This document shows, piece after piece, positions 1 through 64,000 of a stretch of DNA of 64,000 bases (positions are counted from its first letter, which is position 1; the number at the start of each line of letters is the position of its first letter). Below the pieces are notes generated by a model. It had not been told where the DNA came from. It saw only the letters and a list, made by a program, of their open reading frames with translations, and made no database searches. This stretch comes from Oceanobacillus iheyensis HTE831 (GTDB lineage Bacteria; Bacillota; Bacilli; Bacillales; Amphibacillaceae): assembly GCF_000011245.1 (NCBI RefSeq), contig NC_004193.1, positions 3,326,501 through 3,390,500 on the forward strand. The letters run 5' to 3'. Position numbers and translations under genes: made by a program.

Positions 1-1146
1 AGGCTTCATAAAATTCCAGCGTGTCGGTCGCTGTAATTTCATAAAACTCGCTAAAATAAACAACCAATTATATAAAAGCATAAGTCCAGCCGCAGTAGTT
101 ATATATTCAAATATGCGATCTGGTAATAGTAAAGCAATGAATATAGAGACGAAAAGTCCTACGATTAAACAAACAAAAGCTGGGAAGGGAATTTTCAACC
201 TTCCCTTTTTAGACAAAAAGGCTGGAGCATGATGGTCTTCAGATAATGAGACTAATATAGTGATAATCGCATATAAAGAAGCTACCATCGTGGAAAATCC
301 CGCAATAATAAACACTCCATTAAATACGTCCGCAATAAGTGGTATGTCAAATGGCTGTAATGCTGTAATAAACGGGCTTTCATCTGCAATTATCTTCGTC
401 TCATCGATAAACGCTAAAGCTAATCCTAATGCGATGATATAAATAGAGCCAAGCCCTAATAACATCCATCTCCCAGCTTTCAACGCTTCTTGCTTATTTT
501 TCAAATCTGTCGCCACCAGCCCCATTATTTCAATACCACCAAAAGCATAAAATGCATAGATAAAGCCACCCCACCATATTGATGGTAAGTCACCACTAAA
601 TATATGGGGGATTGGATTAATTAAACTCTCTGTACCTTTTACTAACAAAAGTACAGCAACCAATATAAACATGATAATCGCAGAGGCTTTCATTATTCCA
701 AAGATATTTTCCATTTTTTCAAACCCTGCAAGTCCCGTAAGTATAATCGCTAATCCTAACACTGCGAAGATGACCATGCATAGCCACAACGGCAAATTCG
801 GAAACCAAAAGCGTGTAAAGATTCCTAAAGCAATTAATTGGCTTCCCATTATGAGCAGCTCGCTCAAACAATACACCCACCCATTACTAAAACCTGCCCA
901 ATCACCAAATGCTTTCTTGGCATATGTGCGAAACGAACCCTTATCTGGATATTCTATCGATAACTTTGCTAACGACTCATAAACAAAGTACGTGCCGATT
1001 GCAGCAAACAGGAATAACCATAGTACAGCCGCTCCTGATTGTTCAATAGCAATACTTGACCCTAAGAAATAACCTGTTCCAATGGTACAACCAATACCGA
1101 CAAGGGATAATTGCCACCATTTCATGTTTCCTTGTTTTCGAACCAT
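1..1146 (-). CDS. APC-family amino acid permease, C-terminus cut by window edge
   Basis: The reading frame is open from an ATG at 1146 to the first base of the window, 382 codons without a stop, so the gene continues to the left. The N-terminus carries the glycine-rich first helix typical of APC transporters (GIGCTIGTGYFLGSS), and the rest is a run of hydrophobic helices with an FYAFGGIE segment. By family it should be an inner-membrane secondary transporter for an amino acid or amine. It starts 7 bp after the stop of the amidinohydrolase gene and has its own AGGGATAGG Shine-Dalgarno, so the two are probably one operon. A guanidino compound such as arginine or a methylarginine is a plausible substrate, but that is inferred only from the neighbour. 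Confidence 0.8.
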   Translation of the reverse strand, partial: MVRKQGNMKWWQLSLVGIGCTIGTGYFLGSSIAIEQSGAAVLWLFLFAAIGTYFVYESLAKLSIEYPDKGSFRTYAKKAFGDWAGFSNGWVYCLSELLIMGSQLIALGIFTRFWFPNLPLWLCMVIFAVLGLAIILTGLAGFEKMENIFGIMKASAIIMFILVAVLLLVKGTESLINPIPHIFSGDLPSIWWGGFIYAFYAFGGIEIMGLVATDLKNKQEALKAGRWMLLGLGSIYIIALGLALAFIDETKIIADESPFITALQPFDIPLIADVFNGVFIIAGFSTMVASLYAIITILVSLSEDHHAPAFLSKKGRLKIPFPAFVCLIVGLFVSIFIALLLPDRIFEYITTAAGLMLLYNWLFILASFMKLQRPTRWNFMKP

Positions 1147-1152
1147 TCTAAC

Positions 1153-2094
1153 CTATCCCTTACGTACAAGAGGAAGTGTCATACACCGTATTCCACCCCC
1201 AGCTTTTTCTAATTCGGCAACTTCTACTTCGATAAAATTTAACTTCGCTATGTTTGGGTGCTGTTTTAATCGTTGTTTATGTGCCGCTTTGCTCACTAAC
1301 AATGTCTCCGGATTTAAATTAAGATAATTAATGTCTGGTAAAGAATCATACTGTGGTAGCCAATGTATATCAAAGCCATGCCGCCTTAAAAATGTCTCCA
1401 ACATCTCATACCGCCCGCTTGCTTCCATCGATACATGTACGGGAAAATGTCGCATAAATGCCTTGGCAATAAACACATCTCCTCCAGCGACGTTCCCATC
1501 CATATCTAAATGCATCGTGTCTGCGTTTCTTGGTAAGTTAATCACAGCAATTTCCGAAAAACCACTAGCAAAGATGGTTTGTTTTATTTGATCTACACTA
1601 TCAATGCTTGTTCGCATCCCGGCATTGATTAGTACAGCATCTTTATTCAAGACCATAACATCGCCAAACTCCAATGCTTTCAAGTCGTTGTTTTCACTTA
1701 TTTGAAACGTTTCTGGGAACCAATCTTGAAATAGAATATGAGATTGCATATACTCCGGTTTTCGCATAAATGTACCTGCTTCACCAGGAATCATGGTTGT
1801 TCCAAATACACAAGCTAAATCGCGCACAAAAACACGGTGAATTAATTGCTGACTTAGCGCTTGGTCATTCTCTGATAAATATGAGCTATACTCCATAACT
1901 TCGACCCCAGCTTCCTCCAAAGCCTGCTTCATCATTTCAAATTCTTCGATTGCTTTTTCTACATGTACAGCACCGCTCCAACGTACCTCATCCAATACTT
2001 TTGGATCGGTAATGGATACTTCTGCTGGTCGGCAAAGGATAACTGCTTTTAATTCCTCGTGCTCTGAGTAACATACTGGACGTATAGGCTTCAT
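1153..2094 (-). CDS. Amidinohydrolase superfamily protein (arginine deiminase/DDAH-like)
   Basis: The 313-aa protein has the hallmarks of the guanidino-group-modifying superfamily. A central TMHLDM segment carries the catalytic His with its Asp neighbour, and the C-terminal GGGIRCMTLPL motif carries the nucleophilic Cys. At about 310 residues it is shorter than arginine deiminase (about 410) and nearer the dimethylargininase/YkgA class. The family hydrolyses or transfers guanidino groups through a covalent Cys adduct, and the protein should be cytoplasmic. The start at 2094 is preceded by AAGGAAG. It is followed directly by the APC permease, so a transporter plus hydrolase pair for a guanidino nutrient is likely. 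The exact substrate cannot be read from the sequence. Confidence 0.82.
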   Translation of the reverse strand: MKPIRPVCYSEHEELKAVILCRPAEVSITDPKVLDEVRWSGAVHVEKAIEEFEMMKQALEEAGVEVMEYSSYLSENDQALSQQLIHRVFVRDLACVFGTTMIPGEAGTFMRKPEYMQSHILFQDWFPETFQISENNDLKALEFGDVMVLNKDAVLINAGMRTSIDSVDQIKQTIFASGFSEIAVINLPRNADTMHLDMDGNVAGGDVFIAKAFMRHFPVHVSMEASGRYEMLETFLRRHGFDIHWLPQYDSLPDINYLNLNPETLLVSKAAHKQRLKQHPNIAKLNFIEVEVAELEKAGGGIRCMTLPLVRKG

Positions 2095-2233
2095 TGGGTA
2101 TCTTCCTTTAACATATAAGATGACCTTAGCGTAACCATCCTAAAAGAGAATATGTACGTGAAACCATTCATGAAAAAGTAGATATTGGGAAAAGTAAAAA
2201 CGGTGTGACATTCATAATTAAGGAGGAAAATAA

Positions 2234-2899
2234 ATGCATTCAATGAATCAAGGACAAGGTAATATCGGTCAACAGCCAAATCAGATGAACCAGCCAACGA
2301 ATCAAGCTGGTACGACAAAACCTGGACAAAGTCTAAATCATGGCGGTCATGAGTTATTTGATGCCCATGAAGTTATTGCTGGTATCATCAGTATGCTTGA
2401 TCAATATCAAATGTATGAACAACATATCCAAGATCCTGCACTAAAGGATATTTTGCATCGTCAAACAACTTTTGTAACAAAAACCTATAATACCATTGTT
2501 GAATCTTTTCAAACTGGGAATGATCCCAAAGTACCTACTCAAGAATACAAGATGCAACAATCCAACAATATTGTTTACGGTATTCAAGCTGGTAAACCGA
2601 AGAAACCGAATGCTTCTACCAGTGATCTATCGGATCAAGGAATCTCCGCCTATATGCTAGGAAATGCTAAGTCACTAACATCTTTGCTGGCGATGACAGC
2701 AGTCGAGATGACCAACCCCGTATTACGTAGAGTAATTGCTGACACAGTACCAAATTTTATTGAGCTTAGCTACGAGATTTTCTTATATCAAAATAAACAC
2801 GCATATTATCAAGTTCCTCAATTAGCAGAACAAGATATGATCAATATGTTAAATAGTTATACAACCGTACAACAACCGCCAAATACTCCGTTACACTAA
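2234..2899 (+). CDS. CotF-like spore coat protein
   Basis: The 221-aa protein has a Gln/Asn-rich N-terminal tail (residues 1 to about 38, many NQ and GQ pairs), followed by a helical coat-F-type domain with the DAHEVIAGIISMLDQY segment and a C-terminal ELSYEIFLYQN helix. Coat F proteins are assembled into the Bacillus spore coat. The family suggests expression in the mother cell late in sporulation, but no convincing sigma-K promoter was found. The ATG is preceded by a perfect AAGGAGG. The gene stands alone between opposite-strand and unrelated genes. The Q-rich tail resembles other Bacillaceae paralogues of the YraD/YraG type. Confidence 0.82.
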   Translation: MHSMNQGQGNIGQQPNQMNQPTNQAGTTKPGQSLNHGGHELFDAHEVIAGIISMLDQYQMYEQHIQDPALKDILHRQTTFVTKTYNTIVESFQTGNDPKVPTQEYKMQQSNNIVYGIQAGKPKKPNASTSDLSDQGISAYMLGNAKSLTSLLAMTAVEMTNPVLRRVIADTVPNFIELSYEIFLYQNKHAYYQVPQLAEQDMINMLNSYTTVQQPPNTPLH

Positions 2900-2911
2900 A
2901 GGTACACAAGC

Positions 2912-3056
2912 AGAAGCGCCCATTTATCACCGTATATCCTGCGCCCCTGTTTTTCAAGGGGTGGTTCGACTGGTCGAACTTCTTTATTTCTTTGAGATAA
3001 AGGATAAACGAATAGCGGACGCGAATTGATGTTGACTTAAATTTTATAATTTCCTT
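2912..3056 (+). repeat. Dispersed structured repeat, copy 1 (internally shortened)
   Basis: About 100 bp (roughly 2915-3015) are nearly identical to 31400-31505. Both contain the GCGCCC...TTTATCACCGTAT lead, a CCCCT/AGGGG hairpin, the perfect GTTCGAC-TG-GTCGAAC hairpin and a CTTTAT/ATAAAG hairpin. Both copies also end in the same TTTATAATTTCC segment. This copy lacks the roughly 90 bp that precede that tail in the other, including the closing GGGCGC arm. No open reading frame of note lies inside. Confidence 0.75.
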
Positions 3057-3070
3057 GAACACAAAAAAGA

Positions 3071-3110
3071 AAGTACCCTTTACATGCATAATAACCATTA
3101 AAGGGTACTT
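3071..3110. terminator. Hairpin downstream of the CotF-like gene
   Basis: A 12-bp perfect inverted repeat AAGTACCCTTTA/TAAAGGGTACTT is separated by 16 bases. The plus-strand 3' side is only mildly T-rich; the minus strand runs into CTTTTTT. It probably ends the coat protein transcript. Confidence 0.6.
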
Positions 3111-3259
3111 CTCTCATTAATACCTGGCAAACGAGATTGTTTTTTCAACTTTGTAGCCAAAAATTTAATAAAATTATTTAGGATTCACTACATAGATAAG
3201 AGAAGTTGAAACTTAATCCTCCCATATATCGTATAAGTAGTTAAGAGAGGAGATGGAAC

Positions 3260-3763
3260 ATGCACAATCAAATAGAAGAACCAACGGAGAGAATATCCGA
3301 GAAGGCAATACTTGTTTGGCGTACAGTAAACGGTATTATACTATCGGTAGCATTTATTATAGTAATTGCACTATTAATCGCACATACATATTTTTCTTGG
3401 TATGACTGGATAGCCTATGTACTATGGGGACTAGTTGCGCTTAGTATACTTGATATTATCTGGTCAATCTATTTAGAGCCTTATTTACAACAGAAATATT
3501 GGCGATATCAAGTAGATGAAGATTTTGTACAAATAAAACATGGTCGATGGAAACTTGTTCATATCGTCATTCCGATGACAAAAATTCAGTATGTCGGTTT
3601 GAAACAAGGACCGTTACTACGTAAATATAATTTACATACCTTATCTATTGGAACAATGGCTTCTACACACGAAATTCCAGCTATTCCGGAAGATACAGCT
3701 CGAGCGATACGAGACCAAATCGCTGAATTAGCAAATATTAATAAGGAGGAAGGAGAGGAATGA
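3260..3763 (+). CDS. ydbS: YdbS-like bacterial PH-domain membrane protein
   Basis: The 167-aa protein has two N-terminal membrane helices (about residues 25-47 and 53-72) followed by a bPH2 (DUF304) domain beginning around YWRYQVDEDFVQIKHGRW. It pairs with the larger bPH2 protein YdbT next to it, and their reading frames overlap by 4 bp (ATGA), which implies translational coupling. In Bacillus the YdbS/YdbT pair is a membrane complex that has been linked to bacteriocin and envelope-stress resistance. The start at 3260 follows GAGAGGAGATG. Function here is assigned by family and gene order only. Confidence 0.85.
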   Translation: MHNQIEEPTERISEKAILVWRTVNGIILSVAFIIVIALLIAHTYFSWYDWIAYVLWGLVALSILDIIWSIYLEPYLQQKYWRYQVDEDFVQIKHGRWKLVHIVIPMTKIQYVGLKQGPLLRKYNLHTLSIGTMASTHEIPAIPEDTARAIRDQIAELANINKEEGEE

Positions 3764-5241
3764 TGCAATCAAAACGCATGCACCCATTAATGATTGCTTC
3801 ATCCATTTTACGTTCGATTAAAGATCTGTTCTTTTTAATACTAATTTTATTTGTCATTAATATAGGGTCGACATCAACCTGGGTAGTTATTGGCAGATAT
3901 ATTCTAATTGCAATCTTTATTTTACTAATTATCACCGCTATCGTAGCGTGGTTCCGAACTTCATATGAAGTAAAAGAAAAATCGATTGTTATTCGACAAG
4001 GTGCATTTGTAATTAAACAACGGTATTTGCCTTTTGATCGCGTACAAAATGTAAAGACCAATACACCCTTTTACTTTCGCTTTCTCAATGTGACATCTTT
4101 AATTCTAGAGACTGGTTCGGGAGGTGACGATGCTTCATTCACCTTTCCTGCTCTCCACTTAGCAGATGCAGAGAAAATAGAAAGCACGATCGACCGCTTC
4201 CGAAAAACCGGTCATACAACAGAACAAGTTGAAGGACAACAAGCCATAGCGGTGACATCACAATCCGAAAACGAACGTAACATTGAAATGGAGCAAAAGC
4301 ATTCAGAACGAAGGATACACTTTTCACCGACACGAAAAGATGTATTAAAAGCATCGATACTATCAGCAAGTTATATTGTATTAATTCCAATAATGTTATC
4401 GATTTTCCAACAAATTGATAGTGTTTATGATATCGACACTTATCTCGAAGATGGTTTCCAGTTCATATCCAATTCCTGGATGGTACTTGCCATCGCGATT
4501 ACTTTAATTATCTTAGCGTCTATTACTTTTGGCGTTATACAAACATTTTTAAAGTATGGAAAGTATGAAATTGCTTCTGATGAAGAGCGAATTTACATTT
4601 CTCAAGGTGTACTTAGTGAAAAGAATTTCTCTATCCGAAAAAAGAATGTCCAGGCCATTGAAATGCGCCAATCCATTTTAAAACGGCTACTAGGATTAAC
4701 AAGTGTAAAATTAATAAGTGCTGGTGAGATGGATCTGTCTGGAGATCCCGTTAATTCTCTATATCCATTTCTACCTACAAAGAGAGCCCTATCTTTAGTA
4801 GAAGAATTACTGCCAGGATTTGAAATCACGACAAAAATGGAGCGAATGCCAACTTCATCGCTTGTTGCACGAATGCTCCATATTCCGTGGATATGGATAA
4901 TCGCCACAGGAGTTATTCTTTATTTCTTTCCAGAGTGGTGGTGGACATCTATTGTTTTGCTTATTTTAAACATTGTAGGACGATATCTCGATTATCGATT
5001 TGCTAAATTTACAATCAATGGATCATTTATTCAATTACAAACGGGTGGTTGGGAAATTACGACATTGGTTACCCAACGTCATAAAGCGATCGAATTTTCC
5101 GTAGAAGAAAATATCATTCAACGTCGTCTTGGGTTAATTACCGTTAAAACAAGCAATCGCGGTAAACCTGTGTACGTGAAGACCCTTGCTGACATACCTG
5201 CATCAATGGCAAATGAAGCCTATTATTGGTATAAACAATAA
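3760..5241 (+). CDS. ydbT: YdbT-like protein with three bPH2 domains
   Basis: This 493-aa membrane protein repeats the bPH2 module three times (starting near residues 69, 265 and 410). Each module is preceded by a pair of hydrophobic helices (about 20-62, 195-250 and 370-400). The recurrent domain features are the R-Y-L-P-F-D-R-V-Q-N-V type strand and an RLLGL or RFLNV segment. It is the partner of the upstream ydbS and is read from an ATG overlapping its stop. The last codons and the stop lie inside a 14-bp perfect inverted repeat. The pair is a conserved Bacillaceae membrane complex whose biochemistry is unsettled. Confidence 0.85.
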   Translation: MMQSKRMHPLMIASSILRSIKDLFFLILILFVINIGSTSTWVVIGRYILIAIFILLIITAIVAWFRTSYEVKEKSIVIRQGAFVIKQRYLPFDRVQNVKTNTPFYFRFLNVTSLILETGSGGDDASFTFPALHLADAEKIESTIDRFRKTGHTTEQVEGQQAIAVTSQSENERNIEMEQKHSERRIHFSPTRKDVLKASILSASYIVLIPIMLSIFQQIDSVYDIDTYLEDGFQFISNSWMVLAIAITLIILASITFGVIQTFLKYGKYEIASDEERIYISQGVLSEKNFSIRKKNVQAIEMRQSILKRLLGLTSVKLISAGEMDLSGDPVNSLYPFLPTKRALSLVEELLPGFEITTKMERMPTSSLVARMLHIPWIWIIATGVILYFFPEWWWTSIVLLILNIVGRYLDYRFAKFTINGSFIQLQTGGWEITTLVTQRHKAIEFSVEENIIQRRLGLITVKTSNRGKPVYVKTLADIPASMANEAYYWYKQ

Positions 5242-5249
5242 TAGGCTTC
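5215..5249. terminator. 14-bp hairpin spanning the ydbT stop codon
   Basis: GAAGCCTATTATTG and CAATAATAGGCTTC form a perfect 14-bp stem with a 7-base loop. The stop codon (5239-5241) is inside the 3' arm. No T-tract follows on either strand, so it may act as an mRNA 3' stabiliser as much as a terminator. Confidence 0.5.
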
Positions 5250-5339
5250 ACAACCGAAATTAAATATTCGAATGGCCGAAGTGATACACAGAGAAAATTG
5301 TTCGACTTTTCACTTAACGTATCTTATTATGATATTGAT

Positions 5340-6047
5340 TCACATATTAAAATTAACAATATATTTATGAAGCTCGGTATTATAATAGGCAAATGAATAC
5401 TCCACAAGCCGGTCTCTACTATCATAGGAATACCGTTCACGTTGTAATAACGGTTGTTTCTCTACTTCCAACAGTTCGGCAACTTCTTGTTCAGGAACAG
5501 ATACACCAAATTCATCTTTAAATCGATAAAAGCGAATTCCTTGCTGATACAACATATCATAGAGGGAATTAACAAATACTTCCGGATCTTTTGGAAGTGT
5601 AATATGCCCAGCTATATAATGTCTGAAGTGTATATACGGTCTCCCATTTAGGATATACAGGCGTTCAATACAATAGACTTCATTACTGTCCAACTGATGT
5701 AGCGGCGGTGAGAGTTCTTCCACAACTGTTAAATCAATAAATTTCTTACGCAATTGATAACCTTCTCCGATTAAATATTCGGAGAACCGCTGACCTTTCG
5801 ATAATTTGGAAACCACTTGATTCGCCAAAACCGTTGTCCCGATACCACTTCTTTTTTCTACGTAGCCTTCTTGAGCAAGTTGTTCTACCGCTTTGCGTAT
5901 AGTTATCTTACTCACTTCAAACTCTCTCTCTAATTCTGGTTCAGAGGGAATTAGATCATTGACCTTATATCGCCCATTAATAATTCTTTCTTTCAAGATA
6001 TCTTTCACTTGAATATATAAAGAACCTTCCCTTAAATTCAGTTTCAT
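5340..6047 (-). CDS. GntR-family (HutC/UTRA) transcriptional regulator
   Basis: The 235-aa protein has an N-terminal winged helix-turn-helix (about residues 8-75, including LIPSEPELEREFEVSKITIRKA split over two helices) and a C-terminal UTRA ligand-binding domain with an EVYCIERLYILNGRPY strand. UTRA regulators bind phosphorylated or acidic sugars, as NagR/YvoA does with glucosamine-6-phosphate. It is the last gene of the minus-strand aldonate operon, 8 bp after the kinase gene, and is therefore the obvious local regulator. Its effector may be an intermediate such as KDG, KDPG or glucosaminate; this is inference. Confidence 0.85.
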   Translation of the reverse strand: MKLNLREGSLYIQVKDILKERIINGRYKVNDLIPSEPELEREFEVSKITIRKAVEQLAQEGYVEKRSGIGTTVLANQVVSKLSKGQRFSEYLIGEGYQLRKKFIDLTVVEELSPPLHQLDSNEVYCIERLYILNGRPYIHFRHYIAGHITLPKDPEVFVNSLYDMLYQQGIRFYRFKDEFGVSVPEQEVAELLEVEKQPLLQRERYSYDSRDRLVEYSFAYYNTELHKYIVNFNM

Positions 6048-6054
6048 GGTTGAT

Positions 6055-7068
6055 CTACCTTTCTATATCGGGATCATGATTATTTACTAATGCCCATACT
6101 TCTTTATCTGAGGAAATCGGCGAATCACCATAAGTCGTATGTGCTAATATTCCTGCTGCCATCGCAAATTGAATAGTATCTTTTTTCGAATACTGTTGTC
6201 GTAATCCATGCATTATACCACTAGCAAATCCATCTCCTCCACCGATACGATCGAAAATTCGAAATTCATAACGTTTGGAGAAATAAAATTTAGCATTTGT
6301 ATATAAAAACCCTTCGATTTCATGCTTATTATCTTGTAATCTCTGCCTTATTGTACCAGCAATTGATTGAATTCCATATTCCTTTGCTACTTTTGGTATA
6401 AGGTGTTTGATTTGTGATTTTCGTTCTATCTCATTCGTAGCGTAGCCTAATATATGCATAGCGTCTTTTTCTGTCATAAAACATACATCACTTAGCTGCA
6501 GCATTTGCTGATAATCATTTTTCGCACGGTGAATATTACTTTTCCAAAGTTTCTGCCGATAATTACAATCAAATACTACTAAAACTCCACGTTCCTTTGC
6601 TTTTTTAGCAAGTGAAAGAATGGTATCCCTCGAATTCTCAGAGACTGCTAACCCAATGCCACAAAAGTGAATCATATCTGTATCTAGTAAAATGCGATCC
6701 ATTTCATAGTCTGAAGTTACTGATTGATGAAAGGCACTGATTTTCCTATTGGTGTATGTGACTACGGATGGGCGCAAATCAAAACCATCTTCTAAAAAGA
6801 ACATGCCTATATGGTCCCCATCTCGACGAATGTCTTGCGTTCCAATACCTAATGATTGCAAATACGATAGCGATGCTTCTCCGATATTATTATCTGGTAA
6901 AGTGGTGATGAGACTAGTCTGGTTGCCATATCTCCCTAGAGCCGTCAGCACATTCACTCCTGTACCCGAAAAAGACATATCTAACGCACGCGTTTGCACT
7001 AACTTCTTATTACCTGGTACATGGAGTCGCATCATTACTTCTCCAAATGCCTTCACTTTATTCGTCAT
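6055..7068 (-). CDS. PfkB-family sugar kinase, probable 2-keto-3-deoxygluconate kinase
   Basis: The 337-aa ribokinase-fold protein has the PfkB C-terminal signature DRIGGGDGFASG, with the catalytic base at Asp279, and an N-terminal GEVMMRL strand followed by the substrate-binding SGTGVNV segment. KDG kinases of this fold phosphorylate 2-keto-3-deoxygluconate at O6. The gene overlaps the end of the aldolase gene by 11 bp and has its own AGGAGATC site, so the two are translationally coupled. With the lyase upstream and the aldolase beside it, the order of reactions would be deamination, phosphorylation, aldol cleavage. Other 2-keto sugar acids cannot be excluded. Confidence 0.82.
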   Translation of the reverse strand: MTNKVKAFGEVMMRLHVPGNKKLVQTRALDMSFSGTGVNVLTALGRYGNQTSLITTLPDNNIGEASLSYLQSLGIGTQDIRRDGDHIGMFFLEDGFDLRPSVVTYTNRKISAFHQSVTSDYEMDRILLDTDMIHFCGIGLAVSENSRDTILSLAKKAKERGVLVVFDCNYRQKLWKSNIHRAKNDYQQMLQLSDVCFMTEKDAMHILGYATNEIERKSQIKHLIPKVAKEYGIQSIAGTIRQRLQDNKHEIEGFLYTNAKFYFSKRYEFRIFDRIGGGDGFASGIMHGLRQQYSKKDTIQFAMAAGILAHTTYGDSPISSDKEVWALVNNHDPDIER

Positions 7069-7798
7069 ACTGATCTCCTAATTTTTTCACAAAATGATAG
7101 ATAGACTGTACATCCTCTAGTCTCGTACGACCGGTAGATCCATCGATAATAGATGAATAGACATGTGGAATAACTTTCTTCACACCTGCTTGAAGGGCAA
7201 TTTCAATAATTTGTGGACTATTTTGAACATCTATTCCCCCTGTTGGCTCTAAATAAAAGTCTTCTTTTGCACAAGCCTTAGCTACTGCTTCATACTCTTC
7301 TAAACGACTCGTTCCACCCATTGGAAAGAACTTCAATGAATTCCCTCCCATTTCTTTTGTTAGCTGAATCGCTGCTTCTACTTCTACGATAATAAGAGAT
7401 TTATTCGTTGGACCAGTAGCAATGTCGACAAGACCTGGTTGGCCAGTTGGCTTTACGAGGCTATTAATCATCGTTTGAGCATGATTTACAGCCGCTCTTG
7501 TATATCCTACTTTTGGGAAAACTTGATTAATATGTCTTGGTTTATACTCACGACTAATATCTGCAACCATCTTCCATTGTTCCGGGTTCCCACCACCTAA
7601 ACCAAGAGAAATGGATCCATCTAGTACTTTATCATACACCCTTATATCTTCTAACGCTTCTTGTACGCTTGTATAATTGCTTGATAATAACCCGATAAGT
7701 ACATGACCATCGGTTGCTTCATAGATTTCTTTTGCATTTGTTATATCGGAAGCTAATACATTTAAACAAATTCGATCGTTATAAAAGTTTTGAGCCAT
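7058..7798 (-). CDS. KDGP aldolase family protein (DgaF/EF_0839-like)
   Basis: The 246-aa TIM-barrel protein belongs to the family typified by Salmonella DgaF, which splits 2-keto-3-deoxy-6-phosphogluconate into pyruvate and glyceraldehyde-3-phosphate. Visible features are the glycine-rich SLGLGGGNPEQW loop, the Lys-bearing NSLKFFPMGG segment near the expected Schiff-base position, and the YLEPTGGIDVQN phosphate-binding turn. It lies between the PLP lyase and the kinase with 4-bp spacing and an 11-bp overlap respectively. The same three-gene neighbourhood of amidohydrolase, SelA-like enzyme and this aldolase recurs in other Firmicutes such as Enterococcus. No classical Eda aldolase is nearby. 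Confidence 0.85.
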   Translation of the reverse strand: MAQNFYNDRICLNVLASDITNAKEIYEATDGHVLIGLLSSNYTSVQEALEDIRVYDKVLDGSISLGLGGGNPEQWKMVADISREYKPRHINQVFPKVGYTRAAVNHAQTMINSLVKPTGQPGLVDIATGPTNKSLIIVEVEAAIQLTKEMGGNSLKFFPMGGTSRLEEYEAVAKACAKEDFYLEPTGGIDVQNSPQIIEIALQAGVKKVIPHVYSSIIDGSTGRTRLEDVQSIYHFVKKLGDQYDE

Positions 7799-7802
7799 AT
7801 AA

Positions 7803-8876
7803 TTAACCTCCTATTAGGCTAGAAATTTCTTGTACAATGATATCCATATCTCCTGGTAATAATGGGCGAGGATCAATATCGAAATGCCCCTCATTTGCAT
7901 GGTAATCCCTTGTATAAATAGCAGGATTTCCGTCTTTTAATTGATTCACTAATGTCGACGCATCCATAGGTGCTTCTGCTTCAATATGTACTCTTCCACG
8001 GTAAATTTCTCTCCCTGCTTCATCAGCCTGAATAGTTATCTTAACACCGTTCACTTCTTCTAGTTTCTTTAATTTATCTAATTCTGCTAATTGAAGTGAT
8101 ATATCGGTTTCTTCGTTAACAAATTGTTCTAATGCATGCAATAATCCGAAGATAGCTTCTTTCCCTACTTTCATCGCTCTCCCGATTCCCTTCATATGAT
8201 AGGTTGCATACGTTATAAGCTCCGTTTTCCCAGCTAAAATGCCAGATGTAGGACCTTTTATTGCTTTGGAACCACTAAAGATTATCATGTCTGCAAGCTC
8301 TCCATATCCAGCAATATCTTCTTCTGCAGCTGCATCAACAATAAGTGGAATTTTTTTCTGACGTGCCCATTCACTTACCTCTTGTAAAGATGGCATATTC
8401 TTTTGCACACAATGATGCGATTGTACAAAAAGAATTGCCGCCGTATTCTCCGATACCGCTTGATTTATTTGGTCAATGCTGCAGCCATTTGCAAATCCTA
8501 CACCTTTAGGTCTCCCACCACCTAAATGTATCATCACATCTACCGGAGCTCCATAATCTACTTGATGGCCTTTCATTATTAGTATTTCTCGTTGAGGCAT
8601 AGATTCTTCATATAAATGCTCCACAAGGTAGCGATTATCCTTTGATATAACCCCCGCTACAGCAAGTGATATTGCAGCGGATGCAGAGTTTGTGATTAGC
8701 GCATGTTCTGTATGTACATACTTCGCTACTTGCTTTCCGGATTCCTGCACTAGTGCTTCCATTTCAAAGTAGTGTTTACCTCCATTAGCCATGCCATCGA
8801 GCACATAATCGGAAATTGTAGATACACCCAATATACTCATTCTTCCACTCGCATTAATCACTTTTCTCAAGTTCAA
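7803..8876 (-). CDS. SelA-like PLP enzyme, probable D-glucosaminate (6-phosphate) ammonia-lyase
   Basis: The 357-aa fold-type I PLP enzyme has Asp181 in PLIVDAAAEED, to pair with the pyridine nitrogen, and Lys204 in FSGSKAIKGP as the Schiff-base lysine. Its closest described relatives are the SelA-related enzymes, including DgaE, which removes ammonia from D-glucosaminate-6-phosphate to give a 2-keto-3-deoxy sugar acid. The start lies inside the end of the amidohydrolase gene (about 23 bp overlap). A separate KDG-type kinase follows, so the enzyme here may act on the unphosphorylated glucosaminate. That distinction from DgaE is inferred from the operon content. Confidence 0.8.
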   Translation of the reverse strand: MNLRKVINASGRMSILGVSTISDYVLDGMANGGKHYFEMEALVQESGKQVAKYVHTEHALITNSASAAISLAVAGVISKDNRYLVEHLYEESMPQREILIMKGHQVDYGAPVDVMIHLGGGRPKGVGFANGCSIDQINQAVSENTAAILFVQSHHCVQKNMPSLQEVSEWARQKKIPLIVDAAAEEDIAGYGELADMIIFSGSKAIKGPTSGILAGKTELITYATYHMKGIGRAMKVGKEAIFGLLHALEQFVNEETDISLQLAELDKLKKLEEVNGVKITIQADEAGREIYRGRVHIEAEAPMDASTLVNQLKDGNPAIYTRDYHANEGHFDIDPRPLLPGDMDIIVQEISSLIGG

Positions 8877-9963
8877 AGTACTTCCCTCCTATGATGACTG
8901 CCTCTGCCTTAATGAGCAATTCCCCATCAATACTCGTACCAAAGGAATCTGTTAATTTTTTGGATGATTCTTTTACTGTAAAAAATGTTAAGTCCGCTAT
9001 CGAACCCGGTTGTAAGCTGCCTAAATCCGGTTTCCTTAGAATTTCTGCCGGTTTGATCGTAACTGCTTCAATAACTTCTTCTAAGCTATATCCTAATGCT
9101 AAGAATTTACTTAACATCGTCTCCATATTATAGACAGGCCCATTCTTTTGATTGTTTTGGTAAATATCTGTTCCTAAACTATCAAAATAAACTCCTTGTT
9201 GCTTCGCTTTTTGGGCAATTCCAAATGAAAAGCTAGAGCTTCCATGACCAACATCTAAATACACCCCTCTATCAATCGCAGCTAATAATGAGGGTTCAAC
9301 AGAGCCATCTTCTCTAAAAATATGATTATTTTCTTTCTCATGGTAACAGTGCGTTAGAATATCTCCTTTTTTCATATAACTTAATACTTCATTAAGTTCA
9401 GGAGGAGCTGTTCCGACATGTACCATTAATGGGAGTTCTAATTTATGACGAAATGTTTCAGCTATACTTAGCGGTTGTATGCCATTTCCACAAACAACGC
9501 TTGCACTCATTCGTGCTTTTAATCCTACAATAAATTGCGGATATTCCTCTACTGCTTGCTGAATCGCAGCAAATGATAGATTATCCAGATCAGAAAGTTC
9601 ATCCTGACGCATCAGTCCGATTCGAGATATATTTAAAAAAGCAAATACTCTCGTCGTTGCTTCTTGTGCAATGCGATAGAATTCATCAACATCATCCGCA
9701 CCGCTGCTACCTGCATCTACAACCGTTGTTACCCCAGTCTTATAGCCAATTTGATCTGGCATCGCACAATATGGCTTATATTTAGGAAACGCATGTGTAT
9801 GAAGGTCTATCCAACCCGGGGAAACATACATACCAGCTGCATCAACAATTACATCACCTTGAATTGTAGTCGTTTCTGAGGCTTCTACAATTCGCTGATT
9901 TTCAATTACAATATCTACGGTTGTTCCATTGACTAACGTTGCATTCTTTACAATTTGTACCAT
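8854..9963 (-). CDS. Amidohydrolase/deacetylase family metalloenzyme (EF_0837-like)
   Basis: The 369-aa dinuclear-metal amidohydrolase has His55 and His57 in DLHTHAF, a probable carboxylated Lys149 in VGLKAR, His182 in MVHVGT, His205 in LTHCYH and Asp266 in SLGTDIY, so all ligands expected for a class I site are present. The family clusters with the SelA-like PLP enzyme and the DgaF-type aldolase. In this operon the best fit is hydrolysis of the N-acetyl group of N-acetylglucosaminate, producing the substrate of the ammonia-lyase. It is the first gene of the five-gene aldonate module, 161 bp after the GH3 gene. A lactam or hydantoin substrate is the main alternative. Confidence 0.8.
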   Translation of the reverse strand: MVQIVKNATLVNGTTVDIVIENQRIVEASETTTIQGDVIVDAAGMYVSPGWIDLHTHAFPKYKPYCAMPDQIGYKTGVTTVVDAGSSGADDVDEFYRIAQEATTRVFAFLNISRIGLMRQDELSDLDNLSFAAIQQAVEEYPQFIVGLKARMSASVVCGNGIQPLSIAETFRHKLELPLMVHVGTAPPELNEVLSYMKKGDILTHCYHEKENNHIFREDGSVEPSLLAAIDRGVYLDVGHGSSSFSFGIAQKAKQQGVYFDSLGTDIYQNNQKNGPVYNMETMLSKFLALGYSLEEVIEAVTIKPAEILRKPDLGSLQPGSIADLTFFTVKESSKKLTDSFGTSIDGELLIKAEAVIIGGKYFELEKSD

Positions 9964-10045
9964 GGTATTTTCTCCTTCTCGAATAGTCCTACAGCTAATT
10001 GATACTTTCCCCTAAAAAAATATCTATCTCTTTTGGAACGAGCAG

Positions 10046-10120
10046 CAATTCATCCATTCTATGAATTGTTACTTTATCCTTCTACACTACCTGCGTTATA
10101 CAAATATAGACATCAGGTCT
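10046..10120. promoter_or_regulatory. Inverted repeats upstream of the amidohydrolase operon
   Basis: In the gap between the GH3 stop and the amidohydrolase start there is a perfect 8-bp inverted repeat CAATTCAT/ATGAATTG (10046-10053 and 10061-10068). There is also a short AGAC-N5-GTCT element (10108-10120), a spacing seen in HutC-type GntR operators. They may be operators of the GntR protein at the end of the operon. No clear -35/-10 pair was found. Confidence 0.3.
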
Positions 10121-10124
10121 TACT

Positions 10125-11714
10125 CTATATTCTTTTTATCTGGTTTGATTTTATTGTTACTGGCAACATACCTAAGATTTCTTCTTCCCCGAACACAGCA
10201 CTCACAGCTACTTCTAGAGCTGGAGAGGAGACTTCATACGTACATATACAAGTATGAAGTTCTGGTAATAATGCTACATCATAAGGGCTTCTCATAACGA
10301 TTGCGATTACTGGTATGTCACTTGCGGCAAGTGTTTCTAATAATAACTGTTGCATCGGTTGCTGCGCTAAATACTGCACCCCGAAAATCACCGCATCGTA
10401 CTGCTTCCACTGTTCTACTTGCTCATGTATATCTTCTTCTGTCCAATCCGATGTTAATGCTATGTTTTTGGCATTCGGCTGATATGAACGCACTGCATCA
10501 TAAAGACGAACAGTTGCATGAGATGGATCCTCTGCTGCCGACTGCGCACTAGCTTCTGGTGTGACAACAACTATATTGCTACTACTATCTATTGGTATGA
10601 GCCCATGATTATAAACCATTGTCACACCTCGTCGGTAGGCTTCCTTCGCCAATTTACGATGATCATTGCCACCGACAAAAGAAGGTACCTTTGCACCGGA
10701 ATCTATACTCGTATTATTCCAATTGATATATGTATCTTTAACGCGCCTGATTCGTTCTGCCGAGGTTAATATAGATTCTCTACTCAGTTCGCCTGACTCT
10801 ACCGCTGCCTTCACTTCTTGAAGCGCACCAACTTGCCGTTGTAACGTATGTGATACCATAGCTAGATCCACGCCTGCTTGCAACGCAGCTACGACCCCTT
10901 TCTCTGTACCAATTGTTTCTGATATTGCATTCATTTCCATACAATCCGTCGTAATTAAACCGGTATATCCTAATTTCTCTCGAAGCAATCCTGTTAATAC
11001 TGCTTTGGATAATGTAGCTGGTTTATCTGCTTCCGGTTCCAATGCTGGAAAGTAGATATGAGCAGACATAATCACATCAGATTCCAAAGACGCTTGAAAA
11101 GGTCGTAACTCGATTTCTTCCAATCGCTCTATGCTATGAGGGATAACCGGCAAAGCTAAATGTGAATCCACTTTTGTATCACCATGACCAGGAAAATGTT
11201 TGAGCGTCGTCACAACACCTGCATCTTGCATACCTTTTACCGCTGCTTTTGCTAAACGAGCGACACGTTCTGGTGACTCTCCGTAAGAACGAACACCTAT
11301 AACTGGATTATCCGGATTTACATTCACATCTACTACAGGAGCTAAGTTCCAATTAATCCCCAATGCTCTTAACTCTGTTCCACTCGCATAACCTACCTGA
11401 TATGCGTTCTCTTCACTGTCACTTGCACCAATCGTCATCCCGCCAGGAAATATTGTCGTTCCTTCTCCAAGACGTCGTACTGTACCATTTTCTTGATCGA
11501 CACAAATCAGCAGTGGACGTTCATATCCCGCATCACGTGCTTCTTTCTGCAAAGAAGCAGTTAATCGAAGTACTTCATCAGGGCTCCCAATATTACGTGT
11601 AAAAAGAATTATTCCACCGATATGATAGTCGTGGATAAGCTTTTTGATCGATTTTGGGACAACTTTGCCATCAAAACCGATTACAAACAGTTCTCCTATT
11701 ATTTTCTCAATCAT
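10125..11714 (-). CDS. nagZ: GH3 beta-N-acetylhexosaminidase (NagZ-like), cytoplasmic
   Basis: The 529-aa glycoside hydrolase family 3 protein has the NagZ signature KHFPGHGDTKVDSH with the Asp183/His185 acid-base dyad, and the nucleophile Asp257 in ITTDCMEMNAI. A C-terminal alpha/beta sandwich domain (from about residue 360) follows, as in Gram-positive NagZ. There is no signal peptide, unlike exported YbbD-type NagZ, so it should act in the cytoplasm on imported oligosaccharides, removing non-reducing GlcNAc. It sits between the DUF624 gene and the aldonate module. Wall recycling is the usual role of NagZ, but the transporter and GH20 context points to amino-sugar oligosaccharide catabolism. 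Confidence 0.88.
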   Translation of the reverse strand: MIEKIIGELFVIGFDGKVVPKSIKKLIHDYHIGGIILFTRNIGSPDEVLRLTASLQKEARDAGYERPLLICVDQENGTVRRLGEGTTIFPGGMTIGASDSEENAYQVGYASGTELRALGINWNLAPVVDVNVNPDNPVIGVRSYGESPERVARLAKAAVKGMQDAGVVTTLKHFPGHGDTKVDSHLALPVIPHSIERLEEIELRPFQASLESDVIMSAHIYFPALEPEADKPATLSKAVLTGLLREKLGYTGLITTDCMEMNAISETIGTEKGVVAALQAGVDLAMVSHTLQRQVGALQEVKAAVESGELSRESILTSAERIRRVKDTYINWNNTSIDSGAKVPSFVGGNDHRKLAKEAYRRGVTMVYNHGLIPIDSSSNIVVVTPEASAQSAAEDPSHATVRLYDAVRSYQPNAKNIALTSDWTEEDIHEQVEQWKQYDAVIFGVQYLAQQPMQQLLLETLAASDIPVIAIVMRSPYDVALLPELHTCICTYEVSSPALEVAVSAVFGEEEILGMLPVTIKSNQIKRI

Positions 11715-11736
11715 GAACTACCACCTCTTTCTGCAT

Positions 11737-12354
11737 TCATTTATTATTTACTTCATATTTTCCGAATGTTTTCGAAACTCCCCACATTAATATATAAGCC
11801 GTTACACTTCCGCCAAAGAAAAATAACAACGCTGGTAAAGAATAGAAAGTAATAGATAAAAGCAGTCCAACTCCTACTAATAAAACAACTGTAAGAATAG
11901 GATGGATGACTCCGATAATAAAAGGCCATTTGATATAATCCATGAATTTCAAGTTGAAGTGTACATAGATTGGGAAGAAATAGGCAACTACCATGGCAAA
12001 TAAAATTAAAATAACTACTACACTAAACTGAACCATCTGATAAATAAGACTTGTTTGTGTGCCTAGTATTTGAAATTCTATTGTTAGTAGGTAGCCTACT
12101 GCAGCTAGCAAGAGTCCTAGCCCATTTGCTTTTACAAACTCTTGGCGATATGTCTTCCAAAACAATGGAAAAATAGCAATATCCTGCTCACCCATATTCC
12201 ATTTCCGAACCACTGCAAACATTGCTACGGTTGCGGGGATAAGCCCAAATATTCCCAACCCTAATATCGTAAAAGCAATCCAGAGAATATTTACATATGC
12301 AAATCGCGTTATCCAAACGGCTATTGAATAGTATCCTTGTGCGATACTCGTCAT
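11737..12354 (-). CDS. DUF624 (YesL-like) membrane protein
   Basis: The 205-aa protein has five or six predicted membrane helices and the N-terminal ITRFAYVNILWIAFTILGLG segment typical of DUF624. Such proteins are regularly encoded beside LplABC/YtcP-type sugar ABC transporters in Bacillaceae, as yesL is in the rhamnogalacturonan locus, but their molecular role is unknown. It follows the second permease gene by 88 bp and precedes the GH3 gene by 22 bp, so it belongs to the same transcription unit. The start at 12354 has AGGTGATTTAG upstream. Confidence 0.82.
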   Translation of the reverse strand: MTSIAQGYYSIAVWITRFAYVNILWIAFTILGLGIFGLIPATVAMFAVVRKWNMGEQDIAIFPLFWKTYRQEFVKANGLGLLLAAVGYLLTIEFQILGTQTSLIYQMVQFSVVVILILFAMVVAYFFPIYVHFNLKFMDYIKWPFIIGVIHPILTVVLLVGVGLLLSITFYSLPALLFFFGGSVTAYILMWGVSKTFGKYEVNNK

Positions 12355-12442
12355 CTAAATCACCTCACTATGTGAATTCAATAATTGAAATGTAGACAAA
12401 AGCAGGTGTTCACTTCTTACACCGTGTTTTGCCTCATTTCAG

Positions 12443-13339
12443 TTATTCCTTTACAGAACCTATCAGAACTCCTTTTACAAAGAAACGTTGTAAAAATGGA
12501 TATACAATTAATAGTGGTAGTGCAGAAACGATGATCACTGCATATTTTACTAATGAAGCTGTTTTTACTTGCTCTGCAAACGATTGAGCAGAACCAGCAG
12601 CATTGGAAATACTACTTGCATTCACTTCATTCAAGATCAAAATTTGCCGAAGTATTAGCTGTAATGGGAATTTATCTTCTGTACGTAAATAAATCAACGC
12701 ATTAAAGTACTGATTCCATAAGGCAACTCCATGAAAAAGTGCCATTACAGCAATAATTGGTAATGATAACGGTAAAACTACCTTAATAAATAAGTAAAAG
12801 TCACTTGCTCCATCAATTTTGGACGCTTCGACAAGTTGATCTGGAATAGTTTGTTGGAAGAAGGTTCGCGCAACAAGAATCGACCAAGCTCCCACAACCC
12901 CTGGAATAACAATCGCCCACATTGTATCGAGCATTTGCAAATTACGAACAACTAAGTACGTTGGAATAAGTCCTCCATTAAATAGCATCGTGAATAAAAT
13001 AAACCATAACCAAAATTTCTTCCCCATTAATTCTTTGCGGGATAAGGCATATGCTGCCGGCAATAAAACAAACAAATGGATGAGCACACCAACAATTGTG
13101 TATAAGATCGTATTTTTATATCCCGTCCAAATCGCATCATTTTGGAATACTCGTTGGAACCCATCAAAGGTAATATCCACTGGCCAAAGCCACATCTTCC
13201 CAGTGTTCACAGCTTGAGGATCACTAATGGATGCGCTCAGCACAAAAATAAGCGGATAAATGACGATTATTGTAATAATCGATACAAAAAGTATATTTAA
13301 CCGGTCAAAGGCCTTATCCGATAAACTAAATCTAGACAT
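12443..13339 (-). CDS. Carbohydrate ABC transporter permease, LplC/YtcP type
   Basis: The 298-aa inner-membrane permease has six helices and the conserved EAA-type cytoplasmic loop (LVEASKIDGASDFYLFIKVVLP, residues about 181-202), which docks to the ATPase. It pairs with the LplB-type permease 15 bp upstream to form the channel of an importer. No ATPase gene is present in the cluster. This is normal for the family, which uses a shared MsmX-type ATPase encoded elsewhere. The context of two N-acetylhexosaminidases suggests amino-sugar oligosaccharides as cargo. RBS GAAGGAGG precedes the ATG. Confidence 0.88.
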   Translation of the reverse strand: MSRFSLSDKAFDRLNILFVSIITIIVIYPLIFVLSASISDPQAVNTGKMWLWPVDITFDGFQRVFQNDAIWTGYKNTILYTIVGVLIHLFVLLPAAYALSRKELMGKKFWLWFILFTMLFNGGLIPTYLVVRNLQMLDTMWAIVIPGVVGAWSILVARTFFQQTIPDQLVEASKIDGASDFYLFIKVVLPLSLPIIAVMALFHGVALWNQYFNALIYLRTEDKFPLQLILRQILILNEVNASSISNAAGSAQSFAEQVKTASLVKYAVIIVSALPLLIVYPFLQRFFVKGVLIGSVKE

Positions 13340-13354
13340 ATTGCATCCTCCTTC

Positions 13355-14290
13355 CTACCATAAGCTGTTCTCACTAACTTTTCGTGCGATTTGGTTAACG
13401 GTAATTAGTAGAACAATATTAATCGCTGATTCAAACAACCCAACAGCTGCTGCAAAACTATATTGTCCTTGCAGGATACCTGTTTCATATACAAACGTTT
13501 GGATAATATCCGATGTTTCGGAGTTTAATGTATTTTGCATAAGTAACACTTTCTCAAAGCCAATCTGCATAAAGTTTCCGATATTTAAAATAAATAATAC
13601 AACGATGGTTGGCATGATACTTGGAATATTTATCCGGAAAATACGCTGTAATCTCGTGGCACCATCCACTTTTGCAGCTTCATGAAGCTCTGGGTTTACC
13701 CCCGCTAATGCTGCTAAATAAATAATGGTACTCCACCCTAGTGTCTGCCATTGACCGGACCAGACAAAAATATGGCGGAACCAATCTGGGCTTGTTAGAA
13801 ATGGAATTGGTTCCATCCCTAAAGCACGGATAAGGTGATTGATTAATCCAGTGTTTGGATCTAGGAACGCAACAAGCATCCCAACAACAACAACGACAGA
13901 AATAAAATGCGGTGCATATGTCAAAGTCTGTGTCCACTTCTTATATGCCCCATTACGTAATTCATTAAATGCAAGTGCTAAAATAATCGGTAATGGGAAA
14001 AGTACGAGCATGTATAGATTCAAGACAAGTGTATTCTTTAATAATCTCCAGAAGTAATAGGAACTAAAAAAACGTTCAAAATGTTCAAAACCAACCCACG
14101 GACTTCCCCATATTCCTAGGTTCGCAAAGTAGTCTTTAAAAGCAATTTGAACGCCATACATTGGTATATAATGAAAAATAAAAAAGTACGAAACTACAGG
14201 TAAAAGAAATATATATAATTGCCAATTCGAAAACAAGTTCTTTTTTATTTTGTAGCTTCTACCCCTATGAGCGGGCAATTGTTTTGCCAT
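13355..14290 (-). CDS. Carbohydrate ABC transporter permease, LplB type
   Basis: The 311-aa permease has an N-terminal basic tail, six helices and the EAA loop LHEAAKVDGATRLQRIFRIN around residues 210-229. The short FHYIPMYGVQIAFKDY stretch after the first helix is typical of the LplB branch of the oligosaccharide importer family. Together with the LplC-type protein and the solute-binding lipoprotein upstream it forms a complete importer apart from the ATPase. A 266-bp gap containing strong hairpins separates it from the binding-protein gene, as expected where the binding protein is made in excess. Confidence 0.88.
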   Translation of the reverse strand: MAKQLPAHRGRSYKIKKNLFSNWQLYIFLLPVVSYFFIFHYIPMYGVQIAFKDYFANLGIWGSPWVGFEHFERFFSSYYFWRLLKNTLVLNLYMLVLFPLPIILALAFNELRNGAYKKWTQTLTYAPHFISVVVVVGMLVAFLDPNTGLINHLIRALGMEPIPFLTSPDWFRHIFVWSGQWQTLGWSTIIYLAALAGVNPELHEAAKVDGATRLQRIFRINIPSIMPTIVVLFILNIGNFMQIGFEKVLLMQNTLNSETSDIIQTFVYETGILQGQYSFAAAVGLFESAINIVLLITVNQIARKVSENSLW

Positions 14291-14472
14291 ATCATTGTCT
14301 ACCTCCTTAAGCAGCTAACTAATGTACAACCTTGATACGTTCGTCGACCATGTATTCCTAATGAAACAACCTTAATTGGCAATTATGTATACTTTTGAAC
14401 ATTGCTTCGCTTACACGTCTGAAGTTGTATTGTCATGCTGGATAAATAGGAAGTAATGCTGTTCAATAGAAT

Positions 14473-14531
14473 CTACTCTCTTTTTCTTTTATCAAAGGGA
14501 GTAGAGAGAGGAAAAGGGGGGAGCCTCTCTC
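14473..14531 (-). terminator. Attenuating hairpins between binding protein and permease genes
   Basis: Two adjacent stems are visible: CTACTCTCTTT with AAAGGGAGTAG (14473-14504, one G-U pair) and GAGAGAGG with CCTCTCTC (14504-14531). The minus-strand transcript leaves the binding-protein gene through them before reaching the permeases. Neither is followed by a long T-run, so partial termination or protection against RNA decay is more likely than a full stop. Confidence 0.5.
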
Positions 14532-14556
14532 TTCAAAATCCATCTGTAATCAAAAA

Positions 14557-16191
14557 TTAATTCTCTGTATAACGGTTGTAAGCATTTTGATGTACTTCTA
14601 CAACCTCTTCTAATCCCATTTGGTTTAGTGTGTCTACATAATTATCCCAGTTAGCTAAATCTTCATCACCAGTAATAAATTTGTCCCGCATTTCTTCGAT
14701 ATAGTTGTTGATATCTTGACCAGTAGATTGTAAGACAATATTCTCCTCGTCAGTAAATGTGAAACGCGGCCAAATTTCTTCTGGAACAAAAGGTTCAATC
14801 TTCTCAGCAGCTTCCATGGACTGAGGAGCAGTTTCTCCACCTTGGAAATAATCTGCTTTAATAATTCCGTTAATCGAACCTAACCATGTTAACTGCTTGG
14901 CTAGCGCTTGTTCAAAAGTTATATCTCCTTCAGGATTTAAGATGTGATCTTTATAAACCGCTTCACCGTCTTCTATTTCAAATGTTTCGCCTTCTACACC
15001 CATGTAGTAAAGTTCCGCACCTTCATCACTGTAGAAATGATCCATCCAACGTACCGTAGCAGCTGGATTTGAATTCTCACTAGTAATTACTAAGTTTGCT
15101 GGATCCCACACAGAAGAAGAAAGTTTATTATATGTTTGATGTCCTTCTGGTCCCTCTAAAGCTGCAACACTGCTATATTGAGAACCAATATCTTCACCAA
15201 ATAATTCAATTGGATCATAGAAAATCATACTTCCATATAAATTATCAGAGGCATTTGCTAAGAATTGTCCCCACTCAATCGTAAAGATACTTTGATCAAT
15301 TAATCCTTCTTCGTACAGTTTGTTAATATACTCAAGCATTTGCTTATACTCATCGGTTATAGCAAAGTTACGAACTTCACCAGAAGCATCCAAATCATAG
15401 TTCATATTTGACGGACCTTGATTCATGACTCCAAAAGAGCCAGCTAACCATTGCACTAATTCTTGGATCTGCGTGCCACCATAAGGTATTGTTTTACCGC
15501 CACCTACTGGATCAAGCTCTTTTACAGCCTTCAAATATTCATAGAATTCACCAGTTGTTTCTGGAATTTCCATTCCCAATTCATCCAACCAATCTTCATT
15601 CACCCATGGGCGAGCACTCAGACGTAAGGATAGGAAGTCTTCCTCAATAAGCGCTGGCATGGAGTAAATGTTTCCATCTGGGAACGTAAGTGCTTTTCGA
15701 ATACTTGGGTCTTCTTCCATTAACGCTGTAAGGTTTGGAGCGTATTGTTCAATTAAATCATTTAACGGTAGGAATACATCTTGCCCACCATACCTTAATA
15801 AATCGCTACTCGTAAGCTGCGATAAGAAGAACGCGTCAGGTAAATCGCCACTACCTAAAGCCAGGTTACGATTTTCTTCTAAAGCATCTGGACTTACAAG
15901 ATCCCAATTTACATTGATGTTTGTTTGATCTCTATATTCATTCCAAATTAGGATATCATTCCAATCATTGTCTTCATTTTGAGCAGGCTTGTTTGCAAAA
16001 AAAGTTAGTTCTTGCTCTTCATCAACAATAGGCATTCCTGATTCATTTACATCTTCGCTTGCAGCAGTCGCATCGTCGCCACCACCACTATCTCCGCCAT
16101 CTCCTCCACCCTCATCATCGTTATTACAAGCAGATAAAGCGGTTACAAATCCTATTAGTAAAAGAATTAACAATAATCTTTTAACCTTCAC
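14557..16191 (-). CDS. Extracellular solute-binding lipoprotein of the LplA type
   Basis: A GTG start at 16191 is preferred over the upstream ATG at 16218 because GGGAGGG lies 9 bases before it; this gives 544 aa. The N-terminus is a lipoprotein signal (VKVKRLLLILLL...) ending in a LSAC lipobox, followed by an acidic Gly/Asp-rich linker. The mature protein is a large type I binding protein of the LplA/YtcQ family. It should be anchored to the outer face of the membrane and deliver oligosaccharides to the LplB/LplC permeases. It is the first gene after a strong promoter and long leader. Confidence 0.87.
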   Translation of the reverse strand: MKVKRLLLILLLIGFVTALSACNNDDEGGGDGGDSGGGDDATAASEDVNESGMPIVDEEQELTFFANKPAQNEDNDWNDILIWNEYRDQTNINVNWDLVSPDALEENRNLALGSGDLPDAFFLSQLTSSDLLRYGGQDVFLPLNDLIEQYAPNLTALMEEDPSIRKALTFPDGNIYSMPALIEEDFLSLRLSARPWVNEDWLDELGMEIPETTGEFYEYLKAVKELDPVGGGKTIPYGGTQIQELVQWLAGSFGVMNQGPSNMNYDLDASGEVRNFAITDEYKQMLEYINKLYEEGLIDQSIFTIEWGQFLANASDNLYGSMIFYDPIELFGEDIGSQYSSVAALEGPEGHQTYNKLSSSVWDPANLVITSENSNPAATVRWMDHFYSDEGAELYYMGVEGETFEIEDGEAVYKDHILNPEGDITFEQALAKQLTWLGSINGIIKADYFQGGETAPQSMEAAEKIEPFVPEEIWPRFTFTDEENIVLQSTGQDINNYIEEMRDKFITGDEDLANWDNYVDTLNQMGLEEVVEVHQNAYNRYTEN

Positions 16192-16308
16192 TTTGCTTTC
16201 CCTCCCTAGAAAATACATTTCTACAACACGATTGATCCCCCTAAAACGTCAAACCAAACTATACCTATCTTTTATGTATCACCCCTCTATTAAAATAAAA
16301 TGAAACTT

Positions 16309-16349
16309 CATTCAGTGGGAGAGTTTTCATTTTCCTAGCCCACTGAATG
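16309..16349 (-). terminator. Leader hairpin before the solute-binding protein gene
   Basis: CATTCAGTGGG and CCCACTGAATG form a perfect 11-bp stem with a 19-base loop. On the minus strand the stem is followed by AAGTTTCATTTTATTTTAAT, a T-rich stretch without a pure T-run. It lies in the roughly 300-nt leader and could be a conditional terminator. Confidence 0.45.
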
Positions 16350-16369
16350 GTAGTACCACAGGGCATGAC

Positions 16370-16402
16370 CTAAAGGTCGTTAAACAGCATCCTACATTCC
16401 AA
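16370..16402 (-). CDS. Possible 10-codon leader peptide
   Basis: In the leader RNA a canonical AAGGAGG (16410-16416) is followed, after 7 bases, by TTG and ten codons reading MECRMLFNDL, then TAG. The Shine-Dalgarno lies in the loop closed by GCAGTT/AACTGC (16403-16408 and 16431-16436). A real leader peptide would offer translational coupling to the hairpin downstream at 16309-16349. No homologue is known, and the call rests only on the quality of the ribosome binding site. Confidence 0.25.
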   Translation of the reverse strand: MECRMLFNDL

Positions 16403-16506
16403 GCAGTTTCCTCCTTTTGCGTGCGGATATAACTGCTCGATTTATGCAGGATGTAATGCAGCTAATTCAATTTATAAAATTTTTGTAAAATTTCTTCTTA
16501 TTCGAA

Positions 16507-16560
16507 ATAGTATCACTATTATATTGTAATGTCAATATAACATTATAATGTTTGTAATGT
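16507..16560 (-). promoter_or_regulatory. Promoter and operator region of the binding-protein/importer operon
   Basis: On the minus strand TTGACA (16535 to 16530) and TACTAT (16512 to 16507) are 17 bp apart, a near-consensus sigma-A promoter. Directly upstream lies the 12-bp perfect palindrome ACATTATAATGT (16540-16551). The motif ACATTACAA occurs twice on the minus strand, ending 28 bp apart (16552-16560 and 16524-16532), the second copy overlapping the -35. This arrangement suggests an operator at the promoter. The regulator, perhaps the GntR protein of the locus, is not proven. Confidence 0.6.
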
Positions 16561-16607
16561 TTTTTTAGGAAGCTAATACTTCCTTTTGTTGAAATCCATA
16601 TTTCTTT

Positions 16608-17612
16608 CTACATTAATTTTACACAAACTGGCCTTGGGACTGCATATCTCTGATTGGAATTTACCCATCCATCCTGTATTGTTTTTTCCATAACTATTAA
16701 CTCATTGCTATGTTCATTGGCGACAATCACGTATTTATCTCCTGGAATTTTTGATTGGAAATGTCTTGGCCATTTGCTACCTAATCTCGAAACTGATAGT
16801 TTGTTTAACAATCCGTTGTTGATTATCTCGTAAGTTGTAATCGAATCATGTCCGCGGTTTGACACATATAGAAATTCTCCGTTGCATTGAACTTCTGCTC
16901 CATAATTTTCTTGTTTAGCATCGCTCGATAACGTGGATACTCTTTGTTGTAACTGTACGAGCTCTTTTTCTAAATCATATGCATATGCGAGTATTGTTGA
17001 ATCGAATTCATTCACTACGTAAAATAATTCTATTTCCGGATGAAAATCAATATGCCTAGGTCCTGAAGGATACGGTGTTTCCACTTCAAATCGCCGCTGA
17101 AGTTTTCCTGTCTCTTGATTAAAATGTAAGAAATATAACTTATGCTGTCCAAGGTCTGTTGCAACATAATAATTGCTTTTGGGCAGGCGCCGTATTGTAT
17201 GCAATCTTGATTCAGTTGAAAAATGAATACAATCGGTTTCTTCTTCTATTTTTCCATTCTCATTTGTTCGATAGACGACTAGATTTCCACCGGTATAATT
17301 ACTGACAAACACATGGTCACCATTCACTTCAATATAACAAGGTCCGCCATGAGTAGGATGACGATTCCATTCAGTTAATTGGTTGTTTAATGGATCAATA
17401 CCATAACAAACAACTTCTCCTTGTTTGACCTCACTAATAGCATATAAACAGGATTTATCCGTATTAATTTCTACAAATGAAGGATTATCTATGCCTTCAA
17501 AAGCTGCCACCTTTGCAAGCTTGCCAATCAGTGGATCAAAAGAAAGCCAGTGAATAGTTTCTTCATTCTTTTCTCCATAACTGCCAACAAACACATCTAA
17601 CAATGGGTTCAT
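16608..17612 (-). CDS. Seven-bladed beta-propeller lactonase (6-phosphogluconolactonase-like)
   Basis: Translation should begin at the ATG at 17612 (MNPLLDVFVGSYGEK), which has GGAGGGGAG 5 bases upstream, giving 334 aa. The longer frame running back into the GH20 gene is an overlap artefact. The protein shows the lactonase-family propeller repeats, such as GGPCYIEVNGDHVFVSNYTG and PSGPRHIDFHPE. Family members hydrolyse sugar lactones, either 6-phosphogluconolactone or other aldonolactones. It lies 19 bp after the GH20 gene and before the importer promoter. A role in opening N-acetylglucosaminic acid lactone would fit the aldonate module downstream; this is inference. Confidence 0.78.
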   Translation of the reverse strand: MNPLLDVFVGSYGEKNEETIHWLSFDPLIGKLAKVAAFEGIDNPSFVEINTDKSCLYAISEVKQGEVVCYGIDPLNNQLTEWNRHPTHGGPCYIEVNGDHVFVSNYTGGNLVVYRTNENGKIEEETDCIHFSTESRLHTIRRLPKSNYYVATDLGQHKLYFLHFNQETGKLQRRFEVETPYPSGPRHIDFHPEIELFYVVNEFDSTILAYAYDLEKELVQLQQRVSTLSSDAKQENYGAEVQCNGEFLYVSNRGHDSITTYEIINNGLLNKLSVSRLGSKWPRHFQSKIPGDKYVIVANEHSNELIVMEKTIQDGWVNSNQRYAVPRPVCVKLM

Positions 17613-17631
17613 TCGCTCCTCCCCTCCATTT

Positions 17632-19548
17632 CTAGTAAATTGGTAAGACATGAAAAAATACATTAGGAGATGCCATACGGTAATAGTAACTACCCCACCC
17701 AAGGCCTGTGGATTGTTCAAATCTTTTAGAATAAGAAAGTCTCTCTTGTTCTAGCTCCTCAATTTCTTCCAGTTCCCCCTCTACAAAACGTTCAATACGA
17801 TCTTTTGCAGTTTCTAGACGGTTAAATAAACCTCCATAACGTATATCAATTACTTCCCAACCAAATGGTTTATTCATCGTTAGCCATTGCTTCCGATGGG
17901 CAGCTCGAAGTTCACGAACATCATCCAATAAAGGCACGATCTTTGTATCTACTAAATACGTTAATTCGGACAACTGCTTCTTATCATAGGCTCGTTTTAA
18001 TTTCACTCCGAGAGATGCTTTATTTGCTAATACATTGCATAACTTTTTAGGCACATCATAATGAATCCTAGCATTTTCGTACGCTTCCTTCTGTTTCAAT
18101 TCAATCTTCGTAGAAAGGTCTTCATAGTATTCATCTAAATCCAGCCCTTCTATATGTTTATCAAAAACACCTAATAATGGATCTTGCCATAAAAGGAACT
18201 TAGAAGGATTCGTCTGTTGAAGATTTCCTTCCGCTACACCAGGTGGTTGATCCAACTGATTCAATAATAATAAGGCATCTACATCTATACCGGTGATAAA
18301 TGTCGCCCTCTGTTTGACTTCTACTTCATCTACTTGCTCGTTATATGCATGGTCTGCGTAATACTGTATTCCATAAAGAGAGGTGTACACATTGTTTTCA
18401 TATCCATCATCCCCCCACAGTGTCACAAACACATCACGAATTCCGTTATTCTTACAGGCTTGAAGTGCTTGTTCACTCGCGCTTAAAGAAAGATGATAGT
18501 TTGGTGCAAATGTATTCCACACCCACATGCCTCCTGCAAATGCTGGCGTCCTGCCAAATCGCTTTAATTGCCCTATCATATTGTCATAGTGATCATAATC
18601 CGTCTGATTATACTGCCAATACATAAATTGAACATTTTCTGGTAATTGTTGAATAATATATTCTGGAAGATTCGTAGATTTATCGTACTGATCTCCGGTT
18701 TCTGATGCTAACTTTAAAAACATATCACTCCACATCATCGCTTCTAAATCATATTTATCAGTGATTTCTAATACGTTTGTTAAATGCTTCGACATCATTT
18801 CGAATCGGGATTGATAACCATGAATATTTAAGTATCTTCCCCTACCTACTTCTTCTGCTTCATCCATACCTATGTGGATACGTTTACTGCGGAATGGTTT
18901 TGTAACCGAATGGATCATTCTATCTAGTAAATCGTACGTATCCTCGCTATCTAGTAATAATGCCCCTCTCGTATCCTTGTACTTATAAGCTGCATCCCAT
19001 TTTAAGAATTCCTCTAAATGAGCCAGCGTCTGGATACAAGGTATCAGCTCTATCCCAAATAAAGCAGCATATTCATCCAATTCACGTAGTTCAGCTTCTG
19101 AGTAGCGTCCGCGCATGTAGCCAAAATAAGGTTCATCGCTCACTTCATAGGTATCTTCCATATAAAGCATAACGCTATTATGCCCCATCATAGCTAACTT
19201 TCGGATGAAGTCTTTTAGTGTTGTTAATTTCATGGTCATATTCCGTGAAAGGTCGAACATCGGTCCAATAGTAGAAAAATGCATTTTTTCGTTTGTTTCT
19301 AGAGGAGTATCTTCTTGTTGTAGGTGTTGAAGTAGCATACTAAAAGCGCGAAAGAAATGATTAGGTTGGGCGTAAGTAATCGTCCCTTTACCTTGTTTAT
19401 AAGAAATTGCTAAGCCATTGACTGCTTCTTCCTGCACACATGTAATGGTAATCTCTGCCCGCTCATCTAACGAAAAAGCATAACTTGCTTGTAACTCGCT
19501 TAACCCTTTCATGATTGCAGCACTGTCACCTGTTATAGTTAGATTCAT
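17632..19548 (-). CDS. GH20 beta-N-acetylhexosaminidase, cytoplasmic
   Basis: The 638-aa glycoside hydrolase family 20 protein has an N-terminal GH20b-like domain (about 1-90), a TIM barrel beginning near residue 92, and the catalytic pair Asp229-Glu230 in RIHIGMDEAEEVG. The acetamido of the substrate acts as nucleophile in this family, so the substrate must carry an N-acetyl group. There is no signal peptide, which places the enzyme in the cytoplasm after the importer. A helical C-terminal part (about 470-620) is rich in charged residues. The ATG at 19548 follows GGGAGG. It is the first gene of the minus-strand sugar locus. Confidence 0.88.
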   Translation of the reverse strand: MNLTITGDSAAIMKGLSELQASYAFSLDERAEITITCVQEEAVNGLAISYKQGKGTITYAQPNHFFRAFSMLLQHLQQEDTPLETNEKMHFSTIGPMFDLSRNMTMKLTTLKDFIRKLAMMGHNSVMLYMEDTYEVSDEPYFGYMRGRYSEAELRELDEYAALFGIELIPCIQTLAHLEEFLKWDAAYKYKDTRGALLLDSEDTYDLLDRMIHSVTKPFRSKRIHIGMDEAEEVGRGRYLNIHGYQSRFEMMSKHLTNVLEITDKYDLEAMMWSDMFLKLASETGDQYDKSTNLPEYIIQQLPENVQFMYWQYNQTDYDHYDNMIGQLKRFGRTPAFAGGMWVWNTFAPNYHLSLSASEQALQACKNNGIRDVFVTLWGDDGYENNVYTSLYGIQYYADHAYNEQVDEVEVKQRATFITGIDVDALLLLNQLDQPPGVAEGNLQQTNPSKFLLWQDPLLGVFDKHIEGLDLDEYYEDLSTKIELKQKEAYENARIHYDVPKKLCNVLANKASLGVKLKRAYDKKQLSELTYLVDTKIVPLLDDVRELRAAHRKQWLTMNKPFGWEVIDIRYGGLFNRLETAKDRIERFVEGELEEIEELEQERLSYSKRFEQSTGLGWGSYYYRMASPNVFFHVLPIY

Positions 19549-19689
19549 ATTCTATTACCTCCCTTTCTGTTCAATTATTTCATGAAACCTCCTAACCTAT
19601 TTTTTATCAATCAAAATTTATTATTTCAAATTTTCAACATTTTCACAATAGATTTTTTGACATCAAGGTTATGGATGCATACCCTGGGG

Positions 19690-19747
19690 ATTAAAAAAAC
19701 TGTCCATAGCCTTCTCGTGAATCGTGATGAAGACTTCTGGACAGTAT
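19690..19747 (-). terminator. Terminator of the rib operon
   Basis: ACTGTCCA (19699-19706) pairs with TGGACAGT (19738-19745). On the minus strand the stem is followed by seven T residues, a good intrinsic terminator placed just after ribH and before the GH20 gene. Confidence 0.8.
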
Positions 19748-19754
19748 GTTTAAA

Positions 19755-20240
19755 TTAGTTCATTCCAACACTCTCTACATGAAATTGTTCGTTTAATGAT
19801 ATCATTTCAAGTAATCCGAGTGCTGTTTCCGCACCTTTATTTCCAGCTTTCGTACCGGCTCTTTCTACAGCTTGCTCAATCGATTCCGTTGTTAGCACAC
19901 CAAACAATACAGGTATGTTACTATTCATCCCTACTTGAGCTACTCCCTTAGAGACTTCATTACAAACATAATCATAATGTGTCGTTGCTCCGCGAATCAC
20001 TGTTCCTAACGTTATTACTCCGTCGTATTTTTGAGAATGGACTGCGCGCTTGGTGATATAAGGAATCTCAAAAGCACCTGGAACCCAAATCACATCAATA
20101 TTTTCCCTAGCTACGCCGTGACGAATAAGCATATCTTCTGCCCCAGATAATAGTTTCGAAGTAATAAATTCATTAAATCTACTTGTTACAATCGCTATCT
20201 TCTTGCCCTGTCCATTATAGTTGCCTTCATAAATTGTCAT
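19755..20240 (-). CDS. ribH: 6,7-dimethyl-8-ribityllumazine synthase
   Basis: The 161-aa protein has the normal length for lumazine synthase. Family motifs are ATSRF-type SRFNE near the N-terminus, the VPGAFEIP loop (residues about 53-60) and the active-site [18 protein letters not shown] segment with the catalytic His. It condenses 5-amino-6-ribitylaminouracil with 3,4-dihydroxy-2-butanone-4-phosphate; family members form icosahedral or pentameric shells. It is the last gene of the riboswitch-controlled rib operon, followed by a strong terminator. Confidence 0.95.
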
Positions 20241-20260
20241 ATGATCAAACTCCTTTAAGA

Positions 20261-20884
20261 TTAATTTTCGATAGCTATTTCTTTTTCTCGATATTGAACG
20301 AGATCTTCTACTGTAATCAAGGTCAAATCCCAGTCTTTTGCAAGTGTTTCAAGCGCAGGATATCTTGCCATCGTCCCATCATCATTTAAAATTTCACAAA
20401 TATATGCCGAAGGAATCGAATTGGATAGTCTAGCCAAATCAACAGCTGCTTCTGTGTGACCTCTACGTTCCAATACACCTGCATTTTTCGCGATTAGCGG
20501 AAACATATGACCCGGACGCTTGAAATCTGCCGCTTTTGATAATGGTTCAGCTAAAGCTCGTATCGTATCTGCACGATCAGCGGTAGATATCCCTGTAGAA
20601 TTGGTATAATAATCAACACTAACCGTAAATTGAGTTCCATACGTATCCGTGTTGTTTGTAGCCATTGCATGTAAATCTAATTCCAGCGCTCGTTCTTCTG
20701 TGATAGGAACACAGATTAATCCTCGTCCGTATTTCGTCATAAAATTAACTTTTTCAGGCGTTACAAATTCGCTTAGCCCAACAAGATCTCCTTCTGCTTC
20801 TCGGTCCGCATCATCCGCAACAATAATCAACTTTCCGTTTCGTAAATCTTCGATCGCTTGCTCTATCTTGCTTAGCTCGTTCAT
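20261..20884 (-). CDS. ribB: 3,4-dihydroxy-2-butanone 4-phosphate synthase (stand-alone RibB)
   Basis: The 207-aa protein contains the DHBP synthase motifs [11 protein letters not shown] near residues 24-34, the [14 protein letters not shown] strand and the [10 protein letters not shown] segment with [11 protein letters not shown] following. It produces the four-carbon unit for lumazine synthase. In Bacillus subtilis this activity is fused to GTP cyclohydrolase II (about 400 aa). Here the protein ends where the fusion partner would begin, so it is a true stand-alone RibB. It lies 11 bp after ribE. Confidence 0.93.
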
Positions 20885-20895
20885 ATTTACCCTCC

Positions 20896-21522
20896 TTAAA
20901 ATCCATTCTCTTGTAAAAAGGACTGTGATAAGGTTTGCTTATTTGCTTGAAGAATATATTTAGCAAGCATATCTGTCTCCATATTTACATAATCACCCAC
21001 TCGACGTTGGGATAAAATCGACGCTTGTTGTGAATGAGGAATCAAACTAATCGTAAATGCATGACTGGATTTTTCTACAACCGTTAAACTCGTACCATCC
21101 AAGGTAATCGAACCTTTTGCAATTACTTCTTGCGCATATGGTTTCGGTAAAGTAAAACTCATGTAATATGCATTTTGGTCCTTCCATGTACGTTTCACGG
21201 TAACGGTAGAATCCACGTGCCCCGCAACGACATGTCCTTCAAACCGATCTGTTGCACGCATCGCCCTTTCCAAATTAACGGATGAACCAATACGCACATA
21301 TTGAAGATTGGTCGATCGAAATGTTTCTGGCATAACATCAGCCGTAAATGTATCCTCGCCTACTTTTGTGGCAGTCAGACACACACCATTAACAGCCATA
21401 CTGTCGCCAACGTTGTAATGCAGCAATTGAGCTTCCGTTGTATGAATGACAAGTTGAATTGTTTCGCGTCGTTTCTCTACATTCGTTACTTGCCCAATTG
21501 TTTGAACAACTCCAGTAAACAA
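20896..21522 (-). CDS. ribE: Riboflavin synthase alpha subunit
   Basis: The start is taken as the TTG at 21522 (reading LFTGVVQ, the family's usual MFTGVVQ), which has AAAGGAGC upstream. The longer frame to 21681 would run into the riboswitch hairpin. The 208-aa protein has the two tandem lumazine-binding barrels of RibE, with the repeated motifs VNGVCLT (first half) and LDGTSLTV (second half). It catalyses dismutation of two lumazines to riboflavin. It is the first gene after the FMN riboswitch; no ribD precedes it, which is unusual for a Bacillus-type rib operon. Confidence 0.93.
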
Positions 21523-21672
21523 ATCATCAGCTCCTTTTATGAAATTTAATATCAGAAATGAATGTGATCTTTTAAAAAGGGGATTATAGTGATCTAGAGA
21601 GTAAGCAACTTCTAAATTCGTATTTGCAGAAGTAAGTGAGGACAAGTGAATAACATTCACTCCATATAAATA

Positions 21673-21698
21673 GCCCCGCAATATATAGATTGCGGGGC
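21673..21698 (-). terminator. Riboswitch expression-platform terminator
   Basis: GCCCCGCAAT and ATTGCGGGGC form a perfect 10-bp GC-rich stem with a 6-base loop, followed on the minus strand by TATTTATATGG. It lies between the FMN aptamer and ribE and is the likely FMN-dependent terminator. The T-tract is weak. Confidence 0.65.
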
Positions 21699-21803
21699 GT
21701 AGCTAACTCTAATAAACGATATGTGTAAAAATACGTAAATGTAAGACAGCTAGAAAAAACATCGTTTTCTCCACATCAAATAGATATACGTATCCATACA
21801 GCT

Positions 21804-21936
21804 ATTCTTCTCCCATCCAGACTATTACTGTCGGCTCTAGATTCTCACTAGATCCACCGCATAAAAGCGGGTCACGGACTTCAAGTTCTGATGACTTGTC
21901 ACCGCCGGTCGGGAATTACACCCTGCCCCGAAGAAT
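21804..21936 (-). ncRNA. FMN riboswitch (RFN element)
   Basis: On the minus strand the segment opens with CTTCGGGGCAGGGTG and contains the conserved CCGACCGGCGGT, GTCCGTGACCCG and GAGCCGACAGT blocks. It closes with TGGATGGGAGAAG, the full set of RFN signatures in the right order. It precedes ribE by about 280 nt with a terminator hairpin between them. High FMN should therefore reduce ribE-ribB-ribH expression. The variable P4 region contains GCTTTTATGC. Confidence 0.95.
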
Positions 21937-21993
21937 ACACTATTCAATTCTACATAAAAGTTTAGAACTTTCGATGTATAATGTCAAATGAAA

Positions 21994-22371
21994 TTAATTA
22001 AGTACGTAGCTCGCCAATACAGTTTGAACTTCATAGATATTTAAGCTTTTGTTAAACTGCTTTTGGAAAGGCACAGAATTACCAGATATCCAGATTTTTA
22101 GTTCCGCATCTAAATCAAAACTTCCCGCTGTTTCAATACTAAAGTGAACGATATTTTTGTAAGGTATCGAATGAATTTCCATCTTTTTACCTGTTACACC
22201 TTGTTTATCTACTAGAATTAATCGCTTATTCGTAAAGATAAATAAATCGCGAATAAGTTTATACGTTCTCTCAATATTTTCTGATTCCGCTAAAACTTGC
22301 TGAAATTCTTCTTCAATCTTCCCGTTATCTACTTCGGATGCATTTCCCATAATACCATCAAAAAGACCCAT
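21994..22371 (-). CDS. Small PH-domain protein (bPH_1/DUF1696 type)
   Basis: The 125-aa protein begins MGLFDGIMGNASEVD and continues with a single bPH fold containing DLFIFTNKRLILVDKQGVTG and IPYKNIVHFSIETAG, the standard features of the YozO/YvbH-like family. No signal peptide or membrane helix is visible, so it should be cytoplasmic. Related proteins form ring-like oligomers of unknown function. It stands alone with GGAGGAATTTAC before its ATG. No functional link to rib genes is evident. Confidence 0.8.
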   Translation of the reverse strand: MGLFDGIMGNASEVDNGKIEEEFQQVLAESENIERTYKLIRDLFIFTNKRLILVDKQGVTGKKMEIHSIPYKNIVHFSIETAGSFDLDAELKIWISGNSVPFQKQFNKSLNIYEVQTVLASYVLN

Positions 22372-22578
22372 GTAAATTCCTCCTAAATATTATTTATATA
22401 GGCAATTATACACTAAATTATAGTACATATAAAATATTTAAAATATTATATTTTTTATATAATATCCTGTTGCGTTATTTGATTTCCATTGCAGACGGAT
22501 GCTTCTTAGCAGGCACAGCTTCAACTAATTAAGAAGATAAGGGCCCTCATTCGTGATACTTTCTTTCCTTTCCTAAAC

Positions 22579-22623
22579 AAAAAAGCTTTTATTGTGATTT
22601 TTTCTCACAATAAAAGCTTTTTT
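22579..22623. terminator. Strong bidirectional terminator after maeN
   Basis: A 19-bp perfect stem AAAAAAGCTTTTATTGTGA/TCACAATAAAAGCTTTTTT has a 7-base loop and T-runs on both strands. It ends the malic enzyme/maeN transcript. Confidence 0.88.
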
Positions 22624-22634
22624 AGTAATGCTGT

Positions 22635-23951
22635 CTATAAGAACATTTGTATGATTAAGCCAGTAATGAGCAGTATAATTGCCCCACCTAAGCGAGAGGA
22701 GATTTGAGCGAATGGCATTAATTCCATACGTTTGGAAGCTGATAATACTGCTACATCTCCCGTACCTCCCATGTTGGCCATACACAATCCACCTGTAATA
22801 GCTGCCTCAATTGGATAGAATCCTACGAGTTTACCGAGTAATCCTGCACCTAGGATTGCTCCTAATACCACCGCAAAGACAGTTAGAATATATTGAAGCG
22901 TTAATGCTTCGATTACTGTATTTAAATCAGTATACGCAACCCCGATTCCGAATAGAAGTGCTAATGTCCAGTTACTAGCTACGAACTGATACCACTGACT
23001 TGCTCCGTCTAAAACGGTTTGTGGTAAGATATTCGCAATTTTAGTTAAGGCTACTAAGATAATCATAATAGCATACGCATGAATGGGTAAGAAATCACCT
23101 AACACAGAACCGATCGTAAAGAAGGCAATTGCTGCAAGCAACCCTGCTCCCATTAATTTAATATCATATTTTTGTTCCTTCGTATCCTGAGTTACGCCTT
23201 CAATAATTTGTCCGTTCCCTGTTAAAGAAGGATATTTTTTCCCGATTAAATTTAGTATACTCGCTAAAACAATCGCAAAGACATTTCCTAATGCTAGCGC
23301 AGGTACTAACATGGAAATATAATAACTTGGACTATTACCTAATAGCTCTGAATAAATTTGACTCATCGGAACAGCACCTGCTCCCATGCCTCCACCCATA
23401 ATAGGCAATGTTAAGACAAGAATTGCATCTTGGACCGTAAATCCTACAATGCTACCAATGATTGATGCTAAAATAACCGCACCGACGATTGCTCCGACGA
23501 TGGGAACAAAGAAACGGATACCTACTTTTACTAATAGCTTGGAGCTCATTCCTAAAATACTTCCAGTAATAAGTGCTGCAATATAAAAATCAAGAAAACC
23601 GCCTGTTGTCATAAAGTCGGTAACACCCGTTACCACATACTCTGGCAATATACCGCTATACACCATAAATGCGGAACCAAATATCGCCACAATTGCTCCT
23701 CCGCCTAGAAAAGTACGTACAATAGGTGTTCTATCTCCTACGAAACCTAGTAGTTCACCGATAACAATCATAACAAGTAAACTACCAATCATACCTGCTG
23801 GAAGACTACCAGAATAGATAGCAATAATCGTTATTGCTGAAAATAGTAGAAACCATAAAACCGGCATTCCAAATATTTTCACTCCGGACTGTGGAAGGGA
23901 AACTGTATTATCTTTTGTTGTATTCGTTTTCATTTCTGTAGATTCTTTCAT
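22635..23951 (-). CDS. maeN: 2-hydroxycarboxylate transporter, probable Na+/malate symporter
   Basis: The ATG at 23951 is chosen because AAAGGTG lies 6 bases upstream; the protein is then 438 aa. It has about eleven membrane helices and the two GGG-type re-entrant loops of the 2HCT family (IMGGGMGAGAVPMSQ in the first half, GGLCMANMGGTGDVAVLSAS near the C-terminus). Family members (MaeN, CimH, CitS) move malate, citrate or citromalate with Na+ or H+. The malic enzyme gene lies 79 bp upstream in the same direction, and a MalKR-type two-component system follows the same orientation, so malate is the likely substrate. Confidence 0.85.
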   Translation of the reverse strand: MKESTEMKTNTTKDNTVSLPQSGVKIFGMPVLWFLLFSAITIIAIYSGSLPAGMIGSLLVMIVIGELLGFVGDRTPIVRTFLGGGAIVAIFGSAFMVYSGILPEYVVTGVTDFMTTGGFLDFYIAALITGSILGMSSKLLVKVGIRFFVPIVGAIVGAVILASIIGSIVGFTVQDAILVLTLPIMGGGMGAGAVPMSQIYSELLGNSPSYYISMLVPALALGNVFAIVLASILNLIGKKYPSLTGNGQIIEGVTQDTKEQKYDIKLMGAGLLAAIAFFTIGSVLGDFLPIHAYAIMIILVALTKIANILPQTVLDGASQWYQFVASNWTLALLFGIGVAYTDLNTVIEALTLQYILTVFAVVLGAILGAGLLGKLVGFYPIEAAITGGLCMANMGGTGDVAVLSASKRMELMPFAQISSRLGGAIILLITGLIIQMFL

Positions 23952-23983
23952 TTTGTTCACCTTTCTCTTTCGGTTTTATTTTT

Positions 23984-24019
23984 GAAGAGCCTTCCTCAAA
24001 ATTAGAAGGAAGGCTCTTC
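23984..24019. other. Inverted repeat between malic enzyme and maeN
   Basis: A 13-bp perfect inverted repeat GAAGAGCCTTCCT/AGGAAGGCTCTTC has a 10-base loop. No T-run follows on the minus strand, so it is more likely an mRNA processing or stability element that sets the ratio of the two proteins. Confidence 0.5.
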
Positions 24020-24030
24020 CCCCTCTTACA

Positions 24031-25221
24031 TTAACTTACAGAGCTTGTTTCCTTTTTCTGTTGGATAGCACTCGACATAACAGCTTGTGCAACACGTTCA
24101 CCTGCTCGCTCATCCAAGGCATTTGGGATAACTTTATCTTTAGAAATCTCTTCATCTGATAATACATCTGCAATCCCATAAGCTGCAGCTACCTTCATTT
24201 CGGTTGTAATATCCCTTGCTCCCGCATCAATTGCTCCTCGGAATATCCCTGGAAATGCAAGTAAGTTATTGACCTGATTCGGATAATCCGAACGGCCCGT
24301 TGCTACTACTGCTGCACCAGCTTCCAATGCCTCTTCTGGGTAGATTTCTGGAATTGGATTCGCTAGCGCAAAAATAATTGGATCCTTCGCCATTGTTTGA
24401 ATATGTTCTTTCTTTAATGCTCCAGGACCAGATACACCGATAAATACATCTGCTTCTGTAATCGCATCTTTCAACGTGCCACGAACATTATCTTTATTTG
24501 TTACTTCTGCCATTTCTACCTGCATTGGATTTAACCAATCTTCGCCTTTTGCTACCACGCCTTCTAAGCTTACTAACGTAATATTAGTTAATCCCGCATG
24601 ATAGAGTAGCTTCGCTATTGCAATTCCTGCTGCACCAGCACCATTAATGACAATTTTAATAGGGCGATTCTGTTTGTTTACCACTTTTAAAGCATTCGTT
24701 AATGCTGCTAGTACAACAATTGCAGTTCCATGCTGGTCATCATGGAATACGGGAATATCTAATTCCTCTTTCAGACGTTTTTCGATTTCAAAACAACGAG
24801 GAGCTGCAATATCTTCAAGATTAATCCCTGCAAACGTTGGTCCCATTGCTTTTACAATATTTACAATTTCATCTACATCCGTCGTATCTAAACAAATAGG
24901 AAATCCATCAATATTAGCGAATTTCTTAAACAATAGTGCTTTTCCTTCCATTACAGGCATTGCTGCTTTTGGTCCAATATTTCCCAGACCAAGTACTGCT
25001 GTACCGTCTGTTACAATCCCTACCATATTCCCACGAGATGTAAGTGTATTGATTTTGTTCGGGTCATCGGCAATTTGTTTACATACATCCGCTACTCCAG
25101 GTGTATACACAAGACTTAAATCGTCTTCCGTATTGATTTCCATTTTCCCTGTGATTTCTAACTTTCCTTTATGCTTATAATGAAGTTCAATTGCTTCATC
25201 TTTTAAATTTTTATATACCAC
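24031..25221 (-). CDS. NAD(P)-dependent malic enzyme
   Basis: A GTG at 25221 with GGTGGGGG upstream gives 396 aa and aligns the N-terminus with other Bacillus malic enzymes (LKDEAIELHYKHKGKLE). Upstream codons to 25284 look like untranslated sequence. Motifs are LVYTPGVADVCKQI, VTDGTAVLGLGNIGP, the Lys-bearing MPVMEGKALLF, DIPVFHDDQHGTA for metal binding, and the NAD fold INGAGAAGIAIAKLL. The enzyme decarboxylates malate to pyruvate. Co-transcription with maeN makes it part of malate utilisation. Confidence 0.9.
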   Translation of the reverse strand: MVYKNLKDEAIELHYKHKGKLEITGKMEINTEDDLSLVYTPGVADVCKQIADDPNKINTLTSRGNMVGIVTDGTAVLGLGNIGPKAAMPVMEGKALLFKKFANIDGFPICLDTTDVDEIVNIVKAMGPTFAGINLEDIAAPRCFEIEKRLKEELDIPVFHDDQHGTAIVVLAALTNALKVVNKQNRPIKIVINGAGAAGIAIAKLLYHAGLTNITLVSLEGVVAKGEDWLNPMQVEMAEVTNKDNVRGTLKDAITEADVFIGVSGPGALKKEHIQTMAKDPIIFALANPIPEIYPEEALEAGAAVVATGRSDYPNQVNNLLAFPGIFRGAIDAGARDITTEMKVAAAYGIADVLSDEEISKDKVIPNALDERAGERVAQAVMSSAIQQKKETSSVS

Positions 25222-25266
25222 AATAATTACCCCCACCGTAATCGCTTTCAATTCGATTTCTTTTTT

Positions 25267-25324
25267 ATTATAAATAGTTGACAAAAAATTGAACGGTTTT
25301 GAAACTATTAAAAGAGTTTTGAAA
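25267..25324 (-). promoter_or_regulatory. Promoter region with MalR-like direct repeats
   Basis: Upstream of the malic enzyme gene the minus strand contains TATAAT (25272 to 25267) and two exact copies of TTTCAAAAC (25304-25296 and 25324-25316) 20 bp apart. Two-helical-turn direct repeats upstream of a promoter suit a CitB-type response regulator such as the MalR homologue encoded next door. The -35 is not convincing, consistent with activator dependence. Confidence 0.45.
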
Positions 25325-25332
25325 TTAAAAAA

Positions 25333-25357
25333 AGCAGCTAATTATGTATTAGCTGCT
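25333..25357 (-). terminator. Terminator of the malKR operon
   Basis: AGCAGCTAAT pairs with ATTAGCTGCT over 10 bp with a 5-base loop, followed on the minus strand by TTTTTTT-rich sequence. It overlaps the response-regulator stop codon. Confidence 0.75.
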
Positions 25358-26062
25358 GATATACGGGTATAAGTGATGATCATTTTCTCTTTTGTATTGG
25401 TACGAATAGACAGGTCGCCCTATTCCATACGTCATCTTCTCTTCGACCCAATCAATATCTACTAAAAACTTTAAATATTTACGGATAGAAACACGAGAAA
25501 TATTGGTTTGCTCTGCTAATTCATCTGTGGAGAAAAATACGCCGTGCTGACGTCTGATTTCAGATACAATCACTTGTAACGTTGACTCTGTCAGACCTTT
25601 TGGCAATATTTTTTCTGGTTCACCAGCTTCTTCTTCCGCATGCATAAACTTGTCCAATTCCTTTTGCGTCATTACCTCTTTATCCAATAATAATTCATGT
25701 TTTTCTTTATAAGCAAGTAGGGATTGTTCTAATCGCTCAAATTCAAATGGTTTAATCAAATAATCTACAGCACCAAATCGCAGGGCTTGCTGTATTCGTT
25801 CTTTGTCTGATGCGGCCGTTATTAATATTACATCGACCTCTATGCCCACACTTCGAATATGAGATAGGAGCGCTAATCCATTTTCATCTGGCATATATAC
25901 ATCAAGCAATAATAACTCAACCGTTTGCTGTTCCATGGTTGCCTTCGCTTCCGCTGTGTTGGTTGCGATCGCTGTTACTTCGAATCCATCGATAAGCTGT
26001 ATATATCTTTTATTAAATTCCGCTACCATTGGATCATCTTCTACAATTAGTACCCGAATCAT
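25349..26062 (-). CDS. malR: CitB/MalR-type response regulator
   Basis: The 237-aa protein has a receiver domain (acidic Asp9/Asp10, phospho-acceptor Asp54 in LLLLDVYMPDENG, Lys near 105) and a C-terminal HTH of the CitB/DcuR class (STDELAEQTNISRVSIRKYLKFL). Its ATG overlaps the kinase stop by 4 bp. Members of this class activate genes for uptake of C4-dicarboxylates or citrate. The neighbouring malic enzyme and maeN genes, with direct repeats in their promoter region, are the probable targets. Confidence 0.86.
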   Translation of the reverse strand: MIRVLIVEDDPMVAEFNKRYIQLIDGFEVTAIATNTAEAKATMEQQTVELLLLDVYMPDENGLALLSHIRSVGIEVDVILITAASDKERIQQALRFGAVDYLIKPFEFERLEQSLLAYKEKHELLLDKEVMTQKELDKFMHAEEEAGEPEKILPKGLTESTLQVIVSEIRRQHGVFFSTDELAEQTNISRVSIRKYLKFLVDIDWVEEKMTYGIGRPVYSYQYKRENDHHLYPYISS

Positions 26063-27660
26063 TGTATATCTCTCCTTATCTGATAAGGAACTTCGACTTC
26101 AAAAATAGTTCCAGCTTCAAGTGTTTCAAAACGCAAGGATCCACCCAACGTCTCTACACTCTGTCTTACTAAATATAAACCATAGCCCCGGTTATTTCCT
26201 TTGGTGGAGTAGCCTTTTTGAAACATCTGTTGCTGTATATGTTCATCTATGCCAATACCATAATCTTGAATCCCTATATAGAGCCAATCATTCTTATAGC
26301 TTACATACATATCGATTGTACGGTTTTCTTTCGATTTTATTGCATCAATTGCATTATCTGTGAGATTTCCAATAATGGTAATTAATTTATGGACAACTTG
26401 ATTATCGGCAGATGCAGGTATTTCTTCTGCGACATCAATTTGCAGATTAACATCTCTTTCTCTCGCATCGCTTAATTTACCTAGGAGAAACCCTGCCAAT
26501 ATCGAGTCTTTTACATTTTTGACAACATGATTTAGCTCATCATTACGCTGATTAACAATTTGTTTAATATAATCGTCTAATTCATCGTAACTTTTTGTCG
26601 TTACCATGCCATTAATCACATGCAATTTGTTCATAAATTCATGAGACTGTGCACGTAATGCCTCGGCATACAGCTTTACCCCTGATAATTGTTTGGCTAA
26701 TTGTTTTAGTTCTGTTAAATCTCTAAAAGTGGAAATAGCACCTACCACTTCATCATTTACTATAATAGGCATTCGATTTGCCAAAATAGTCACGCCGTTT
26801 ATTTTCTGTTCAACATCCATCTCGGGCTGTTTGCTTTTTAAAATATCCTCTAAATGCGAGTGAGGAAGAACCTCTTCTACGTTTTTACCAACAGGGGATT
26901 CGGTAATTCCTGCTTTTTCAAAAACTTTCATTGCGGCTTTATTTACAATCGTTATTTTATGGTCCTTATCGATGGTTATGATGCCTTCTCTTGCTGACTC
27001 TAACGTAGCGCTTCTTTCTTTTAGCAATTTAGCAATTTGAAACGGCTCTAAACCAAATAAAATCCGCTTAATATAACGGGCAATAAACCATGCTCCTAAG
27101 ATGCCAATAATTAAACCAACAATCGAGCTAATTAGATTGCTGATATGATTGTTATTGATGACATCATCAATTTCTTGTAGGGATATCCCCACCGACACTG
27201 CACCAATTTGTTCGCCCTCTTCATTAAATATTGGGGAGAAAGCGCGCAATGAGTCACCAAGCGTCCCCTCAGATATGGAAATATGCTCGATACCTTGTTC
27301 TAATACGGTATCTTCATCCCCTCCTACAAAAGGCTTTCCAATTAACTCCGGGTTCGGATGTGACTTACGTATACCATCCATATCCATAACTACAATAAAT
27401 GTTAAATCCGTATAGCGACTTATTTCATTCGTATATTCTTGTATATATTTCTCTTCATCTTTATTTTGTAGCCCATTAATTACCCATTCGGACTTGGCCA
27501 TTGTTCGAGAAATAATTACTGCCTTTTCCTCAATATTTTCTTTTAGCCGTTCACCGGTTGCATAATTTATTAATAAATCATTGGTAATAAGAACAATAAT
27601 AACTACTAAACAAACAAGCGTTGTTATCAATATGCTTAGACGTGTTTTTTTCTTACCCAT
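26059..27660 (-). CDS. malK: CitA/DcuS/MalK-type sensor histidine kinase
   Basis: The ATG at 27660 is chosen for its GGAGGAAATATCG site, giving 533 aa. Domains in order are: helix (about 5-27), extracellular PAS-like sensor (about 30-165, with GEQIGAVSVGISLQEI), second helix (about 175-195), cytoplasmic PAS (about 215-310), SPOB-type dimerisation helix with the phospho-acceptor His in RAQSHEFMNKLHVI, and an HATPase domain with DNAIDAI and GYGLYLVRQ. The family senses external di- or tricarboxylates. It is transcribed with the response regulator and should respond to malate. Confidence 0.87.
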   Translation of the reverse strand: MGKKKTRLSILITTLVCLVVIIVLITNDLLINYATGERLKENIEEKAVIISRTMAKSEWVINGLQNKDEEKYIQEYTNEISRYTDLTFIVVMDMDGIRKSHPNPELIGKPFVGGDEDTVLEQGIEHISISEGTLGDSLRAFSPIFNEEGEQIGAVSVGISLQEIDDVINNNHISNLISSIVGLIIGILGAWFIARYIKRILFGLEPFQIAKLLKERSATLESAREGIITIDKDHKITIVNKAAMKVFEKAGITESPVGKNVEEVLPHSHLEDILKSKQPEMDVEQKINGVTILANRMPIIVNDEVVGAISTFRDLTELKQLAKQLSGVKLYAEALRAQSHEFMNKLHVINGMVTTKSYDELDDYIKQIVNQRNDELNHVVKNVKDSILAGFLLGKLSDARERDVNLQIDVAEEIPASADNQVVHKLITIIGNLTDNAIDAIKSKENRTIDMYVSYKNDWLYIGIQDYGIGIDEHIQQQMFQKGYSTKGNNRGYGLYLVRQSVETLGGSLRFETLEAGTIFEVEVPYQIRRDIQ

Positions 27661-27902
27661 CGATATTTCCTCCAAGATTATTGTCACTTTATCCTACCAC
27701 AGAAAATTAATTTAGCGAGACATGTTAGCAAATTAGCGTCGGTTCCTTCCACTGATTGTATCCCGAATGGTACTACTCGGTAAAAAATGAAATCCTAGTC
27801 TCGAGGCAACCTGTAGTAGAAGGCATGGAAAGTTGGTGGTGAAGAAGCATGGGGATGGCAAAAGAATTGGAGTAGAACAAATGGTAGGATGGTGGTGTGG
27901 CG

Positions 27903-27980
27903 ACAGGAGGGGGCTGGAGGGGCTGGAGGGACTGACGCTCCCGATTGCTCTAGCGTAATCGGAGATATCCCCCAGCCTGC
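27903..27980. other. G-rich structured segment, unassigned
   Basis: Within the 530-bp gap between the malK start and the VOC gene, three G-runs (27909-27913, 27919-27922, 27928-27930) on the plus strand are followed by a hairpin. Its outer arms are GGCTGGAGGGA (27921-27931) and TCCCCCAGCC (27968-27977), and its inner arms CCGATT and AATCGG (27941-27946 and 27957-27962). Base composition differs sharply from the AT-rich surroundings. No ribosome binding site or credible coding frame was found. It may be a structured RNA or remnant of an intergenic repeat. Confidence 0.4.
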
Positions 27981-28018
27981 CACATAGGAGTAATTTTGGT
28001 TGAGTTGATTGGGAACAG

Positions 28019-28173
28019 CTCTATTAACCACTTTTCAGCTTTCTTACGTTTTTTTGGGGTTAGAGAACCACTCTATTGACCGCTTTTCTAGCTTTCTTCC
28101 GTTTTTTTGGGTTAGAGAACCGCTCTATCAACCACTTTTTCAGCTTTCTTACGTTTTTTTGGGTTAGAGAACC
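28019..28173. repeat. Tandem repeat array A, three units of about 52 bp
   Basis: Units begin with CTCTAT at 28019, 28071 and 28123, and a partial fourth begins at 28173. Each contains ACC-CTTTT, AGCTTTCTT, CGTTTTTTTGGG and TTAGAGAACC blocks in the same order. The spacing of 52, 52 and 50 bp is not a multiple of three, so the array is not coding. The unit layout matches array B at 56.8 kb. Confidence 0.75.
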
Positions 28174-28193
28174 TCCCTACATTCAAGAGAAAT

Positions 28194-28997
28194 TTACTCA
28201 AATCGATATAATGCACCTGAAAAATCAATGGTCTTTCTTTCACCGCTACTGAACTGTACCATAAACGGTTTTTCGCCTTTTGATTGTAGAAAAGAGGCTG
28301 CTTTTCCATTATCCGTCGGTTCATAAAAGATAAGATTACCACCCGCAATACGTATAGGATATCCTTTGGCTTGTAACTCACTATCTATAAAAGGGGTACC
28401 CAATTCTACATCGAGCAGTTCACTCCAAGATGCAGCTGTTTCTGCTCCATTGTTCACGGCAAATCCGATGCTCTCCAAAGCTATATCTCCTATTGGATGA
28501 TCTGCAATAGCGTTGCTTTTTTCCAAGTCTTTTTTTCTCCATTCATCTGATTCGTCCCATTCAATGAAAAATGGCAATTCAGGAGAGATCCCTTCGCGTC
28601 CTATAAATAATAATTTCCATTTGATTATACTTCCGTCTGGTCGAGTGCGGCTGAAGTCCGTGGGGCCATTCACCTCAAAACCAAGAGAAGCAAAACGTTG
28701 GGCGTCCGCTTGTAAATCCGTTGAACGTAATGCTACTCGTACAGCTCCATCTTCTTTTGCATCTAGAATACTTTTAATAAGTCCATGATCGACCTTAGCG
28801 GCTTCATTTGCAAGTTGTTCACTAAACACACCAATAAATTCAATATAGCTTAGTCCAAAATAACTTAACGCATTGTAAGTCCCTAAATTCACATGCTTCC
28901 CTCCTTGAACCGCATGAATTCCGAGTTCCTCACAACGTTCCATTGCTTTTTGTGGATCATTTACTACATGTACAAAATGATCAAATAAAAAAGACAT
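28194..28997 (-). CDS. VOC-superfamily protein (Glyoxalase_3-like)
   Basis: The ATG at 28997 with GGGGAGG 7 bases upstream gives 267 aa beginning MSFLFDHFVH. The N-terminal half shows the vicinal-oxygen-chelate pattern (FDHFVHVVNDPQKAM, then GTYNALSYFGLSYIEFIGV with a metal-type Glu), and the C-terminal half repeats a diverged version. Relatives are annotated as glyoxalase-like domain proteins of unknown substrate. It lies between repeat array A and the Z1 gene with no clear operon partner. Metal dependence and reaction are not known. Confidence 0.75.
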   Translation of the reverse strand: MSFLFDHFVHVVNDPQKAMERCEELGIHAVQGGKHVNLGTYNALSYFGLSYIEFIGVFSEQLANEAAKVDHGLIKSILDAKEDGAVRVALRSTDLQADAQRFASLGFEVNGPTDFSRTRPDGSIIKWKLLFIGREGISPELPFFIEWDESDEWRKKDLEKSNAIADHPIGDIALESIGFAVNNGAETAASWSELLDVELGTPFIDSELQAKGYPIRIAGGNLIFYEPTDNGKAASFLQSKGEKPFMVQFSSGERKTIDFSGALYRFE

Positions 28998-29115
28998 GGA
29001 TGGCCTCCCCAAATGAATAATATTATTCTACTTTTACCATTTGTTATAGCCTTTGTAAAGTTGGTTGTTAGCTACTTATTAAAATAGGAAAATACAGCAG
29101 TCCTCGAAACTCGAC

Positions 29116-31305
29116 TCAATCTTGTTCATGTAATGATTCACTCGTAAACACTACTGTTTTTGTATTTTTTGGCGCAACCAACACTGGCCACCAAAACGGC
29201 GTTCCCCGCCAACCTTTTTCTTCCTCTCCATTTTGACGTAATAAGAGTAAGGCAGGAATGTCTGTAGCTACTTGTTTTGCTATTCTTAACTCTCCCTTTT
29301 CTCCAGCGGGAGTATCTGGAGCATCCTCATAACGATTCGAACCAGGTCGAATCCTGCTCATATTTCTGCCTCGCTTCACAATACACCATACATGCCCTTG
29401 ATAAGTGGAATCGGTGTGCTGAGACAAATATTCCATACTTGCTAGGAAAGCTTTTACATCCCAAGACGAATCTGTATTGTCATCAAATGTTTTGGCGATG
29501 GTTCGTATAATTTTCTTCGCGTTATCAAGTCGTATTAAGAAAGCAACGCCGTCAGCCTTTCCACTTGCCCCAATCGCACGATCTAGCTTATCAATGGTTT
29601 GGCTGATGTACGTTTTATATCTAGTTTGAAACCCAACGGGAAGCATTCGTTTATATGAGCGTAATGTTGTTGTTTTTGATAGTAATAATTTATTAGGGCT
29701 GCAGGGAATAATTTCATTTTGCTGGTCTTGTTGAATAAAGACAACCCCTTGATCTTGTCCACCTTGTTCAAAAGCCTTTCGCAACCCTGTATCAAATTCA
29801 TATATTTTCCTCATGACATGATAAATTTCTTTCGTTGTATAAAATCTTGTTACGGCTAAGTCTTCCTTAGGACGAAATCCATACATACGTGAATGCTGAA
29901 GGACCGTATCTTGCTGAAAGCGACGAGGATTTCTTCCATAATAAAAGCCGATTAAGTTTGCAATCGTTATCCCTCTATCTAATATTTGTCCGCCAATAAA
30001 TATATTTAGTGGAGCTCTTAGTTTCAATTGACCAGTGTTATCTAGAAGCTGGTTTATATCCGTTTCTGAATTTACCTTTGATATCAAAAGATGATCTTTT
30101 TGCAGCGCCCATAATGATTCAAATTGCACTTCGGCGAAAGAAGGAATGTCACCTCCTAGCATCATTAAGGACTTTTTCATGTTTTCGAATGAAGCTCTTA
30201 TCAGATTCAAGAGTAATTTTGGTTGATCATCTGCAGCTTGTTGTAGCTGACGTTTTATTTCTAAGATAATGGTTTCTTGCCACTCATGGGATAACTTAGC
30301 CTGCTCCGTATGGATAATAAAACTATACTTATTCATTCGTCTTCCTTGCTGCTTTTGCTGAATCCTTCGCATGACTCCTCCGACAACGAAATGAATAATT
30401 GAATTTCTAAGAGAAGAAATCTTGTTACTATGTAACGCCTCCTCTAATTTAAACCTTCTTCGGTCCTGCTTTTTTAATGCCATTAATTCGTCTTCGTTAA
30501 TCGGTTCATATATATGAGAAGAAATAGAATCTCCTGCTTCACTTTCCTCAAAATAATATTTTCCACCTATATATTCATTCGGAACAGGCACAAGTTCTGT
30601 AAATGCAGGTTTCACCGGCTGAAAAACCTTCGAGGATCCGTCTACTTTTAACGTATCCGGTTGTAGATAAAGTGAGTATGGTGTTGCGGTTACTTGCAAG
30701 AAGCTAACATCTGCTAAATTTCTGCGAAGCCTATCAATTTGTCCGGCGATTACGTTGATTTCTGTAACCTCTCGCTTTGTTTTAGAAAATCCAATGCTTG
30801 CAAAGTCGGCCTCATCATCAATTACTAATGTTTTTTTAGTTGCTAAGGCAGGATAGCTTACCGACAAAACTTCTTCTAAACGCTTCAAGTTATTGGTTTC
30901 TTTCTTCACGACGATCATTTGTTTTTGCTGTAATTCATATTCAATTAAATTGTTTGGCATCGACATAATATCATGAATTTGCAAGACATCTTCATCTTCG
31001 ATACCTTCAAACTCCTGATATAACCGTTGTAATGTTTGCCTTGCTAAAGCTCTGGTACCTTTTGTTAATACAATGATTACATCATAGCCATTATCCATCG
31101 CAAGGCCTGACAAACCAATAAATGTTCGCGTCTTCCCACTTTGAATTTTCCCAAGCAACATCCCTGGTCGGTTCATTGTAGTGCCATAATGTAATAGATG
31201 TTCTAACGATTTTTCTATACATTGCATGATTTCATTAGAATACGTATTTCGCTCTTTTAAATATGTATAAAACATTCCTGTTGTAAGTGCTTTTACTTGT
31301 TGCAT
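29116..31305 (-). CDS. Z1-domain P-loop ATPase, stand-alone
   Basis: The ATG at 31305 with GCGGAGG five bases upstream is preferred over the GTG at 31332, giving 729 aa. An N-terminal helicase-like module carries Walker A GKIQSGKT (about 52-59), Walker B LVIDDEAD (about 160-167) and a VTATPYSLY motif III. The central Z1 domain has FIGGQILDRGITIANL and TVLQHSRMYGFRP. Z1 proteins are superfamily-2-like ATPases usually found with restriction or other defence nucleases. Here no methylase, nuclease or phospholipase-D gene lies beside it, so its role is open. Confidence 0.82.
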   Translation of the reverse strand: MQQVKALTTGMFYTYLKERNTYSNEIMQCIEKSLEHLLHYGTTMNRPGMLLGKIQSGKTRTFIGLSGLAMDNGYDVIIVLTKGTRALARQTLQRLYQEFEGIEDEDVLQIHDIMSMPNNLIEYELQQKQMIVVKKETNNLKRLEEVLSVSYPALATKKTLVIDDEADFASIGFSKTKREVTEINVIAGQIDRLRRNLADVSFLQVTATPYSLYLQPDTLKVDGSSKVFQPVKPAFTELVPVPNEYIGGKYYFEESEAGDSISSHIYEPINEDELMALKKQDRRRFKLEEALHSNKISSLRNSIIHFVVGGVMRRIQQKQQGRRMNKYSFIIHTEQAKLSHEWQETIILEIKRQLQQAADDQPKLLLNLIRASFENMKKSLMMLGGDIPSFAEVQFESLWALQKDHLLISKVNSETDINQLLDNTGQLKLRAPLNIFIGGQILDRGITIANLIGFYYGRNPRRFQQDTVLQHSRMYGFRPKEDLAVTRFYTTKEIYHVMRKIYEFDTGLRKAFEQGGQDQGVVFIQQDQQNEIIPCSPNKLLLSKTTTLRSYKRMLPVGFQTRYKTYISQTIDKLDRAIGASGKADGVAFLIRLDNAKKIIRTIAKTFDDNTDSSWDVKAFLASMEYLSQHTDSTYQGHVWCIVKRGRNMSRIRPGSNRYEDAPDTPAGEKGELRIAKQVATDIPALLLLRQNGEEEKGWRGTPFWWPVLVAPKNTKTVVFTSESLHEQD

Positions 31306-31392
31306 AAATTCCTCCGCTGTTTCTATAGTCACCGTGATAAAGTATAGTTTTACTTATTATAAAAAACAACTATAGAAATTTTAGTCAATAAC

Positions 31393-31631
31393 AAAAGCGC
31401 AAGCGCCCGTTTATCACCGTATGTCCTGCGCCCCTGGTTTTCAAGGGGTGGTTCGACTGGTCGAACTTCTTTATTTCTTTGAGATAAAGGAAACACGATA
31501 AGCGTATGCGAATCGATGTTTTCTTTATCGTAAGGAGGTTTCCGGAAGGACAATAGGTGATGGGCGCTGGAGCTGGACGTGGCTAAATAACTTAGTTGTT
31601 TAGCCACAGCCCAAAACTTTATAATTTCCTA
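31393..31631. repeat. Dispersed structured repeat, copy 2 (full length)
   Basis: This copy shares about 100 near-identical bases with 2915-3015 and extends about 90 bp further. It opens with AAGCGCCCG and ATCACC and closes with GGTGATGGGCGCTGG near 31556-31570, so the ends can pair. Internal hairpins are CCCCT/AGGGG, GTTCGAC/GTCGAAC, CTTTAT/ATAAAG and GTGGCTAAA/TTTAGCCAC (31579-31607). No coding potential is apparent. Confidence 0.75.
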
Positions 31632-31641
31632 TACAATAACA

Positions 31642-31678
31642 AAAGCTTGCAAAGGATCGATCATCCTCTACAAGCTTT
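31642..31678 (-). terminator. Terminator after the YkvI-like gene
   Basis: AAAGCTTG and CAAGCTTT close a hairpin whose loop contains AGGAT/ATCCT. On the minus strand TTTTGTTATTG follows. Confidence 0.6.
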
Positions 31679-31694
31679 AGTATCTATTTTCTAT

Positions 31695-32765
31695 TTAAGA
31701 AGAACGCTGCTGTAACTCTTTCATCTTCTTCACTTTAAATGGTGCATACAGGAGAACCCCAATTAAAACAAGTCCTAAATAACCAATTAATGGATAGAAG
31801 AAGGCAACAAGCTCTGTAAATCCTACAAAACTACATGCGAATCCAACTAATAGGACAATGGTATAAAAGTTCTTAAATTTCTTTGTACCAACCTCAGCAA
31901 ATCGAGCACCGAAGGAGTAGAACATACTTAATCCCGTATTAAATATCATAGCGAAAATTACAATTGCCATAATCACTCCAAGTACCGGCGAGATATCGTT
32001 TACGATACCAAGCATTGGCATGTCCATATTTCCTACATCTTCTATTTTAGAGAAAATGGCTAAATGACTAAATACGATTAGAAAACCTAATCCAAGTCCA
32101 CCTACTAAACCGCCAAGAGCTGCAGTTCTCGAGTCTTTTTCCGCACCACCCATTACAATTGCCATTGATGCCCCAACAGCAGTATTAAAGGAAGCATAAT
32201 TAATCCCAGCAATAAACCAATTTGGTAATGATGATGTGTGTTGCTGTGCAACGTTGTTTAAAGCAGATATCGATCCATCGAATGTAAAGAAACTATAAAT
32301 AGATATCAGTATAACAAATAATATTAAGAACGGTGTAATACCACCGATAATAGATACTACTCTATCGACTTTGACCATACCACATATAATAATTAAAGCT
32401 GTCATTAAAATAGTCCCTACAACCGCAGGTATCCCAAACTGCTGATTCAGGTTTGATCCTGCACCTGCGAGCATAACTACTCCTACACCAAAGAGTGTAA
32501 AGATAAGAATATAGTCGATAGCTCGACCAATCCATTTGCCACTTATTCGATATATCACATCTTTATGTGAATTTGTTTTCATCACACTTCCTAACCACAC
32601 TAGTGCAAACCCAATATACGCAAATAAAGCGGTTGCAATTACGGCCCCAATAGTTCCCAAGAGACCAAAACTAGTAAAGTACTGTAACACTTCTTGGCCT
32701 GAAGCAAATCCTGCACCTACGATTACGCCTATGAAAGCGCTTCCAATCAATAGAATTCTTTTCAT
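31695..32765 (-). CDS. YkvI-family membrane transporter
   Basis: The ATG at 32765 with GGGAGGATATAC upstream gives 356 aa starting MKRILLIGSAF. About ten hydrophobic helices are present, and the first carries the GVIVGAGFASGQEVLQYF motif characteristic of the YkvI group, a distant branch of the APC fold. It is transcribed divergently from the PucR-type regulator that precedes ald and alr. An alanine or related amino-acid transporter is therefore likely, though no substrate is established for the family. The intergenic region of about 125 bp would hold both promoters. Confidence 0.8.
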   Translation of the reverse strand: MKRILLIGSAFIGVIVGAGFASGQEVLQYFTSFGLLGTIGAVIATALFAYIGFALVWLGSVMKTNSHKDVIYRISGKWIGRAIDYILIFTLFGVGVVMLAGAGSNLNQQFGIPAVVGTILMTALIIICGMVKVDRVVSIIGGITPFLILFVILISIYSFFTFDGSISALNNVAQQHTSSLPNWFIAGINYASFNTAVGASMAIVMGGAEKDSRTAALGGLVGGLGLGFLIVFSHLAIFSKIEDVGNMDMPMLGIVNDISPVLGVIMAIVIFAMIFNTGLSMFYSFGARFAEVGTKKFKNFYTIVLLVGFACSFVGFTELVAFFYPLIGYLGLVLIGVLLYAPFKVKKMKELQQRSS

Positions 32766-32891
32766 GATGTATATCCTCCCAACTTGTGTCATTATATACT
32801 ATATCATCTTAAATATGAAATATATTTGTGTATATACTAAAATAGACAGATACATATTTGTTTATTTCTTTAAAAATAATGGAGGAAAAAA

Positions 32892-34139
32892 ATGGATTTA
32901 AATATAGATACACTTCACAAACGATTGAATGACATTGTCACTTCACCAAATCAGTTAGCTGATAGCATTGCTGATCTATTCGAGTGTCCGATTACAATAG
33001 AAGATTCTAATCACCATGTGATTTCATATAGCCAGCATAAGGATGACATCGACCAGGTACGTATCTCTACTATTATTAATAGAAAAGTGCCAGATAAAGT
33101 TATTAATGCTTTCTGGAAGAAAGGGTATATGCCAAAATTAATTGATAGTGACGATCCCGTCGTGATTCCAGAAATACAAGAAGTAGGACTTGGCAACAGA
33201 ATCGCTATCTCTGTTAGAAAACAAAATGAAATATTAGGATTCATCTGGGCACACACCTCTGATAAAACCTTCACAGAAGAAGAAGTATTCCTTTTTAAAG
33301 AAGCTGCCACCTATGTAAAAAAGTATTTCTTGAAAAATCGGCAGCATAATCGAAAATCCGAAGAAGGTTATCGTGATTTCTTCTGGCAACTTTTGCGCGG
33401 AGATTTACACAACACGGATGATATAAATCGCCAAGCAAAACAATATAACATCCAATTAAATGGAGATAAAACGATTGTTGTTATTCGTTTTTCAGATGAA
33501 GTGAATGAACAAATGGAAAAACATGCGTATTATTTATCCGAGTCTCAAGTGAAAGTAAATGTTATTACGCGCCTATTTGACGATAATGATTTTATTATGT
33601 TAGTAGGATTACCGAAAGAATCTAATTCAAAACAACTACTGTATGATTTTATTCAACAACTTATCCAGCGTATTGGAGAACAATTAAATCTAAACACTGT
33701 ATTAGGGGCTGGCGGGTTACGTTACGAACAACCACAATTAATAGAACAGTCCTTTCACCAAGCGAAAAATGTGTTAAAACTCCAAGAACAAATACCGGAA
33801 AGATTAAATGATATCCTATTATATGAAGATTTAGGAGTATTGCAATTTATCGATACGCTTGCAGAAACGCGAAAAGATGAGCATTATTACAATCCTTATA
33901 TGGAAAGACTGCGTTCTTATGATAAACGACATCAAACTTCTTTATTAGAAACATTAGATATTTATTTGCAATGCGATAGTAATGTATACCGTGCTGCAAA
34001 AGAGCTATTTGTTCATCCCAATACGATGAATTATCGGTTGAAACGGATTAAAGAAGTAAGTGGAATTGATTTAAAAAACGCGAACCAAAAAACAAATATT
34101 TATCTTGATTTGCTTATCGATAGCATTCATAAAACATGA
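32892..34139 (+). CDS. adeR: PucR-family regulator, probable AdeR activator of ald
   Basis: The 415-aa protein has an N-terminal sensor region, a GGDEF-derived central domain, and a C-terminal PucR HTH (ETLDIYLQCDSNVYRAAKEL, then VHPNTMNYRLKRI). In Bacillus subtilis AdeR is a PucR protein that activates alanine dehydrogenase in response to alanine and is encoded beside ald. The gene here is directly upstream of ald in the same orientation, separated by a good terminator, so ald has its own promoter. RBS GGAGG precedes the ATG. Confidence 0.87.
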   Translation: MDLNIDTLHKRLNDIVTSPNQLADSIADLFECPITIEDSNHHVISYSQHKDDIDQVRISTIINRKVPDKVINAFWKKGYMPKLIDSDDPVVIPEIQEVGLGNRIAISVRKQNEILGFIWAHTSDKTFTEEEVFLFKEAATYVKKYFLKNRQHNRKSEEGYRDFFWQLLRGDLHNTDDINRQAKQYNIQLNGDKTIVVIRFSDEVNEQMEKHAYYLSESQVKVNVITRLFDDNDFIMLVGLPKESNSKQLLYDFIQQLIQRIGEQLNLNTVLGAGGLRYEQPQLIEQSFHQAKNVLKLQEQIPERLNDILLYEDLGVLQFIDTLAETRKDEHYYNPYMERLRSYDKRHQTSLLETLDIYLQCDSNVYRAAKELFVHPNTMNYRLKRIKEVSGIDLKNANQKTNIYLDLLIDSIHKT

Positions 34140-34170
34140 TTTGTGCAAATACACAAATCATGTTTTTTTC
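34133..34170 (+). terminator. Terminator of adeR
   Basis: A perfect 13-bp stem AACATGATTTGTG/CACAAATCATGTT has a 6-base loop, followed by a run of T residues; it overlaps the adeR stop codon. Confidence 0.85.
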
Positions 34171-34249
34171 TTTTATATTTTTTAATGATGAAACCGCTTC
34201 AAGAAAGCTGTACGATAAGGTTAGAAATTGATAAAGGGGTTGTTTATAG

Positions 34250-35380
34250 ATGATTATTGGTGTTCCTAAGGAAATTAAAAACAATGAGAATCGTGTTGCA
34301 ATGACACCTGCTGGGGTCGTTCATTTAATAAATGCTGGTCATACTGTACAAATTGAGAAAGGTGCAGGACTAGGAAGTAATTTTGCAGATGCAGAATACA
34401 AAGAAGCTGGTGCTGAACTTATCGATAGCGCTGCTAGTGTTTGGGAAAATGCAGATATGATTATGAAGGTTAAAGAACCACTTTCTTCTGAATATAAATA
34501 CTTCCGTAAAGGTCTTATTTTATTCACTTACCTTCACCTTGCTGCTGCTCCAGAATTAACAAAAGCACTAGTTGACAGTGAAGTAACTGCAATTGCTTAT
34601 GAAACAATTACAGTAAACGGTACATTGCCACTATTAACTCCAATGAGTGAAGTAGCAGGACGTATGGCTACACAAATCGGTGCACAGTATCTAGAGAAAT
34701 CAGAAGGCGGAAAAGGTATCCTTCTTGGAGGAATTCCAGGAGTTAGCCGCGGTAAAGTAACTGTAATCGGTGGTGGAGTTGTTGGTACGCACGCTGCTAA
34801 AATCGCTCTAGGTCTTGGGGCAGAAGTAACGATTATTGACTTAAACCCTGTACGCCTTCGTCAATTAGACGATATCTTTGGTTCAAGCATTCAAACATTA
34901 ATGTCTAACCCGTACAACATTGCAGAAGCTGTAAAAGATTCTGATCTAGTTATCGGTTCTGTATTAATCCCAGGACGTAAAGCTCCTAAATTAGTTACAG
35001 ACGAAATGATTCAATCGATGCAACCAGGATCTGTTCTTGTGGACGTTGCAATTGACCAAGGTGGTAACTTCGAAACAGTAGATCACCCAACTACACATGA
35101 TGAGCCAATCTATGTAAAACATGATGTACTTCATTATGCAGTTGCAAACATCCCTGGTGCGGTACCACGTACAGCTACTGTTGGATTAACTAACGTAACA
35201 GTGCCATATGCGGTACAAATCGCTTCTAAAGGTGCAGTAAAAGCAATTCAAGACAACCCAGCAATTCTTACTGGTGTAAACGTTATGAATGGTAAAGTAA
35301 CTTACGAAGCAGTTGCTGCTGACCTTGGATACGACTTTGTTTCACCTGAAGATGCAATCAAAGACGCAGAATTAGTTTAA
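34250..35380 (+). CDS. ald: Alanine dehydrogenase
   Basis: The 376-aa protein is full length for Ald. It starts [20 protein letters not shown], carries the substrate-binding KEPLSSEY loop and the catalytic His in [11 protein letters not shown]. The NAD-binding fold follows at [15 protein letters not shown] (residues about 168-182), then DVAIDQGG. It interconverts L-alanine and pyruvate plus ammonia with NAD. AdeR lies upstream and alanine racemase downstream, forming an alanine-use locus. In spore formers this enzyme also feeds sporulation and germination metabolism. Codon use is strongly biased (GCA, GTA, CGT), consistent with high expression. Confidence 0.96.
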
Positions 35381-35466
35381 TTTTAATTGTTAAAATAAAG
35401 GTTGAAAATGAAAAAGCTAGCCTACCCAATATTTCATCTTTACCTTACTTTTAACGAATCCATTTC

Positions 35467-35502
35467 AAGTACCCTTCCTGCTATAAGCTTAGAAGGGTAC
35501 TT
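35467..35502 (+). terminator. Terminator of ald
   Basis: AAGTACCCTTC/GAAGGGTACTT forms an 11-bp stem with a 14-base loop and is followed by TTATTC. Confidence 0.75.
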
Positions 35503-35578
35503 TTATTCTAAGTGAAGAAATTATAGTGTAATTACCTTCAACTAACTATATTACCCAGTCATCTAGGGAGGAATCACA

Positions 35579-36757
35579 ATGATTCAAGGAAGTTATCGTG
35601 ACACATGGACAGAAGTATCATTAGATGCCATCCATCACAATGTAACGGCGTTTAAAAACCATATTGATCATCATACAAAGTTAATGGCGGTTGTAAAAGC
35701 GGATGGATACGGACACGGTGCTGTAGAGGTTGCACAGGAGGCTTTAACAGCAGGCGCCGATTATCTAGCTGTTGCTATCTTAGACGAAGCTATTCAATTA
35801 CGAGATGCTGGAATTGATGCACCGTTGCTTGTACTTGGATACACACATCCCGATGGATTAAAAACAGCCATTGAACAGCAAATTACACTCACAGTTTTCA
35901 CAAAAGAAGATGCAGAACAAGTGAAAATAGCTGCTGAGCTTCTGCAAAAGACAGCTCGCATACACCTAAAAATCGAATCTGGTATGAATCGGATCGGCAT
36001 CGCTACGAAAGAAGAAGCAGTTGAAATAGCTAAAGCACTTCATTCTTCTTTTGTTATGTTAGAAGGTGCATTTACACACTTTGCCGATGCGGATAATACA
36101 GATCCCACTTATACAGAGATGCAATTTCACCGTTTTAATCAGATTATTTCTCATTTAAGAACGCATTGCCATATCCCTATTGTACATTGCTGTAATACTG
36201 CTGCGACAATAGCTTACCCGGATATGCATTTGGATATGGTTCGTGTTGGTATCGGCATCTATGGATTATACCCAGAAACACATTTGAAAGAATTGATTGA
36301 TTTAAAACAAGCAATGAGTCTAAAAACAAAACCTGTTTATATAAAAACAGTTGATCAGGACACCGCAATTAGTTATGGTCTTACATTCACGACAGAGCGA
36401 AAGAGCACCATTGCAACAATGCCAATTGGTTATGCAGATGGCTTTTCTCGACTACTGTCTAATCGAGGAGATGTGATTGTACATGCCGGCCGCGCTCCTA
36501 TTGTTGGACGAATTTGTATGGATCAATCGATGATCGATGTTACGGACGTGGAGAATGTTGGACTAGATGATGTAATTACCATTTTTGGTGAGCCTACCGA
36601 AGGATATATCGCGATGGAAGAAGTAGCTAATCTGATGGGGACGATACATTATGAAACAGCATGCCTAATTGGAAAGCGTGTTCCACGGATATATATGAGG
36701 CAAAGTGAAGCAGTTAATTATAAAGGACTAGTAGAGAAAGAACCTGTTACGTCTTAG
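35579..36757 (+). CDS. alr: Alanine racemase
   Basis: The 392-aa PLP enzyme has the Schiff-base Lys40 in AVVKADGYGHG, the catalytic Tyr in AISYGLTF, and the C-terminal PLP-phosphate segment around MPIGYADGFSR. It interconverts L- and D-alanine for peptidoglycan. Bacillaceae often have two paralogues: a main one near acpS and a second near alanine catabolic or spore genes. Its place directly after ald suggests the second type, supplying L-alanine from D-alanine or preventing spore germination. RBS AGGGAGG precedes the ATG. Confidence 0.93.
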   Translation: MIQGSYRDTWTEVSLDAIHHNVTAFKNHIDHHTKLMAVVKADGYGHGAVEVAQEALTAGADYLAVAILDEAIQLRDAGIDAPLLVLGYTHPDGLKTAIEQQITLTVFTKEDAEQVKIAAELLQKTARIHLKIESGMNRIGIATKEEAVEIAKALHSSFVMLEGAFTHFADADNTDPTYTEMQFHRFNQIISHLRTHCHIPIVHCCNTAATIAYPDMHLDMVRVGIGIYGLYPETHLKELIDLKQAMSLKTKPVYIKTVDQDTAISYGLTFTTERKSTIATMPIGYADGFSRLLSNRGDVIVHAGRAPIVGRICMDQSMIDVTDVENVGLDDVITIFGEPTEGYIAMEEVANLMGTIHYETACLIGKRVPRIYMRQSEAVNYKGLVEKEPVTS

Positions 36758-36792
36758 TTTCTTGTTGAACAATATATTTCAGATTAATTATA

Positions 36793-36862
36793 GGCGGAAA
36801 CTCTTGTAGAAAATCGGCTTTCAGTCCGTGCTGATCCTACTGGAGTCTCCGTCTTTTTTTAG
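36793..36862 (+). terminator. Terminator of alr
   Basis: GGCGGAAACTC pairs with GAGTCTCCGTC (G-U pairs allowed) around a loop that contains TGTAG/CTAC, followed by a long T-run. Confidence 0.7.
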
Positions 36863-36941
36863 ATTTTTAAAGCTATAATGAAAAAATAAAGAACGGGCTA
36901 GAGTAAATAGAACGTAGCAATTATGAAATTGACTCATATTT

Positions 36942-37010
36942 AAAAATCGCAGGTAAAAATACAGTATTCCTCCATGGGAATTGTGTCTGTATTTCACCTG
37001 CGATTTTTTA
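36942..37010. terminator. Terminator after the flavodoxin-like gene
   Basis: AAAAATCGCAGGT and ACCTGCGATTTTT form a 13-bp perfect stem extended by AAATACAG/CTGTATTT inside; T-runs exist on both strands between convergent genes. Confidence 0.8.
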
Positions 37011-37011
37011 T

Positions 37012-37641
37012 CTATTCCATTACATTTCCTTCAGCAGGAATAGGGTTATCTTTTAACATTTTCGCTATGTGGATCGTATTATAGGCGAGCATCTGTACAT
37101 GATTTTGGGTAAACTCATTTTCTTTCCCATCAGCTTCCATGAATGATGGTCCTGGACCAGCTTCACCAACCCAATATGCATCAACGTTTGGTGGAATAGT
37201 AAAGCCAATATGGGATAAACCAAATATAAGCGATGTCGCTGCATTTTTTGCACCGTCTTCATTTCCTGTAACAACAACTCCACCGACTTTATTATAATAA
37301 ATTGATTGACCTTTCTCATTGGTCAGCCCACTACCACCATAAAGCCGCTCCATTGTAACGGTTGCGAGACTACTTTTCTCGCCTAACCAGATTGGCGTCC
37401 CGATAATTACAATATCAGCTTCTTTTATCTTTTCTAAAATTAGCGGCCATTCATCTCCATTACCTAAATCATCACTAATCCCAACCGGAATGTTGTAATC
37501 AGCTATTCGTACTGTTTCGCTTACTACATCTTCATGTTCATAAATATGTTTCACTTCGTTATATAAGGCATCTGTATTTGACGGTTCTCCACTTGTTTGT
37601 TTCAATGATGTATTTAAAAATAATGCTTTTAGTTTTGCCAT
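37012..37641 (-). CDS. Flavodoxin-family NAD(P)H-dependent oxidoreductase
   Basis: The 209-aa protein has the flavodoxin-like FMN fold: LKALFLNTSLKQ with an FMN-phosphate loop near residues 9-16, then ADIVIIGTPIWLGEKSSL and KVGGVVVTGNEDGAKN. Such proteins reduce flavins, quinones or azo compounds with NAD(P)H in the cytoplasm. It is transcribed divergently from a PadR regulator and DUF4188 gene with a 160-bp gap containing a palindromic operator. Control by that PadR protein in response to a phenolic or electrophilic compound is likely. The physiological substrate is unknown. Confidence 0.8.
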   Translation of the reverse strand: MAKLKALFLNTSLKQTSGEPSNTDALYNEVKHIYEHEDVVSETVRIADYNIPVGISDDLGNGDEWPLILEKIKEADIVIIGTPIWLGEKSSLATVTMERLYGGSGLTNEKGQSIYYNKVGGVVVTGNEDGAKNAATSLIFGLSHIGFTIPPNVDAYWVGEAGPGPSFMEADGKENEFTQNHVQMLAYNTIHIAKMLKDNPIPAEGNVME

Positions 37642-37731
37642 ATTTATCTCTCCTTTTTAGGTCTGTACCCGTAAATAGAGGTAATAAATCAAAAATATAA
37701 TATTAACCATTTAAAATTATCTGAATTTATG

Positions 37732-37781
37732 TTGACTAAAGTGAGGCGTGTAGTATAGTTAATATATCAAAAAGATATATC
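37732..37781 (+). promoter_or_regulatory. Promoter and PadR-type operator
   Basis: TTGACT (37732-37737) and TATAGT (37754-37759) are 16 bp apart. Just downstream is the perfect inverted repeat ATATATC-N5-GATATAT (37762-37780), overlapped by a second copy of the half-site, GATATATC-TAATT-GATATA. A repressor bound here would block the padR promoter. Confidence 0.6.
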
Positions 37782-37812
37782 TAATTGATATAAAGAAAGG
37801 TTGGAACTAAAA

Positions 37813-38376
37813 ATGAAAACGTATAACGATACCACCTATGCAATTTTAGGTATTTTAACAACAGATTGTACATCAGGATATGACATTAAAAAACTAATTG
37901 ATCAGAGCCTAAATCATTTTTGGAAGATTAGCTATGGACAGATTTATCCCACGTTAAAGTTACTAGTGGAGGAAGAACTCGCGGAAGTTGCACCGTCTTC
38001 AGAAGGCGGAAGAAAAGAAAGAAATGAATATTCACTAACTGAAAAAGGAGTAAGCACACTAAAAGCATGGTTAGAAGAACCTGTTCAACAGTTACCAGTG
38101 GAGAAAAACGAAATTTTACTTAAATTATTTTTCGGGAATCACCAATCAAATCAAGCGAGCATTCGTCTTATTGAAGATTACAGAACAAAGCTAGAAACAC
38201 GTTATCAAACCTATACAGCAATTGAAAAATCTATTCAAGAACATGAATCAGCTTCCAAAGACGCAAAGTATTGGCTGTACACATTAGATTATGGAAAAAG
38301 AACAACAAAAGCCGCCATCAATTGGTGTGAAGCAACCATCAAAAATATCACAGAAGGAGAAGATATATATGAGTAA
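37813..38376 (+). CDS. PadR-family transcriptional regulator
   Basis: The ATG at 37813 gives 187 aa starting MKTYNDTTYAIL; a TTG at 37801 is possible but lies almost on the GAAAGG site. The N-terminal winged helix (ILGILTTDCTSGYDIKKLI, then YGQIYPTLKLLVEEEL) is that of PadR. The C-terminal helical region, about 80 residues, is the Vir_act_alpha_C type dimerisation domain. It overlaps the DUF4188 gene by 8 bp, so the pair is translationally coupled. It probably represses itself and the divergent flavodoxin-like gene through the palindrome upstream. Confidence 0.87.
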   Translation: MKTYNDTTYAILGILTTDCTSGYDIKKLIDQSLNHFWKISYGQIYPTLKLLVEEELAEVAPSSEGGRKERNEYSLTEKGVSTLKAWLEEPVQQLPVEKNEILLKLFFGNHQSNQASIRLIEDYRTKLETRYQTYTAIEKSIQEHESASKDAKYWLYTLDYGKRTTKAAINWCEATIKNITEGEDIYE

Positions 38377-38848
38377 AGCGATTTATACGGGTGGATACAC
38401 GACGGAAAACTCTGAAGAAATAGTAGTTTTTATCATCGGAATGCGCATTAACAAGTATATTGCTATTCATAAATGGCTTCCTGTTTTTCTGGCAATGCCA
38501 CGGATGATTAAAGAATTATATACACAAAAAGACTCCCTTGGCTTCATTTCAATGGAAAGCTACTTTGGCCTAAAGACAACAGCAATGATTCAATATTGGA
38601 ATTCCACAGAGGAGTTACATGCTTATGCCAGAAAAAACAATCATCTAACGGCATGGAGGAACTTTAATAAAAAAGTTGCTAACAATGATGCTGTCGGAGT
38701 TTATCATGAAACATATCAAATAAAGAAAGGCGAGTACGAAGCAATTTACAGAAATATGCCTCATTACGGGCTAGGAAAAGCACTCACACATATTCCCATT
38801 ACTCCTAAGACTAATTCTTCGAGGAAGAGGTTGGCTAGTAATTCCTAA
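38369..38848 (+). CDS. DUF4188 (fumigatin-biosynthesis-like monooxygenase) protein
   Basis: Translation from the ATG at 38369, with GAAGGAGAAG upstream, gives 159 aa (MSKAIYTGG...). Conserved features are the VVFIIGMRINKY strand, a WLPVFLAMPRMIKEL helix and the YWNSTEELHAYAR segment, which place it in the DUF4188 family distantly related to small haem or ABM-type monooxygenases. PadR plus DUF4188 pairs recur in Bacillaceae. A role in handling a small organic or toxic molecule is suggested, but no activity has been shown. Confidence 0.78.
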   Translation: MSKAIYTGGYTTENSEEIVVFIIGMRINKYIAIHKWLPVFLAMPRMIKELYTQKDSLGFISMESYFGLKTTAMIQYWNSTEELHAYARKNNHLTAWRNFNKKVANNDAVGVYHETYQIKKGEYEAIYRNMPHYGLGKALTHIPITPKTNSSRKRLASNS

Positions 38849-38960
38849 TCACCTCTACTCTAACCGAAATATTTCACCATTAAATTTTAGTTGAATCAAT
38901 TTCATATAAAATTCAATTGTTGACAGTTTTTCCACATGCAGGGCTACAACTAACTAGGAA

Positions 38961-39002
38961 ATCATTCAAACCGCACAGAATATTCCATGCGGTTTGAATG
39001 AT
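38961..39002. terminator. Bidirectional terminator between convergent genes
   Basis: A 15-bp perfect stem ATCATTCAAACCGCA/TGCGGTTTGAATGAT has a 12-base loop and lies between the DUF4188 gene and the HMG-CoA-lyase-like gene. Confidence 0.75.
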
Positions 39003-39009
39003 TTTAAAA

Positions 39010-39966
39010 TTAATTATTTATTTTTTGTTGAGATTTAGGCTTGGAATGAAGGTCAGCGGAAGGTCCTGCTTGCAGTATAAAACTCCCTCCATCATGACCG
39101 ATGATGTTTTTCACTTCTTTAGCAGTGGTGATTACAGAGGAAAGATTTATGCCAGTATCTACACCATTTTCGTGTAGGAAATGCACTAAATCCTCTGTTG
39201 CAACATTCCCTGATGCTCCTGGTGCATACGGACAACCGCCTAACCCAGCGATAGAACTATCAAAACGAATAACTCCTTGTTGGAGTGCACTTATCGTATT
39301 AGCTAATGCCATTCCTCTTGTATTATGAAAATGCATGGAGAAAGTAAGGGTTGGGTATGTCTCTTTTAAAACCCCAAGTGTTTCATATACTTGCTTAGGA
39401 GTTGCCATGCCTGTAGTATCAGCTAAGGAAACCTCTTCAATCCCCATCTTTTGGTAACGATCTAGTATCGGAATTAACTGATTTACTCCCACTTTACCTT
39501 CATACGGACAACCAAAAGCAACCGAGATGGAACCGCCGACTTTTGTATCGTTTTGGTTGGCGTATTCAATAATTGGTTCTAATTTATTTTGTGCTTCTAT
39601 TACAGTAGCATTCGCATTAGATAAACTGTGCGAATCGGTGGCTGAGAGCATTAGCTTTAATTTCTTCACTCCAGCATTAACAGCTCGTTGCGCTCCCGTT
39701 AAATTAGGGACTAATGCTCTTAGATGAAGATTTTCTATATCATGTACTCTACTGACAACTTCCTCTGCATCCTTAAGTTGTGGAATTGCTTTAGGATGGA
39801 CGAATGAAGTCACTTCCATTGTAGTAATACCCGTTTTAGCAAGACTTCTAATCATTTCTACTTTTTTGTCTGTTGGAATCCACTCTGGCTCTGCTTGAAA
39901 ACCATCTCTAGGTGCAACTTCACAAATTATAGCTTTTGTAGGAAGTAAAAACGCTTGATCTGCCAT
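39010..39966 (-). CDS. Hydroxymethylglutaryl-CoA lyase family protein
   Basis: The 318-aa TIM-barrel protein has the HMGL-like motifs APRDGFQAE (catalytic Arg-Asp), VSLADTTGMATP, FSMHFHNTRGMA with metal His residues, and the lyase signature SIAGLGGCPYAPGASGN with the active-site Cys. The family cleaves 3-hydroxy-3-methylglutaryl-CoA to acetoacetate and acetyl-CoA, or related hydroxyacyl-CoAs such as citramalyl-CoA. It follows the CoA-transferase gene by 3 bp in a two-gene operon under the TTAGATCGATCTAA site. The natural substrate is probably the acid imported by the nearby TTT transporter; this is inference. Confidence 0.85.
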   Translation of the reverse strand: MADQAFLLPTKAIICEVAPRDGFQAEPEWIPTDKKVEMIRSLAKTGITTMEVTSFVHPKAIPQLKDAEEVVSRVHDIENLHLRALVPNLTGAQRAVNAGVKKLKLMLSATDSHSLSNANATVIEAQNKLEPIIEYANQNDTKVGGSISVAFGCPYEGKVGVNQLIPILDRYQKMGIEEVSLADTTGMATPKQVYETLGVLKETYPTLTFSMHFHNTRGMALANTISALQQGVIRFDSSIAGLGGCPYAPGASGNVATEDLVHFLHENGVDTGINLSSVITTAKEVKNIIGHDGGSFILQAGPSADLHSKPKSQQKINN

Positions 39967-39969
39967 AAA

Positions 39970-41178
39970 CTAGATTACCCCCTGTTCCTTTAGTGTACTA
40001 ATTTCTGCTTCTGAAAGACCTAGGTGATTTCCAAGAATCTCTTCATTATGTTCCCCTAATTCTGGCGCACGATGTCTTATTTTACCTGGGGTTTTTGAGA
40101 AGTTTGGTACCACACCTGGAACTTTAACTTTTCCTAATCGTGGATGCTCCACCTCAACAATATTATCTCTAGCTTGATAGTGAGGATCATTGAAGATGTC
40201 CTCTATTGTATAGATTGGACTAATAGGTACACCATAGTTATCCAAAATCTCCGTTAACTCTTTCAAGTTATGCTTTTTAATCCAGTTGGACACAATCTCT
40301 TGTACCTCACTATCATTTTTTAGTCTCTCAGAATTCGTATAATATCTATCATCTTCGAGCATATCTTTTCGATTCATCGCATCGGCTAGTCGATCAAAAG
40401 TAGAATCGGTACTACATACGAGTACAACAAATTTTCCATCCTTCGTTGCATACGTACCTGCAGGGCTAGAATGACCAGATAATCCTGGACTTCGATCTCT
40501 GACCTTTTTGTTTTGATCGTATTCTGCTATTAAAAACTCTAACATCCTGAAAATAGATTCATAGAGTCCCATCTCTACGACTTGACCTTCTTTTTCCTCA
40601 TGGACATCACGATGGTATAATGCACTCACTGTAGCAAAAGCGACATATACTCCAGTTATATAATCCAATAAAGAATAAGATGGACTTACAGGCGGTCGAT
40701 CAATATACCCCTGTATTGCAGTATGACCACTAAATGCCGTTGCAGGAGTACCAAAACCAGCTTTTTTACTATATGGACCCGTTTGTCCGTATCCAGATAA
40801 ACGAACCATAATTAGCTGTGGATTCTCTTCTTTTAATTCTTCATAGCTTAGTCCCCATTTTTCCAATGTTCCAGGTCTAAAATTCTCAATAAGTACATCC
40901 GTTTGTGCAATTAACTTTTTGAAAATATTTTTTCCTGCTTCTTTACGAATATCTAAAGTAAGTGATTTTTTATTGCGGGCTAATCCTGGCCACCTTAAGG
41001 CTTCCCCATCTTTCCATGGGCCTACAGTACGAAGCGTATCACCTTTTCCTGGTAATTCAATCTTCGTCACATCTCCTCCTAAGTCTGCTAGTAAAGTTGC
41101 TCCAAATGGCGCGGCTATCATCGTAGATATGTCTAGGATTTTCAATCCTGTTAAGGGACCATAATTGTTGTTGTTCAT
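39970..41178 (-). CDS. CaiB/BaiF family (class III) CoA-transferase
   Basis: The 402-aa protein has the family features GLKILDISTMIAAPFGATLL at the N-terminus, ADLGGDVTKIE, the NKKSLTLDIR strand and the probable nucleophile Asp172 in YSLLDYITG. Class III enzymes move CoA between an acyl-CoA donor and a carboxylic acid. It is the first gene of the operon with the HMG-CoA-lyase-like gene, so it likely activates a hydroxy-dicarboxylic acid that the lyase then splits. RBS AAAGGAGAG precedes the ATG and a 14-bp palindrome lies just upstream. Confidence 0.87.
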   Translation of the reverse strand: MNNNNYGPLTGLKILDISTMIAAPFGATLLADLGGDVTKIELPGKGDTLRTVGPWKDGEALRWPGLARNKKSLTLDIRKEAGKNIFKKLIAQTDVLIENFRPGTLEKWGLSYEELKEENPQLIMVRLSGYGQTGPYSKKAGFGTPATAFSGHTAIQGYIDRPPVSPSYSLLDYITGVYVAFATVSALYHRDVHEEKEGQVVEMGLYESIFRMLEFLIAEYDQNKKVRDRSPGLSGHSSPAGTYATKDGKFVVLVCSTDSTFDRLADAMNRKDMLEDDRYYTNSERLKNDSEVQEIVSNWIKKHNLKELTEILDNYGVPISPIYTIEDIFNDPHYQARDNIVEVEHPRLGKVKVPGVVPNFSKTPGKIRHRAPELGEHNEEILGNHLGLSEAEISTLKEQGVI

Positions 41179-41192
41179 CTTGACTCTCTCCT

Positions 41193-41206
41193 TTAGATCG
41201 ATCTAA
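41193..41206. promoter_or_regulatory. Palindromic operator TTAGATCGATCTAA, site 1
   Basis: A perfect 14-bp palindrome (extended to 16 bp here) lies 15 bp upstream of the CoA-transferase start, just before its Shine-Dalgarno. It is identical to three other sites in the window. The central CG and two-fold symmetry resemble LacI-family operators. Confidence 0.75.
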
Positions 41207-41467
41207 AAAACGCTTGTTTGATTAACCTTTCTTTATGCTGCATATACCCTCTCGATACGATGGTAAAGGATTAAAACGTATACATCTCCCTTTTAACCAA
41301 AACACTTAACATATTACGTTATTTAAAAATTGTATTAGAAAAACGATTACATTCTCTCCCACGAATTGGATTGCCAATTCATGTAACAGTTTACGCAACA
41401 ATTTTTTCACAGTCAAGTAAATTCAAAATATTGAGTATAATATAAATTAACTATTTAAGCGATTATT

Positions 41468-42304
41468 TTACTTTCTTATTGTTCTATCCTCTGAAGAAAT
41501 TTTATTGAAATAATTTTTCGCTTTGATTAACGTTTGTTTCACAAATTCAGGGTAACCTAATCTAATTGCTTCACTCCTATTCGGTTGTTCAATGGAGTAT
41601 GGTATCTCGGGAATATTGTCGACAATTGAGGCGATATCAATCCCTCCATCTCCTACATAAGATCTGTCTTCACGCATAATTCGAATTAATTCTTCTTTTT
41701 GTTTTGGAATCGTACTCGGAGCATCACAAAGGTGAAGATATCGAAACCACTCCTTTGGCAAGGTTTTTAGATCTTCTACATTTTCTTTGGAACGATGAAA
41801 ATGGTGTAAATCAATCATTAATCCTGCGTTTTCTTGTTTAACACTCTGCAATACATCAATAGCTCCCTCAAGATTAGAAACCCCAGCAATTGGAACAAAT
41901 TCTAATTCTACTGTTAGTCCATACGTTTTAGCTAATTCACATAGCTCATGAAAGCGTTCCATGTAAAGAGATCTATCTTTTGTCCAAATACTACTTAATA
42001 CATGCCTTCCACCTAACTCTGCACCAACTTCAAAAGCAGGCTCATACGCTTTTGGATCAATATCATCTTGTATTTTCGCAAGTTCAATATCAAGTAACTT
42101 TATTCCAGTATTCTCTAATGCTCTTTTTGTCTGACGGAACATTTCATGATTGTCGGCTAAAGCATAGTTTGGTTCGTTTGGAAGCCCCATGTAAATAGGG
42201 CGAAAACTAACAAAATCATAGCCAGCATCTGAAGCAAGATACGTTAATTCCGGTGGAGCATACTCCAATGCAGTCAAATGCGCAAGTGAAAATTGCTTTG
42301 TCAT
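41468..42304 (-). CDS. Sugar phosphate isomerase/epimerase-type TIM barrel (possible dehydroshikimate dehydratase-like)
   Basis: The 278-aa AP-endonuclease-2-type barrel has metal-ligand segments ELEFVPIAG (Glu), GLMIDLHHFHRS (Asp and His), FRYLHLCDAP (His) and YSIEQPNR (Glu). The group includes xylose-isomerase-like epimerases, inosose dehydratases and the AsbF/QuiC-like 3-dehydroshikimate dehydratases. It is a single-gene unit with both the TTAGATCGATCTAA palindrome and a cre site upstream. The type I dehydroquinase under the same operator makes a dehydroshikimate dehydratase role worth testing, but the sequence alone does not decide it. Confidence 0.78.
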   Translation of the reverse strand: MTKQFSLAHLTALEYAPPELTYLASDAGYDFVSFRPIYMGLPNEPNYALADNHEMFRQTKRALENTGIKLLDIELAKIQDDIDPKAYEPAFEVGAELGGRHVLSSIWTKDRSLYMERFHELCELAKTYGLTVELEFVPIAGVSNLEGAIDVLQSVKQENAGLMIDLHHFHRSKENVEDLKTLPKEWFRYLHLCDAPSTIPKQKEELIRIMREDRSYVGDGGIDIASIVDNIPEIPYSIEQPNRSEAIRLGYPEFVKQTLIKAKNYFNKISSEDRTIRK

Positions 42305-42321
42305 GATACTTCCTCCTTTTG

Positions 42322-42335
42322 TTAGATCGATCTAA
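42322..42335. promoter_or_regulatory. Palindromic operator TTAGATCGATCTAA, site 2
   Basis: An identical 14-bp palindrome lies 18 bp upstream of the isomerase start, adjacent to the ribosome binding site on its 3' side and to a cre-like site on its 5' side. Confidence 0.75.
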
Positions 42336-42336
42336 T

Positions 42337-42350
42337 TGAAAACGATAACA
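42337..42350. promoter_or_regulatory. Catabolite-responsive element (cre)
   Basis: TGAAAACGATAACA fits the CcpA consensus TGWNANCGNTNWCA at every fixed position. It lies 1 bp from operator site 2, so the isomerase gene should be both substrate-induced and under glucose repression. Confidence 0.6.
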
Positions 42351-42426
42351 AAACAGTATCATAATAATCAAATAGTTTCAATCTTTTATTTGTTTAATAA
42401 CTGACTGTAGTTACCTATAAAATAAC

Positions 42427-42457
42427 AAAATCCCTTATGGAAAGAATAAGAGATTTT
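42427..42457 (-). terminator. Terminator of the IclR gene
   Basis: AAAATCTCTTAT on the minus strand pairs with ATAAGGGATTTT (one G-U) around a 7-base loop, followed by GTTATTTT. Confidence 0.6.
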
Positions 42458-42495
42458 TCAACATTATAGGATACCAACCATCATAAGTACTTATA

Positions 42496-43269
42496 TTAAT
42501 TTTCATGAGCTCGATTACTTATATATCCTAGATTTTTAGAGATCTCAACGGAAGCCTCCATCACCATCTTTCTCAACTCGGGCCATTCCCTTGGTTTTAA
42601 TCTGCTTGCAGGTCCAGACACAGATAAAACGGCAACAACTTCATTTTGAAAATTAAAAATAGGTGCTGCTGCAGCTGATGTACCAGATTCTCTTTCCTCA
42701 ATACTAACTGCATATTTTTCCTTTATAATTAAATCCAGTTCATTCTTCAAATCTACTTTACTCTTTTTTAATGGCTGTGTATCCATCGCATCTTCAATAA
42801 ATTCTTTTGATTGATAGGCTAGAAATACTTTCCCGCTTGCTCCTACTGTTAACGGTAGTTTTTGACCTACACTAATCATATGTTTAACAGATTGCAAACT
42901 CTCAAATTGCTGGACACATACTCGATGTTTTCCATCCAATATATAAAGGTTTACCGTTTCTTTTGTCTGTTCCCTCAATCTTTCCATAGTTGATTTAGCT
43001 AATGAATTCAGTTCAAAAGTTTGTCCCGCTACAAATCCGAGAAAATAAATTTGCTTACCTAGCCTGTATTTAGCATTTACTTCATCCTTTTCTACAAAAT
43101 TATTCATCTCTAGAGTGGATAATAATCTTGTAGTAGTAGACTTGGCTAATCCTGTGTATAGGGATATTTCAGTTAATGTTAATTCAGAATTCTTCTCGAT
43201 AAAACAATTTAATATATCAATCGATCTTTGTAAGGTTCTAATTCCTTTTGGAGAATCATTCATTTCCAA
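42496..43269 (-). CDS. IclR-family transcriptional regulator
   Basis: The 257-aa protein has an N-terminal winged HTH (TLTEISLYTGLAKSTTTRLL at about residues 35-54) and a C-terminal IclR effector domain with VGASGKVFLAYQ and ISIEERESGTSAAAAPIF-type motifs. IclR regulators often control uptake and degradation of aromatic or small organic acids. It is divergent from the TTT binding-protein gene, and the 340-bp gap contains two exact 12-bp direct repeats. It likely regulates that transporter. The start could be the TTG at 43269 or the ATG at 43263; GGGAGGGGAG fits both. Confidence 0.87.
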   Translation of the reverse strand: MEMNDSPKGIRTLQRSIDILNCFIEKNSELTLTEISLYTGLAKSTTTRLLSTLEMNNFVEKDEVNAKYRLGKQIYFLGFVAGQTFELNSLAKSTMERLREQTKETVNLYILDGKHRVCVQQFESLQSVKHMISVGQKLPLTVGASGKVFLAYQSKEFIEDAMDTQPLKKSKVDLKNELDLIIKEKYAVSIEERESGTSAAAAPIFNFQNEVVAVLSVSGPASRLKPREWPELRKMVMEASVEISKNLGYISNRAHEN

Positions 43270-43468
43270 CTTTTCTCCCCTCCCTCATTCTTATATAGAT
43301 CCCATCGTAATTTTATAATAGATTATTAACATTGCTATTTCAATTCTCTAATAAATAACCTCTCTTCCTGCATGATTGTTTACCAACTACAACAGCACCG
43401 TTTTAGAATACTTGCAAAACCGTACCAAAAAATAAATTATTATAAATTTTAAATAAACTACTGTTAAT

Positions 43469-43511
43469 TTAGAAATATTCTGATATAATGCTAATTGTAT
43501 TAGAAATATTC
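43469..43511. promoter_or_regulatory. Direct repeats upstream of the first TTT transporter
   Basis: TTAGAAATATTC occurs exactly at 43469-43480 and 43500-43511, 31 bp apart (three helical turns). A TATAAT-like -10 lies between them. They are candidate sites for the divergent IclR regulator. A cre-like TGTAACCGTATTCA with one mismatch lies at 43549-43562. Confidence 0.4.
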
Positions 43512-43620
43512 CACTAGGTGAATTTCTCTCCCAACTAATGGAACTATTTGTAACCGTATTCATTGTAACTTAAGGTTTTAGCTTTAAATATGAAAAATAT
43601 TTTTAGAAGGGATGTTATTA

Positions 43621-44661
43621 ATGAAAAAGAATAAATGGTTTGTTTTATTATCAATGACAGTGTTATTACTTATTGTTTCTGCTTGCCAATCTGAAAATAG
43701 TAGTTCAGCAGGAGGAGATTCTTCCAACTACCCGAATAAAGATGTTAACGGAATTATTCAATGGGGAGAAGGAGGAGCTACTGATAATATCTCAAGAACC
43801 CTAGCTCCATTAGCTGAAGAAGAGTTAGGTGGATCTATCGTAATGCAGAATAGAGCCGGCGCTTCTGGTGCTATAGGTGCTCAGTATGTTTATGACCAAC
43901 CCTCTGATGGCTATTCCTTATTATTCGGTGCTGAGAATCCAAACTTATATCAGACCTTAGGAATTTCAGAACGTGATTATCTAAATGACTTTGTTCCTAT
44001 CACTATAATTGGACAAAGCTATGCAGGTATCGTTGTAAAAGCTGACTCTGAATATGAAACATTAGAAGATTTAGTAGACGCTTCTAAAAATAATCCAGGT
44101 GAGTTAGTAATGGGTACTTCTGGTGAAGGTGGGCTTCCACATGTAGCCGCTTCTATGTTAAAGAGTGAATTAGGTACGGAATTTAACATGGTTCCTTACG
44201 ATGGAGATGGTCCATTGGCAACTGCTCTATTAGGTGAAGAAATTGATACTACTGTATTGGCAGTATCTGCAGCACAGGAATATGTAGAATCAGGTGATTT
44301 TCGAATGCTAGCGATCATTAATAACGAACCACTAGAATCATTCCCAGACACCCCATTAATTACTGATATTTATCCTGAATTCGATAAATATCTGCCTTGG
44401 GGACCATTCCAGGGTGTGTTTGCTCACAAAGATACTCCAGAAGACGTAGTGGAAAAGTTAGTTACTTCATTTGAAGCAGCACAAGAGAATGAAGAATTTC
44501 AGAACACGTTAAGCAATTTAGGTGTTAACCCCTTAAATCTCAATGGTGAAGAAGCAATTGAATACTTGGAACAGAATAGATCAACATCCACATGGATGCT
44601 TTATGACGCTGGTGAAACAGACACATCACCGGAAGAGTTTGGGATTCCAAGAGTTGAATAA
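43621..44661 (+). CDS. tctC: Tripartite tricarboxylate transporter substrate-binding lipoprotein (TctC family)
   Basis: The ATG at 43621 is chosen because AGAAGGG lies 9 bases upstream, giving 346 aa. The signal MKKNKWFVLLSM... ends in a VSAC lipobox, so the protein is membrane-anchored outside the cell. The Bug/TctC fold is visible in PNKDVNGIIQWGEGGATDN, the NRAGASGAIGAQYV ligand loop and MGTSGEGGLPHVAA. It would bind a carboxylate and hand it to the TctAB membrane subunits. The hydrophilic ligand is unknown. The CoA-transferase/lyase operon nearby suggests a hydroxylated di- or tricarboxylate. Confidence 0.88.
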   Translation: MKKNKWFVLLSMTVLLLIVSACQSENSSSAGGDSSNYPNKDVNGIIQWGEGGATDNISRTLAPLAEEELGGSIVMQNRAGASGAIGAQYVYDQPSDGYSLLFGAENPNLYQTLGISERDYLNDFVPITIIGQSYAGIVVKADSEYETLEDLVDASKNNPGELVMGTSGEGGLPHVAASMLKSELGTEFNMVPYDGDGPLATALLGEEIDTTVLAVSAAQEYVESGDFRMLAIINNEPLESFPDTPLITDIYPEFDKYLPWGPFQGVFAHKDTPEDVVEKLVTSFEAAQENEEFQNTLSNLGVNPLNLNGEEAIEYLEQNRSTSTWMLYDAGETDTSPEEFGIPRVE

Positions 44662-44676
44662 TTAATACTTCTAAAA

Positions 44677-44782
44677 GGGTTTGGGACAAAACCAACAAGT
44701 TTTGGTCAAAAGATGGATGATAGCTAGAATAAGCGTAGAAAATATATCCAGACTTCGCTTAGATATTGCTGTCCCAAGCCCC
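44677..44782 (+). terminator. Long GGGACA/TGTCCC hairpin between tctC and tctB
   Basis: GGGTTTGGGACA at 44677-44688 can pair with TGTCCCAAGCCCC at 44770-44782 across an 80-base internal region that contains further short repeats. It probably attenuates transcription so that more binding protein than membrane subunit is made. Similar GGGACA...TGTCCC intergenic hairpins recur in other Firmicutes. Confidence 0.5.
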
Positions 44783-44923
44783 TATTTAAAACAAAAAGTT
44801 AGTAGATTCATTAAATTATAAGCTATACACTCAAATCCAAAATGATGACATCGATACTTAGTAACACAAATAATTCACTTATACATCACATTGTTGAATA
44901 TTACGTAAGGAGCGTAATGCTAT

Positions 44924-45421
44924 ATGCATATTTTAAAATCAACTGCGCCAGGGCTTATTATGATTATCGTTAGTGCGATCATCTTCAGCCAAGCCATTAT
45001 GATAGAAGGAGCGTCCATTTTTGATCCAGGAGGAAGCATTTTCTTCTCTATGTTGATTTCTTCTGTCATGGCCATTACAGGTATTGTAACTTGTCTCCTT
45101 GATGTACGCACGCTAAAAAGAAACAGAGAAGAGTCAAAAGAAAATCCAATTTCATCGAACGTAGAGAAGGATTCAACTAGCGCAATAGAAACATTTAAAA
45201 AACAAGATTATAAGCTTGTTTTATTCTACTTTTTACTGATACTTGGATATGTATTGATTATTCCGATCGTCACATTCTACCCTGCCACTTTTATATTTTT
45301 AACGGTTAGTATGTTTTATTTAAAAAATGTTTCCTGGAAACTAAATCTTCTTGTATCAGTAGGCAGTTTGCTAGTTATCTATCTTTTATTCGCACAGTTT
45401 TTAAATATTATTTTCCCATAA
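44924..45421 (+). CDS. tctB: TTT transporter small membrane subunit (TctB family)
   Basis: The 165-aa protein has four predicted helices (about 7-27, 40-60, 96-116, 120-160) separated by a charged cytoplasmic loop (about 63-90, rich in Lys/Glu/Ser). This is the normal layout of TctB. It precedes tctA by 15 bp and follows the attenuating hairpin. With TctA it forms the membrane part of a secondary transporter driven by ion gradients. RBS TAAGGAGCG precedes the ATG. Confidence 0.83.
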   Translation: MHILKSTAPGLIMIIVSAIIFSQAIMIEGASIFDPGGSIFFSMLISSVMAITGIVTCLLDVRTLKRNREESKENPISSNVEKDSTSAIETFKKQDYKLVLFYFLLILGYVLIIPIVTFYPATFIFLTVSMFYLKNVSWKLNLLVSVGSLLVIYLLFAQFLNIIFP

Positions 45422-45436
45422 GGAGATTTATTTAAG

Positions 45437-46933
45437 ATGGACTTCGTACAACAAATACTTTTACCAATTACGGATATTAATTTAATCTTACTAGTTGCAG
45501 CAGGTACACTCACAGGTATTCTTATTGGTGCTATACCTGGATTATCTGTAACGATGACCGTTGCACTCATTCTGTCATTAACTTATTCATGGGATCTACT
45601 CCCTGCATTGGCAGTAATGATAGGGGTATACTTCGGTGGTGTGTTCGGTGGATCTCGACCAGCCATTTTATTAAATATCCCTGGATCACCTTCTTCTGTT
45701 GCTACTTCTTTTGACGGATACCCTCTTGCTAGTAATGGGGAAGCGAAAATGGCTCTTACTTTAACAACACTTTTCTCTTTTGTAGGAGGAATTATTGGTG
45801 TTACGGTATTAGCTTTTGCGGCTCCGTTAGTATCTTCCATAGCTATCCAATTTGGCCAAAGAGATTATTTCTTGCTGGCTATGCTTGGTCTATTATTAGT
45901 AGGTGGACTTAGTAAAGGCTCCCTTGCAAAAGGAATATTCGCAGCCGGTGCTGGGGTTATTTTAGGATTGGTAGGGATGGATTCAATTGGCGGTGGTACA
46001 AGATTTACCTTTGGCTCTCTCCAATTAATGAATGGAATTGATTTTGTTATTGCGATTCTAGGGTTGTTTGGTTTAGCAGAAGTACTGTATCAATTAAGAA
46101 CCATCAACAAGAAAAGCATCACTGCTACCTTAAAAAAAATGGCGTTCCCTCCTATTAAATTTATTTTAAAATTCTTGCCACTCTCCATCCGAGTTTCTGT
46201 CCTCGGTGTACTTGTTGGTGCTCTTCCTGGCGCTGGTGGGGAAATAGCTGCGCTTCTCTCATATGATCACGCAAAACAATCTGTTAAAAAGCCAAGTCGA
46301 CCATTTGGAGAAGGAGCTTATGAAGGTGTGATTGCTCCTGAAACAGCGAATAATGCTGCAATTGGTGGGGCCCTTATACCATTACTAACATTAGGTATAC
46401 CTGGTGATGCCGTAACCGCTATTTTCATTGGTGCATTATTTATTCACGGATTACAGCCAGGACCGTTACTAATGGAGCAAAGTGCAGATGTATTTGGCGT
46501 TATGGTTGGTGCTTCCTTACTCGCAAACATATTTTTACTTATTTTTGGATTACTTATCGTCAATATCTTTATCAAAGTGATCAAGATTCCGAAGCAGGTT
46601 CTATATCCAATAATTATTGTTATTACTATTATTGGTGCTTATGCAATTAATAATAGCCTTACAGATGTTTATTGGATGTTAGGCTTTGGTATCGTAGGTT
46701 TATTCATGAAGATACATCAATTTCCAGTTGCTCCAATGGTTTTAGGTATTATCTTAGGACCATTACTCGAAACATCTTTCCGACGCGCTTATATTAGTTC
46801 ACAAGGTACATCTGACTTTTTACTTGGATTTGTGAATTCGCCAATCACTATAATCCTACTGATATTCTTTTTATTTACCATTCTATCTCAGACAAATCTT
46901 CTACCACGATTTAAGAAGAAGAAAAGCAGTTAA
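45437..46933 (+). CDS. tctA: TTT transporter large membrane subunit (TctA family)
   Basis: The 498-aa protein has about eleven helices and the paired TctA motifs GILIGAIPGLSVTM (near 25-38) and VGALPGAGGEIAALLSYD (near 263-280). EGVIAPETANNAAIGGALIPLLTLGIPGDAVTA-type sequence follows. It is the transport channel of the tripartite system with the upstream TctC and TctB. A short terminator follows. A second full TctCBA set, encoded at 57.8-60.8 kb, is a separate and clearly diverged system. Confidence 0.92.
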   Translation: MDFVQQILLPITDINLILLVAAGTLTGILIGAIPGLSVTMTVALILSLTYSWDLLPALAVMIGVYFGGVFGGSRPAILLNIPGSPSSVATSFDGYPLASNGEAKMALTLTTLFSFVGGIIGVTVLAFAAPLVSSIAIQFGQRDYFLLAMLGLLLVGGLSKGSLAKGIFAAGAGVILGLVGMDSIGGGTRFTFGSLQLMNGIDFVIAILGLFGLAEVLYQLRTINKKSITATLKKMAFPPIKFILKFLPLSIRVSVLGVLVGALPGAGGEIAALLSYDHAKQSVKKPSRPFGEGAYEGVIAPETANNAAIGGALIPLLTLGIPGDAVTAIFIGALFIHGLQPGPLLMEQSADVFGVMVGASLLANIFLLIFGLLIVNIFIKVIKIPKQVLYPIIIVITIIGAYAINNSLTDVYWMLGFGIVGLFMKIHQFPVAPMVLGIILGPLLETSFRRAYISSQGTSDFLLGFVNSPITIILLIFFLFTILSQTNLLPRFKKKKSS

Positions 46934-46999
46934 TTGATCACACAGCAAGCCAAAAAGAGCCCGGGGCAACTGATTCATGCAAAATACAACATGCCCAGT

Positions 47000-47031
47000 A
47001 AGTGGTACATCCTAAAATAGGTGTACCACTT
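47000..47031 (+). terminator. Terminator of the first tct operon
   Basis: AAGTGGTACA/TGTACCACTT makes a 10-bp stem around a loop containing CCTAAAATAGG, followed by CTTTTCATT. Confidence 0.65.
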
Positions 47032-47071
47032 CTTTTCATTTATCTTCATCATGTATGTATAGATGACCATG

Positions 47072-47114
47072 AAAAAAGATTCCAGCTATCTAATTGATAA
47101 CTGGAATCTTTTTT
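47072..47114. terminator. Terminator of the ThDP-enzyme operon
   Basis: AAAAAAGATTCCAG/CTGGAATCTTTTTT is a 14-bp perfect stem with T-runs on both strands between convergent operons. Confidence 0.85.
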
Positions 47115-47156
47115 CTTCTTAAGGCTAATTATGTCCTAGCCCCTTGTATATCTGTT

Positions 47157-48917
47157 TTATTGAACACTTTCATGATGAACTTTTTTGCCTGGAGAATAGA
47201 TATCCATGATATTCCAATGCCCATCTGTAGGGACTGGATTATTTACCATCGGCACATCTAATACAAATGGTCTATTGGATGCAATCGCTTGTTCCAGTGC
47301 GGGTTTAAATTCATCCGCAGACTGAATTTTTACCGCTTCAACGCCATAGCCTTTTGCAATTTCTGCATAATTTGGAGAATAAGTGTCTTCCCCACGCTTG
47401 AAAACTGTTCCATAGGTTGTGTCAAAGTGCGCTTTTTCTAACCCAGCAATCGTGCCATAGGATGAGTTATTCATTACGATCCATATTACCGGAATATTCT
47501 CTTCCACGGCAGTGGCTAAAAGTGCTGGGTTTTGTCCAAATCCTCCGTCTCCTACTAATGAAATTACTACTTTATCTTTCTTGGCAATTTTAGCCCCCAT
47601 TGCTGCAGGTGCGCCAAATCCCATTGTTGCATAGCCACCAGGTGTGAGAATACTTCCTGGTTCATAAATTGGAAATTGCTGTCCGACTCCGTTTTTATTC
47701 CAACCAACATCAGTTGTAATATATGCATCCCTTGGGATAACGGACCTTACATCCGCTAAAATCCTTTGGGGAGATAGTGGATAACTATTCGATTCGCTTG
47801 CTTCTAGGTTACTCTGTGTAAATTCTTTACGGTAGTTTTTAATTTCTTCCTTGATTTTACTATTCGATACGCCATCAGGAGCGATCTCTTTGGCTACACG
47901 ATTTAATACGGTAAGAGCCTCTTTTAAATCAGCTACTACCCCTATTTCAACAGGATAATTTCTCCCGATTTCATTCGGATCTATATCTATTTGTATAAGC
48001 TTCGTATCAGGAATATTAAATGTGTATTCCGGTTCCCAAGAGCTGCTATCCGCTTCGGCAAACTGCGTTCCTAAAGCAAAGATTTGATCAGCAGTTCTTG
48101 TTTTTTCATTAATAAATTTCGTACCCCAAAAACCTGTCATCCCTAATACTAATTCATTATCATCTGGGATAACTCCTTTACCCATTAAGGTATGTGCTAC
48201 TGGTATATCAAAATGATTCACAAATTCAAGTAATTCTTCTGCTGCATCCGCTAAAATAACCCCACCGCCTGCATAAATTACAGGAGATTTAGCTTCTAAG
48301 AGTGATAGAATAATTTCTTTCGCTTTTTCCTCATTAATAGATGGTTTGGCAATCGATCTCGTATGATGCTTTGTTTTCTCAAACAGTGTGTCATCTATTT
48401 CTTTTGAGAACATATCCATTGGTACGGAAACTAATACTGGACCAGGTTTACCACTTTCAGCAAGTTGAAATGCTTTTTCGATAATCTCTGGAAATAAATC
48501 TGGACGATCTACACGCCATGCACGTTTCACGAATGGACGATAGATTTCATATTGGGATCCATCTGCATGATAGTTAACTTCTTGATGAGGATGTTTTCCA
48601 TAATAATGGCTAGGTACATCTCCTGCAATAACAACCATTGGTATGTTATCTAAAGCTGCATTTGCAACCCCGGTTGCGGCATTCGTTAATCCTGGGCCTA
48701 AATGACTTAAAACTACTGAGGTCTCTTTTTTTGCTCTCGCATATCCATCTGCCATATGGGCTGCTATTTGTTCGTGACGTACATTGACAAAGTTAATCGA
48801 ACTTTTCTCAAGCTGCGATAGGAATGCTATGTTGGTGTGACCACACAATCCAAATATATGTTCCACACCTCTATCTTCCAAATATTCAACTAACAAATTA
48901 GAAACTAGTCTTTTCAT
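47157..48917 (-). CDS. Thiamine-diphosphate-dependent enzyme, acetolactate synthase-like
   Basis: The ATG at 48917 has AGGAGG 8 bases upstream, giving 586 aa. The three ThDP-enzyme domains are present: the N-terminal domain with catalytic Glu49 in VRHEQ, a central FAD/nucleotide-like domain, and the C-terminal domain with the VGDGGFGQNPALL...NN cofactor motif. Relatives include acetolactate synthase, glyoxylate carboligase, sulfoacetaldehyde acetyltransferase and IolD. It is not accompanied by an ilvN regulatory subunit or by ilvC, and follows dehydrogenase genes under the palindrome operator. A catabolic decarboxylase or carboligase is therefore more likely than branched-chain biosynthesis. 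Confidence 0.82.
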   Translation of the reverse strand: MKRLVSNLLVEYLEDRGVEHIFGLCGHTNIAFLSQLEKSSINFVNVRHEQIAAHMADGYARAKKETSVVLSHLGPGLTNAATGVANAALDNIPMVVIAGDVPSHYYGKHPHQEVNYHADGSQYEIYRPFVKRAWRVDRPDLFPEIIEKAFQLAESGKPGPVLVSVPMDMFSKEIDDTLFEKTKHHTRSIAKPSINEEKAKEIILSLLEAKSPVIYAGGGVILADAAEELLEFVNHFDIPVAHTLMGKGVIPDDNELVLGMTGFWGTKFINEKTRTADQIFALGTQFAEADSSSWEPEYTFNIPDTKLIQIDIDPNEIGRNYPVEIGVVADLKEALTVLNRVAKEIAPDGVSNSKIKEEIKNYRKEFTQSNLEASESNSYPLSPQRILADVRSVIPRDAYITTDVGWNKNGVGQQFPIYEPGSILTPGGYATMGFGAPAAMGAKIAKKDKVVISLVGDGGFGQNPALLATAVEENIPVIWIVMNNSSYGTIAGLEKAHFDTTYGTVFKRGEDTYSPNYAEIAKGYGVEAVKIQSADEFKPALEQAIASNRPFVLDVPMVNNPVPTDGHWNIMDIYSPGKKVHHESVQ

Positions 48918-48929
48918 GTACATTACCTC

Positions 48930-49919
48930 CTAGAATTTCAAAATAATTTTCCCATAATCTCCTGATACCGCATACGTGTATGCCTTTTCATATTCGTTTA
49001 CAGAAAGAATTTTTGAAATAACTGGTTCTACTTGAAAATCTTCCTGTAACAAGAATTCTATACTCGTATTAAAGTCTTCTGGGAAGTTATATATTATTGA
49101 TCCATAAATTGTTACTTCCTTGCGAACGATTTCTACAACTGGTAAATTTGCATGTGGCGGCATTCCTATAGCTACAAAGGCTCCACCTGGTTTTAATAAT
49201 TGTATTCCCTGTTCAAAGGATTCACTTGTTCCTGCTGCTTCTATAACTACATCAAACAATTCCTCAGCATCGGCTGATTGACATGTAGAGACGTTGTGAT
49301 AGCTATGAGATACTTTGTTTAACTTATTTTGTTTAACATCGATGGCGGTAACTTGAGCGCCTAAGTATTCGGCCACCGCAATTGCTAACATCCCCTCGTT
49401 ACCACATCCGATGATGGCAACTTTTGTTTCCTCTGTAATCACTACTTTTTTCATTGCGTGAACAATAACTGCCAATGGTTCAATAAGAACTGCCTTTTCA
49501 TTGGTCAATTGATCGGGTAATGACAATACGTATTTTGCCGAGATAACAAACTCTTCAGCAAAACCACCATCTCTATTAATACCTAATGATTGTTTCTCCG
49601 TACAAATATTTGTTTTTCCTACCTTACAATACTCGCACTTACCACAGAAGGAGTTTGGCATAATTGCGACGCGTTTTCCAGCAAAATCGGCTGCAGATTT
49701 ACCTGTTTCTATGACGGTTCCTATTAATTCATGACCAGGTACAACTGGATAGTTCGCATGTGGAAGCTTTCCTTTAAATACACTAATATCAGATCCACAT
49801 ATCCCTCCGTATATTAGCCTAATTCTAACTTCATCATCGCTTAATTTTGACCTGGAAGCTAACTCTCTAAATTCAATAACTCCAGGACTTGATAAATAAA
49901 GCCCATTCACATTATTCAC
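48930..49919 (-). CDS. Zinc-dependent medium-chain alcohol dehydrogenase
   Basis: The 329-aa MDR protein has the catalytic zinc Cys in IYGGICGSDISVFKG, the GHELIGTVIETG motif and the structural zinc set CGKCEYCKVGKTNIC. The NAD-binding fold follows at VAIIGCGNEGMLAIAVAE. Such enzymes oxidise polyols, sugar alcohols or hydroxy acids. It lies between the aldehyde dehydrogenase and ThDP-enzyme genes with gaps of 27 and 12 bp. The start is a GTG with GAGGAATAG upstream. Oxidation of an alcohol to an aldehyde handled by its neighbours is plausible. Confidence 0.87.
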   Translation of the reverse strand: MNNVNGLYLSSPGVIEFRELASRSKLSDDEVRIRLIYGGICGSDISVFKGKLPHANYPVVPGHELIGTVIETGKSAADFAGKRVAIMPNSFCGKCEYCKVGKTNICTEKQSLGINRDGGFAEEFVISAKYVLSLPDQLTNEKAVLIEPLAVIVHAMKKVVITEETKVAIIGCGNEGMLAIAVAEYLGAQVTAIDVKQNKLNKVSHSYHNVSTCQSADAEELFDVVIEAAGTSESFEQGIQLLKPGGAFVAIGMPPHANLPVVEIVRKEVTIYGSIIYNFPEDFNTSIEFLLQEDFQVEPVISKILSVNEYEKAYTYAVSGDYGKIILKF

Positions 49920-49946
49920 CTTCTATTCCTCAAATTACCTTTTCTA

Positions 49947-51374
49947 TTACACGCGCAGCACTACCATTTTTGATTCTGTCATTTCTTCAAGAGCATATCG
50001 AGGGCCTTCTCTACCGATACCGCTATTTTTCACACCACCATACGGCAAGTGATCTAATCGGAAATTAGATGTACCGTTAATGACTATACCTCCAACTTCC
50101 ATCTCGTCTGCTACTCTGTATGCTAAATCAATTTGATTTGTAAAAATGCCAGTCTGTAATCCAAAAGGAGAATCGTTCGACTCTTGTATCGCTTCCTCAA
50201 TATTCTTATACGGTATTACACTAACTATCGGCCCAAACACTTCTTCACAGACAACTTTACTCTTTTTCGGAGGATTGAATAATACAGTTGGTTCCACAGA
50301 GGCTCCGTTCTTGGTTCCTCCTTGAATGATTTCAGCACCTGATTCCACTGCTTCATTTATCCACTCTATTACTCGGCCTGCAGCTTTCTCGTCAACTAGA
50401 GTACCTATGTCGGTATGGGGATCTAACGGATCTCCAACTTTTAATTTTGATACCTCTTGCTTCAATAGTTCTATAAAATTGTCTTTAATTTCTTCTTGAA
50501 CGTAAATTCGTTGTACCGAGATACAGCTTTGGCCAGAATTACTATAGCCTGTTTTAGCACATAGTCGAGCAGCTGTTTCGATATCAGCATCCTGATGAAC
50601 AATGGTTGCTGCATTTCCACCAAGCTCAAATAATGTCTTCTTAATTCCTGCTATCTGACTAATATTCCTACTTGCCACTAATCCGCCGGTAAAAGAAATA
50701 ACGTTTATTCTTTCATCTTTTACAATCTGCTGACCAACATCTACTCCACCGAGCAGCATATGGATGGCATTCTTCGGAAACCCTGCTTCAAATAACAGTT
50801 GTAAAAACGCTGTTGCAATTAACGTCGTTTGTGGAGCTGGTTTTAAAAGGGTTACATTTCCACCAGCAAATGCAGGACCTACCTTGTGACACACCAAGTT
50901 CAAAGGTGCATTAAATGGTGTGATAGCAGCAACAACGCCAACTGGAACTCTATAGATACTAGCAATTGTATTTAGTCCTCTTTCAGAAGAACTACCTGGT
51001 ATGGTTTCGCCATGTAATCTTTTCGCTTCTTCACCTGAAAGCTCTAACGTTTCAATTGATCTATCAACTTCTCCTAATGTATCTTTAAGTGGTTTTCCGA
51101 GTTCACTCGATAACAATTTAGCAAACTTCTCTTTATTTTCTTCTAATAAATATGCTGCTTTTTTCAAAATTTTAGAGCGTTCGATAATTGGTATGTTTTT
51201 AACTTGTTTTTTACCTTTATACGCAGTGGCAAGCGCAATTTCCACATCATCTGATTGTGCGAAGTACTGTTCACCAATGACTTCTCCAGTAAATGGATTT
51301 TTTATTTCTTGTTTTTCTCGATCAGTTGTTAACCACTCCCCGTTAATGAAAGATTGTGCTTTTCTTATACTCAT
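49947..51374 (-). CDS. NAD(P)-dependent aldehyde dehydrogenase
   Basis: The ATG at 51374, preceded by AGAGGGTG, gives 475 aa. Family motifs are VAAITPFNAPLN, SFTGGLVASR at the Rossmann NAD site, the general base Glu in LFELGGNAATIV, and the catalytic Cys in YSNSGQSCISVQR. EEVFGPIVSVIPY and the C-terminal LDHLPYGGVKNSGIGREGP follow. It oxidises an aldehyde to an acid; similarity is to the lactaldehyde/GAPN-like branch. It is the first gene of the three-gene operon and carries operator site 3 directly upstream. Confidence 0.9.
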   Translation of the reverse strand: MSIRKAQSFINGEWLTTDREKQEIKNPFTGEVIGEQYFAQSDDVEIALATAYKGKKQVKNIPIIERSKILKKAAYLLEENKEKFAKLLSSELGKPLKDTLGEVDRSIETLELSGEEAKRLHGETIPGSSSERGLNTIASIYRVPVGVVAAITPFNAPLNLVCHKVGPAFAGGNVTLLKPAPQTTLIATAFLQLLFEAGFPKNAIHMLLGGVDVGQQIVKDERINVISFTGGLVASRNISQIAGIKKTLFELGGNAATIVHQDADIETAARLCAKTGYSNSGQSCISVQRIYVQEEIKDNFIELLKQEVSKLKVGDPLDPHTDIGTLVDEKAAGRVIEWINEAVESGAEIIQGGTKNGASVEPTVLFNPPKKSKVVCEEVFGPIVSVIPYKNIEEAIQESNDSPFGLQTGIFTNQIDLAYRVADEMEVGGIVINGTSNFRLDHLPYGGVKNSGIGREGPRYALEEMTESKMVVLRV

Positions 51375-51394
51375 TCTCTTCACCCTCTTTTTTG

Positions 51395-51408
51395 TTAGAT
51401 CGATCTAA
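51395..51408. promoter_or_regulatory. Palindromic operator TTAGATCGATCTAA, site 3
   Basis: An identical palindrome lies 21 bp upstream of the aldehyde dehydrogenase ATG, with the ribosome binding site between them. Confidence 0.75.
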
Positions 51409-51437
51409 TATAATCATAAACTAAATTTTAAAACAAT

Positions 51438-52490
51438 TCAATGCGTTTTATAACTCCCTTCATTTAATTTCACCACAGCTTGTTTATTTATAGATAATTT
51501 AATAGCCTCAAGTACTTCTAATGTCTTCAATCCCTCCTCCCCAGGAACGAGAGGTGTGGTTTCACCTTTTAATATATCGATAAAGTGACTTGCTTCTTCC
51601 TTTAACGGATCATTCGATTTAACTTCAAATTTCTCTTCCTGTAATTCATTTTTCCATCCATAACCGTCTCCCGTATACGAATACATCCGAAAACTAGGAA
51701 AGCTTAAACTTCCTTTGGTCCCGAAAAAGTGATAACAGTCTTTATCAATTTGCCTATAATCACTATTCTCACCTACTGTTAATTCATAAGCCCATGGAGA
51801 GGGAACACCATCTGATATAAAATAGTTCGCAGTAATGCCATTACTTGCCTCTAACATAACAGAGGCTGAATCTTCTACTGCATTATTTCTTATTTTACTT
51901 TGACTAGATGCGTAAACTCGTAGGAAATCCAAGCCTGTCACATACCTTAAATTGTCGATATCATGGATGCCATTAATTAGCAATGGCCCCCCTCCTTTTT
52001 CGACTTTCCAAGATTCATTGTAATATGCTTTATCTTTAGCGAGTGCCCATAACATATTTACTGCTATTAAATCTCCTATGGCCCCCGACGTTATAATCTC
52101 TTTCAACTTCCTTATTTTACTTGAGAACCGCCGATGATGGCCGACCATTAAATGTACTTTTCGTTTCGCACAATACGTAATTATTTCTTTTGCTTCCTCC
52201 ACTGTGGAAGCAATTGGTTTTTCCACTAATATATGCATACCCTTATCTGCACACGCTTCTACTGCTTCTTTATGCAACGCATTGGGGAGTGTTATTACTA
52301 CTCCATCTAATTCACACTCTAGAATAAGCTGCTTGTAATCCTCATAAATAGGAACATGCAAGTTAGCAGCCCGTTGTTTTGATAAGTCATTTCTTCCCGC
52401 AACTGCGACTAATTCGACATCTGACATTTGGTAAAAGTGCTTTGCAAATGCATAACCATGATTAATCCCCAGTACTGCAATTCTCATCAT
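51438..52490 (-). CDS. Gfo/Idh/MocA-family oxidoreductase
   Basis: The ATG at 52490 (or the adjacent one at 52487) has GGAGAGGTG upstream; this gives about 350 aa instead of the longer frame to 52547. The Rossmann domain begins MRIAVLGINHGYAFA, followed by ALHKEAVEACADKGMHILVEKPIA with the catalytic EKP motif. The C-terminal alpha/beta domain has GGGPLLINGIHDIDNLRYV. The family reduces or oxidises sugars, inositols and quinate-like cyclitols with NAD(P). It lies between the ALDH operon and the divergent LacI gene. No palindrome operator is seen at its own start. Confidence 0.85.
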   Translation of the reverse strand: MMRIAVLGINHGYAFAKHFYQMSDVELVAVAGRNDLSKQRAANLHVPIYEDYKQLILECELDGVVITLPNALHKEAVEACADKGMHILVEKPIASTVEEAKEIITYCAKRKVHLMVGHHRRFSSKIRKLKEIITSGAIGDLIAVNMLWALAKDKAYYNESWKVEKGGGPLLINGIHDIDNLRYVTGLDFLRVYASSQSKIRNNAVEDSASVMLEASNGITANYFISDGVPSPWAYELTVGENSDYRQIDKDCYHFFGTKGSLSFPSFRMYSYTGDGYGWKNELQEEKFEVKSNDPLKEEASHFIDILKGETTPLVPGEEGLKTLEVLEAIKLSINKQAVVKLNEGSYKTH

Positions 52491-52659
52491 TTCATCACCT
52501 CTCCTGATAATTATAATTTTCTGATATATTAGGGTGTAGCTCCTCATTTCCTGCTTTTATTATATTGCTTTTTAAATATCAAAAATGTAAGATAAACGTA
52601 TCGCAATGAATCAATTACTGTAGAGTAATGCGGATAATATGAATGGATTAGGTGAAATA

Positions 52660-53670
52660 ATGAGTAATAAACAATCCCGTCGAGTGACCTTAATGGAAGT
52701 GGCTAACCACGCTGGTGTATCAAGAGCAACAGCATCATTGGTCGCACGTAATAGCACAAAAATCTCTAACGATACAAAAGAAAAAGTATTGCAATCCATG
52801 AAAGAACTAGGATACGTATATGATAGAATTGCTGCTAACTTACGATCTCAAACTTCCACAACAATCGGTATTATTATTACAGATGTAGCCAACACTTTCT
52901 TTTCAGAATTGCTGTTAGGTGTACACCAAGAATTAGAGAAATTTGGATACACTGTATTTTTAGGAACAACGTTTGACTCCGTCGATAATCAGGTGAAGCT
53001 AATCTCCACCATGCTAGAACACCGTGTCGGTGGAATTATATTATGTCCTGTCTCCAGCACTTCAACAGAAACGATTGAACGTGTGCAAAATATTGATATA
53101 CCTATGGTTGTCGCTGTCAGAGAACTTCCTTTTATCGAAACCAACTATGTTGGTCTTAACTATACACAAGGTGCAAAAAAAGCTACCAGCTATCTATTAG
53201 AAAAAGGACATACTCGAATTGCATTCTTAGGTGGCCGCTCAGAGTCTTCTACATGGCACGAAAGAATAGAAGGCTTTTATCAAGCACATCAGAACGCCGG
53301 GATAAATGTTGACTCATCATTAATTGTTGATAGTTCTCCAACAAGAGAAGGCGGTATAGAAGCCGTTCAAACAATAATTAATCATCCAAACCGTCCAACA
53401 GCCATTTTTTGCTTTAGTGATATGATCGCTTTTGGTGTAATAATTGGCTTACGAAAAGCTGGAATTACACCTGGTGAAGACATTGAAATTGTTGGATTTG
53501 ATAATGTTCCTGAGACAGAAATTGTTTATCCTCCATTAACAACCGTTTCTTCCTTTCCTCAACAAATTGGAGCAGAGGCGGCTAACCTATTGCATAAAAA
53601 AATGACATCAGATACAAACGAAAAGGAACGTATTATTCTCCAACCTGAATTGGTAAAACGAGATAAATAA
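52660..53670 (+). CDS. LacI-family transcriptional regulator
   Basis: The ATG at 52660 has TTAGGTGA upstream; the frame from 52639 has no such site. The 336-aa protein has the LacI HTH (VTLMEVANHAGVSRATASLV, residues about 9-28) with the hinge-helix RSQTSTTIGIII, then a periplasmic-binding-protein-like effector domain with AIFCFSDMIAFGVI. LacI proteins bind symmetric operators with a central CG, which matches TTAGATCGATCTAA at four nearby operons. It is therefore the best candidate regulator of this catabolic regulon. The other candidate is the IclR protein. Confidence 0.9.
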   Translation: MSNKQSRRVTLMEVANHAGVSRATASLVARNSTKISNDTKEKVLQSMKELGYVYDRIAANLRSQTSTTIGIIITDVANTFFSELLLGVHQELEKFGYTVFLGTTFDSVDNQVKLISTMLEHRVGGIILCPVSSTSTETIERVQNIDIPMVVAVRELPFIETNYVGLNYTQGAKKATSYLLEKGHTRIAFLGGRSESSTWHERIEGFYQAHQNAGINVDSSLIVDSSPTREGGIEAVQTIINHPNRPTAIFCFSDMIAFGVIIGLRKAGITPGEDIEIVGFDNVPETEIVYPPLTTVSSFPQQIGAEAANLLHKKMTSDTNEKERIILQPELVKRDK

Positions 53671-53677
53671 TACATGT

Positions 53678-53731
53678 AAGGTAGTAAAATCTTAACTTGG
53701 ATTAATTAGAAGAGTATGATTTTACTACCTT
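53678..53731 (+). terminator. Terminator of the LacI gene
   Basis: AAGGTAGTAAAATC/GATTTTACTACCTT is a 14-bp perfect stem followed by TTTTTCAT. Confidence 0.8.
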
Positions 53732-53804
53732 TTTTCATAATGGTTGTATCGATTTCAACTGCTATTTTCATTTAATATATAACTGCTGCTTCTTTATCTT
53801 GTCA

Positions 53805-54563
53805 CTACTTCCATTCACCGATTGTATCTTTCATCATCTGAATCATTCGTTTTAAATTAGCGATTGGAACCTGTCCAGGTGCTGAACTTTGAACTCCCAA
53901 TCCAAAGGTGATAATTGAGCCATATGCCCAACCTACGATTCTACTTAAACTGCCTAGAGCTCCCATAGACATTGTGACGACGGGTATATCCATTGATTCA
54001 TTTGCTTCCTTCGTCAATTCTAAAAGGCGTAGCACATCGTCTTTTGTTTGCGGCATTACAGCTACCTTAGCTATATCCGCTCCATAAAACTCCATTTGAT
54101 ATAATCGTTTTAAAATAACTTGTCTATTAGGAGTATAATCAAAATTATGATAAGAGAGGATCAATTTTTTATTATATTTTCTTGATGCTTCTCTTAATTG
54201 TTTTACGTAAACACAGTCATTTCCTACTTCATAATCTACCATTTCTACAGATGAATTCTCACAAACTTCTAAGAGCAATTGAACTTTTTCTTTTTCTGAT
54301 AGTGGTATGTTCTCGCCACCTTCTTTTTCAGACCTTATCGTAACTAATAATGGTATAGAACTAGCAGAGGTTAGTTGCTTTAAAGTGGACAAGACTTCAG
54401 TTGTATCGCTAATGGAATCAAAATAGTCCAATCGCCATTCAATTAAATCCGGTTCTTCAAGGATCAACGAATGTAATTCTGTAATAATCTCTTCTTTACT
54501 TTTACCAGTGATTGGAGTGCAAATGTAAGGGATGTTCTTATTAGTAAATAAATCAGCTGTCAT
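53805..54563 (-). CDS. aroD: Type I 3-dehydroquinate dehydratase
   Basis: The 252-aa class I dehydroquinase has Glu42 in LIEWRLDYF, the catalytic His139 in LILSYHNFDYTP and the Schiff-base Lys166 in DIAKVAVMPQ, so the active site is complete. It dehydrates 3-dehydroquinate to 3-dehydroshikimate. Bacillaceae with several dehydroquinases use one in aromatic biosynthesis and may use another for quinate or shikimate breakdown. This gene is isolated from other aro genes and carries operator site 4 of the catabolic regulon, which argues for a degradative role. Confidence 0.92.
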   Translation of the reverse strand: MTADLFTNKNIPYICTPITGKSKEEIITELHSLILEEPDLIEWRLDYFDSISDTTEVLSTLKQLTSASSIPLLVTIRSEKEGGENIPLSEKEKVQLLLEVCENSSVEMVDYEVGNDCVYVKQLREASRKYNKKLILSYHNFDYTPNRQVILKRLYQMEFYGADIAKVAVMPQTKDDVLRLLELTKEANESMDIPVVTMSMGALGSLSRIVGWAYGSIITFGLGVQSSAPGQVPIANLKRMIQMMKDTIGEWK

Positions 54564-54578
54564 TGTTTATCCCTCCTT

Positions 54579-54592
54579 TTAGATCGATCTAA
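54579..54592. promoter_or_regulatory. Palindromic operator TTAGATCGATCTAA, site 4
   Basis: An identical palindrome lies 16 bp upstream of the aroD ATG, immediately before AAAAGGAGGG, the same geometry as the other three sites. Confidence 0.75.
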
Positions 54593-54763
54593 ATAATTTG
54601 AATCTTATTATACAAGAGTTATTCTTTTTAAGCAAAATGAATATTGTTCGATATAATTCTAGACTCTCAAAACCAGCCTCGCTTCTATATCTATTGACAC
54701 TTTTTTCCCATCTTTGCAATAATAAAATATAACTAAAACAATAATGGGTGGGAGATATGTAAA

Positions 54764-55141
54764 ATGGATTTTAATTTACAGCAAGCGAGAACAACGGAGA
54801 CGATAATGAATGTGCTTCAAAAATATCCTCATAAAATAGAAATAAAACTAGATAGTATTTTAATAGATCGTAACATGACACAATTTCAATTACATAAATT
54901 AACGGGCATTCGTATGGCTACAATTAGTGAATTTATTAATGGAAAGAAAGGATCTGTTAATTTTGTTCACCTCGTAACAATAATGGCTGCGCTTCGTATA
55001 ACCGATATTTCTGAGATTATTAGTGTAAAGTTTGATAAAGAAGTGGAAGAAGCTTGGAAAGAAGAAATGAGTAATTATGAAGGTCGAGGACTGACAGCGA
55101 AACAACAAGAATTGGAAGAAGAAGTTGTAAAAACCATGTAA
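54764..55141 (+). CDS. XRE-type helix-turn-helix protein
   Basis: The 125-aa protein has an HTH of the Cro/C1 type (ILIDRNMTQFQLHKLTGIRM, then ATISEFINGKK, residues about 28-60) and an acidic C-terminal tail (about 90-125). No toxin, phage or restriction gene lies beside it. It stands alone with GGGTGGGAG before the start and a very long palindromic terminator after it. It may be a small repressor or a cytoplasmic regulator of unknown targets. Confidence 0.82.
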   Translation: MDFNLQQARTTETIMNVLQKYPHKIEIKLDSILIDRNMTQFQLHKLTGIRMATISEFINGKKGSVNFVHLVTIMAALRITDISEIISVKFDKEVEEAWKEEMSNYEGRGLTAKQQELEEEVVKTM

Positions 55142-55150
55142 ATGCCATGC

Positions 55151-55259
55151 CTATACCAATGAACTAAAAGGAACTATAGTTGGATTGATTCTGAACCATG
55201 AACTGCCGTCTGTCAAGGAACGGTTCATTCATCCAACTATAGTTCGCTTTATGGTATAG
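55151..55259. terminator. Very long composite inverted repeat between convergent genes
   Basis: Three nested stems line up: CTATACCA/TGGTATAG (outer), GAACTATAGTTGGAT/ATCCAACTATAGTTC (15 bp perfect) and TGAACC/GGTTCA (inner), about 109 bp in all. It lies between the XRE gene and the RDD gene, which converge, and could end both transcripts. T-tracts are weak, and the size exceeds a normal terminator. Confidence 0.6.
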
Positions 55260-55264
55260 CCACA

Positions 55265-55654
55265 TTAAACTTCTTTCACTACTGTTTTCGCATACGTATC
55301 TTGTGGAAGTACACTGCCATCTTCCCCTTCAAATCCTTTACGGTTGCCAAAGTATTTGAACGTACTTACATAATCACGATAAGCCATTCGTTTAATTATT
55401 TGATTGGACGTCGGAGCTTGTCCGTCTTTCGCTTCTAATTTTATGCCTACTTGTTTATACCCCACTGTCTGACCGCAAGTGCGTAATTGCGCATATTCCA
55501 ATCCCCACATAACAACTGTTGGCGTTATTAAAGCATGAACAGCTTCATTTTTAATTTTCTTACGCAGGATTTGCTCTACCCCAATTGTTACCGCAGTAGA
55601 AATAGCCAAATCAATGAAAAATGCTTTTGTTCTTTTCTTCGTCATCGATTTCAT
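55265..55654 (-). CDS. RDD-family small membrane protein
   Basis: The 129-aa protein starts with a basic segment (MKSMTKKRTKAFFIDLAIST) that contains the RDD-like FFIDL pattern with the Arg replaced, then two hydrophobic stretches (about 14-25 and 42-57). The GQTVGYKQVGIKLEAKDG motif typical of RDD proteins follows, with a soluble C-terminal tail. The family is a loose group of membrane proteins, some linked to ion or osmotic stress. The ATG has AGGAGG upstream. It is short compared with most RDD proteins (150-200 aa). Confidence 0.7.
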   Translation of the reverse strand: MKSMTKKRTKAFFIDLAISTAVTIGVEQILRKKIKNEAVHALITPTVVMWGLEYAQLRTCGQTVGYKQVGIKLEAKDGQAPTSNQIIKRMAYRDYVSTFKYFGNRKGFEGEDGSVLPQDTYAKTVVKEV

Positions 55655-55841
55655 TTTTTACTACCTCCTATGTAGTTCTTATATTATATACGCTGATGCA
55701 ACAGAATCGGTTTCAACTTTTTTAAAATCTCCTCGCTATAATCATAGAATCATGAATGTTACGATATATATAGAAAGGTTTCTTCAACCTCAATTATTTA
55801 TATTCAAAATAGGGTATACCTAATATGAAGGAGTGATAGTG

Positions 55842-56726
55842 ATGAACCAAAAACAATTGGAACAAATGAAAACTAGCAAAGGATTTATCGCAGCACTGGA
55901 TCAAAGTGGCGGAAGTACACCGAAAGCTCTTGCAGCTTATGGCATTCCTGAAGATTCCTACAACAATGAAGATGAGATGTTTGATTTAGTTCATGAAATG
56001 CGTACAAGAATCATTACTTCTAAAGCATTTGATTCAGACTCAATTATCGGCGCCATCCTATTTGAACAGACGATGGACCGTGAAATTGAAGGTATGTATA
56101 CAGGCGATTATCTTGCGGAGAAAAAAGGCATAGTTCCCTTTTTAAAAGTGGATAAGGGACTCGCTGAAGAAACGAATGGCGTACAATTAATGAAGCCGAT
56201 TGATAATTTGGATGAGACGTTACGCCGTGCCAATGAACGTAATATTTTTGGAACAAAAATGCGTTCCGTAATTAAACAAGCAAATCCTAAAGCAATTAAG
56301 GAAGTCGTCGATCAACAATTCGATATCGGCAAGAAAATTATTGCAGCTGGATTAGTGCCGATTATTGAGCCAGAAGTAGACATCCATAGCCCAGAAAAAG
56401 AAAAATGCGAAGACTTGTTAAAAGCAGAAATAATAAACCATCTTAACCAATTAAGTGAAGATGAGAATGTTATGTTAAAATTAACGATTCCAACCAAGAA
56501 AAACCTATATAAAGAACTTATCGATCATCCAAGAGTAGTGCGTGTTGTGGCATTATCAGGCGGTTACTCGACCGATGTCGCAAATGAAAAACTGAAAGAA
56601 AACAACGGTTTAATCGCAAGCTTTTCCCGTGCATTAAGCCAAGATCTCAATGCCGATCAATCCGATGAAGATTTCAATTTGGCTCTAGAAAAAGCAGTCA
56701 AATCAATTTATGATGCTTCTGTGTAA
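55842..56726 (+). CDS. fda: Class I fructose-bisphosphate aldolase
   Basis: The ATG at 55842, preceded by GAAGGAG, gives 294 aa. Features are [16 protein letters not shown] at the N-terminus, [34 protein letters not shown] with a conserved Glu, and the probable Schiff-base Lys in [13 protein letters not shown]. Family members form a Schiff base and need no metal. It catalyses reversible cleavage of fructose-1,6-bisphosphate in glycolysis or gluconeogenesis. Bacillaceae normally also carry a class II enzyme (fbaA) elsewhere. It is monocistronic with a good terminator. Confidence 0.93.
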
Positions 56727-56736
56727 TGCGAATTAA

Positions 56737-56774
56737 AAGTAGCAGCATCCTATGCATGTAGGGTGCTGCTACTT
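56737..56774 (+). terminator. Terminator of fda
   Basis: AAGTAGCAGCATCC pairs with GGGTGCTGCTACTT (one G-U) around a 10-base loop, followed by TTGTGTTT. Confidence 0.75.
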
Positions 56775-56820
56775 TTGTGTTTGCTCGCTTTAGTGAGTTA
56801 AAGTCGGGTCGGGGACCTGG

Positions 56821-57068
56821 TCTATTCACCATTATTTTTGTGATTAGCTTCTGTTTTGGGTTTTAGAAGCGCTCTATTCACCATTTTTCTTGCATTTCAC
56901 TTCTGTTTTGGGTTTTAGAAGCGCTCTATTCACCATTATTCTTGCGTTTTGCTTCTGTTTTAGGTTTTAGAAGCGCTCTATTCACCATTTTTCTTGCGAT
57001 TTGCTTCTGTTTTGGGTTTTAGAAGCACTCTATTTGTGAACCGATTCTATTTTAGTTTAGAGATGTGT
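56821..57068. repeat. Tandem repeat array B, about five units of 52 bp
   Basis: TCTATT begins units at 56821, 56873, 56925, 56977 and 57029, exactly 52 bp apart; the last unit is degenerate. Each unit runs TCTATTCACCAT, a TTTTCTTGC-type block, then GCTTCTGTTTT-GGG-TTTTAGAAGC, whose GCTTCT/AGAAGC ends can pair. The unit order matches array A at 28.0 kb. The period excludes a continuous reading frame. It fills most of the gap between fda and the YehR-type lipoprotein. Confidence 0.82.
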
Positions 57069-57079
57069 TCTATTCACCA

Positions 57080-57541
57080 CTATTCGACTTTCTCAAATCC
57101 TTGTGATTCAATTAATTCGATTGATTTCTCCAGACTAATGCCTTCGGTTGGATCTCCTTCAAACATGGAGCCTTCTAATTCCGCTATTTCACTTGCATCT
57201 GCTTCATTGTAATCTACGGTTACCTTCTCGACTACTTTATCATCCTGGTAATCAATTTCATGAGTTAAGCCATTGATATTTTGATATTCTTCAACTAATG
57301 GTGCCAGCAACTCCTCTGCTTCTTCTTTCGTTGTGACTCCAAGTGCACTGTACTCAATTTCACTTTCGGAGACTTGCTTTACAACATTATCACCTTCTGC
57401 AGTGTAGGTTAATGTTATCGAAATCCCATTTTCTTCTGCCTGGTACGTCACTGTTTCTTCACTGCCACAAGCGGCCAATATGAACATCGTAACAGCGATA
57501 AACAACAACCCTGCCATCCGTGCTAAAAAATGCTTTTCCAT
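57080..57541 (-). CDS. YehR-type lipoprotein (DUF1307)
   Basis: The 153-aa protein has a lipoprotein signal (MEKHFLARMAGLLFIAVTMF, lipobox LAAC at about residue 25) and a mature domain with the DUF1307 pattern of TYQAEENGISITLTY and GDNVVKQVSESEIEY-type repeats. It should be anchored on the outer face of the membrane. The family's function is unknown; some members are induced by envelope stress. The ATG has TAGGAGAGG upstream. It is monocistronic and next to repeat array B. Confidence 0.84.
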   Translation of the reverse strand: MEKHFLARMAGLLFIAVTMFILAACGSEETVTYQAEENGISITLTYTAEGDNVVKQVSESEIEYSALGVTTKEEAEELLAPLVEEYQNINGLTHEIDYQDDKVVEKVTVDYNEADASEIAELEGSMFEGDPTEGISLEKSIELIESQGFEKVE

Positions 57542-57751
57542 TCATTCCTCTCCTATCGTCTCTAAGTTGATCAAAGGGCATCTGTATAAAGATAGTTTGA
57601 GGTTAGGTAAGTTAAAATTTTCAATACTATTAAGACAAAAAAGTGTGGTTAGTCTATATAATAGGTGCTCCATTTGTCCATTTATTTTCGTATATCCCTT
57701 CGGAAACACACTGTATAAATGTATTCCTCTAAAAAAGAAATATGCAAAAAA

Positions 57752-57793
57752 AGAACCATAATTCGACGGACATCCTCCGAGAATTATGGTTCT
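57752..57793 (-). terminator. Terminator of the second tct operon
   Basis: AGAACCATAATTC/GAATTATGGTTCT is a 13-bp perfect stem; on the minus strand it is followed by TTTTTTTGC. Confidence 0.85.
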
Positions 57794-57812
57794 ACGGTGT
57801 TATAAAAAATTA

Positions 57813-59327
57813 TTAATTAATTTTCTCCATTCGTTCTTCTTCCTCTTCTGCTTTTTTACGACGAACTCGATCTCGCCATGCAGGTACGACTAAAGCAATA
57901 ATCATAACTACGAATAATGATACTGCAAGTGGACTGGTATAGAAGATGCTCCATGATCCACCGGAGATTGTTAACGACTGACGTAGTGCTTGTTCCATCA
58001 TTCCACCAAGGATAAAGGCCAAAATAAAAGGTGCTGCTGGAAAAGCGAAGACACGCATAAAGTAACCTAAGATACCAAATAAAACGAGTAAGTATAAATC
58101 AAATGTGCTAAAGCTCACTGCGTATACCCCGATTAAACTCGAGATAATGACTAATGAGATAAGTAGAGGTCTTGGTACTTTCAAGATTTTCACAAAATAA
58201 GGTATCAACGGAAGATTCAAGACTAGTAGAAAGATATTCCCGATATACATACTTGCGATAACACCCCAAAAGATCCCTGGGTTTTCGGTCATTAATAATG
58301 GTCCTGGCTGAACACCTAAGACAAGGAATGCACCTAGCATGACTGCTGTTGTACCTGAACCTGGAATTCCTAAGCTCAACAATGGAACAAAAGCACCACT
58401 GGTTGCAGCATTGTTCGCGGTTTCTGGAGCAGTTAGTCCTTTGACTGAACCTTTACCGAACTCTTTTGGATTCTTCGCTATCTTCTTTTCACTTATGTAT
58501 GCTACGAAAGAAGATATAGTTGCACCAGCACCAGGTAAGACACCTAGGATAAATCCTAGAAATGATTGCCGCGTTAATGGTCCTTTCATTTCTTTTACAT
58601 CTTGCTTTGTCAGTTTCAAGCTACCTATATTGGCTAAACCATTCATTTTTTGTTTGCGATTTAATATTAAAAAACATACTTCTGCTAGGGCAAACACTCC
58701 AAGTGCGATTACTAGAAAATCAATACCATCTAATAGATTAACACTTCCGAACGTAAAACGACTTGTGCCAGTTTGCGAATCAATACCAATGGTGACGACC
58801 ATAAAACCTAATACAGCAGCGATTAGCGCTTTAATCGTTGAACCGTCTGATAAACTAGCAATTGCTGTTAAGCCTAACAACATCAGTGCAAAATATTCAG
58901 GAGGACCAAAGATAATCGCTACGCTTGCAAGCATAGGGGCAAAAAGCATTAATAAAATAACACTTACTGTACCGCCAATAAATGAAGCAATTGCTGAAAT
59001 CGCTAGTGCTTTACCTGCTTTTCCTTGTTGGGCCATCGGATATCCATCAAAGGATGCCGCCACTGTTCCTGCAACTCCGGGGGCATTTAACAAAATAGAA
59101 GAAGTAGAACCTCCATACATAGACCCGTAGTAAACACCTGCCATCATTACCAATGCAATAGTAGAATCCATGCCGTAAGTTACAGGAATCATGATCGCAA
59201 TTGCGCTAATCGGTCCTAAACCGGGGATCATCCCAATTATGGTTCCTACTAAAACACCTAGAAATACAAACATAATTGCTTCTAAACTGAAAGCTACTTG
59301 GAACCCTTGTAAAATACCATCAAACAT
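57813..59327 (-). CDS. tctA: TTT transporter large membrane subunit (TctA family), second system
   Basis: The 504-aa membrane protein has the TctA motifs GTIIGMIPGLGPISA (near 27-41) and LGVLPGAGATISSFVAY (near 259-275) with LTAPETANNAATSGAFVP, and ends in a charged tail (RRKKAEEEEERMEKIN). It forms the channel of a tripartite carboxylate transporter with the TctB and TctC encoded upstream in the same operon. The two-component system upstream suggests induction by the substrate, probably citrate or a related tricarboxylate. It is diverged from the TctA at 45.4 kb, so it is not a recent duplicate. Confidence 0.92.
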   Translation of the reverse strand: MFDGILQGFQVAFSLEAIMFVFLGVLVGTIIGMIPGLGPISAIAIMIPVTYGMDSTIALVMMAGVYYGSMYGGSTSSILLNAPGVAGTVAASFDGYPMAQQGKAGKALAISAIASFIGGTVSVILLMLFAPMLASVAIIFGPPEYFALMLLGLTAIASLSDGSTIKALIAAVLGFMVVTIGIDSQTGTSRFTFGSVNLLDGIDFLVIALGVFALAEVCFLILNRKQKMNGLANIGSLKLTKQDVKEMKGPLTRQSFLGFILGVLPGAGATISSFVAYISEKKIAKNPKEFGKGSVKGLTAPETANNAATSGAFVPLLSLGIPGSGTTAVMLGAFLVLGVQPGPLLMTENPGIFWGVIASMYIGNIFLLVLNLPLIPYFVKILKVPRPLLISLVIISSLIGVYAVSFSTFDLYLLVLFGILGYFMRVFAFPAAPFILAFILGGMMEQALRQSLTISGGSWSIFYTSPLAVSLFVVMIIALVVPAWRDRVRRKKAEEEEERMEKIN

Positions 59328-59350
59328 TTATCCGCTCACTCCCTTCTTTT

Positions 59351-59809
59351 TTAAAATGGCATAAATCCTGCTGGCAATCGAATTGCTAAAGCATAATTAA
59401 ACAGGCTATACGCGCCAACGGAAAATAATAATGCTGTTAGAATTAAAACTGTCCAGTTCTTGTATCCTAAAAATCGTGAGCTAGCGATTATGAATACAAA
59501 TGTCATAATCACAAAACCGAGTACTTCTAAAACGGTAATGTATAATAGAATCATTGCTAATACTCCTAAAAGCATATACACTTCTTTTTTTGGGATCACA
59601 CGATTCTTCTTTTGATCATCCGTATCCTTATCTTTTGTAAAGAAAAAGAATATGGCTAATAGTAATAATGCAAATCCTAATAACTTTGGTACTAAATCGG
59701 AATCTACTGGTACAAAAATGTACGCAGGAAGCTGATAGGCCATAATCAGATAACCTGCAGCAATGATGATCAGTACTAAAGAAATGCCTTTATTTGCCGT
59801 TAATTTCAT
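59351..59809 (-). CDS. tctB: TTT transporter small membrane subunit (TctB family), second system
   Basis: The 152-aa protein has four hydrophobic helices (about 9-27, 38-59, 78-95 and 103-140) and a Lys/Asp-rich cytoplasmic loop (KDKDTDDQKKNRV) between the second and third, the normal TctB layout. It lies 23 bp before tctA and 13 bp after tctC. It is the small accessory membrane subunit of the transporter. Confidence 0.84.
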   Translation of the reverse strand: MKLTANKGISLVLIIIAAGYLIMAYQLPAYIFVPVDSDLVPKLLGFALLLLAIFFFFTKDKDTDDQKKNRVIPKKEVYMLLGVLAMILLYITVLEVLGFVIMTFVFIIASSRFLGYKNWTVLILTALLFSVGAYSLFNYALAIRLPAGFMPF

Positions 59810-59822
59810 TATTCATCCTCCT

Positions 59823-60830
59823 TTACTCATCGATAAAACCAAGATCTATCAAGATTTTCTCTAATTCCACATACTGCTCATCTAAAAAGACTTGGAATTC
59901 TTCACTATTCATAAATTGTTCATCCCAGCCATACATATCTCGAACTTCTGCAAAGGCTTCTGATTCAGAAACTTTTTGGAATGCTTGTTCATAATAAGCA
60001 AGCTGTTCGTCGGTCATATCCGGAGGACCAAACATGCCTCTCCAAACGATAAATTCTGCATCAATGCCCTGTTCTTTTGCTGTAGGAAGGGTTTCTAAAA
60101 ATTCATCTCCTTCCAGTCTTTCTGGTGCGGTTATTCCTAGAATTTTCATCTTCCCTGCACGCGCTTGGTCGACAGCATCCATCACACCCGTTGAAATAAC
60201 GTCTACACTACCATTTAAAACGGAAGTCATTCCCCCGCCATCTTGATCGGATACATAGCGTATTTTTTTGATATCCACGCCTGCTTTATCTGCGAACATC
60301 ATAAATTGAATATGATCCATACTACCTGGGGAAGATACACCGACGACCGTTACACTCTCTGGATCCTCTCGCATGTCTGCAAACAACTCATCCAATGTAT
60401 CCCATTTGGCATCCTCACGAACGGCAAATGCCCCATAGTCTGCGATTAAATTCGCAATCGGTGTAAAGTCTTCATACCCAAACGGGGATTGTCCATTTAA
60501 GTAAACGAAGTGCAATGGCGGAGAACTAACAAAAATGTTATGGGGATCGTTTCGTTTATGTATGTACGACCATGCTACAGCACCGCCACCACCTGGTTTA
60601 TTGACAACACCAAAACTTTCATCTGCTAGTTGTTCTTCATCAATCGTTCGCGCTAACATTCGCGCAGTTGTATCCCAACCTCCACCAGCTGCTGCCGGAG
60701 CAATAATTTCAATCGAACGATCAGGCACCCACTCTCCCTGGTCGTTCACTGATCCACTTTGTACAGGTAAAGAGCACCCAGCAAGTAAGATTAGCGGTAA
60801 AATAAAAATTGACACTGACCTTCTAAACAA
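59823..60830 (-). CDS. tctC: TTT transporter substrate-binding lipoprotein (TctC family), second system
   Basis: The 335-aa lipoprotein has a signal MFRRSVSIFILPLILLAGC with lipobox LAGC. The TctC fold has PDRSIEIIAPAAAGGGWDTTAR, VVNKPGGGGAVAW and GVSSPGSMDHIQFMMF. The carboxylate-binding loops are conserved. It is the first gene of the tctCBA operon with a cre site 56 bp upstream of the start. Citrate or another tricarboxylate is the expected ligand by family and regulator type. Confidence 0.9.
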   Translation of the reverse strand: MFRRSVSIFILPLILLAGCSLPVQSGSVNDQGEWVPDRSIEIIAPAAAGGGWDTTARMLARTIDEEQLADESFGVVNKPGGGGAVAWSYIHKRNDPHNIFVSSPPLHFVYLNGQSPFGYEDFTPIANLIADYGAFAVREDAKWDTLDELFADMREDPESVTVVGVSSPGSMDHIQFMMFADKAGVDIKKIRYVSDQDGGGMTSVLNGSVDVISTGVMDAVDQARAGKMKILGITAPERLEGDEFLETLPTAKEQGIDAEFIVWRGMFGPPDMTDEQLAYYEQAFQKVSESEAFAEVRDMYGWDEQFMNSEEFQVFLDEQYVELEKILIDLGFIDE

Positions 60831-60886
60831 TGTAAGCGCCTCCTTATTTTTTGTTATTTTCTCATTTTACTCACAAGTTTTACTTT

Positions 60887-60900
60887 TGTAACCGTTTTCA
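60887..60900. promoter_or_regulatory. Catabolite-responsive element upstream of tctCBA
   Basis: Read on the minus strand, TGAAAACGGTTACA fits the CcpA consensus TGWNANCGNTNWCA at all fixed positions. It lies in the promoter region of the operon and predicts glucose repression of the carboxylate uptake system. Confidence 0.65.
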
Positions 60901-60983
60901 AAATAATGTTCATTAAAACTCTTTTATTCATTTTGTTCTTTTTGTTCACGATAATTTTAAAACCTCCCCAAAAACAGCAATAA

Positions 60984-61083
60984 AAAAATAGGCGTTTTCT
61001 ACAGGGACCGATTGGAACATTTTCGGAAATAAGATTTTCCGAGAAATTGCTCACCTTCGCACCCGAAGAAATTGCCTATTTTT
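60984..61083 (-). terminator. Terminator of the CitST-type operon with long internal structure
   Basis: AAAAATAGGC and GCCTATTTTT enclose about 80 bases that contain further complementary pieces (TTTTCGGAAA with TTTTCCGAGAAA). On the minus strand a T-run follows, so it ends the two-component operon. The internal structure is larger than a terminator needs. Confidence 0.55.
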
Positions 61084-61111
61084 CCTTCTACTATTTAAAT
61101 GATCATTGTTT

Positions 61112-61780
61112 TTACTGCGTGACATATTTACGTTCTGGCCGACCTACAATCCCATATTCCAATTCTGCTTTGGCTTTTCCAACGGATATTAAGTATTCCA
61201 AGTACCTTCTTGCAGTAGTGCGGGAAACGCCGATATCTTTTCCCACTTGATCTGCTGTCATGCCACTGGATTGTTTTTGCAATACTTCGTTCACCTTCTT
61301 AAGCGTCAGTTCATCAATTCCTTTTGGATATTCTTGTTTTTCCATAATTTCTTGTTGATTTTGAAAGAGCTGATCTGCCAGTTGCTGCGTAAATTCCCCT
61401 TGCGAACGGATAAATTGGTGATTTTTAACTGCTTTATTTATCGCATCTGCTAGCCGATCAAGCGCAATCGGTTTTATTAAATAGTCAATCACACCAGAAA
61501 GGTATGCTTTCTTCAACATTTCGATATCCGTTGCTGCAGTAATCAATATAATTTGCAGTGCTGCGTGTTCTTGCTTATATGTTTCAATCATATTAATACC
61601 AAGCTCATCTGGCAAATATACATCCAATAATAATAAATCAAATTTGTTTTCTTTTAACTTGGCTAATGTTTCATACGCGGTTGCAGCTCTTTCAATATAT
61701 TGTATATCTTGAAACTTCTCTAAGTATTGACAATGAATATCGGCAACCCGATAATCATCCTCTGCAACAAGAACATTCAT
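61112..61780 (-). CDS. CitB/DcuR-type response regulator
   Basis: The 222-aa protein has a receiver domain (Asp8/Asp9, phospho-acceptor Asp53 in LLLLDVYLPDELG, Lys near 104) and a C-terminal HTH (MTADQVGKDIGVSRTTARRYLEYL). It overlaps the kinase stop by 4 bp. By family it activates genes for citrate or dicarboxylate uptake, and the adjacent tctCBA operon is the natural target. It resembles the MalR homologue at 25.3 kb but is clearly separate. Confidence 0.88.
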   Translation of the reverse strand: MNVLVAEDDYRVADIHCQYLEKFQDIQYIERAATAYETLAKLKENKFDLLLLDVYLPDELGINMIETYKQEHAALQIILITAATDIEMLKKAYLSGVIDYLIKPIALDRLADAINKAVKNHQFIRSQGEFTQQLADQLFQNQQEIMEKQEYPKGIDELTLKKVNEVLQKQSSGMTADQVGKDIGVSRTTARRYLEYLISVGKAKAELEYGIVGRPERKYVTQ

Positions 61781-63363
61781 GATTCCGCTCCCCCTTTTTT
61801 CGGAATATACACGATAAATACGGTTCCATTCGGTTCATTAGCTGTTATTTCCAAAAAGCCTTGTAACTCTAATAAAGCTGCTTGTACAAGCGCTAACCCA
61901 TATCCACGATTCTGCCCATCTTTCGTGGAATAACCTTGTTTCATAATATTATCGTAATCAGCCGGACTAATGCCTGTACCATTATCAGCTACCTCAATAA
62001 CTAAGTCATTTCCCATATCAGTAAGAAAAATATCTATCTTTGGATTGTCTGTATTCACAACGGCATCAAAAGCATTATCTATAATATTACCAATGATTGT
62101 CACTAGTTGCGCTGTCATCTGTTCTGGCCATTGATAATTAATATGGCTACCTTCATTAATAGTAAATTCTATCTTTTTCTCCGAAGCTTTTGATAATTTT
62201 CCAATTAAGATTGCTTGTATCGTAGAATCACTGATTTGTTCAAATAGTACCTTCTCATAACTCTGCTGTTTTCCAACCTCTTCATGGATAAATTGCTTCG
62301 CCTTATCCGTATGCCCAAGCTGTAACCAACCAGAAATGACGTAGAGCTTATTGGTATACTCATGTGTCTGCGCCCGTAAATCTTGTGAATATTGCTGGAC
62401 TTCAGATAAGGTATGAATAAGTTCTTGCAAATCCGATCTTACTTGAAAGCTAGCAACTTTGCCTCCATAGTCCCCATCGTCATCTATTAATTTATAGCGT
62501 ACGAGTAATACGGTTTGGTTAATCGTTGTTTCAAAAGAACCCTCTCGATGTTCTTCAGTTAAGACATATGCTAGCTCTGTATTCGGTAGTACCTCTTGTA
62601 CCGGTTTGCCAATGACATCATGGCGTATATGTAACATTTCTTTCGCAGAGTAATTGACCAATGTTATATGCCCACGTTGATCGGTGGCAATTAATCCTTC
62701 TTTTATTGATTCCAGGATTGCTCCACGTTCTTTGTATATTCGAGCGATTTGATACGGCTCTAGACCAAACGTATCTTTACGAATACTTTTTGCTAATAAA
62801 AAGCTTCCTGCGACACCAATGATAAATATTAGCGATAACCATACTAAAAATCCGATAAGACCTTGTTTAAATAAAGAATCTACATAGGAAATCATATATC
62901 CGACCGATACGATTCCAATAATATCGCCATCACTGTTGAAAATCGGTGACTTCCCGCGTACAGATGCCCCTAAACTTCCATTTGCTATAGATACATAATT
63001 CTCCCCGTCCACCAAAGCTTGTTCATTATCCCCGCCAACCATTTGCATACCGACTTTGTCTGGATCAGGGTGTGTGTACCGAAGTGAATTACGGTCACCT
63101 ATGACGATAAACTCTGCATTTGATTGTTTTCGAATCCGCTCAATAAATGGTTGCAGCACATCTGCATCCTTTTGGTGTTCAATGACATGTTGCACTTCTG
63201 GAATTTCCGACACAGCAATTGCGGTAGTCAGTGCTTGCTGACCAATCAGTTGTCTTGTCTGGTCTCTTTCATAGGAAATATACAACACCATTACCATTAA
63301 CATGATGGCGGTAACAAGGATACAACCAAGCACAAGAAATTTTCTCTCTAACGACCATTTCAT
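61777..63363 (-). CDS. CitA/DcuS-type sensor histidine kinase
   Basis: The 528-aa kinase has an N-terminal helix (about 8-28), an extracellular PAS sensor (about 35-160, with VMQ-type YTHPDPDKVGMQMVGGD), a second helix (about 168-190), a cytoplasmic PAS (about 210-310), the phospho-acceptor His in RAQTHEYTNKLYVISGW, and an HATPase with IDNAFDAV and GYGLALVQAAL. The sensor class binds citrate or C4-dicarboxylates outside the cell. It is co-transcribed with the response regulator and lies next to the second TTT operon. RBS GGGAGGATAAGG precedes the ATG. Confidence 0.88.
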   Translation of the reverse strand: MKWSLERKFLVLGCILVTAIMLMVMVLYISYERDQTRQLIGQQALTTAIAVSEIPEVQHVIEHQKDADVLQPFIERIRKQSNAEFIVIGDRNSLRYTHPDPDKVGMQMVGGDNEQALVDGENYVSIANGSLGASVRGKSPIFNSDGDIIGIVSVGYMISYVDSLFKQGLIGFLVWLSLIFIIGVAGSFLLAKSIRKDTFGLEPYQIARIYKERGAILESIKEGLIATDQRGHITLVNYSAKEMLHIRHDVIGKPVQEVLPNTELAYVLTEEHREGSFETTINQTVLLVRYKLIDDDGDYGGKVASFQVRSDLQELIHTLSEVQQYSQDLRAQTHEYTNKLYVISGWLQLGHTDKAKQFIHEEVGKQQSYEKVLFEQISDSTIQAILIGKLSKASEKKIEFTINEGSHINYQWPEQMTAQLVTIIGNIIDNAFDAVVNTDNPKIDIFLTDMGNDLVIEVADNGTGISPADYDNIMKQGYSTKDGQNRGYGLALVQAALLELQGFLEITANEPNGTVFIVYIPKKGGAES

Positions 63364-63453
63364 TCCCTTATCCTCCCATACAAATAGTATAGCGACTATG
63401 GGTATAAAAGGTAAGGGGATACGAATAAATCAAGATAGACTATTTCTCCCTTT

Positions 63454-63864
63454 TTATGTATTCATCTCTATTCCGGGGTTGATCTTTTGAATTTCTTTGA
63501 TAAACAATTGCATCCGTTTTGGGGAAATTTGAATTACTTTATAGTTACCGTAATGAATCTCCAGACGGTGAACAGAGAGACAAGGTCCTACAAACAAATT
63601 CGTCGTTTTCCGAATCGATTTAATCTCATTGATATTAATGGACCACTTCATCGGACCGTAGGATATTCGAAGTGTATTATTATCAATTCTGTATCGTGTG
63701 TTGAACCAGATTGACCCTAGCAATAAAATCAAGGCAGCCATAACGAAAATAGCTACTATATCGACCTCAACATAGATGGATTGAAATATATTCCATGTAA
63801 ATAACAATATAAAAGCCCAAACCACAATGCCCATCAATATATCTTTTCTCGATGCAATTACCAT
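63454..63864 (-). CDS. Small membrane PH-domain protein
   Basis: The 136-aa protein has two N-terminal helices (about 10-28 and 35-52) followed by a bPH-like domain with WFNTRYRIDNNTLRISYGP and the INEIKSIRKTTN strand, resembling YyaB-type PH proteins of Bacillus. It should sit in the membrane with the PH fold on the cytoplasmic side. No partner gene is evident, and a GGGAGGTAGG site precedes the ATG. Function is unknown. Confidence 0.78.
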   Translation of the reverse strand: MVIASRKDILMGIVVWAFILLFTWNIFQSIYVEVDIVAIFVMAALILLLGSIWFNTRYRIDNNTLRISYGPMKWSININEIKSIRKTTNLFVGPCLSVHRLEIHYGNYKVIQISPKRMQLFIKEIQKINPGIEMNT

Positions 63865-63908
63865 TTATCCTACCTCCCTCCAATATGGACCTCTTATTTT
63901 TAAGAAAA

Positions 63909-63938
63909 AAGCTAACCTAGCATACACTAAATTAGCTT
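63909..63938 (-). terminator. Terminator of the gene at the right edge
   Basis: AAGCTAA/TTAGCTT closes a 16-base loop; on the minus strand it is followed by TTTTTTCTT, suited to end the partial gene to its right. Confidence 0.5.
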
Positions 63939-63960
63939 GTTAATCTCTCTATCTTTTATT

Positions 63961-64000
63961 TTAATATTTTACTTCAAACTTGGTAAGCTCAGTGTCTTCT
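63961..64000 (-). CDS. C-terminal end of an unidentified gene
   Basis: On the minus strand the last 13 codons read EDTELTKFEVKY followed by TAA at 63963-63961, and a terminator-like hairpin follows. The fragment enters from beyond the right edge and is too short to identify. Confidence 0.4.
   Translation of the reverse strand, partial: EDTELTKFEVKY

Follow-up and report, generated by a model that had tools for sequence, protein, structure and literature searches.

A probable Bacillota variant of the oxidative chitin pathway in Oceanobacillus iheyensis HTE831

Which substrate is served by a locus that combines N-acetylhexosaminidases, an ABC importer and enzymes of amino-sugar-acid breakdown in the Gram-positive Oceanobacillus iheyensis HTE831? 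Open reading frames and family profile searches identified twelve minus-strand genes at positions 5340-19548 of the window, the whole 64-kb stretch of NC_004193.1 analysed here. A sequence-only reading had proposed that a Gram-positive bacterium breaks down oxidised amino-sugar oligosaccharides here, with enzymes that differ from the Pseudoalteromonas ones. This central idea was strongly supported by the clustering with LPMO genes in relatives, by gene co-occurrence and by a shared operator, and these comparisons make it highly probable that the locus imports and degrades the substrates of an oxidative chitin pathway, namely oxidised chitin fragments of the kind that LPMOs, which are copper enzymes, produce.

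Gene content of the locus

5340..6047, minus: GntR/UTRA regulator (PF00392 and PF07702)
6055..7068, minus: PfkB sugar(-acid) kinase (PF00294; no NCBIfam equivalog above cut-off)
7058..7798, minus: DgaF-type KDPG (KDGP) aldolase (NF047796, 355 bits, cut-off 300; TIGR03581; PF07071)
7803..8876, minus: DgaE-family PLP ammonia-lyase, TTG start (TIGR01437, 450 bits, cut-off 385)
8854..9963, minus: EF_0837-family amidohydrolase, AMH (TIGR03583, 580 bits, cut-off 432)
10125..11714, minus: GH3 beta-N-acetylhexosaminidase (NF003740, 212.7 bits, cut-off 207)
11737..12354, minus: DUF624 membrane protein (PF04854; beside the importer in related loci)
12443..13339, minus: LplC-type ABC permease (label of the sequence-only reading; homologues at the same position in related loci)
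13355..14290, minus: LplB-type ABC permease (label of the same origin; homologues in related loci)
14557..16218, minus: solute-binding lipoprotein, SBP (PF01547)
16507..16535, minus: putative importer-operon promoter TTGACA-17-TACTAT (by eye)
16537..16554, no strand assigned: operator palindrome (2 mismatches to ATAACATTATAATGTTAT)
16608..17612, minus: seven-bladed beta-propeller lactonase (PF10282, 245 bits; start revised by eye)
17632..19548, minus: GH20C beta-N-acetylhexosaminidase (PF18088, 220 bits)

Every gene named in the sequence-only reading, including the regulator and the lactonase, was recovered as an open frame, and for all but the two permeases the profile matches agreed with the family given. 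The DUF624 gene was missing from that list. The open reading frame list contained no further minus-strand frame of at least 100 amino acids in the locus, and thus no RidA-sized gene there.

The two hexosaminidases had been described as lacking signal peptides, and indeed no N-terminal signal sequence was visible by eye in either of them or in the lactonase, while the SBP displayed the lipobox LSAC (also by eye). In a PDB search the nearest solved structures to the GH20C enzyme were 2epk and GH20C 5a69, and that to the GH3 enzyme was the GH3 beta-N-acetylglucosaminidase 6k5j. The D229-E230 pair of GH20C, which from GH20 enzymes generally we take to be the catalytic pair, lies in columns invariant in four rows. 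The lactonase start was moved to 17612, corresponding to Met 37 of the listed frame and very likely the true start, because the long frame overlaps the GH20 gene. Against the NCBIfam models for 6-phosphogluconolactonase the lactonase scored below the cut-offs (134/500 and 117/370 bits), and only PF10282 was matched. The top PDB matches of the SBP were 5g62/5g5y, an SBP without a named ligand, followed by AlgQ1/AlgQ2, which bind acidic (alginate) oligosaccharides. The two permeases gave no NCBIfam match, and the LplB and LplC labels were kept. In 12 related loci among 80 GH20 loci, LplC homologues occupied the same position with 83-92% identity and LplB homologues showed 83-90%; those of LplB in the LPMO-linked loci L140, L145, L149 and L157 showed 42-46%.

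The locus carries neither NagA nor NagB, as the sequence-only reading had noted; both were found elsewhere in the genome (C1:2995720 and C1:639084, respectively), which rules out the locus as a replacement of hydrolytic GlcNAc catabolism. Two GH18 matches were also present in the genome.

Amino-sugar-acid enzymes and the order of steps

The AMH, DgaE-like and DgaF-like proteins all scored above the curated cut-offs of TIGR03583, TIGR01437 and TIGR03581. The metal-ligand pattern expected in AMH was present, with the six residues H55, H57, K149, H182, H205 and D266 invariant in 63 of 63 rows, and we propose this enzyme as a candidate N-acetylglucosaminate deacetylase. Its match to PpOngB was confined to 71 N-terminal residues (E 5.5e-4). 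The SelA-like ammonia-lyase belonged to the DgaE family, with a score below the equivalog cut-off of NF047797 (353/600 bits); alignment to 7lc0 identified K204 as the PLP lysine and also matched H154/H155. The KDPG-type aldolase was likewise as predicted, exceeding the DgaF equivalog cut-off. The KDG-type kinase held up as a PfkB protein and fell below the cut-offs of the 2-dehydro-3-deoxygluconokinase equivalogs NF052444 (72/400 bits) and NF041332 (152/440 bits). The nearest solved chains were 3ktn and the KDG kinase 2afb, and its substrate may be GlcNAc1A, GlcN1A or KDG.

The sequence-only reading had placed deamination to KDG ahead of phosphorylation, an order that the DgaE alignment did not support. 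The phosphate-site arginines of Salmonella DgaE, modelled by manual docking (PMC9529869), correspond here to R293, R323 and R337, which were invariant in 55 of 55 rows, whether these came from PTS-type or from kinase-type loci; Arg226, the carboxylate residue of that model, corresponds to Lys217, with Lys or Arg in all rows except one. The invariance of the phosphate-site arginines therefore favours phosphorylation of (N-acetyl)glucosaminate before deamination, and the kinase probably acts at this stage and not on KDG. According to the available text of PMC12343721, a DgaE homologue in haloarchaeal chitinase gene clusters is also predicted, though only predicted, to use a 6-phosphate. The strongest competing explanation keeps the same substrate and differs solely in the order: after AMH, DgaE would act on unphosphorylated D-glucosaminate to give KDG, followed by a KDG kinase and the aldolase, as in Pseudoalteromonas. 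The resemblance of the kinase to KDG kinases (2afb; NCBIfam scores under the cut-offs) speaks for this order, as does the phosphorylation of KDG by Pseudoalteromonas KdgK, as given in the available text of PMC9537276. Set against the invariant arginines, we regard it as possible, and less probable than phosphorylation first.

Linkage to chitin-active LPMOs and a shared operator

The search for an LPMO elsewhere in the genome, called for by the sequence-only reading, gave one LPMO_10 match (C1:863127), an AA10 enzyme of chitin type with CBM5/12. In relatives, an AA10 LPMO gene lies within a comparable set of GH20C, lactonase and importer genes. The LPMO gene was located within the homologous cluster in L050/L145 and L054/L157 (Gracilibacillus orientalis and G. 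halotolerans), L140, L149 and L150, and five contigs (L147+L223, L148+L224, L155+L225, L149+L235 and L150+L233) carried LPMO, importer, GH20C, lactonase, AMH, DgaE and kinase together. A chance gene neighbourhood was ruled out by the recurrence of similar arrangements in L137, L138, L141, L142 and L150, which represent three named genera and one doubtful assembly; the GH20-lactonase pair stood at the opposite end in L142 and L150. On a tree of AMH, the trait "importer plus GH20/LPMO" requires four gains or losses, at least three of them forced by starred branches, with gains indistinguishable from losses. Gene labels in these loci came from BLAST against the proteins of the window and five others, so that distant relatives were missed.

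AMH and LPMO genes also occurred together across genomes. Six genomes of the order set shared both (15 and 15 in 199 genomes; expected 1.1, P 2e-4), as did 32 of the class set, Bacilli (58 AMH and 48 LPMO in 398 genomes; expected 7.0, P 9e-20); with AMH above the cut-off only, 16 of 33 class-set genomes had an LPMO (expected 4.0, P 5e-8). All P values ignore phylogeny, which the count by genus (15 shared, 19 and 24 in 142 genera; expected 3.2, P 6e-11) softens only in part. The control pair GH20C-LPMO showed no association in the class set (6 shared, expected 4.7, P 0.45) and was not clean in the order set (4 shared, expected 0.75, P 0.003). Genomic context was inspected for 14 other order-set genomes above the AMH cut-off and two under it, and for 20 more of the 58 class-set AMH genomes. 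Among the 25 of 43 class-set GH20C matches examined in context, only L116 had a lactonase relative, several genes away.

The 80 GH20 loci were reduced to 78 because L173 and L199 gave no GH20 frame, and a lactonase relative was present in 21 of these stretches. LPMO and DgaE were counted in the first 50 of the 78 in list order, minus L143 and L170 (48 genomes): DgaE was present in 20/20 genomes with a lactonase-linked GH20C versus 11/28 without. The presence of an LPMO did not separate the two groups (15/20 versus 23/28, P 0.72), which rules it out as a mark of lactonase-linked loci when taken alone.

The palindrome ATAACATTATAATGTTAT was found upstream of the importer operon here and of many AMH, GH20C and importer genes elsewhere. 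The site at 16537..16554 was its only match at up to 3 mismatches within the 64 kb. Outside the ten loci used for derivation, 53 of 63 matches fell upstream of AMH, GH20, SBP or LPMO genes, in windows making up 2.6% of bases; these counts include some sites twice because loci overlap (e.g. L141/L231), and L156 comes from a species already represented in the derivation set. AMH loci with the GntR regulator had the palindrome in 36 of 38 cases, compared with 9 of 26 without it, some of the latter being truncated where the contig or locus ends (L041, L047, L138, L141). A degenerate copy lay at the LPMO promoter of the O. iheyensis genome and an exact one at that of O. gellani; none was found at the LPMO of O. 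sojae and O. oncorhynchi despite GntR proteins 75-78% identical, and only 2 of 32 LPMO-only loci had it at the LPMO promoter. These distributions point to ATAACATTATAATGTTAT as the putative operator of the GntR regulator, whose ligand may be a GlcNAc1A-like acid. A TTGGTATAG-type site was rejected as the operator of the window: with at most one mismatch allowed, the 64 kb contained 17 matches where 7 were expected, and a single one of them preceded the SBP gene. It is a motif of the Gracilibacillus, Virgibacillus and Lederbergia clusters, in which it stands before LplB, LPMO or AMH, as did 13 of 14 matches to a longer pattern (several counted double in overlapping loci).

Substrates of another origin were also considered, namely N-acetylhexosaminide oligosaccharides whose terminal amino-sugar acid is not an LPMO product but comes, for instance, from an oxidase or dehydrogenase or from scavenging. 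Five of the 20 lactonase-linked GH20C genomes had no LPMO match, and many AMH loci had no GH20 gene in the stretch and import via GntP or PTS, so the substrates of AMH need not come from chitin; some were accompanied by a MupG-like (L075) or GH4 (L040) gene. Against a source other than LPMO stand the repeated physical linkage to AA10 LPMOs with CBM5/12, once with GH18, the genus-level association of AMH with LPMO and the operator at the LPMO promoter, and we judge such a source unlikely for this locus. Relatives in cog3964 hydrolyse acetyl-(R)-mandelate in vitro, although a literature search on EF0837 and cog3964 found no paper on this reaction; an ordinary hydrolytic hexosaminide locus in which AMH acts coincidentally on some unrelated acylated acid is very improbable, given that AMH, DgaE, DgaF and kinase were kept together in most stretches examined and that one operator ties them to GH20C, importer and LPMO.

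Proposed pathway and comparison with known systems

For oxidised chitin fragments, we infer each substrate, the order of steps and the ligand and sign of the regulator as follows. The secreted AA10 LPMO, encoded elsewhere and apparently under the same operator, would release C1-oxidised chito-oligosaccharides, of which short ones would be imported by the lipoprotein and the LplBC permeases. GH20C and GH3 would strip GlcNAc from the non-reducing end, the lactonase would open any 1,5-lactone left, and AMH would deacetylate the freed N-acetyl-D-glucosaminate (GlcNAc1A). The PfkB kinase would phosphorylate position 6 of D-glucosaminate, its likeliest substrate, or of GlcNAc1A; DgaE would eliminate ammonia to yield KDPG, and DgaF would cleave this into pyruvate and glyceraldehyde-3-phosphate. 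GlcNAc would be handled by the separate NagA and NagB, and GntR would keep the operons repressed in the absence of an oxidised amino-sugar acid.

The ong (oxidative chitin utilisation) pathway is described for Pseudoalteromonas prydzensis and other Gammaproteobacteria in PMC9537276 and PMC12017989, including a survey in which the ong clusters that include lpmo came from Gammaproteobacteria and a single betaproteobacterium. The pathway proposed here would share with it the LPMO products, GH20 hydrolysis, deacetylation of GlcNAc1A, deamination, a PfkB-type kinase (KdgK in ong), the KDPG end point and a dedicated repressor. The enzymes differ: OngB is a D-aminoacylase-type mononuclear Cys/His/His enzyme and OngC a PLP enzyme of fold type III, neither type being found in the locus, whereas AMH carries an HxH-Lys-His-His-Asp site and DgaE is SelA-like. 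Unlike ong, which relies on TonB receptors and a sodium symporter, the locus has an ABC importer and a lactonase and no RidA-sized gene; hydrolysis is probably cytoplasmic and deamination probably follows phosphorylation. An aldolase gene is part of the locus; the ong clusters of Vibrio, Klebsiella and Serratia also include one, whereas that of P. prydzensis does not. Salmonella dgaABCDEF (PMC9529869) likewise combines a DgaE-family lyase and a DgaF aldolase via KDPG; in Salmonella the PTS takes up the free acid and phosphorylates it on entry, whereas the locus adds ABC importer, hexosaminidases, AMH, lactonase and kinase. All three members of the EF_0837/EF_0838/EF_0839 set are present here. 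Their models name no pathway (those of AMH and the aldolase read "hypothetical equivalog"), whereas here LPMO, GH20C, importer and operator tie the set to oxidised chitin.

LPMO_10 matches occurred in 48 of 398 sampled Bacilli genomes, and in the literature searched the fate of LPMO-oxidised products was described only for Proteobacteria. We judge the locus to be a real variant of this pathway in Bacillota, and probably one not reported before. We lean modestly towards a broader reading, in which Bacillota would possess a widespread, non-orthologous, phosphorylated oxidative chitin pathway: EF_0837 proteins would be deacetylases of GlcNAc1A (or its 6-phosphate), the kinase would supply glucosaminate-6-phosphate for DgaE and DgaF to finish, and import modules (ABC with GH20C, GntP or PTS) would be freely swapped, with one GntR operator tying them to a secreted LPMO. 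If true, this would explain what the EF_0837-type genes do (two of their three models still read "hypothetical"), would define a regulon with directly testable substrates and operator, and would mean that oxidative chitin catabolism arose at least twice, from different enzyme stock.

Gene content of the locus

The genome of O. iheyensis HTE831 is a single contig of 3,630,528 bp, on which the window occupies C1:3326501-3390500. The genes listed in the sequence-only reading, from the importer and hexosaminidases to the lyase, kinase and aldolase, were all found by ORF inspection and profile searches, and a DUF624 gene was added to them. The two permeases (LplB and LplC) gave no match in the NCBIfam profile search and keep their LplB/LplC label from that reading. 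The closest loci among those found were in Oceanobacillus, with LplC 91-92% identical.

Three enzymes scored above their curated cut-offs: the EF_0837-type amidohydrolase (AMH) for TIGR03583, the DgaE-family lyase for TIGR01437 and the DgaF aldolase for NF047796. The kinase and lactonase were below every NCBIfam cut-off in the profile search. Residues H55, H57, K149, H182, H205 and D266 of AMH were kept in all 63 rows of the alignment, and we read them, from the amidohydrolase pattern, as probable metal ligands. The GH20 enzyme was nearest in the PDB to 2epk and GH20C 5a69, and the GH3 enzyme to a GH3 N-acetylglucosaminidase. The nearest structures to the solute-binding lipoprotein (SBP) were first a protein without a named ligand and then AlgQ1/AlgQ2, which we take to be alginate binders; if so, the likeness would fit an acidic oligosaccharide.

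The following neighbouring features were also observed in the window.
19755-21681: short rib operon (ribE, stand-alone ribB, ribH)
21801-21939, minus strand: FMN riboswitch ahead of the rib operon
22635-26062: relatives of a citrate:cation symporter and a malic enzyme, both below curated cut-offs, adjoining a putative response regulator judged by eye

Association with LPMO genes in relatives

In stretches fetched from relatives' genomes (L numbers), LPMO genes were found inside the cluster. Gracilibacillus orientalis (L050/L145) carries an AA10 LPMO with CBM5/12 between LplB and the lactonase plus GH20C (43%, 33% and 56% identical to the window proteins, respectively), with a GNAT ORF in between and a GH18 close by. 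An LPMO lies inside the cluster also in G. halotolerans (L054/L157), Lederbergia (L140), Virgibacillus (L149) and L150. When additional fetched stretches were used and each pair was assigned to one contig by its length, the LPMO, importer, GH20C, lactonase, AMH, DgaE and kinase were found together on each of five contigs.

Contigs carrying the complete combination
G. lacisalsi: L147 and L223
G. suaedae: L148 and L224
G. timonensis: L155 and L225
Virgibacillus sp. AGTR 2: L149 and L235
Assembly called Roseburia sp. 1XD42-34: L150 and L233; DgaF ORF not seen there

The L150 contig (NZ_QWLJ01000034.1) is titled Roseburia sp.; the locus most closely resembles Bacillaceae loci, and the title may be wrong. 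The gene set of the window was found again in Ornithinibacillus gellani (L141/L231), there with GH3, in O. bavariensis (L137), with no DgaF ORF, and in Pseudogracilibacillus auburnensis and Lentibacillus saliphilus. On the AMH tree, the label "importer plus GH20/LPMO" (15 rows) takes four gains or losses, at least three of them forced by starred branches. This arrangement was likely gained separately; one gain followed by losses may be the alternative.

A lactonase relative was present in 21 of the 78 GH20C loci. AMH, DgaE or DgaF plus the kinase accompanied 12 of these 21 loci versus 5 of the 57 lactonase-free ones (P 2e-5), and an LPMO lay in the locus in 5/21 versus 1/57 (P 0.005). At the genome level, DgaE was present in 20/20 lactonase-linked genomes versus 11/28 others (P 6e-6), and LPMO showed no difference (15/20 versus 23/28). 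As no LPMO match was found in five lactonase-linked genomes, these may scavenge the products of others.

Co-occurrence was counted with statistics that ignore relatedness. In the order set (199 genomes), AMH over the cut-off and LPMO were each present in 15 genomes, with 6 genomes carrying both (expected 1.1); in the class set (398 genomes), AMH (E up to 1e-80) was present in 58, LPMO in 48 and both in 32 (expected 7.0), and 16 of the 33 genomes with AMH over the cut-off also had LPMO (expected 4.0). Among 142 genera, 19 had AMH, 24 LPMO and 15 both, 13 of the latter within one genome according to lists read by eye. The GH20C control was not enriched with LPMO among the class genomes (6 shared, expected 4.7) but was among the order genomes (4 shared, expected 0.75, P 0.003).

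Other arrangements of AMH were also observed. In G. orientalis, a broken AMH fragment (L050:7600-7800) lies beside the chitinase/importer/LPMO cluster, and an intact AMH set is elsewhere (L046). Other Oceanobacillus species (L134, L136, L139, L146, L156) have AMH in a GH20-importer locus without DgaE, DgaF or kinase, and a second AMH with all three was located elsewhere in those examined (L226, L227, L228, L238). At L075:6869-9591, the palindromic operator described below is followed by PTS EIIC and then a MupG-like 6-phospho-glycosidase with the AMH set. This layout suggests a PTS-based variant acting on a disaccharide with a terminal amino-sugar acid; in L040, GH4 takes the place of the MupG-like gene. 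L048, L049, L091 and L093 combine AMH, DgaE and DgaF with DUF4310/DUF4311 genes and a PRD regulator (Pfam assignment for L048, similar layout for the others), without the kinase. They probably represent an unusual PTS route, and their AMH rows form one side of a well-supported tree branch.

A proposed shared operator

Aligning upstream regions and then scanning yielded the palindrome ATAACATTATAATGTTAT. With up to three mismatches it has a single match in the window, which means little by itself given 0.24 matches expected by chance per window.
16537-16554: palindrome match
One base downstream of it: putative importer operon promoter, TTGACA-17-TACTAT, boxes read by eye

Outside the ten derivation loci, 63 matches were found in 3.78 Mb of fetched sequence. 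Owing to overlaps between loci this number includes some sites two times, and L156 closely duplicates one of the derivation loci. Fifty-three were upstream of AMH, GH20, SBP or LPMO, in windows making up 2.6% of the bases; five preceded PTS EIIC genes in AMH loci and five were elsewhere. The palindrome was present in 36/38 AMH loci with a GntR gene versus 9/26 without (P 3e-7).

The sequence-only reading had left an LPMO to be sought elsewhere in the genome. One does exist, with degenerate palindrome copies upstream: one 242 bases away with three mismatches, and a second directly before TTGACG-17-TAAGAT, spaced almost exactly like the palindrome and promoter of the window. The same LPMO adjoins a GH4 gene (Pfam) and a putative RpiR-type regulator judged by eye (L240:1029-4093). 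An exact copy lies 80 bases upstream of the O. gellani LPMO; the scan found none at the LPMO of O. sojae or O. oncorhynchi, and among LPMO-only loci only 2/32 had it at the LPMO. The Gracilibacillus, Virgibacillus and Lederbergia clusters have a different, TGGTATAG-type site before LplB, LPMO or AMH.

Order of steps and relation to published pathways

The sequence-only reading placed deamination to KDG before phosphorylation; the published pathway runs from GlcNAc1A to glucosaminate, KDG and KDG-6-phosphate (PMC9537276, available text). The substrate of Salmonella DgaE is the 6-phosphate, and manual docking placed Arg301, 332 and 346 of that enzyme close to the phosphate (PMC9529869, available text). 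The counterparts R293, R323 and R337 were invariant in 55/55 DgaE rows, in kinase and PTS loci alike, and DgaF is also consistent with KDPG. These two points favour an order in which phosphorylation probably precedes deamination. The order of deamination then phosphorylation is disfavoured by the invariant arginines. Phosphorylation would be followed by deamination by DgaE and then by the action of DgaF on KDPG.

In Salmonella, His163 averts release of a reactive enamine (PMC9529869), and like the phosphate-site arginines it is kept in the locus DgaE, as H155. The RidA protein OngD is essential in Pseudoalteromonas (PMC9537276), whereas no RidA-sized gene was seen in the locus, which the kept H155 may explain by analogy. 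The two systems differ also in the deacetylase: OngB belongs to the D-aminoacylase type and has a Cys/His/His site (PMC12017989, available text), unlike AMH, the proposed deacetylase here, with its six invariant residues.

In the available text of the ong survey, clusters with lpmo were in Gammaproteobacteria and one betaproteobacterium (PMC9537276). The survey called for four or more ong-protein homologues, so that a non-orthologous version would be missed. Catabolism of GlcNAc1A in Bacillota was not described in the titles and abstract openings among the matches listed from the open-licence literature, and the available portions of an Aeromonas paper (PMC11653859) and a Lactiplantibacillus paper (PMC13325158) contain no such Gram-positive route. 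For chitinase gene clusters of haloarchaea, the available text of another paper predicts that glucosaminate-6-phosphate is the substrate of a DgaE homologue (PMC12343721).

The locus is a real, coherent pathway locus. Its predicted substrate class, oxidised amino-sugar oligosaccharides, is put forward with high confidence, and the proposed order of steps with moderate confidence.
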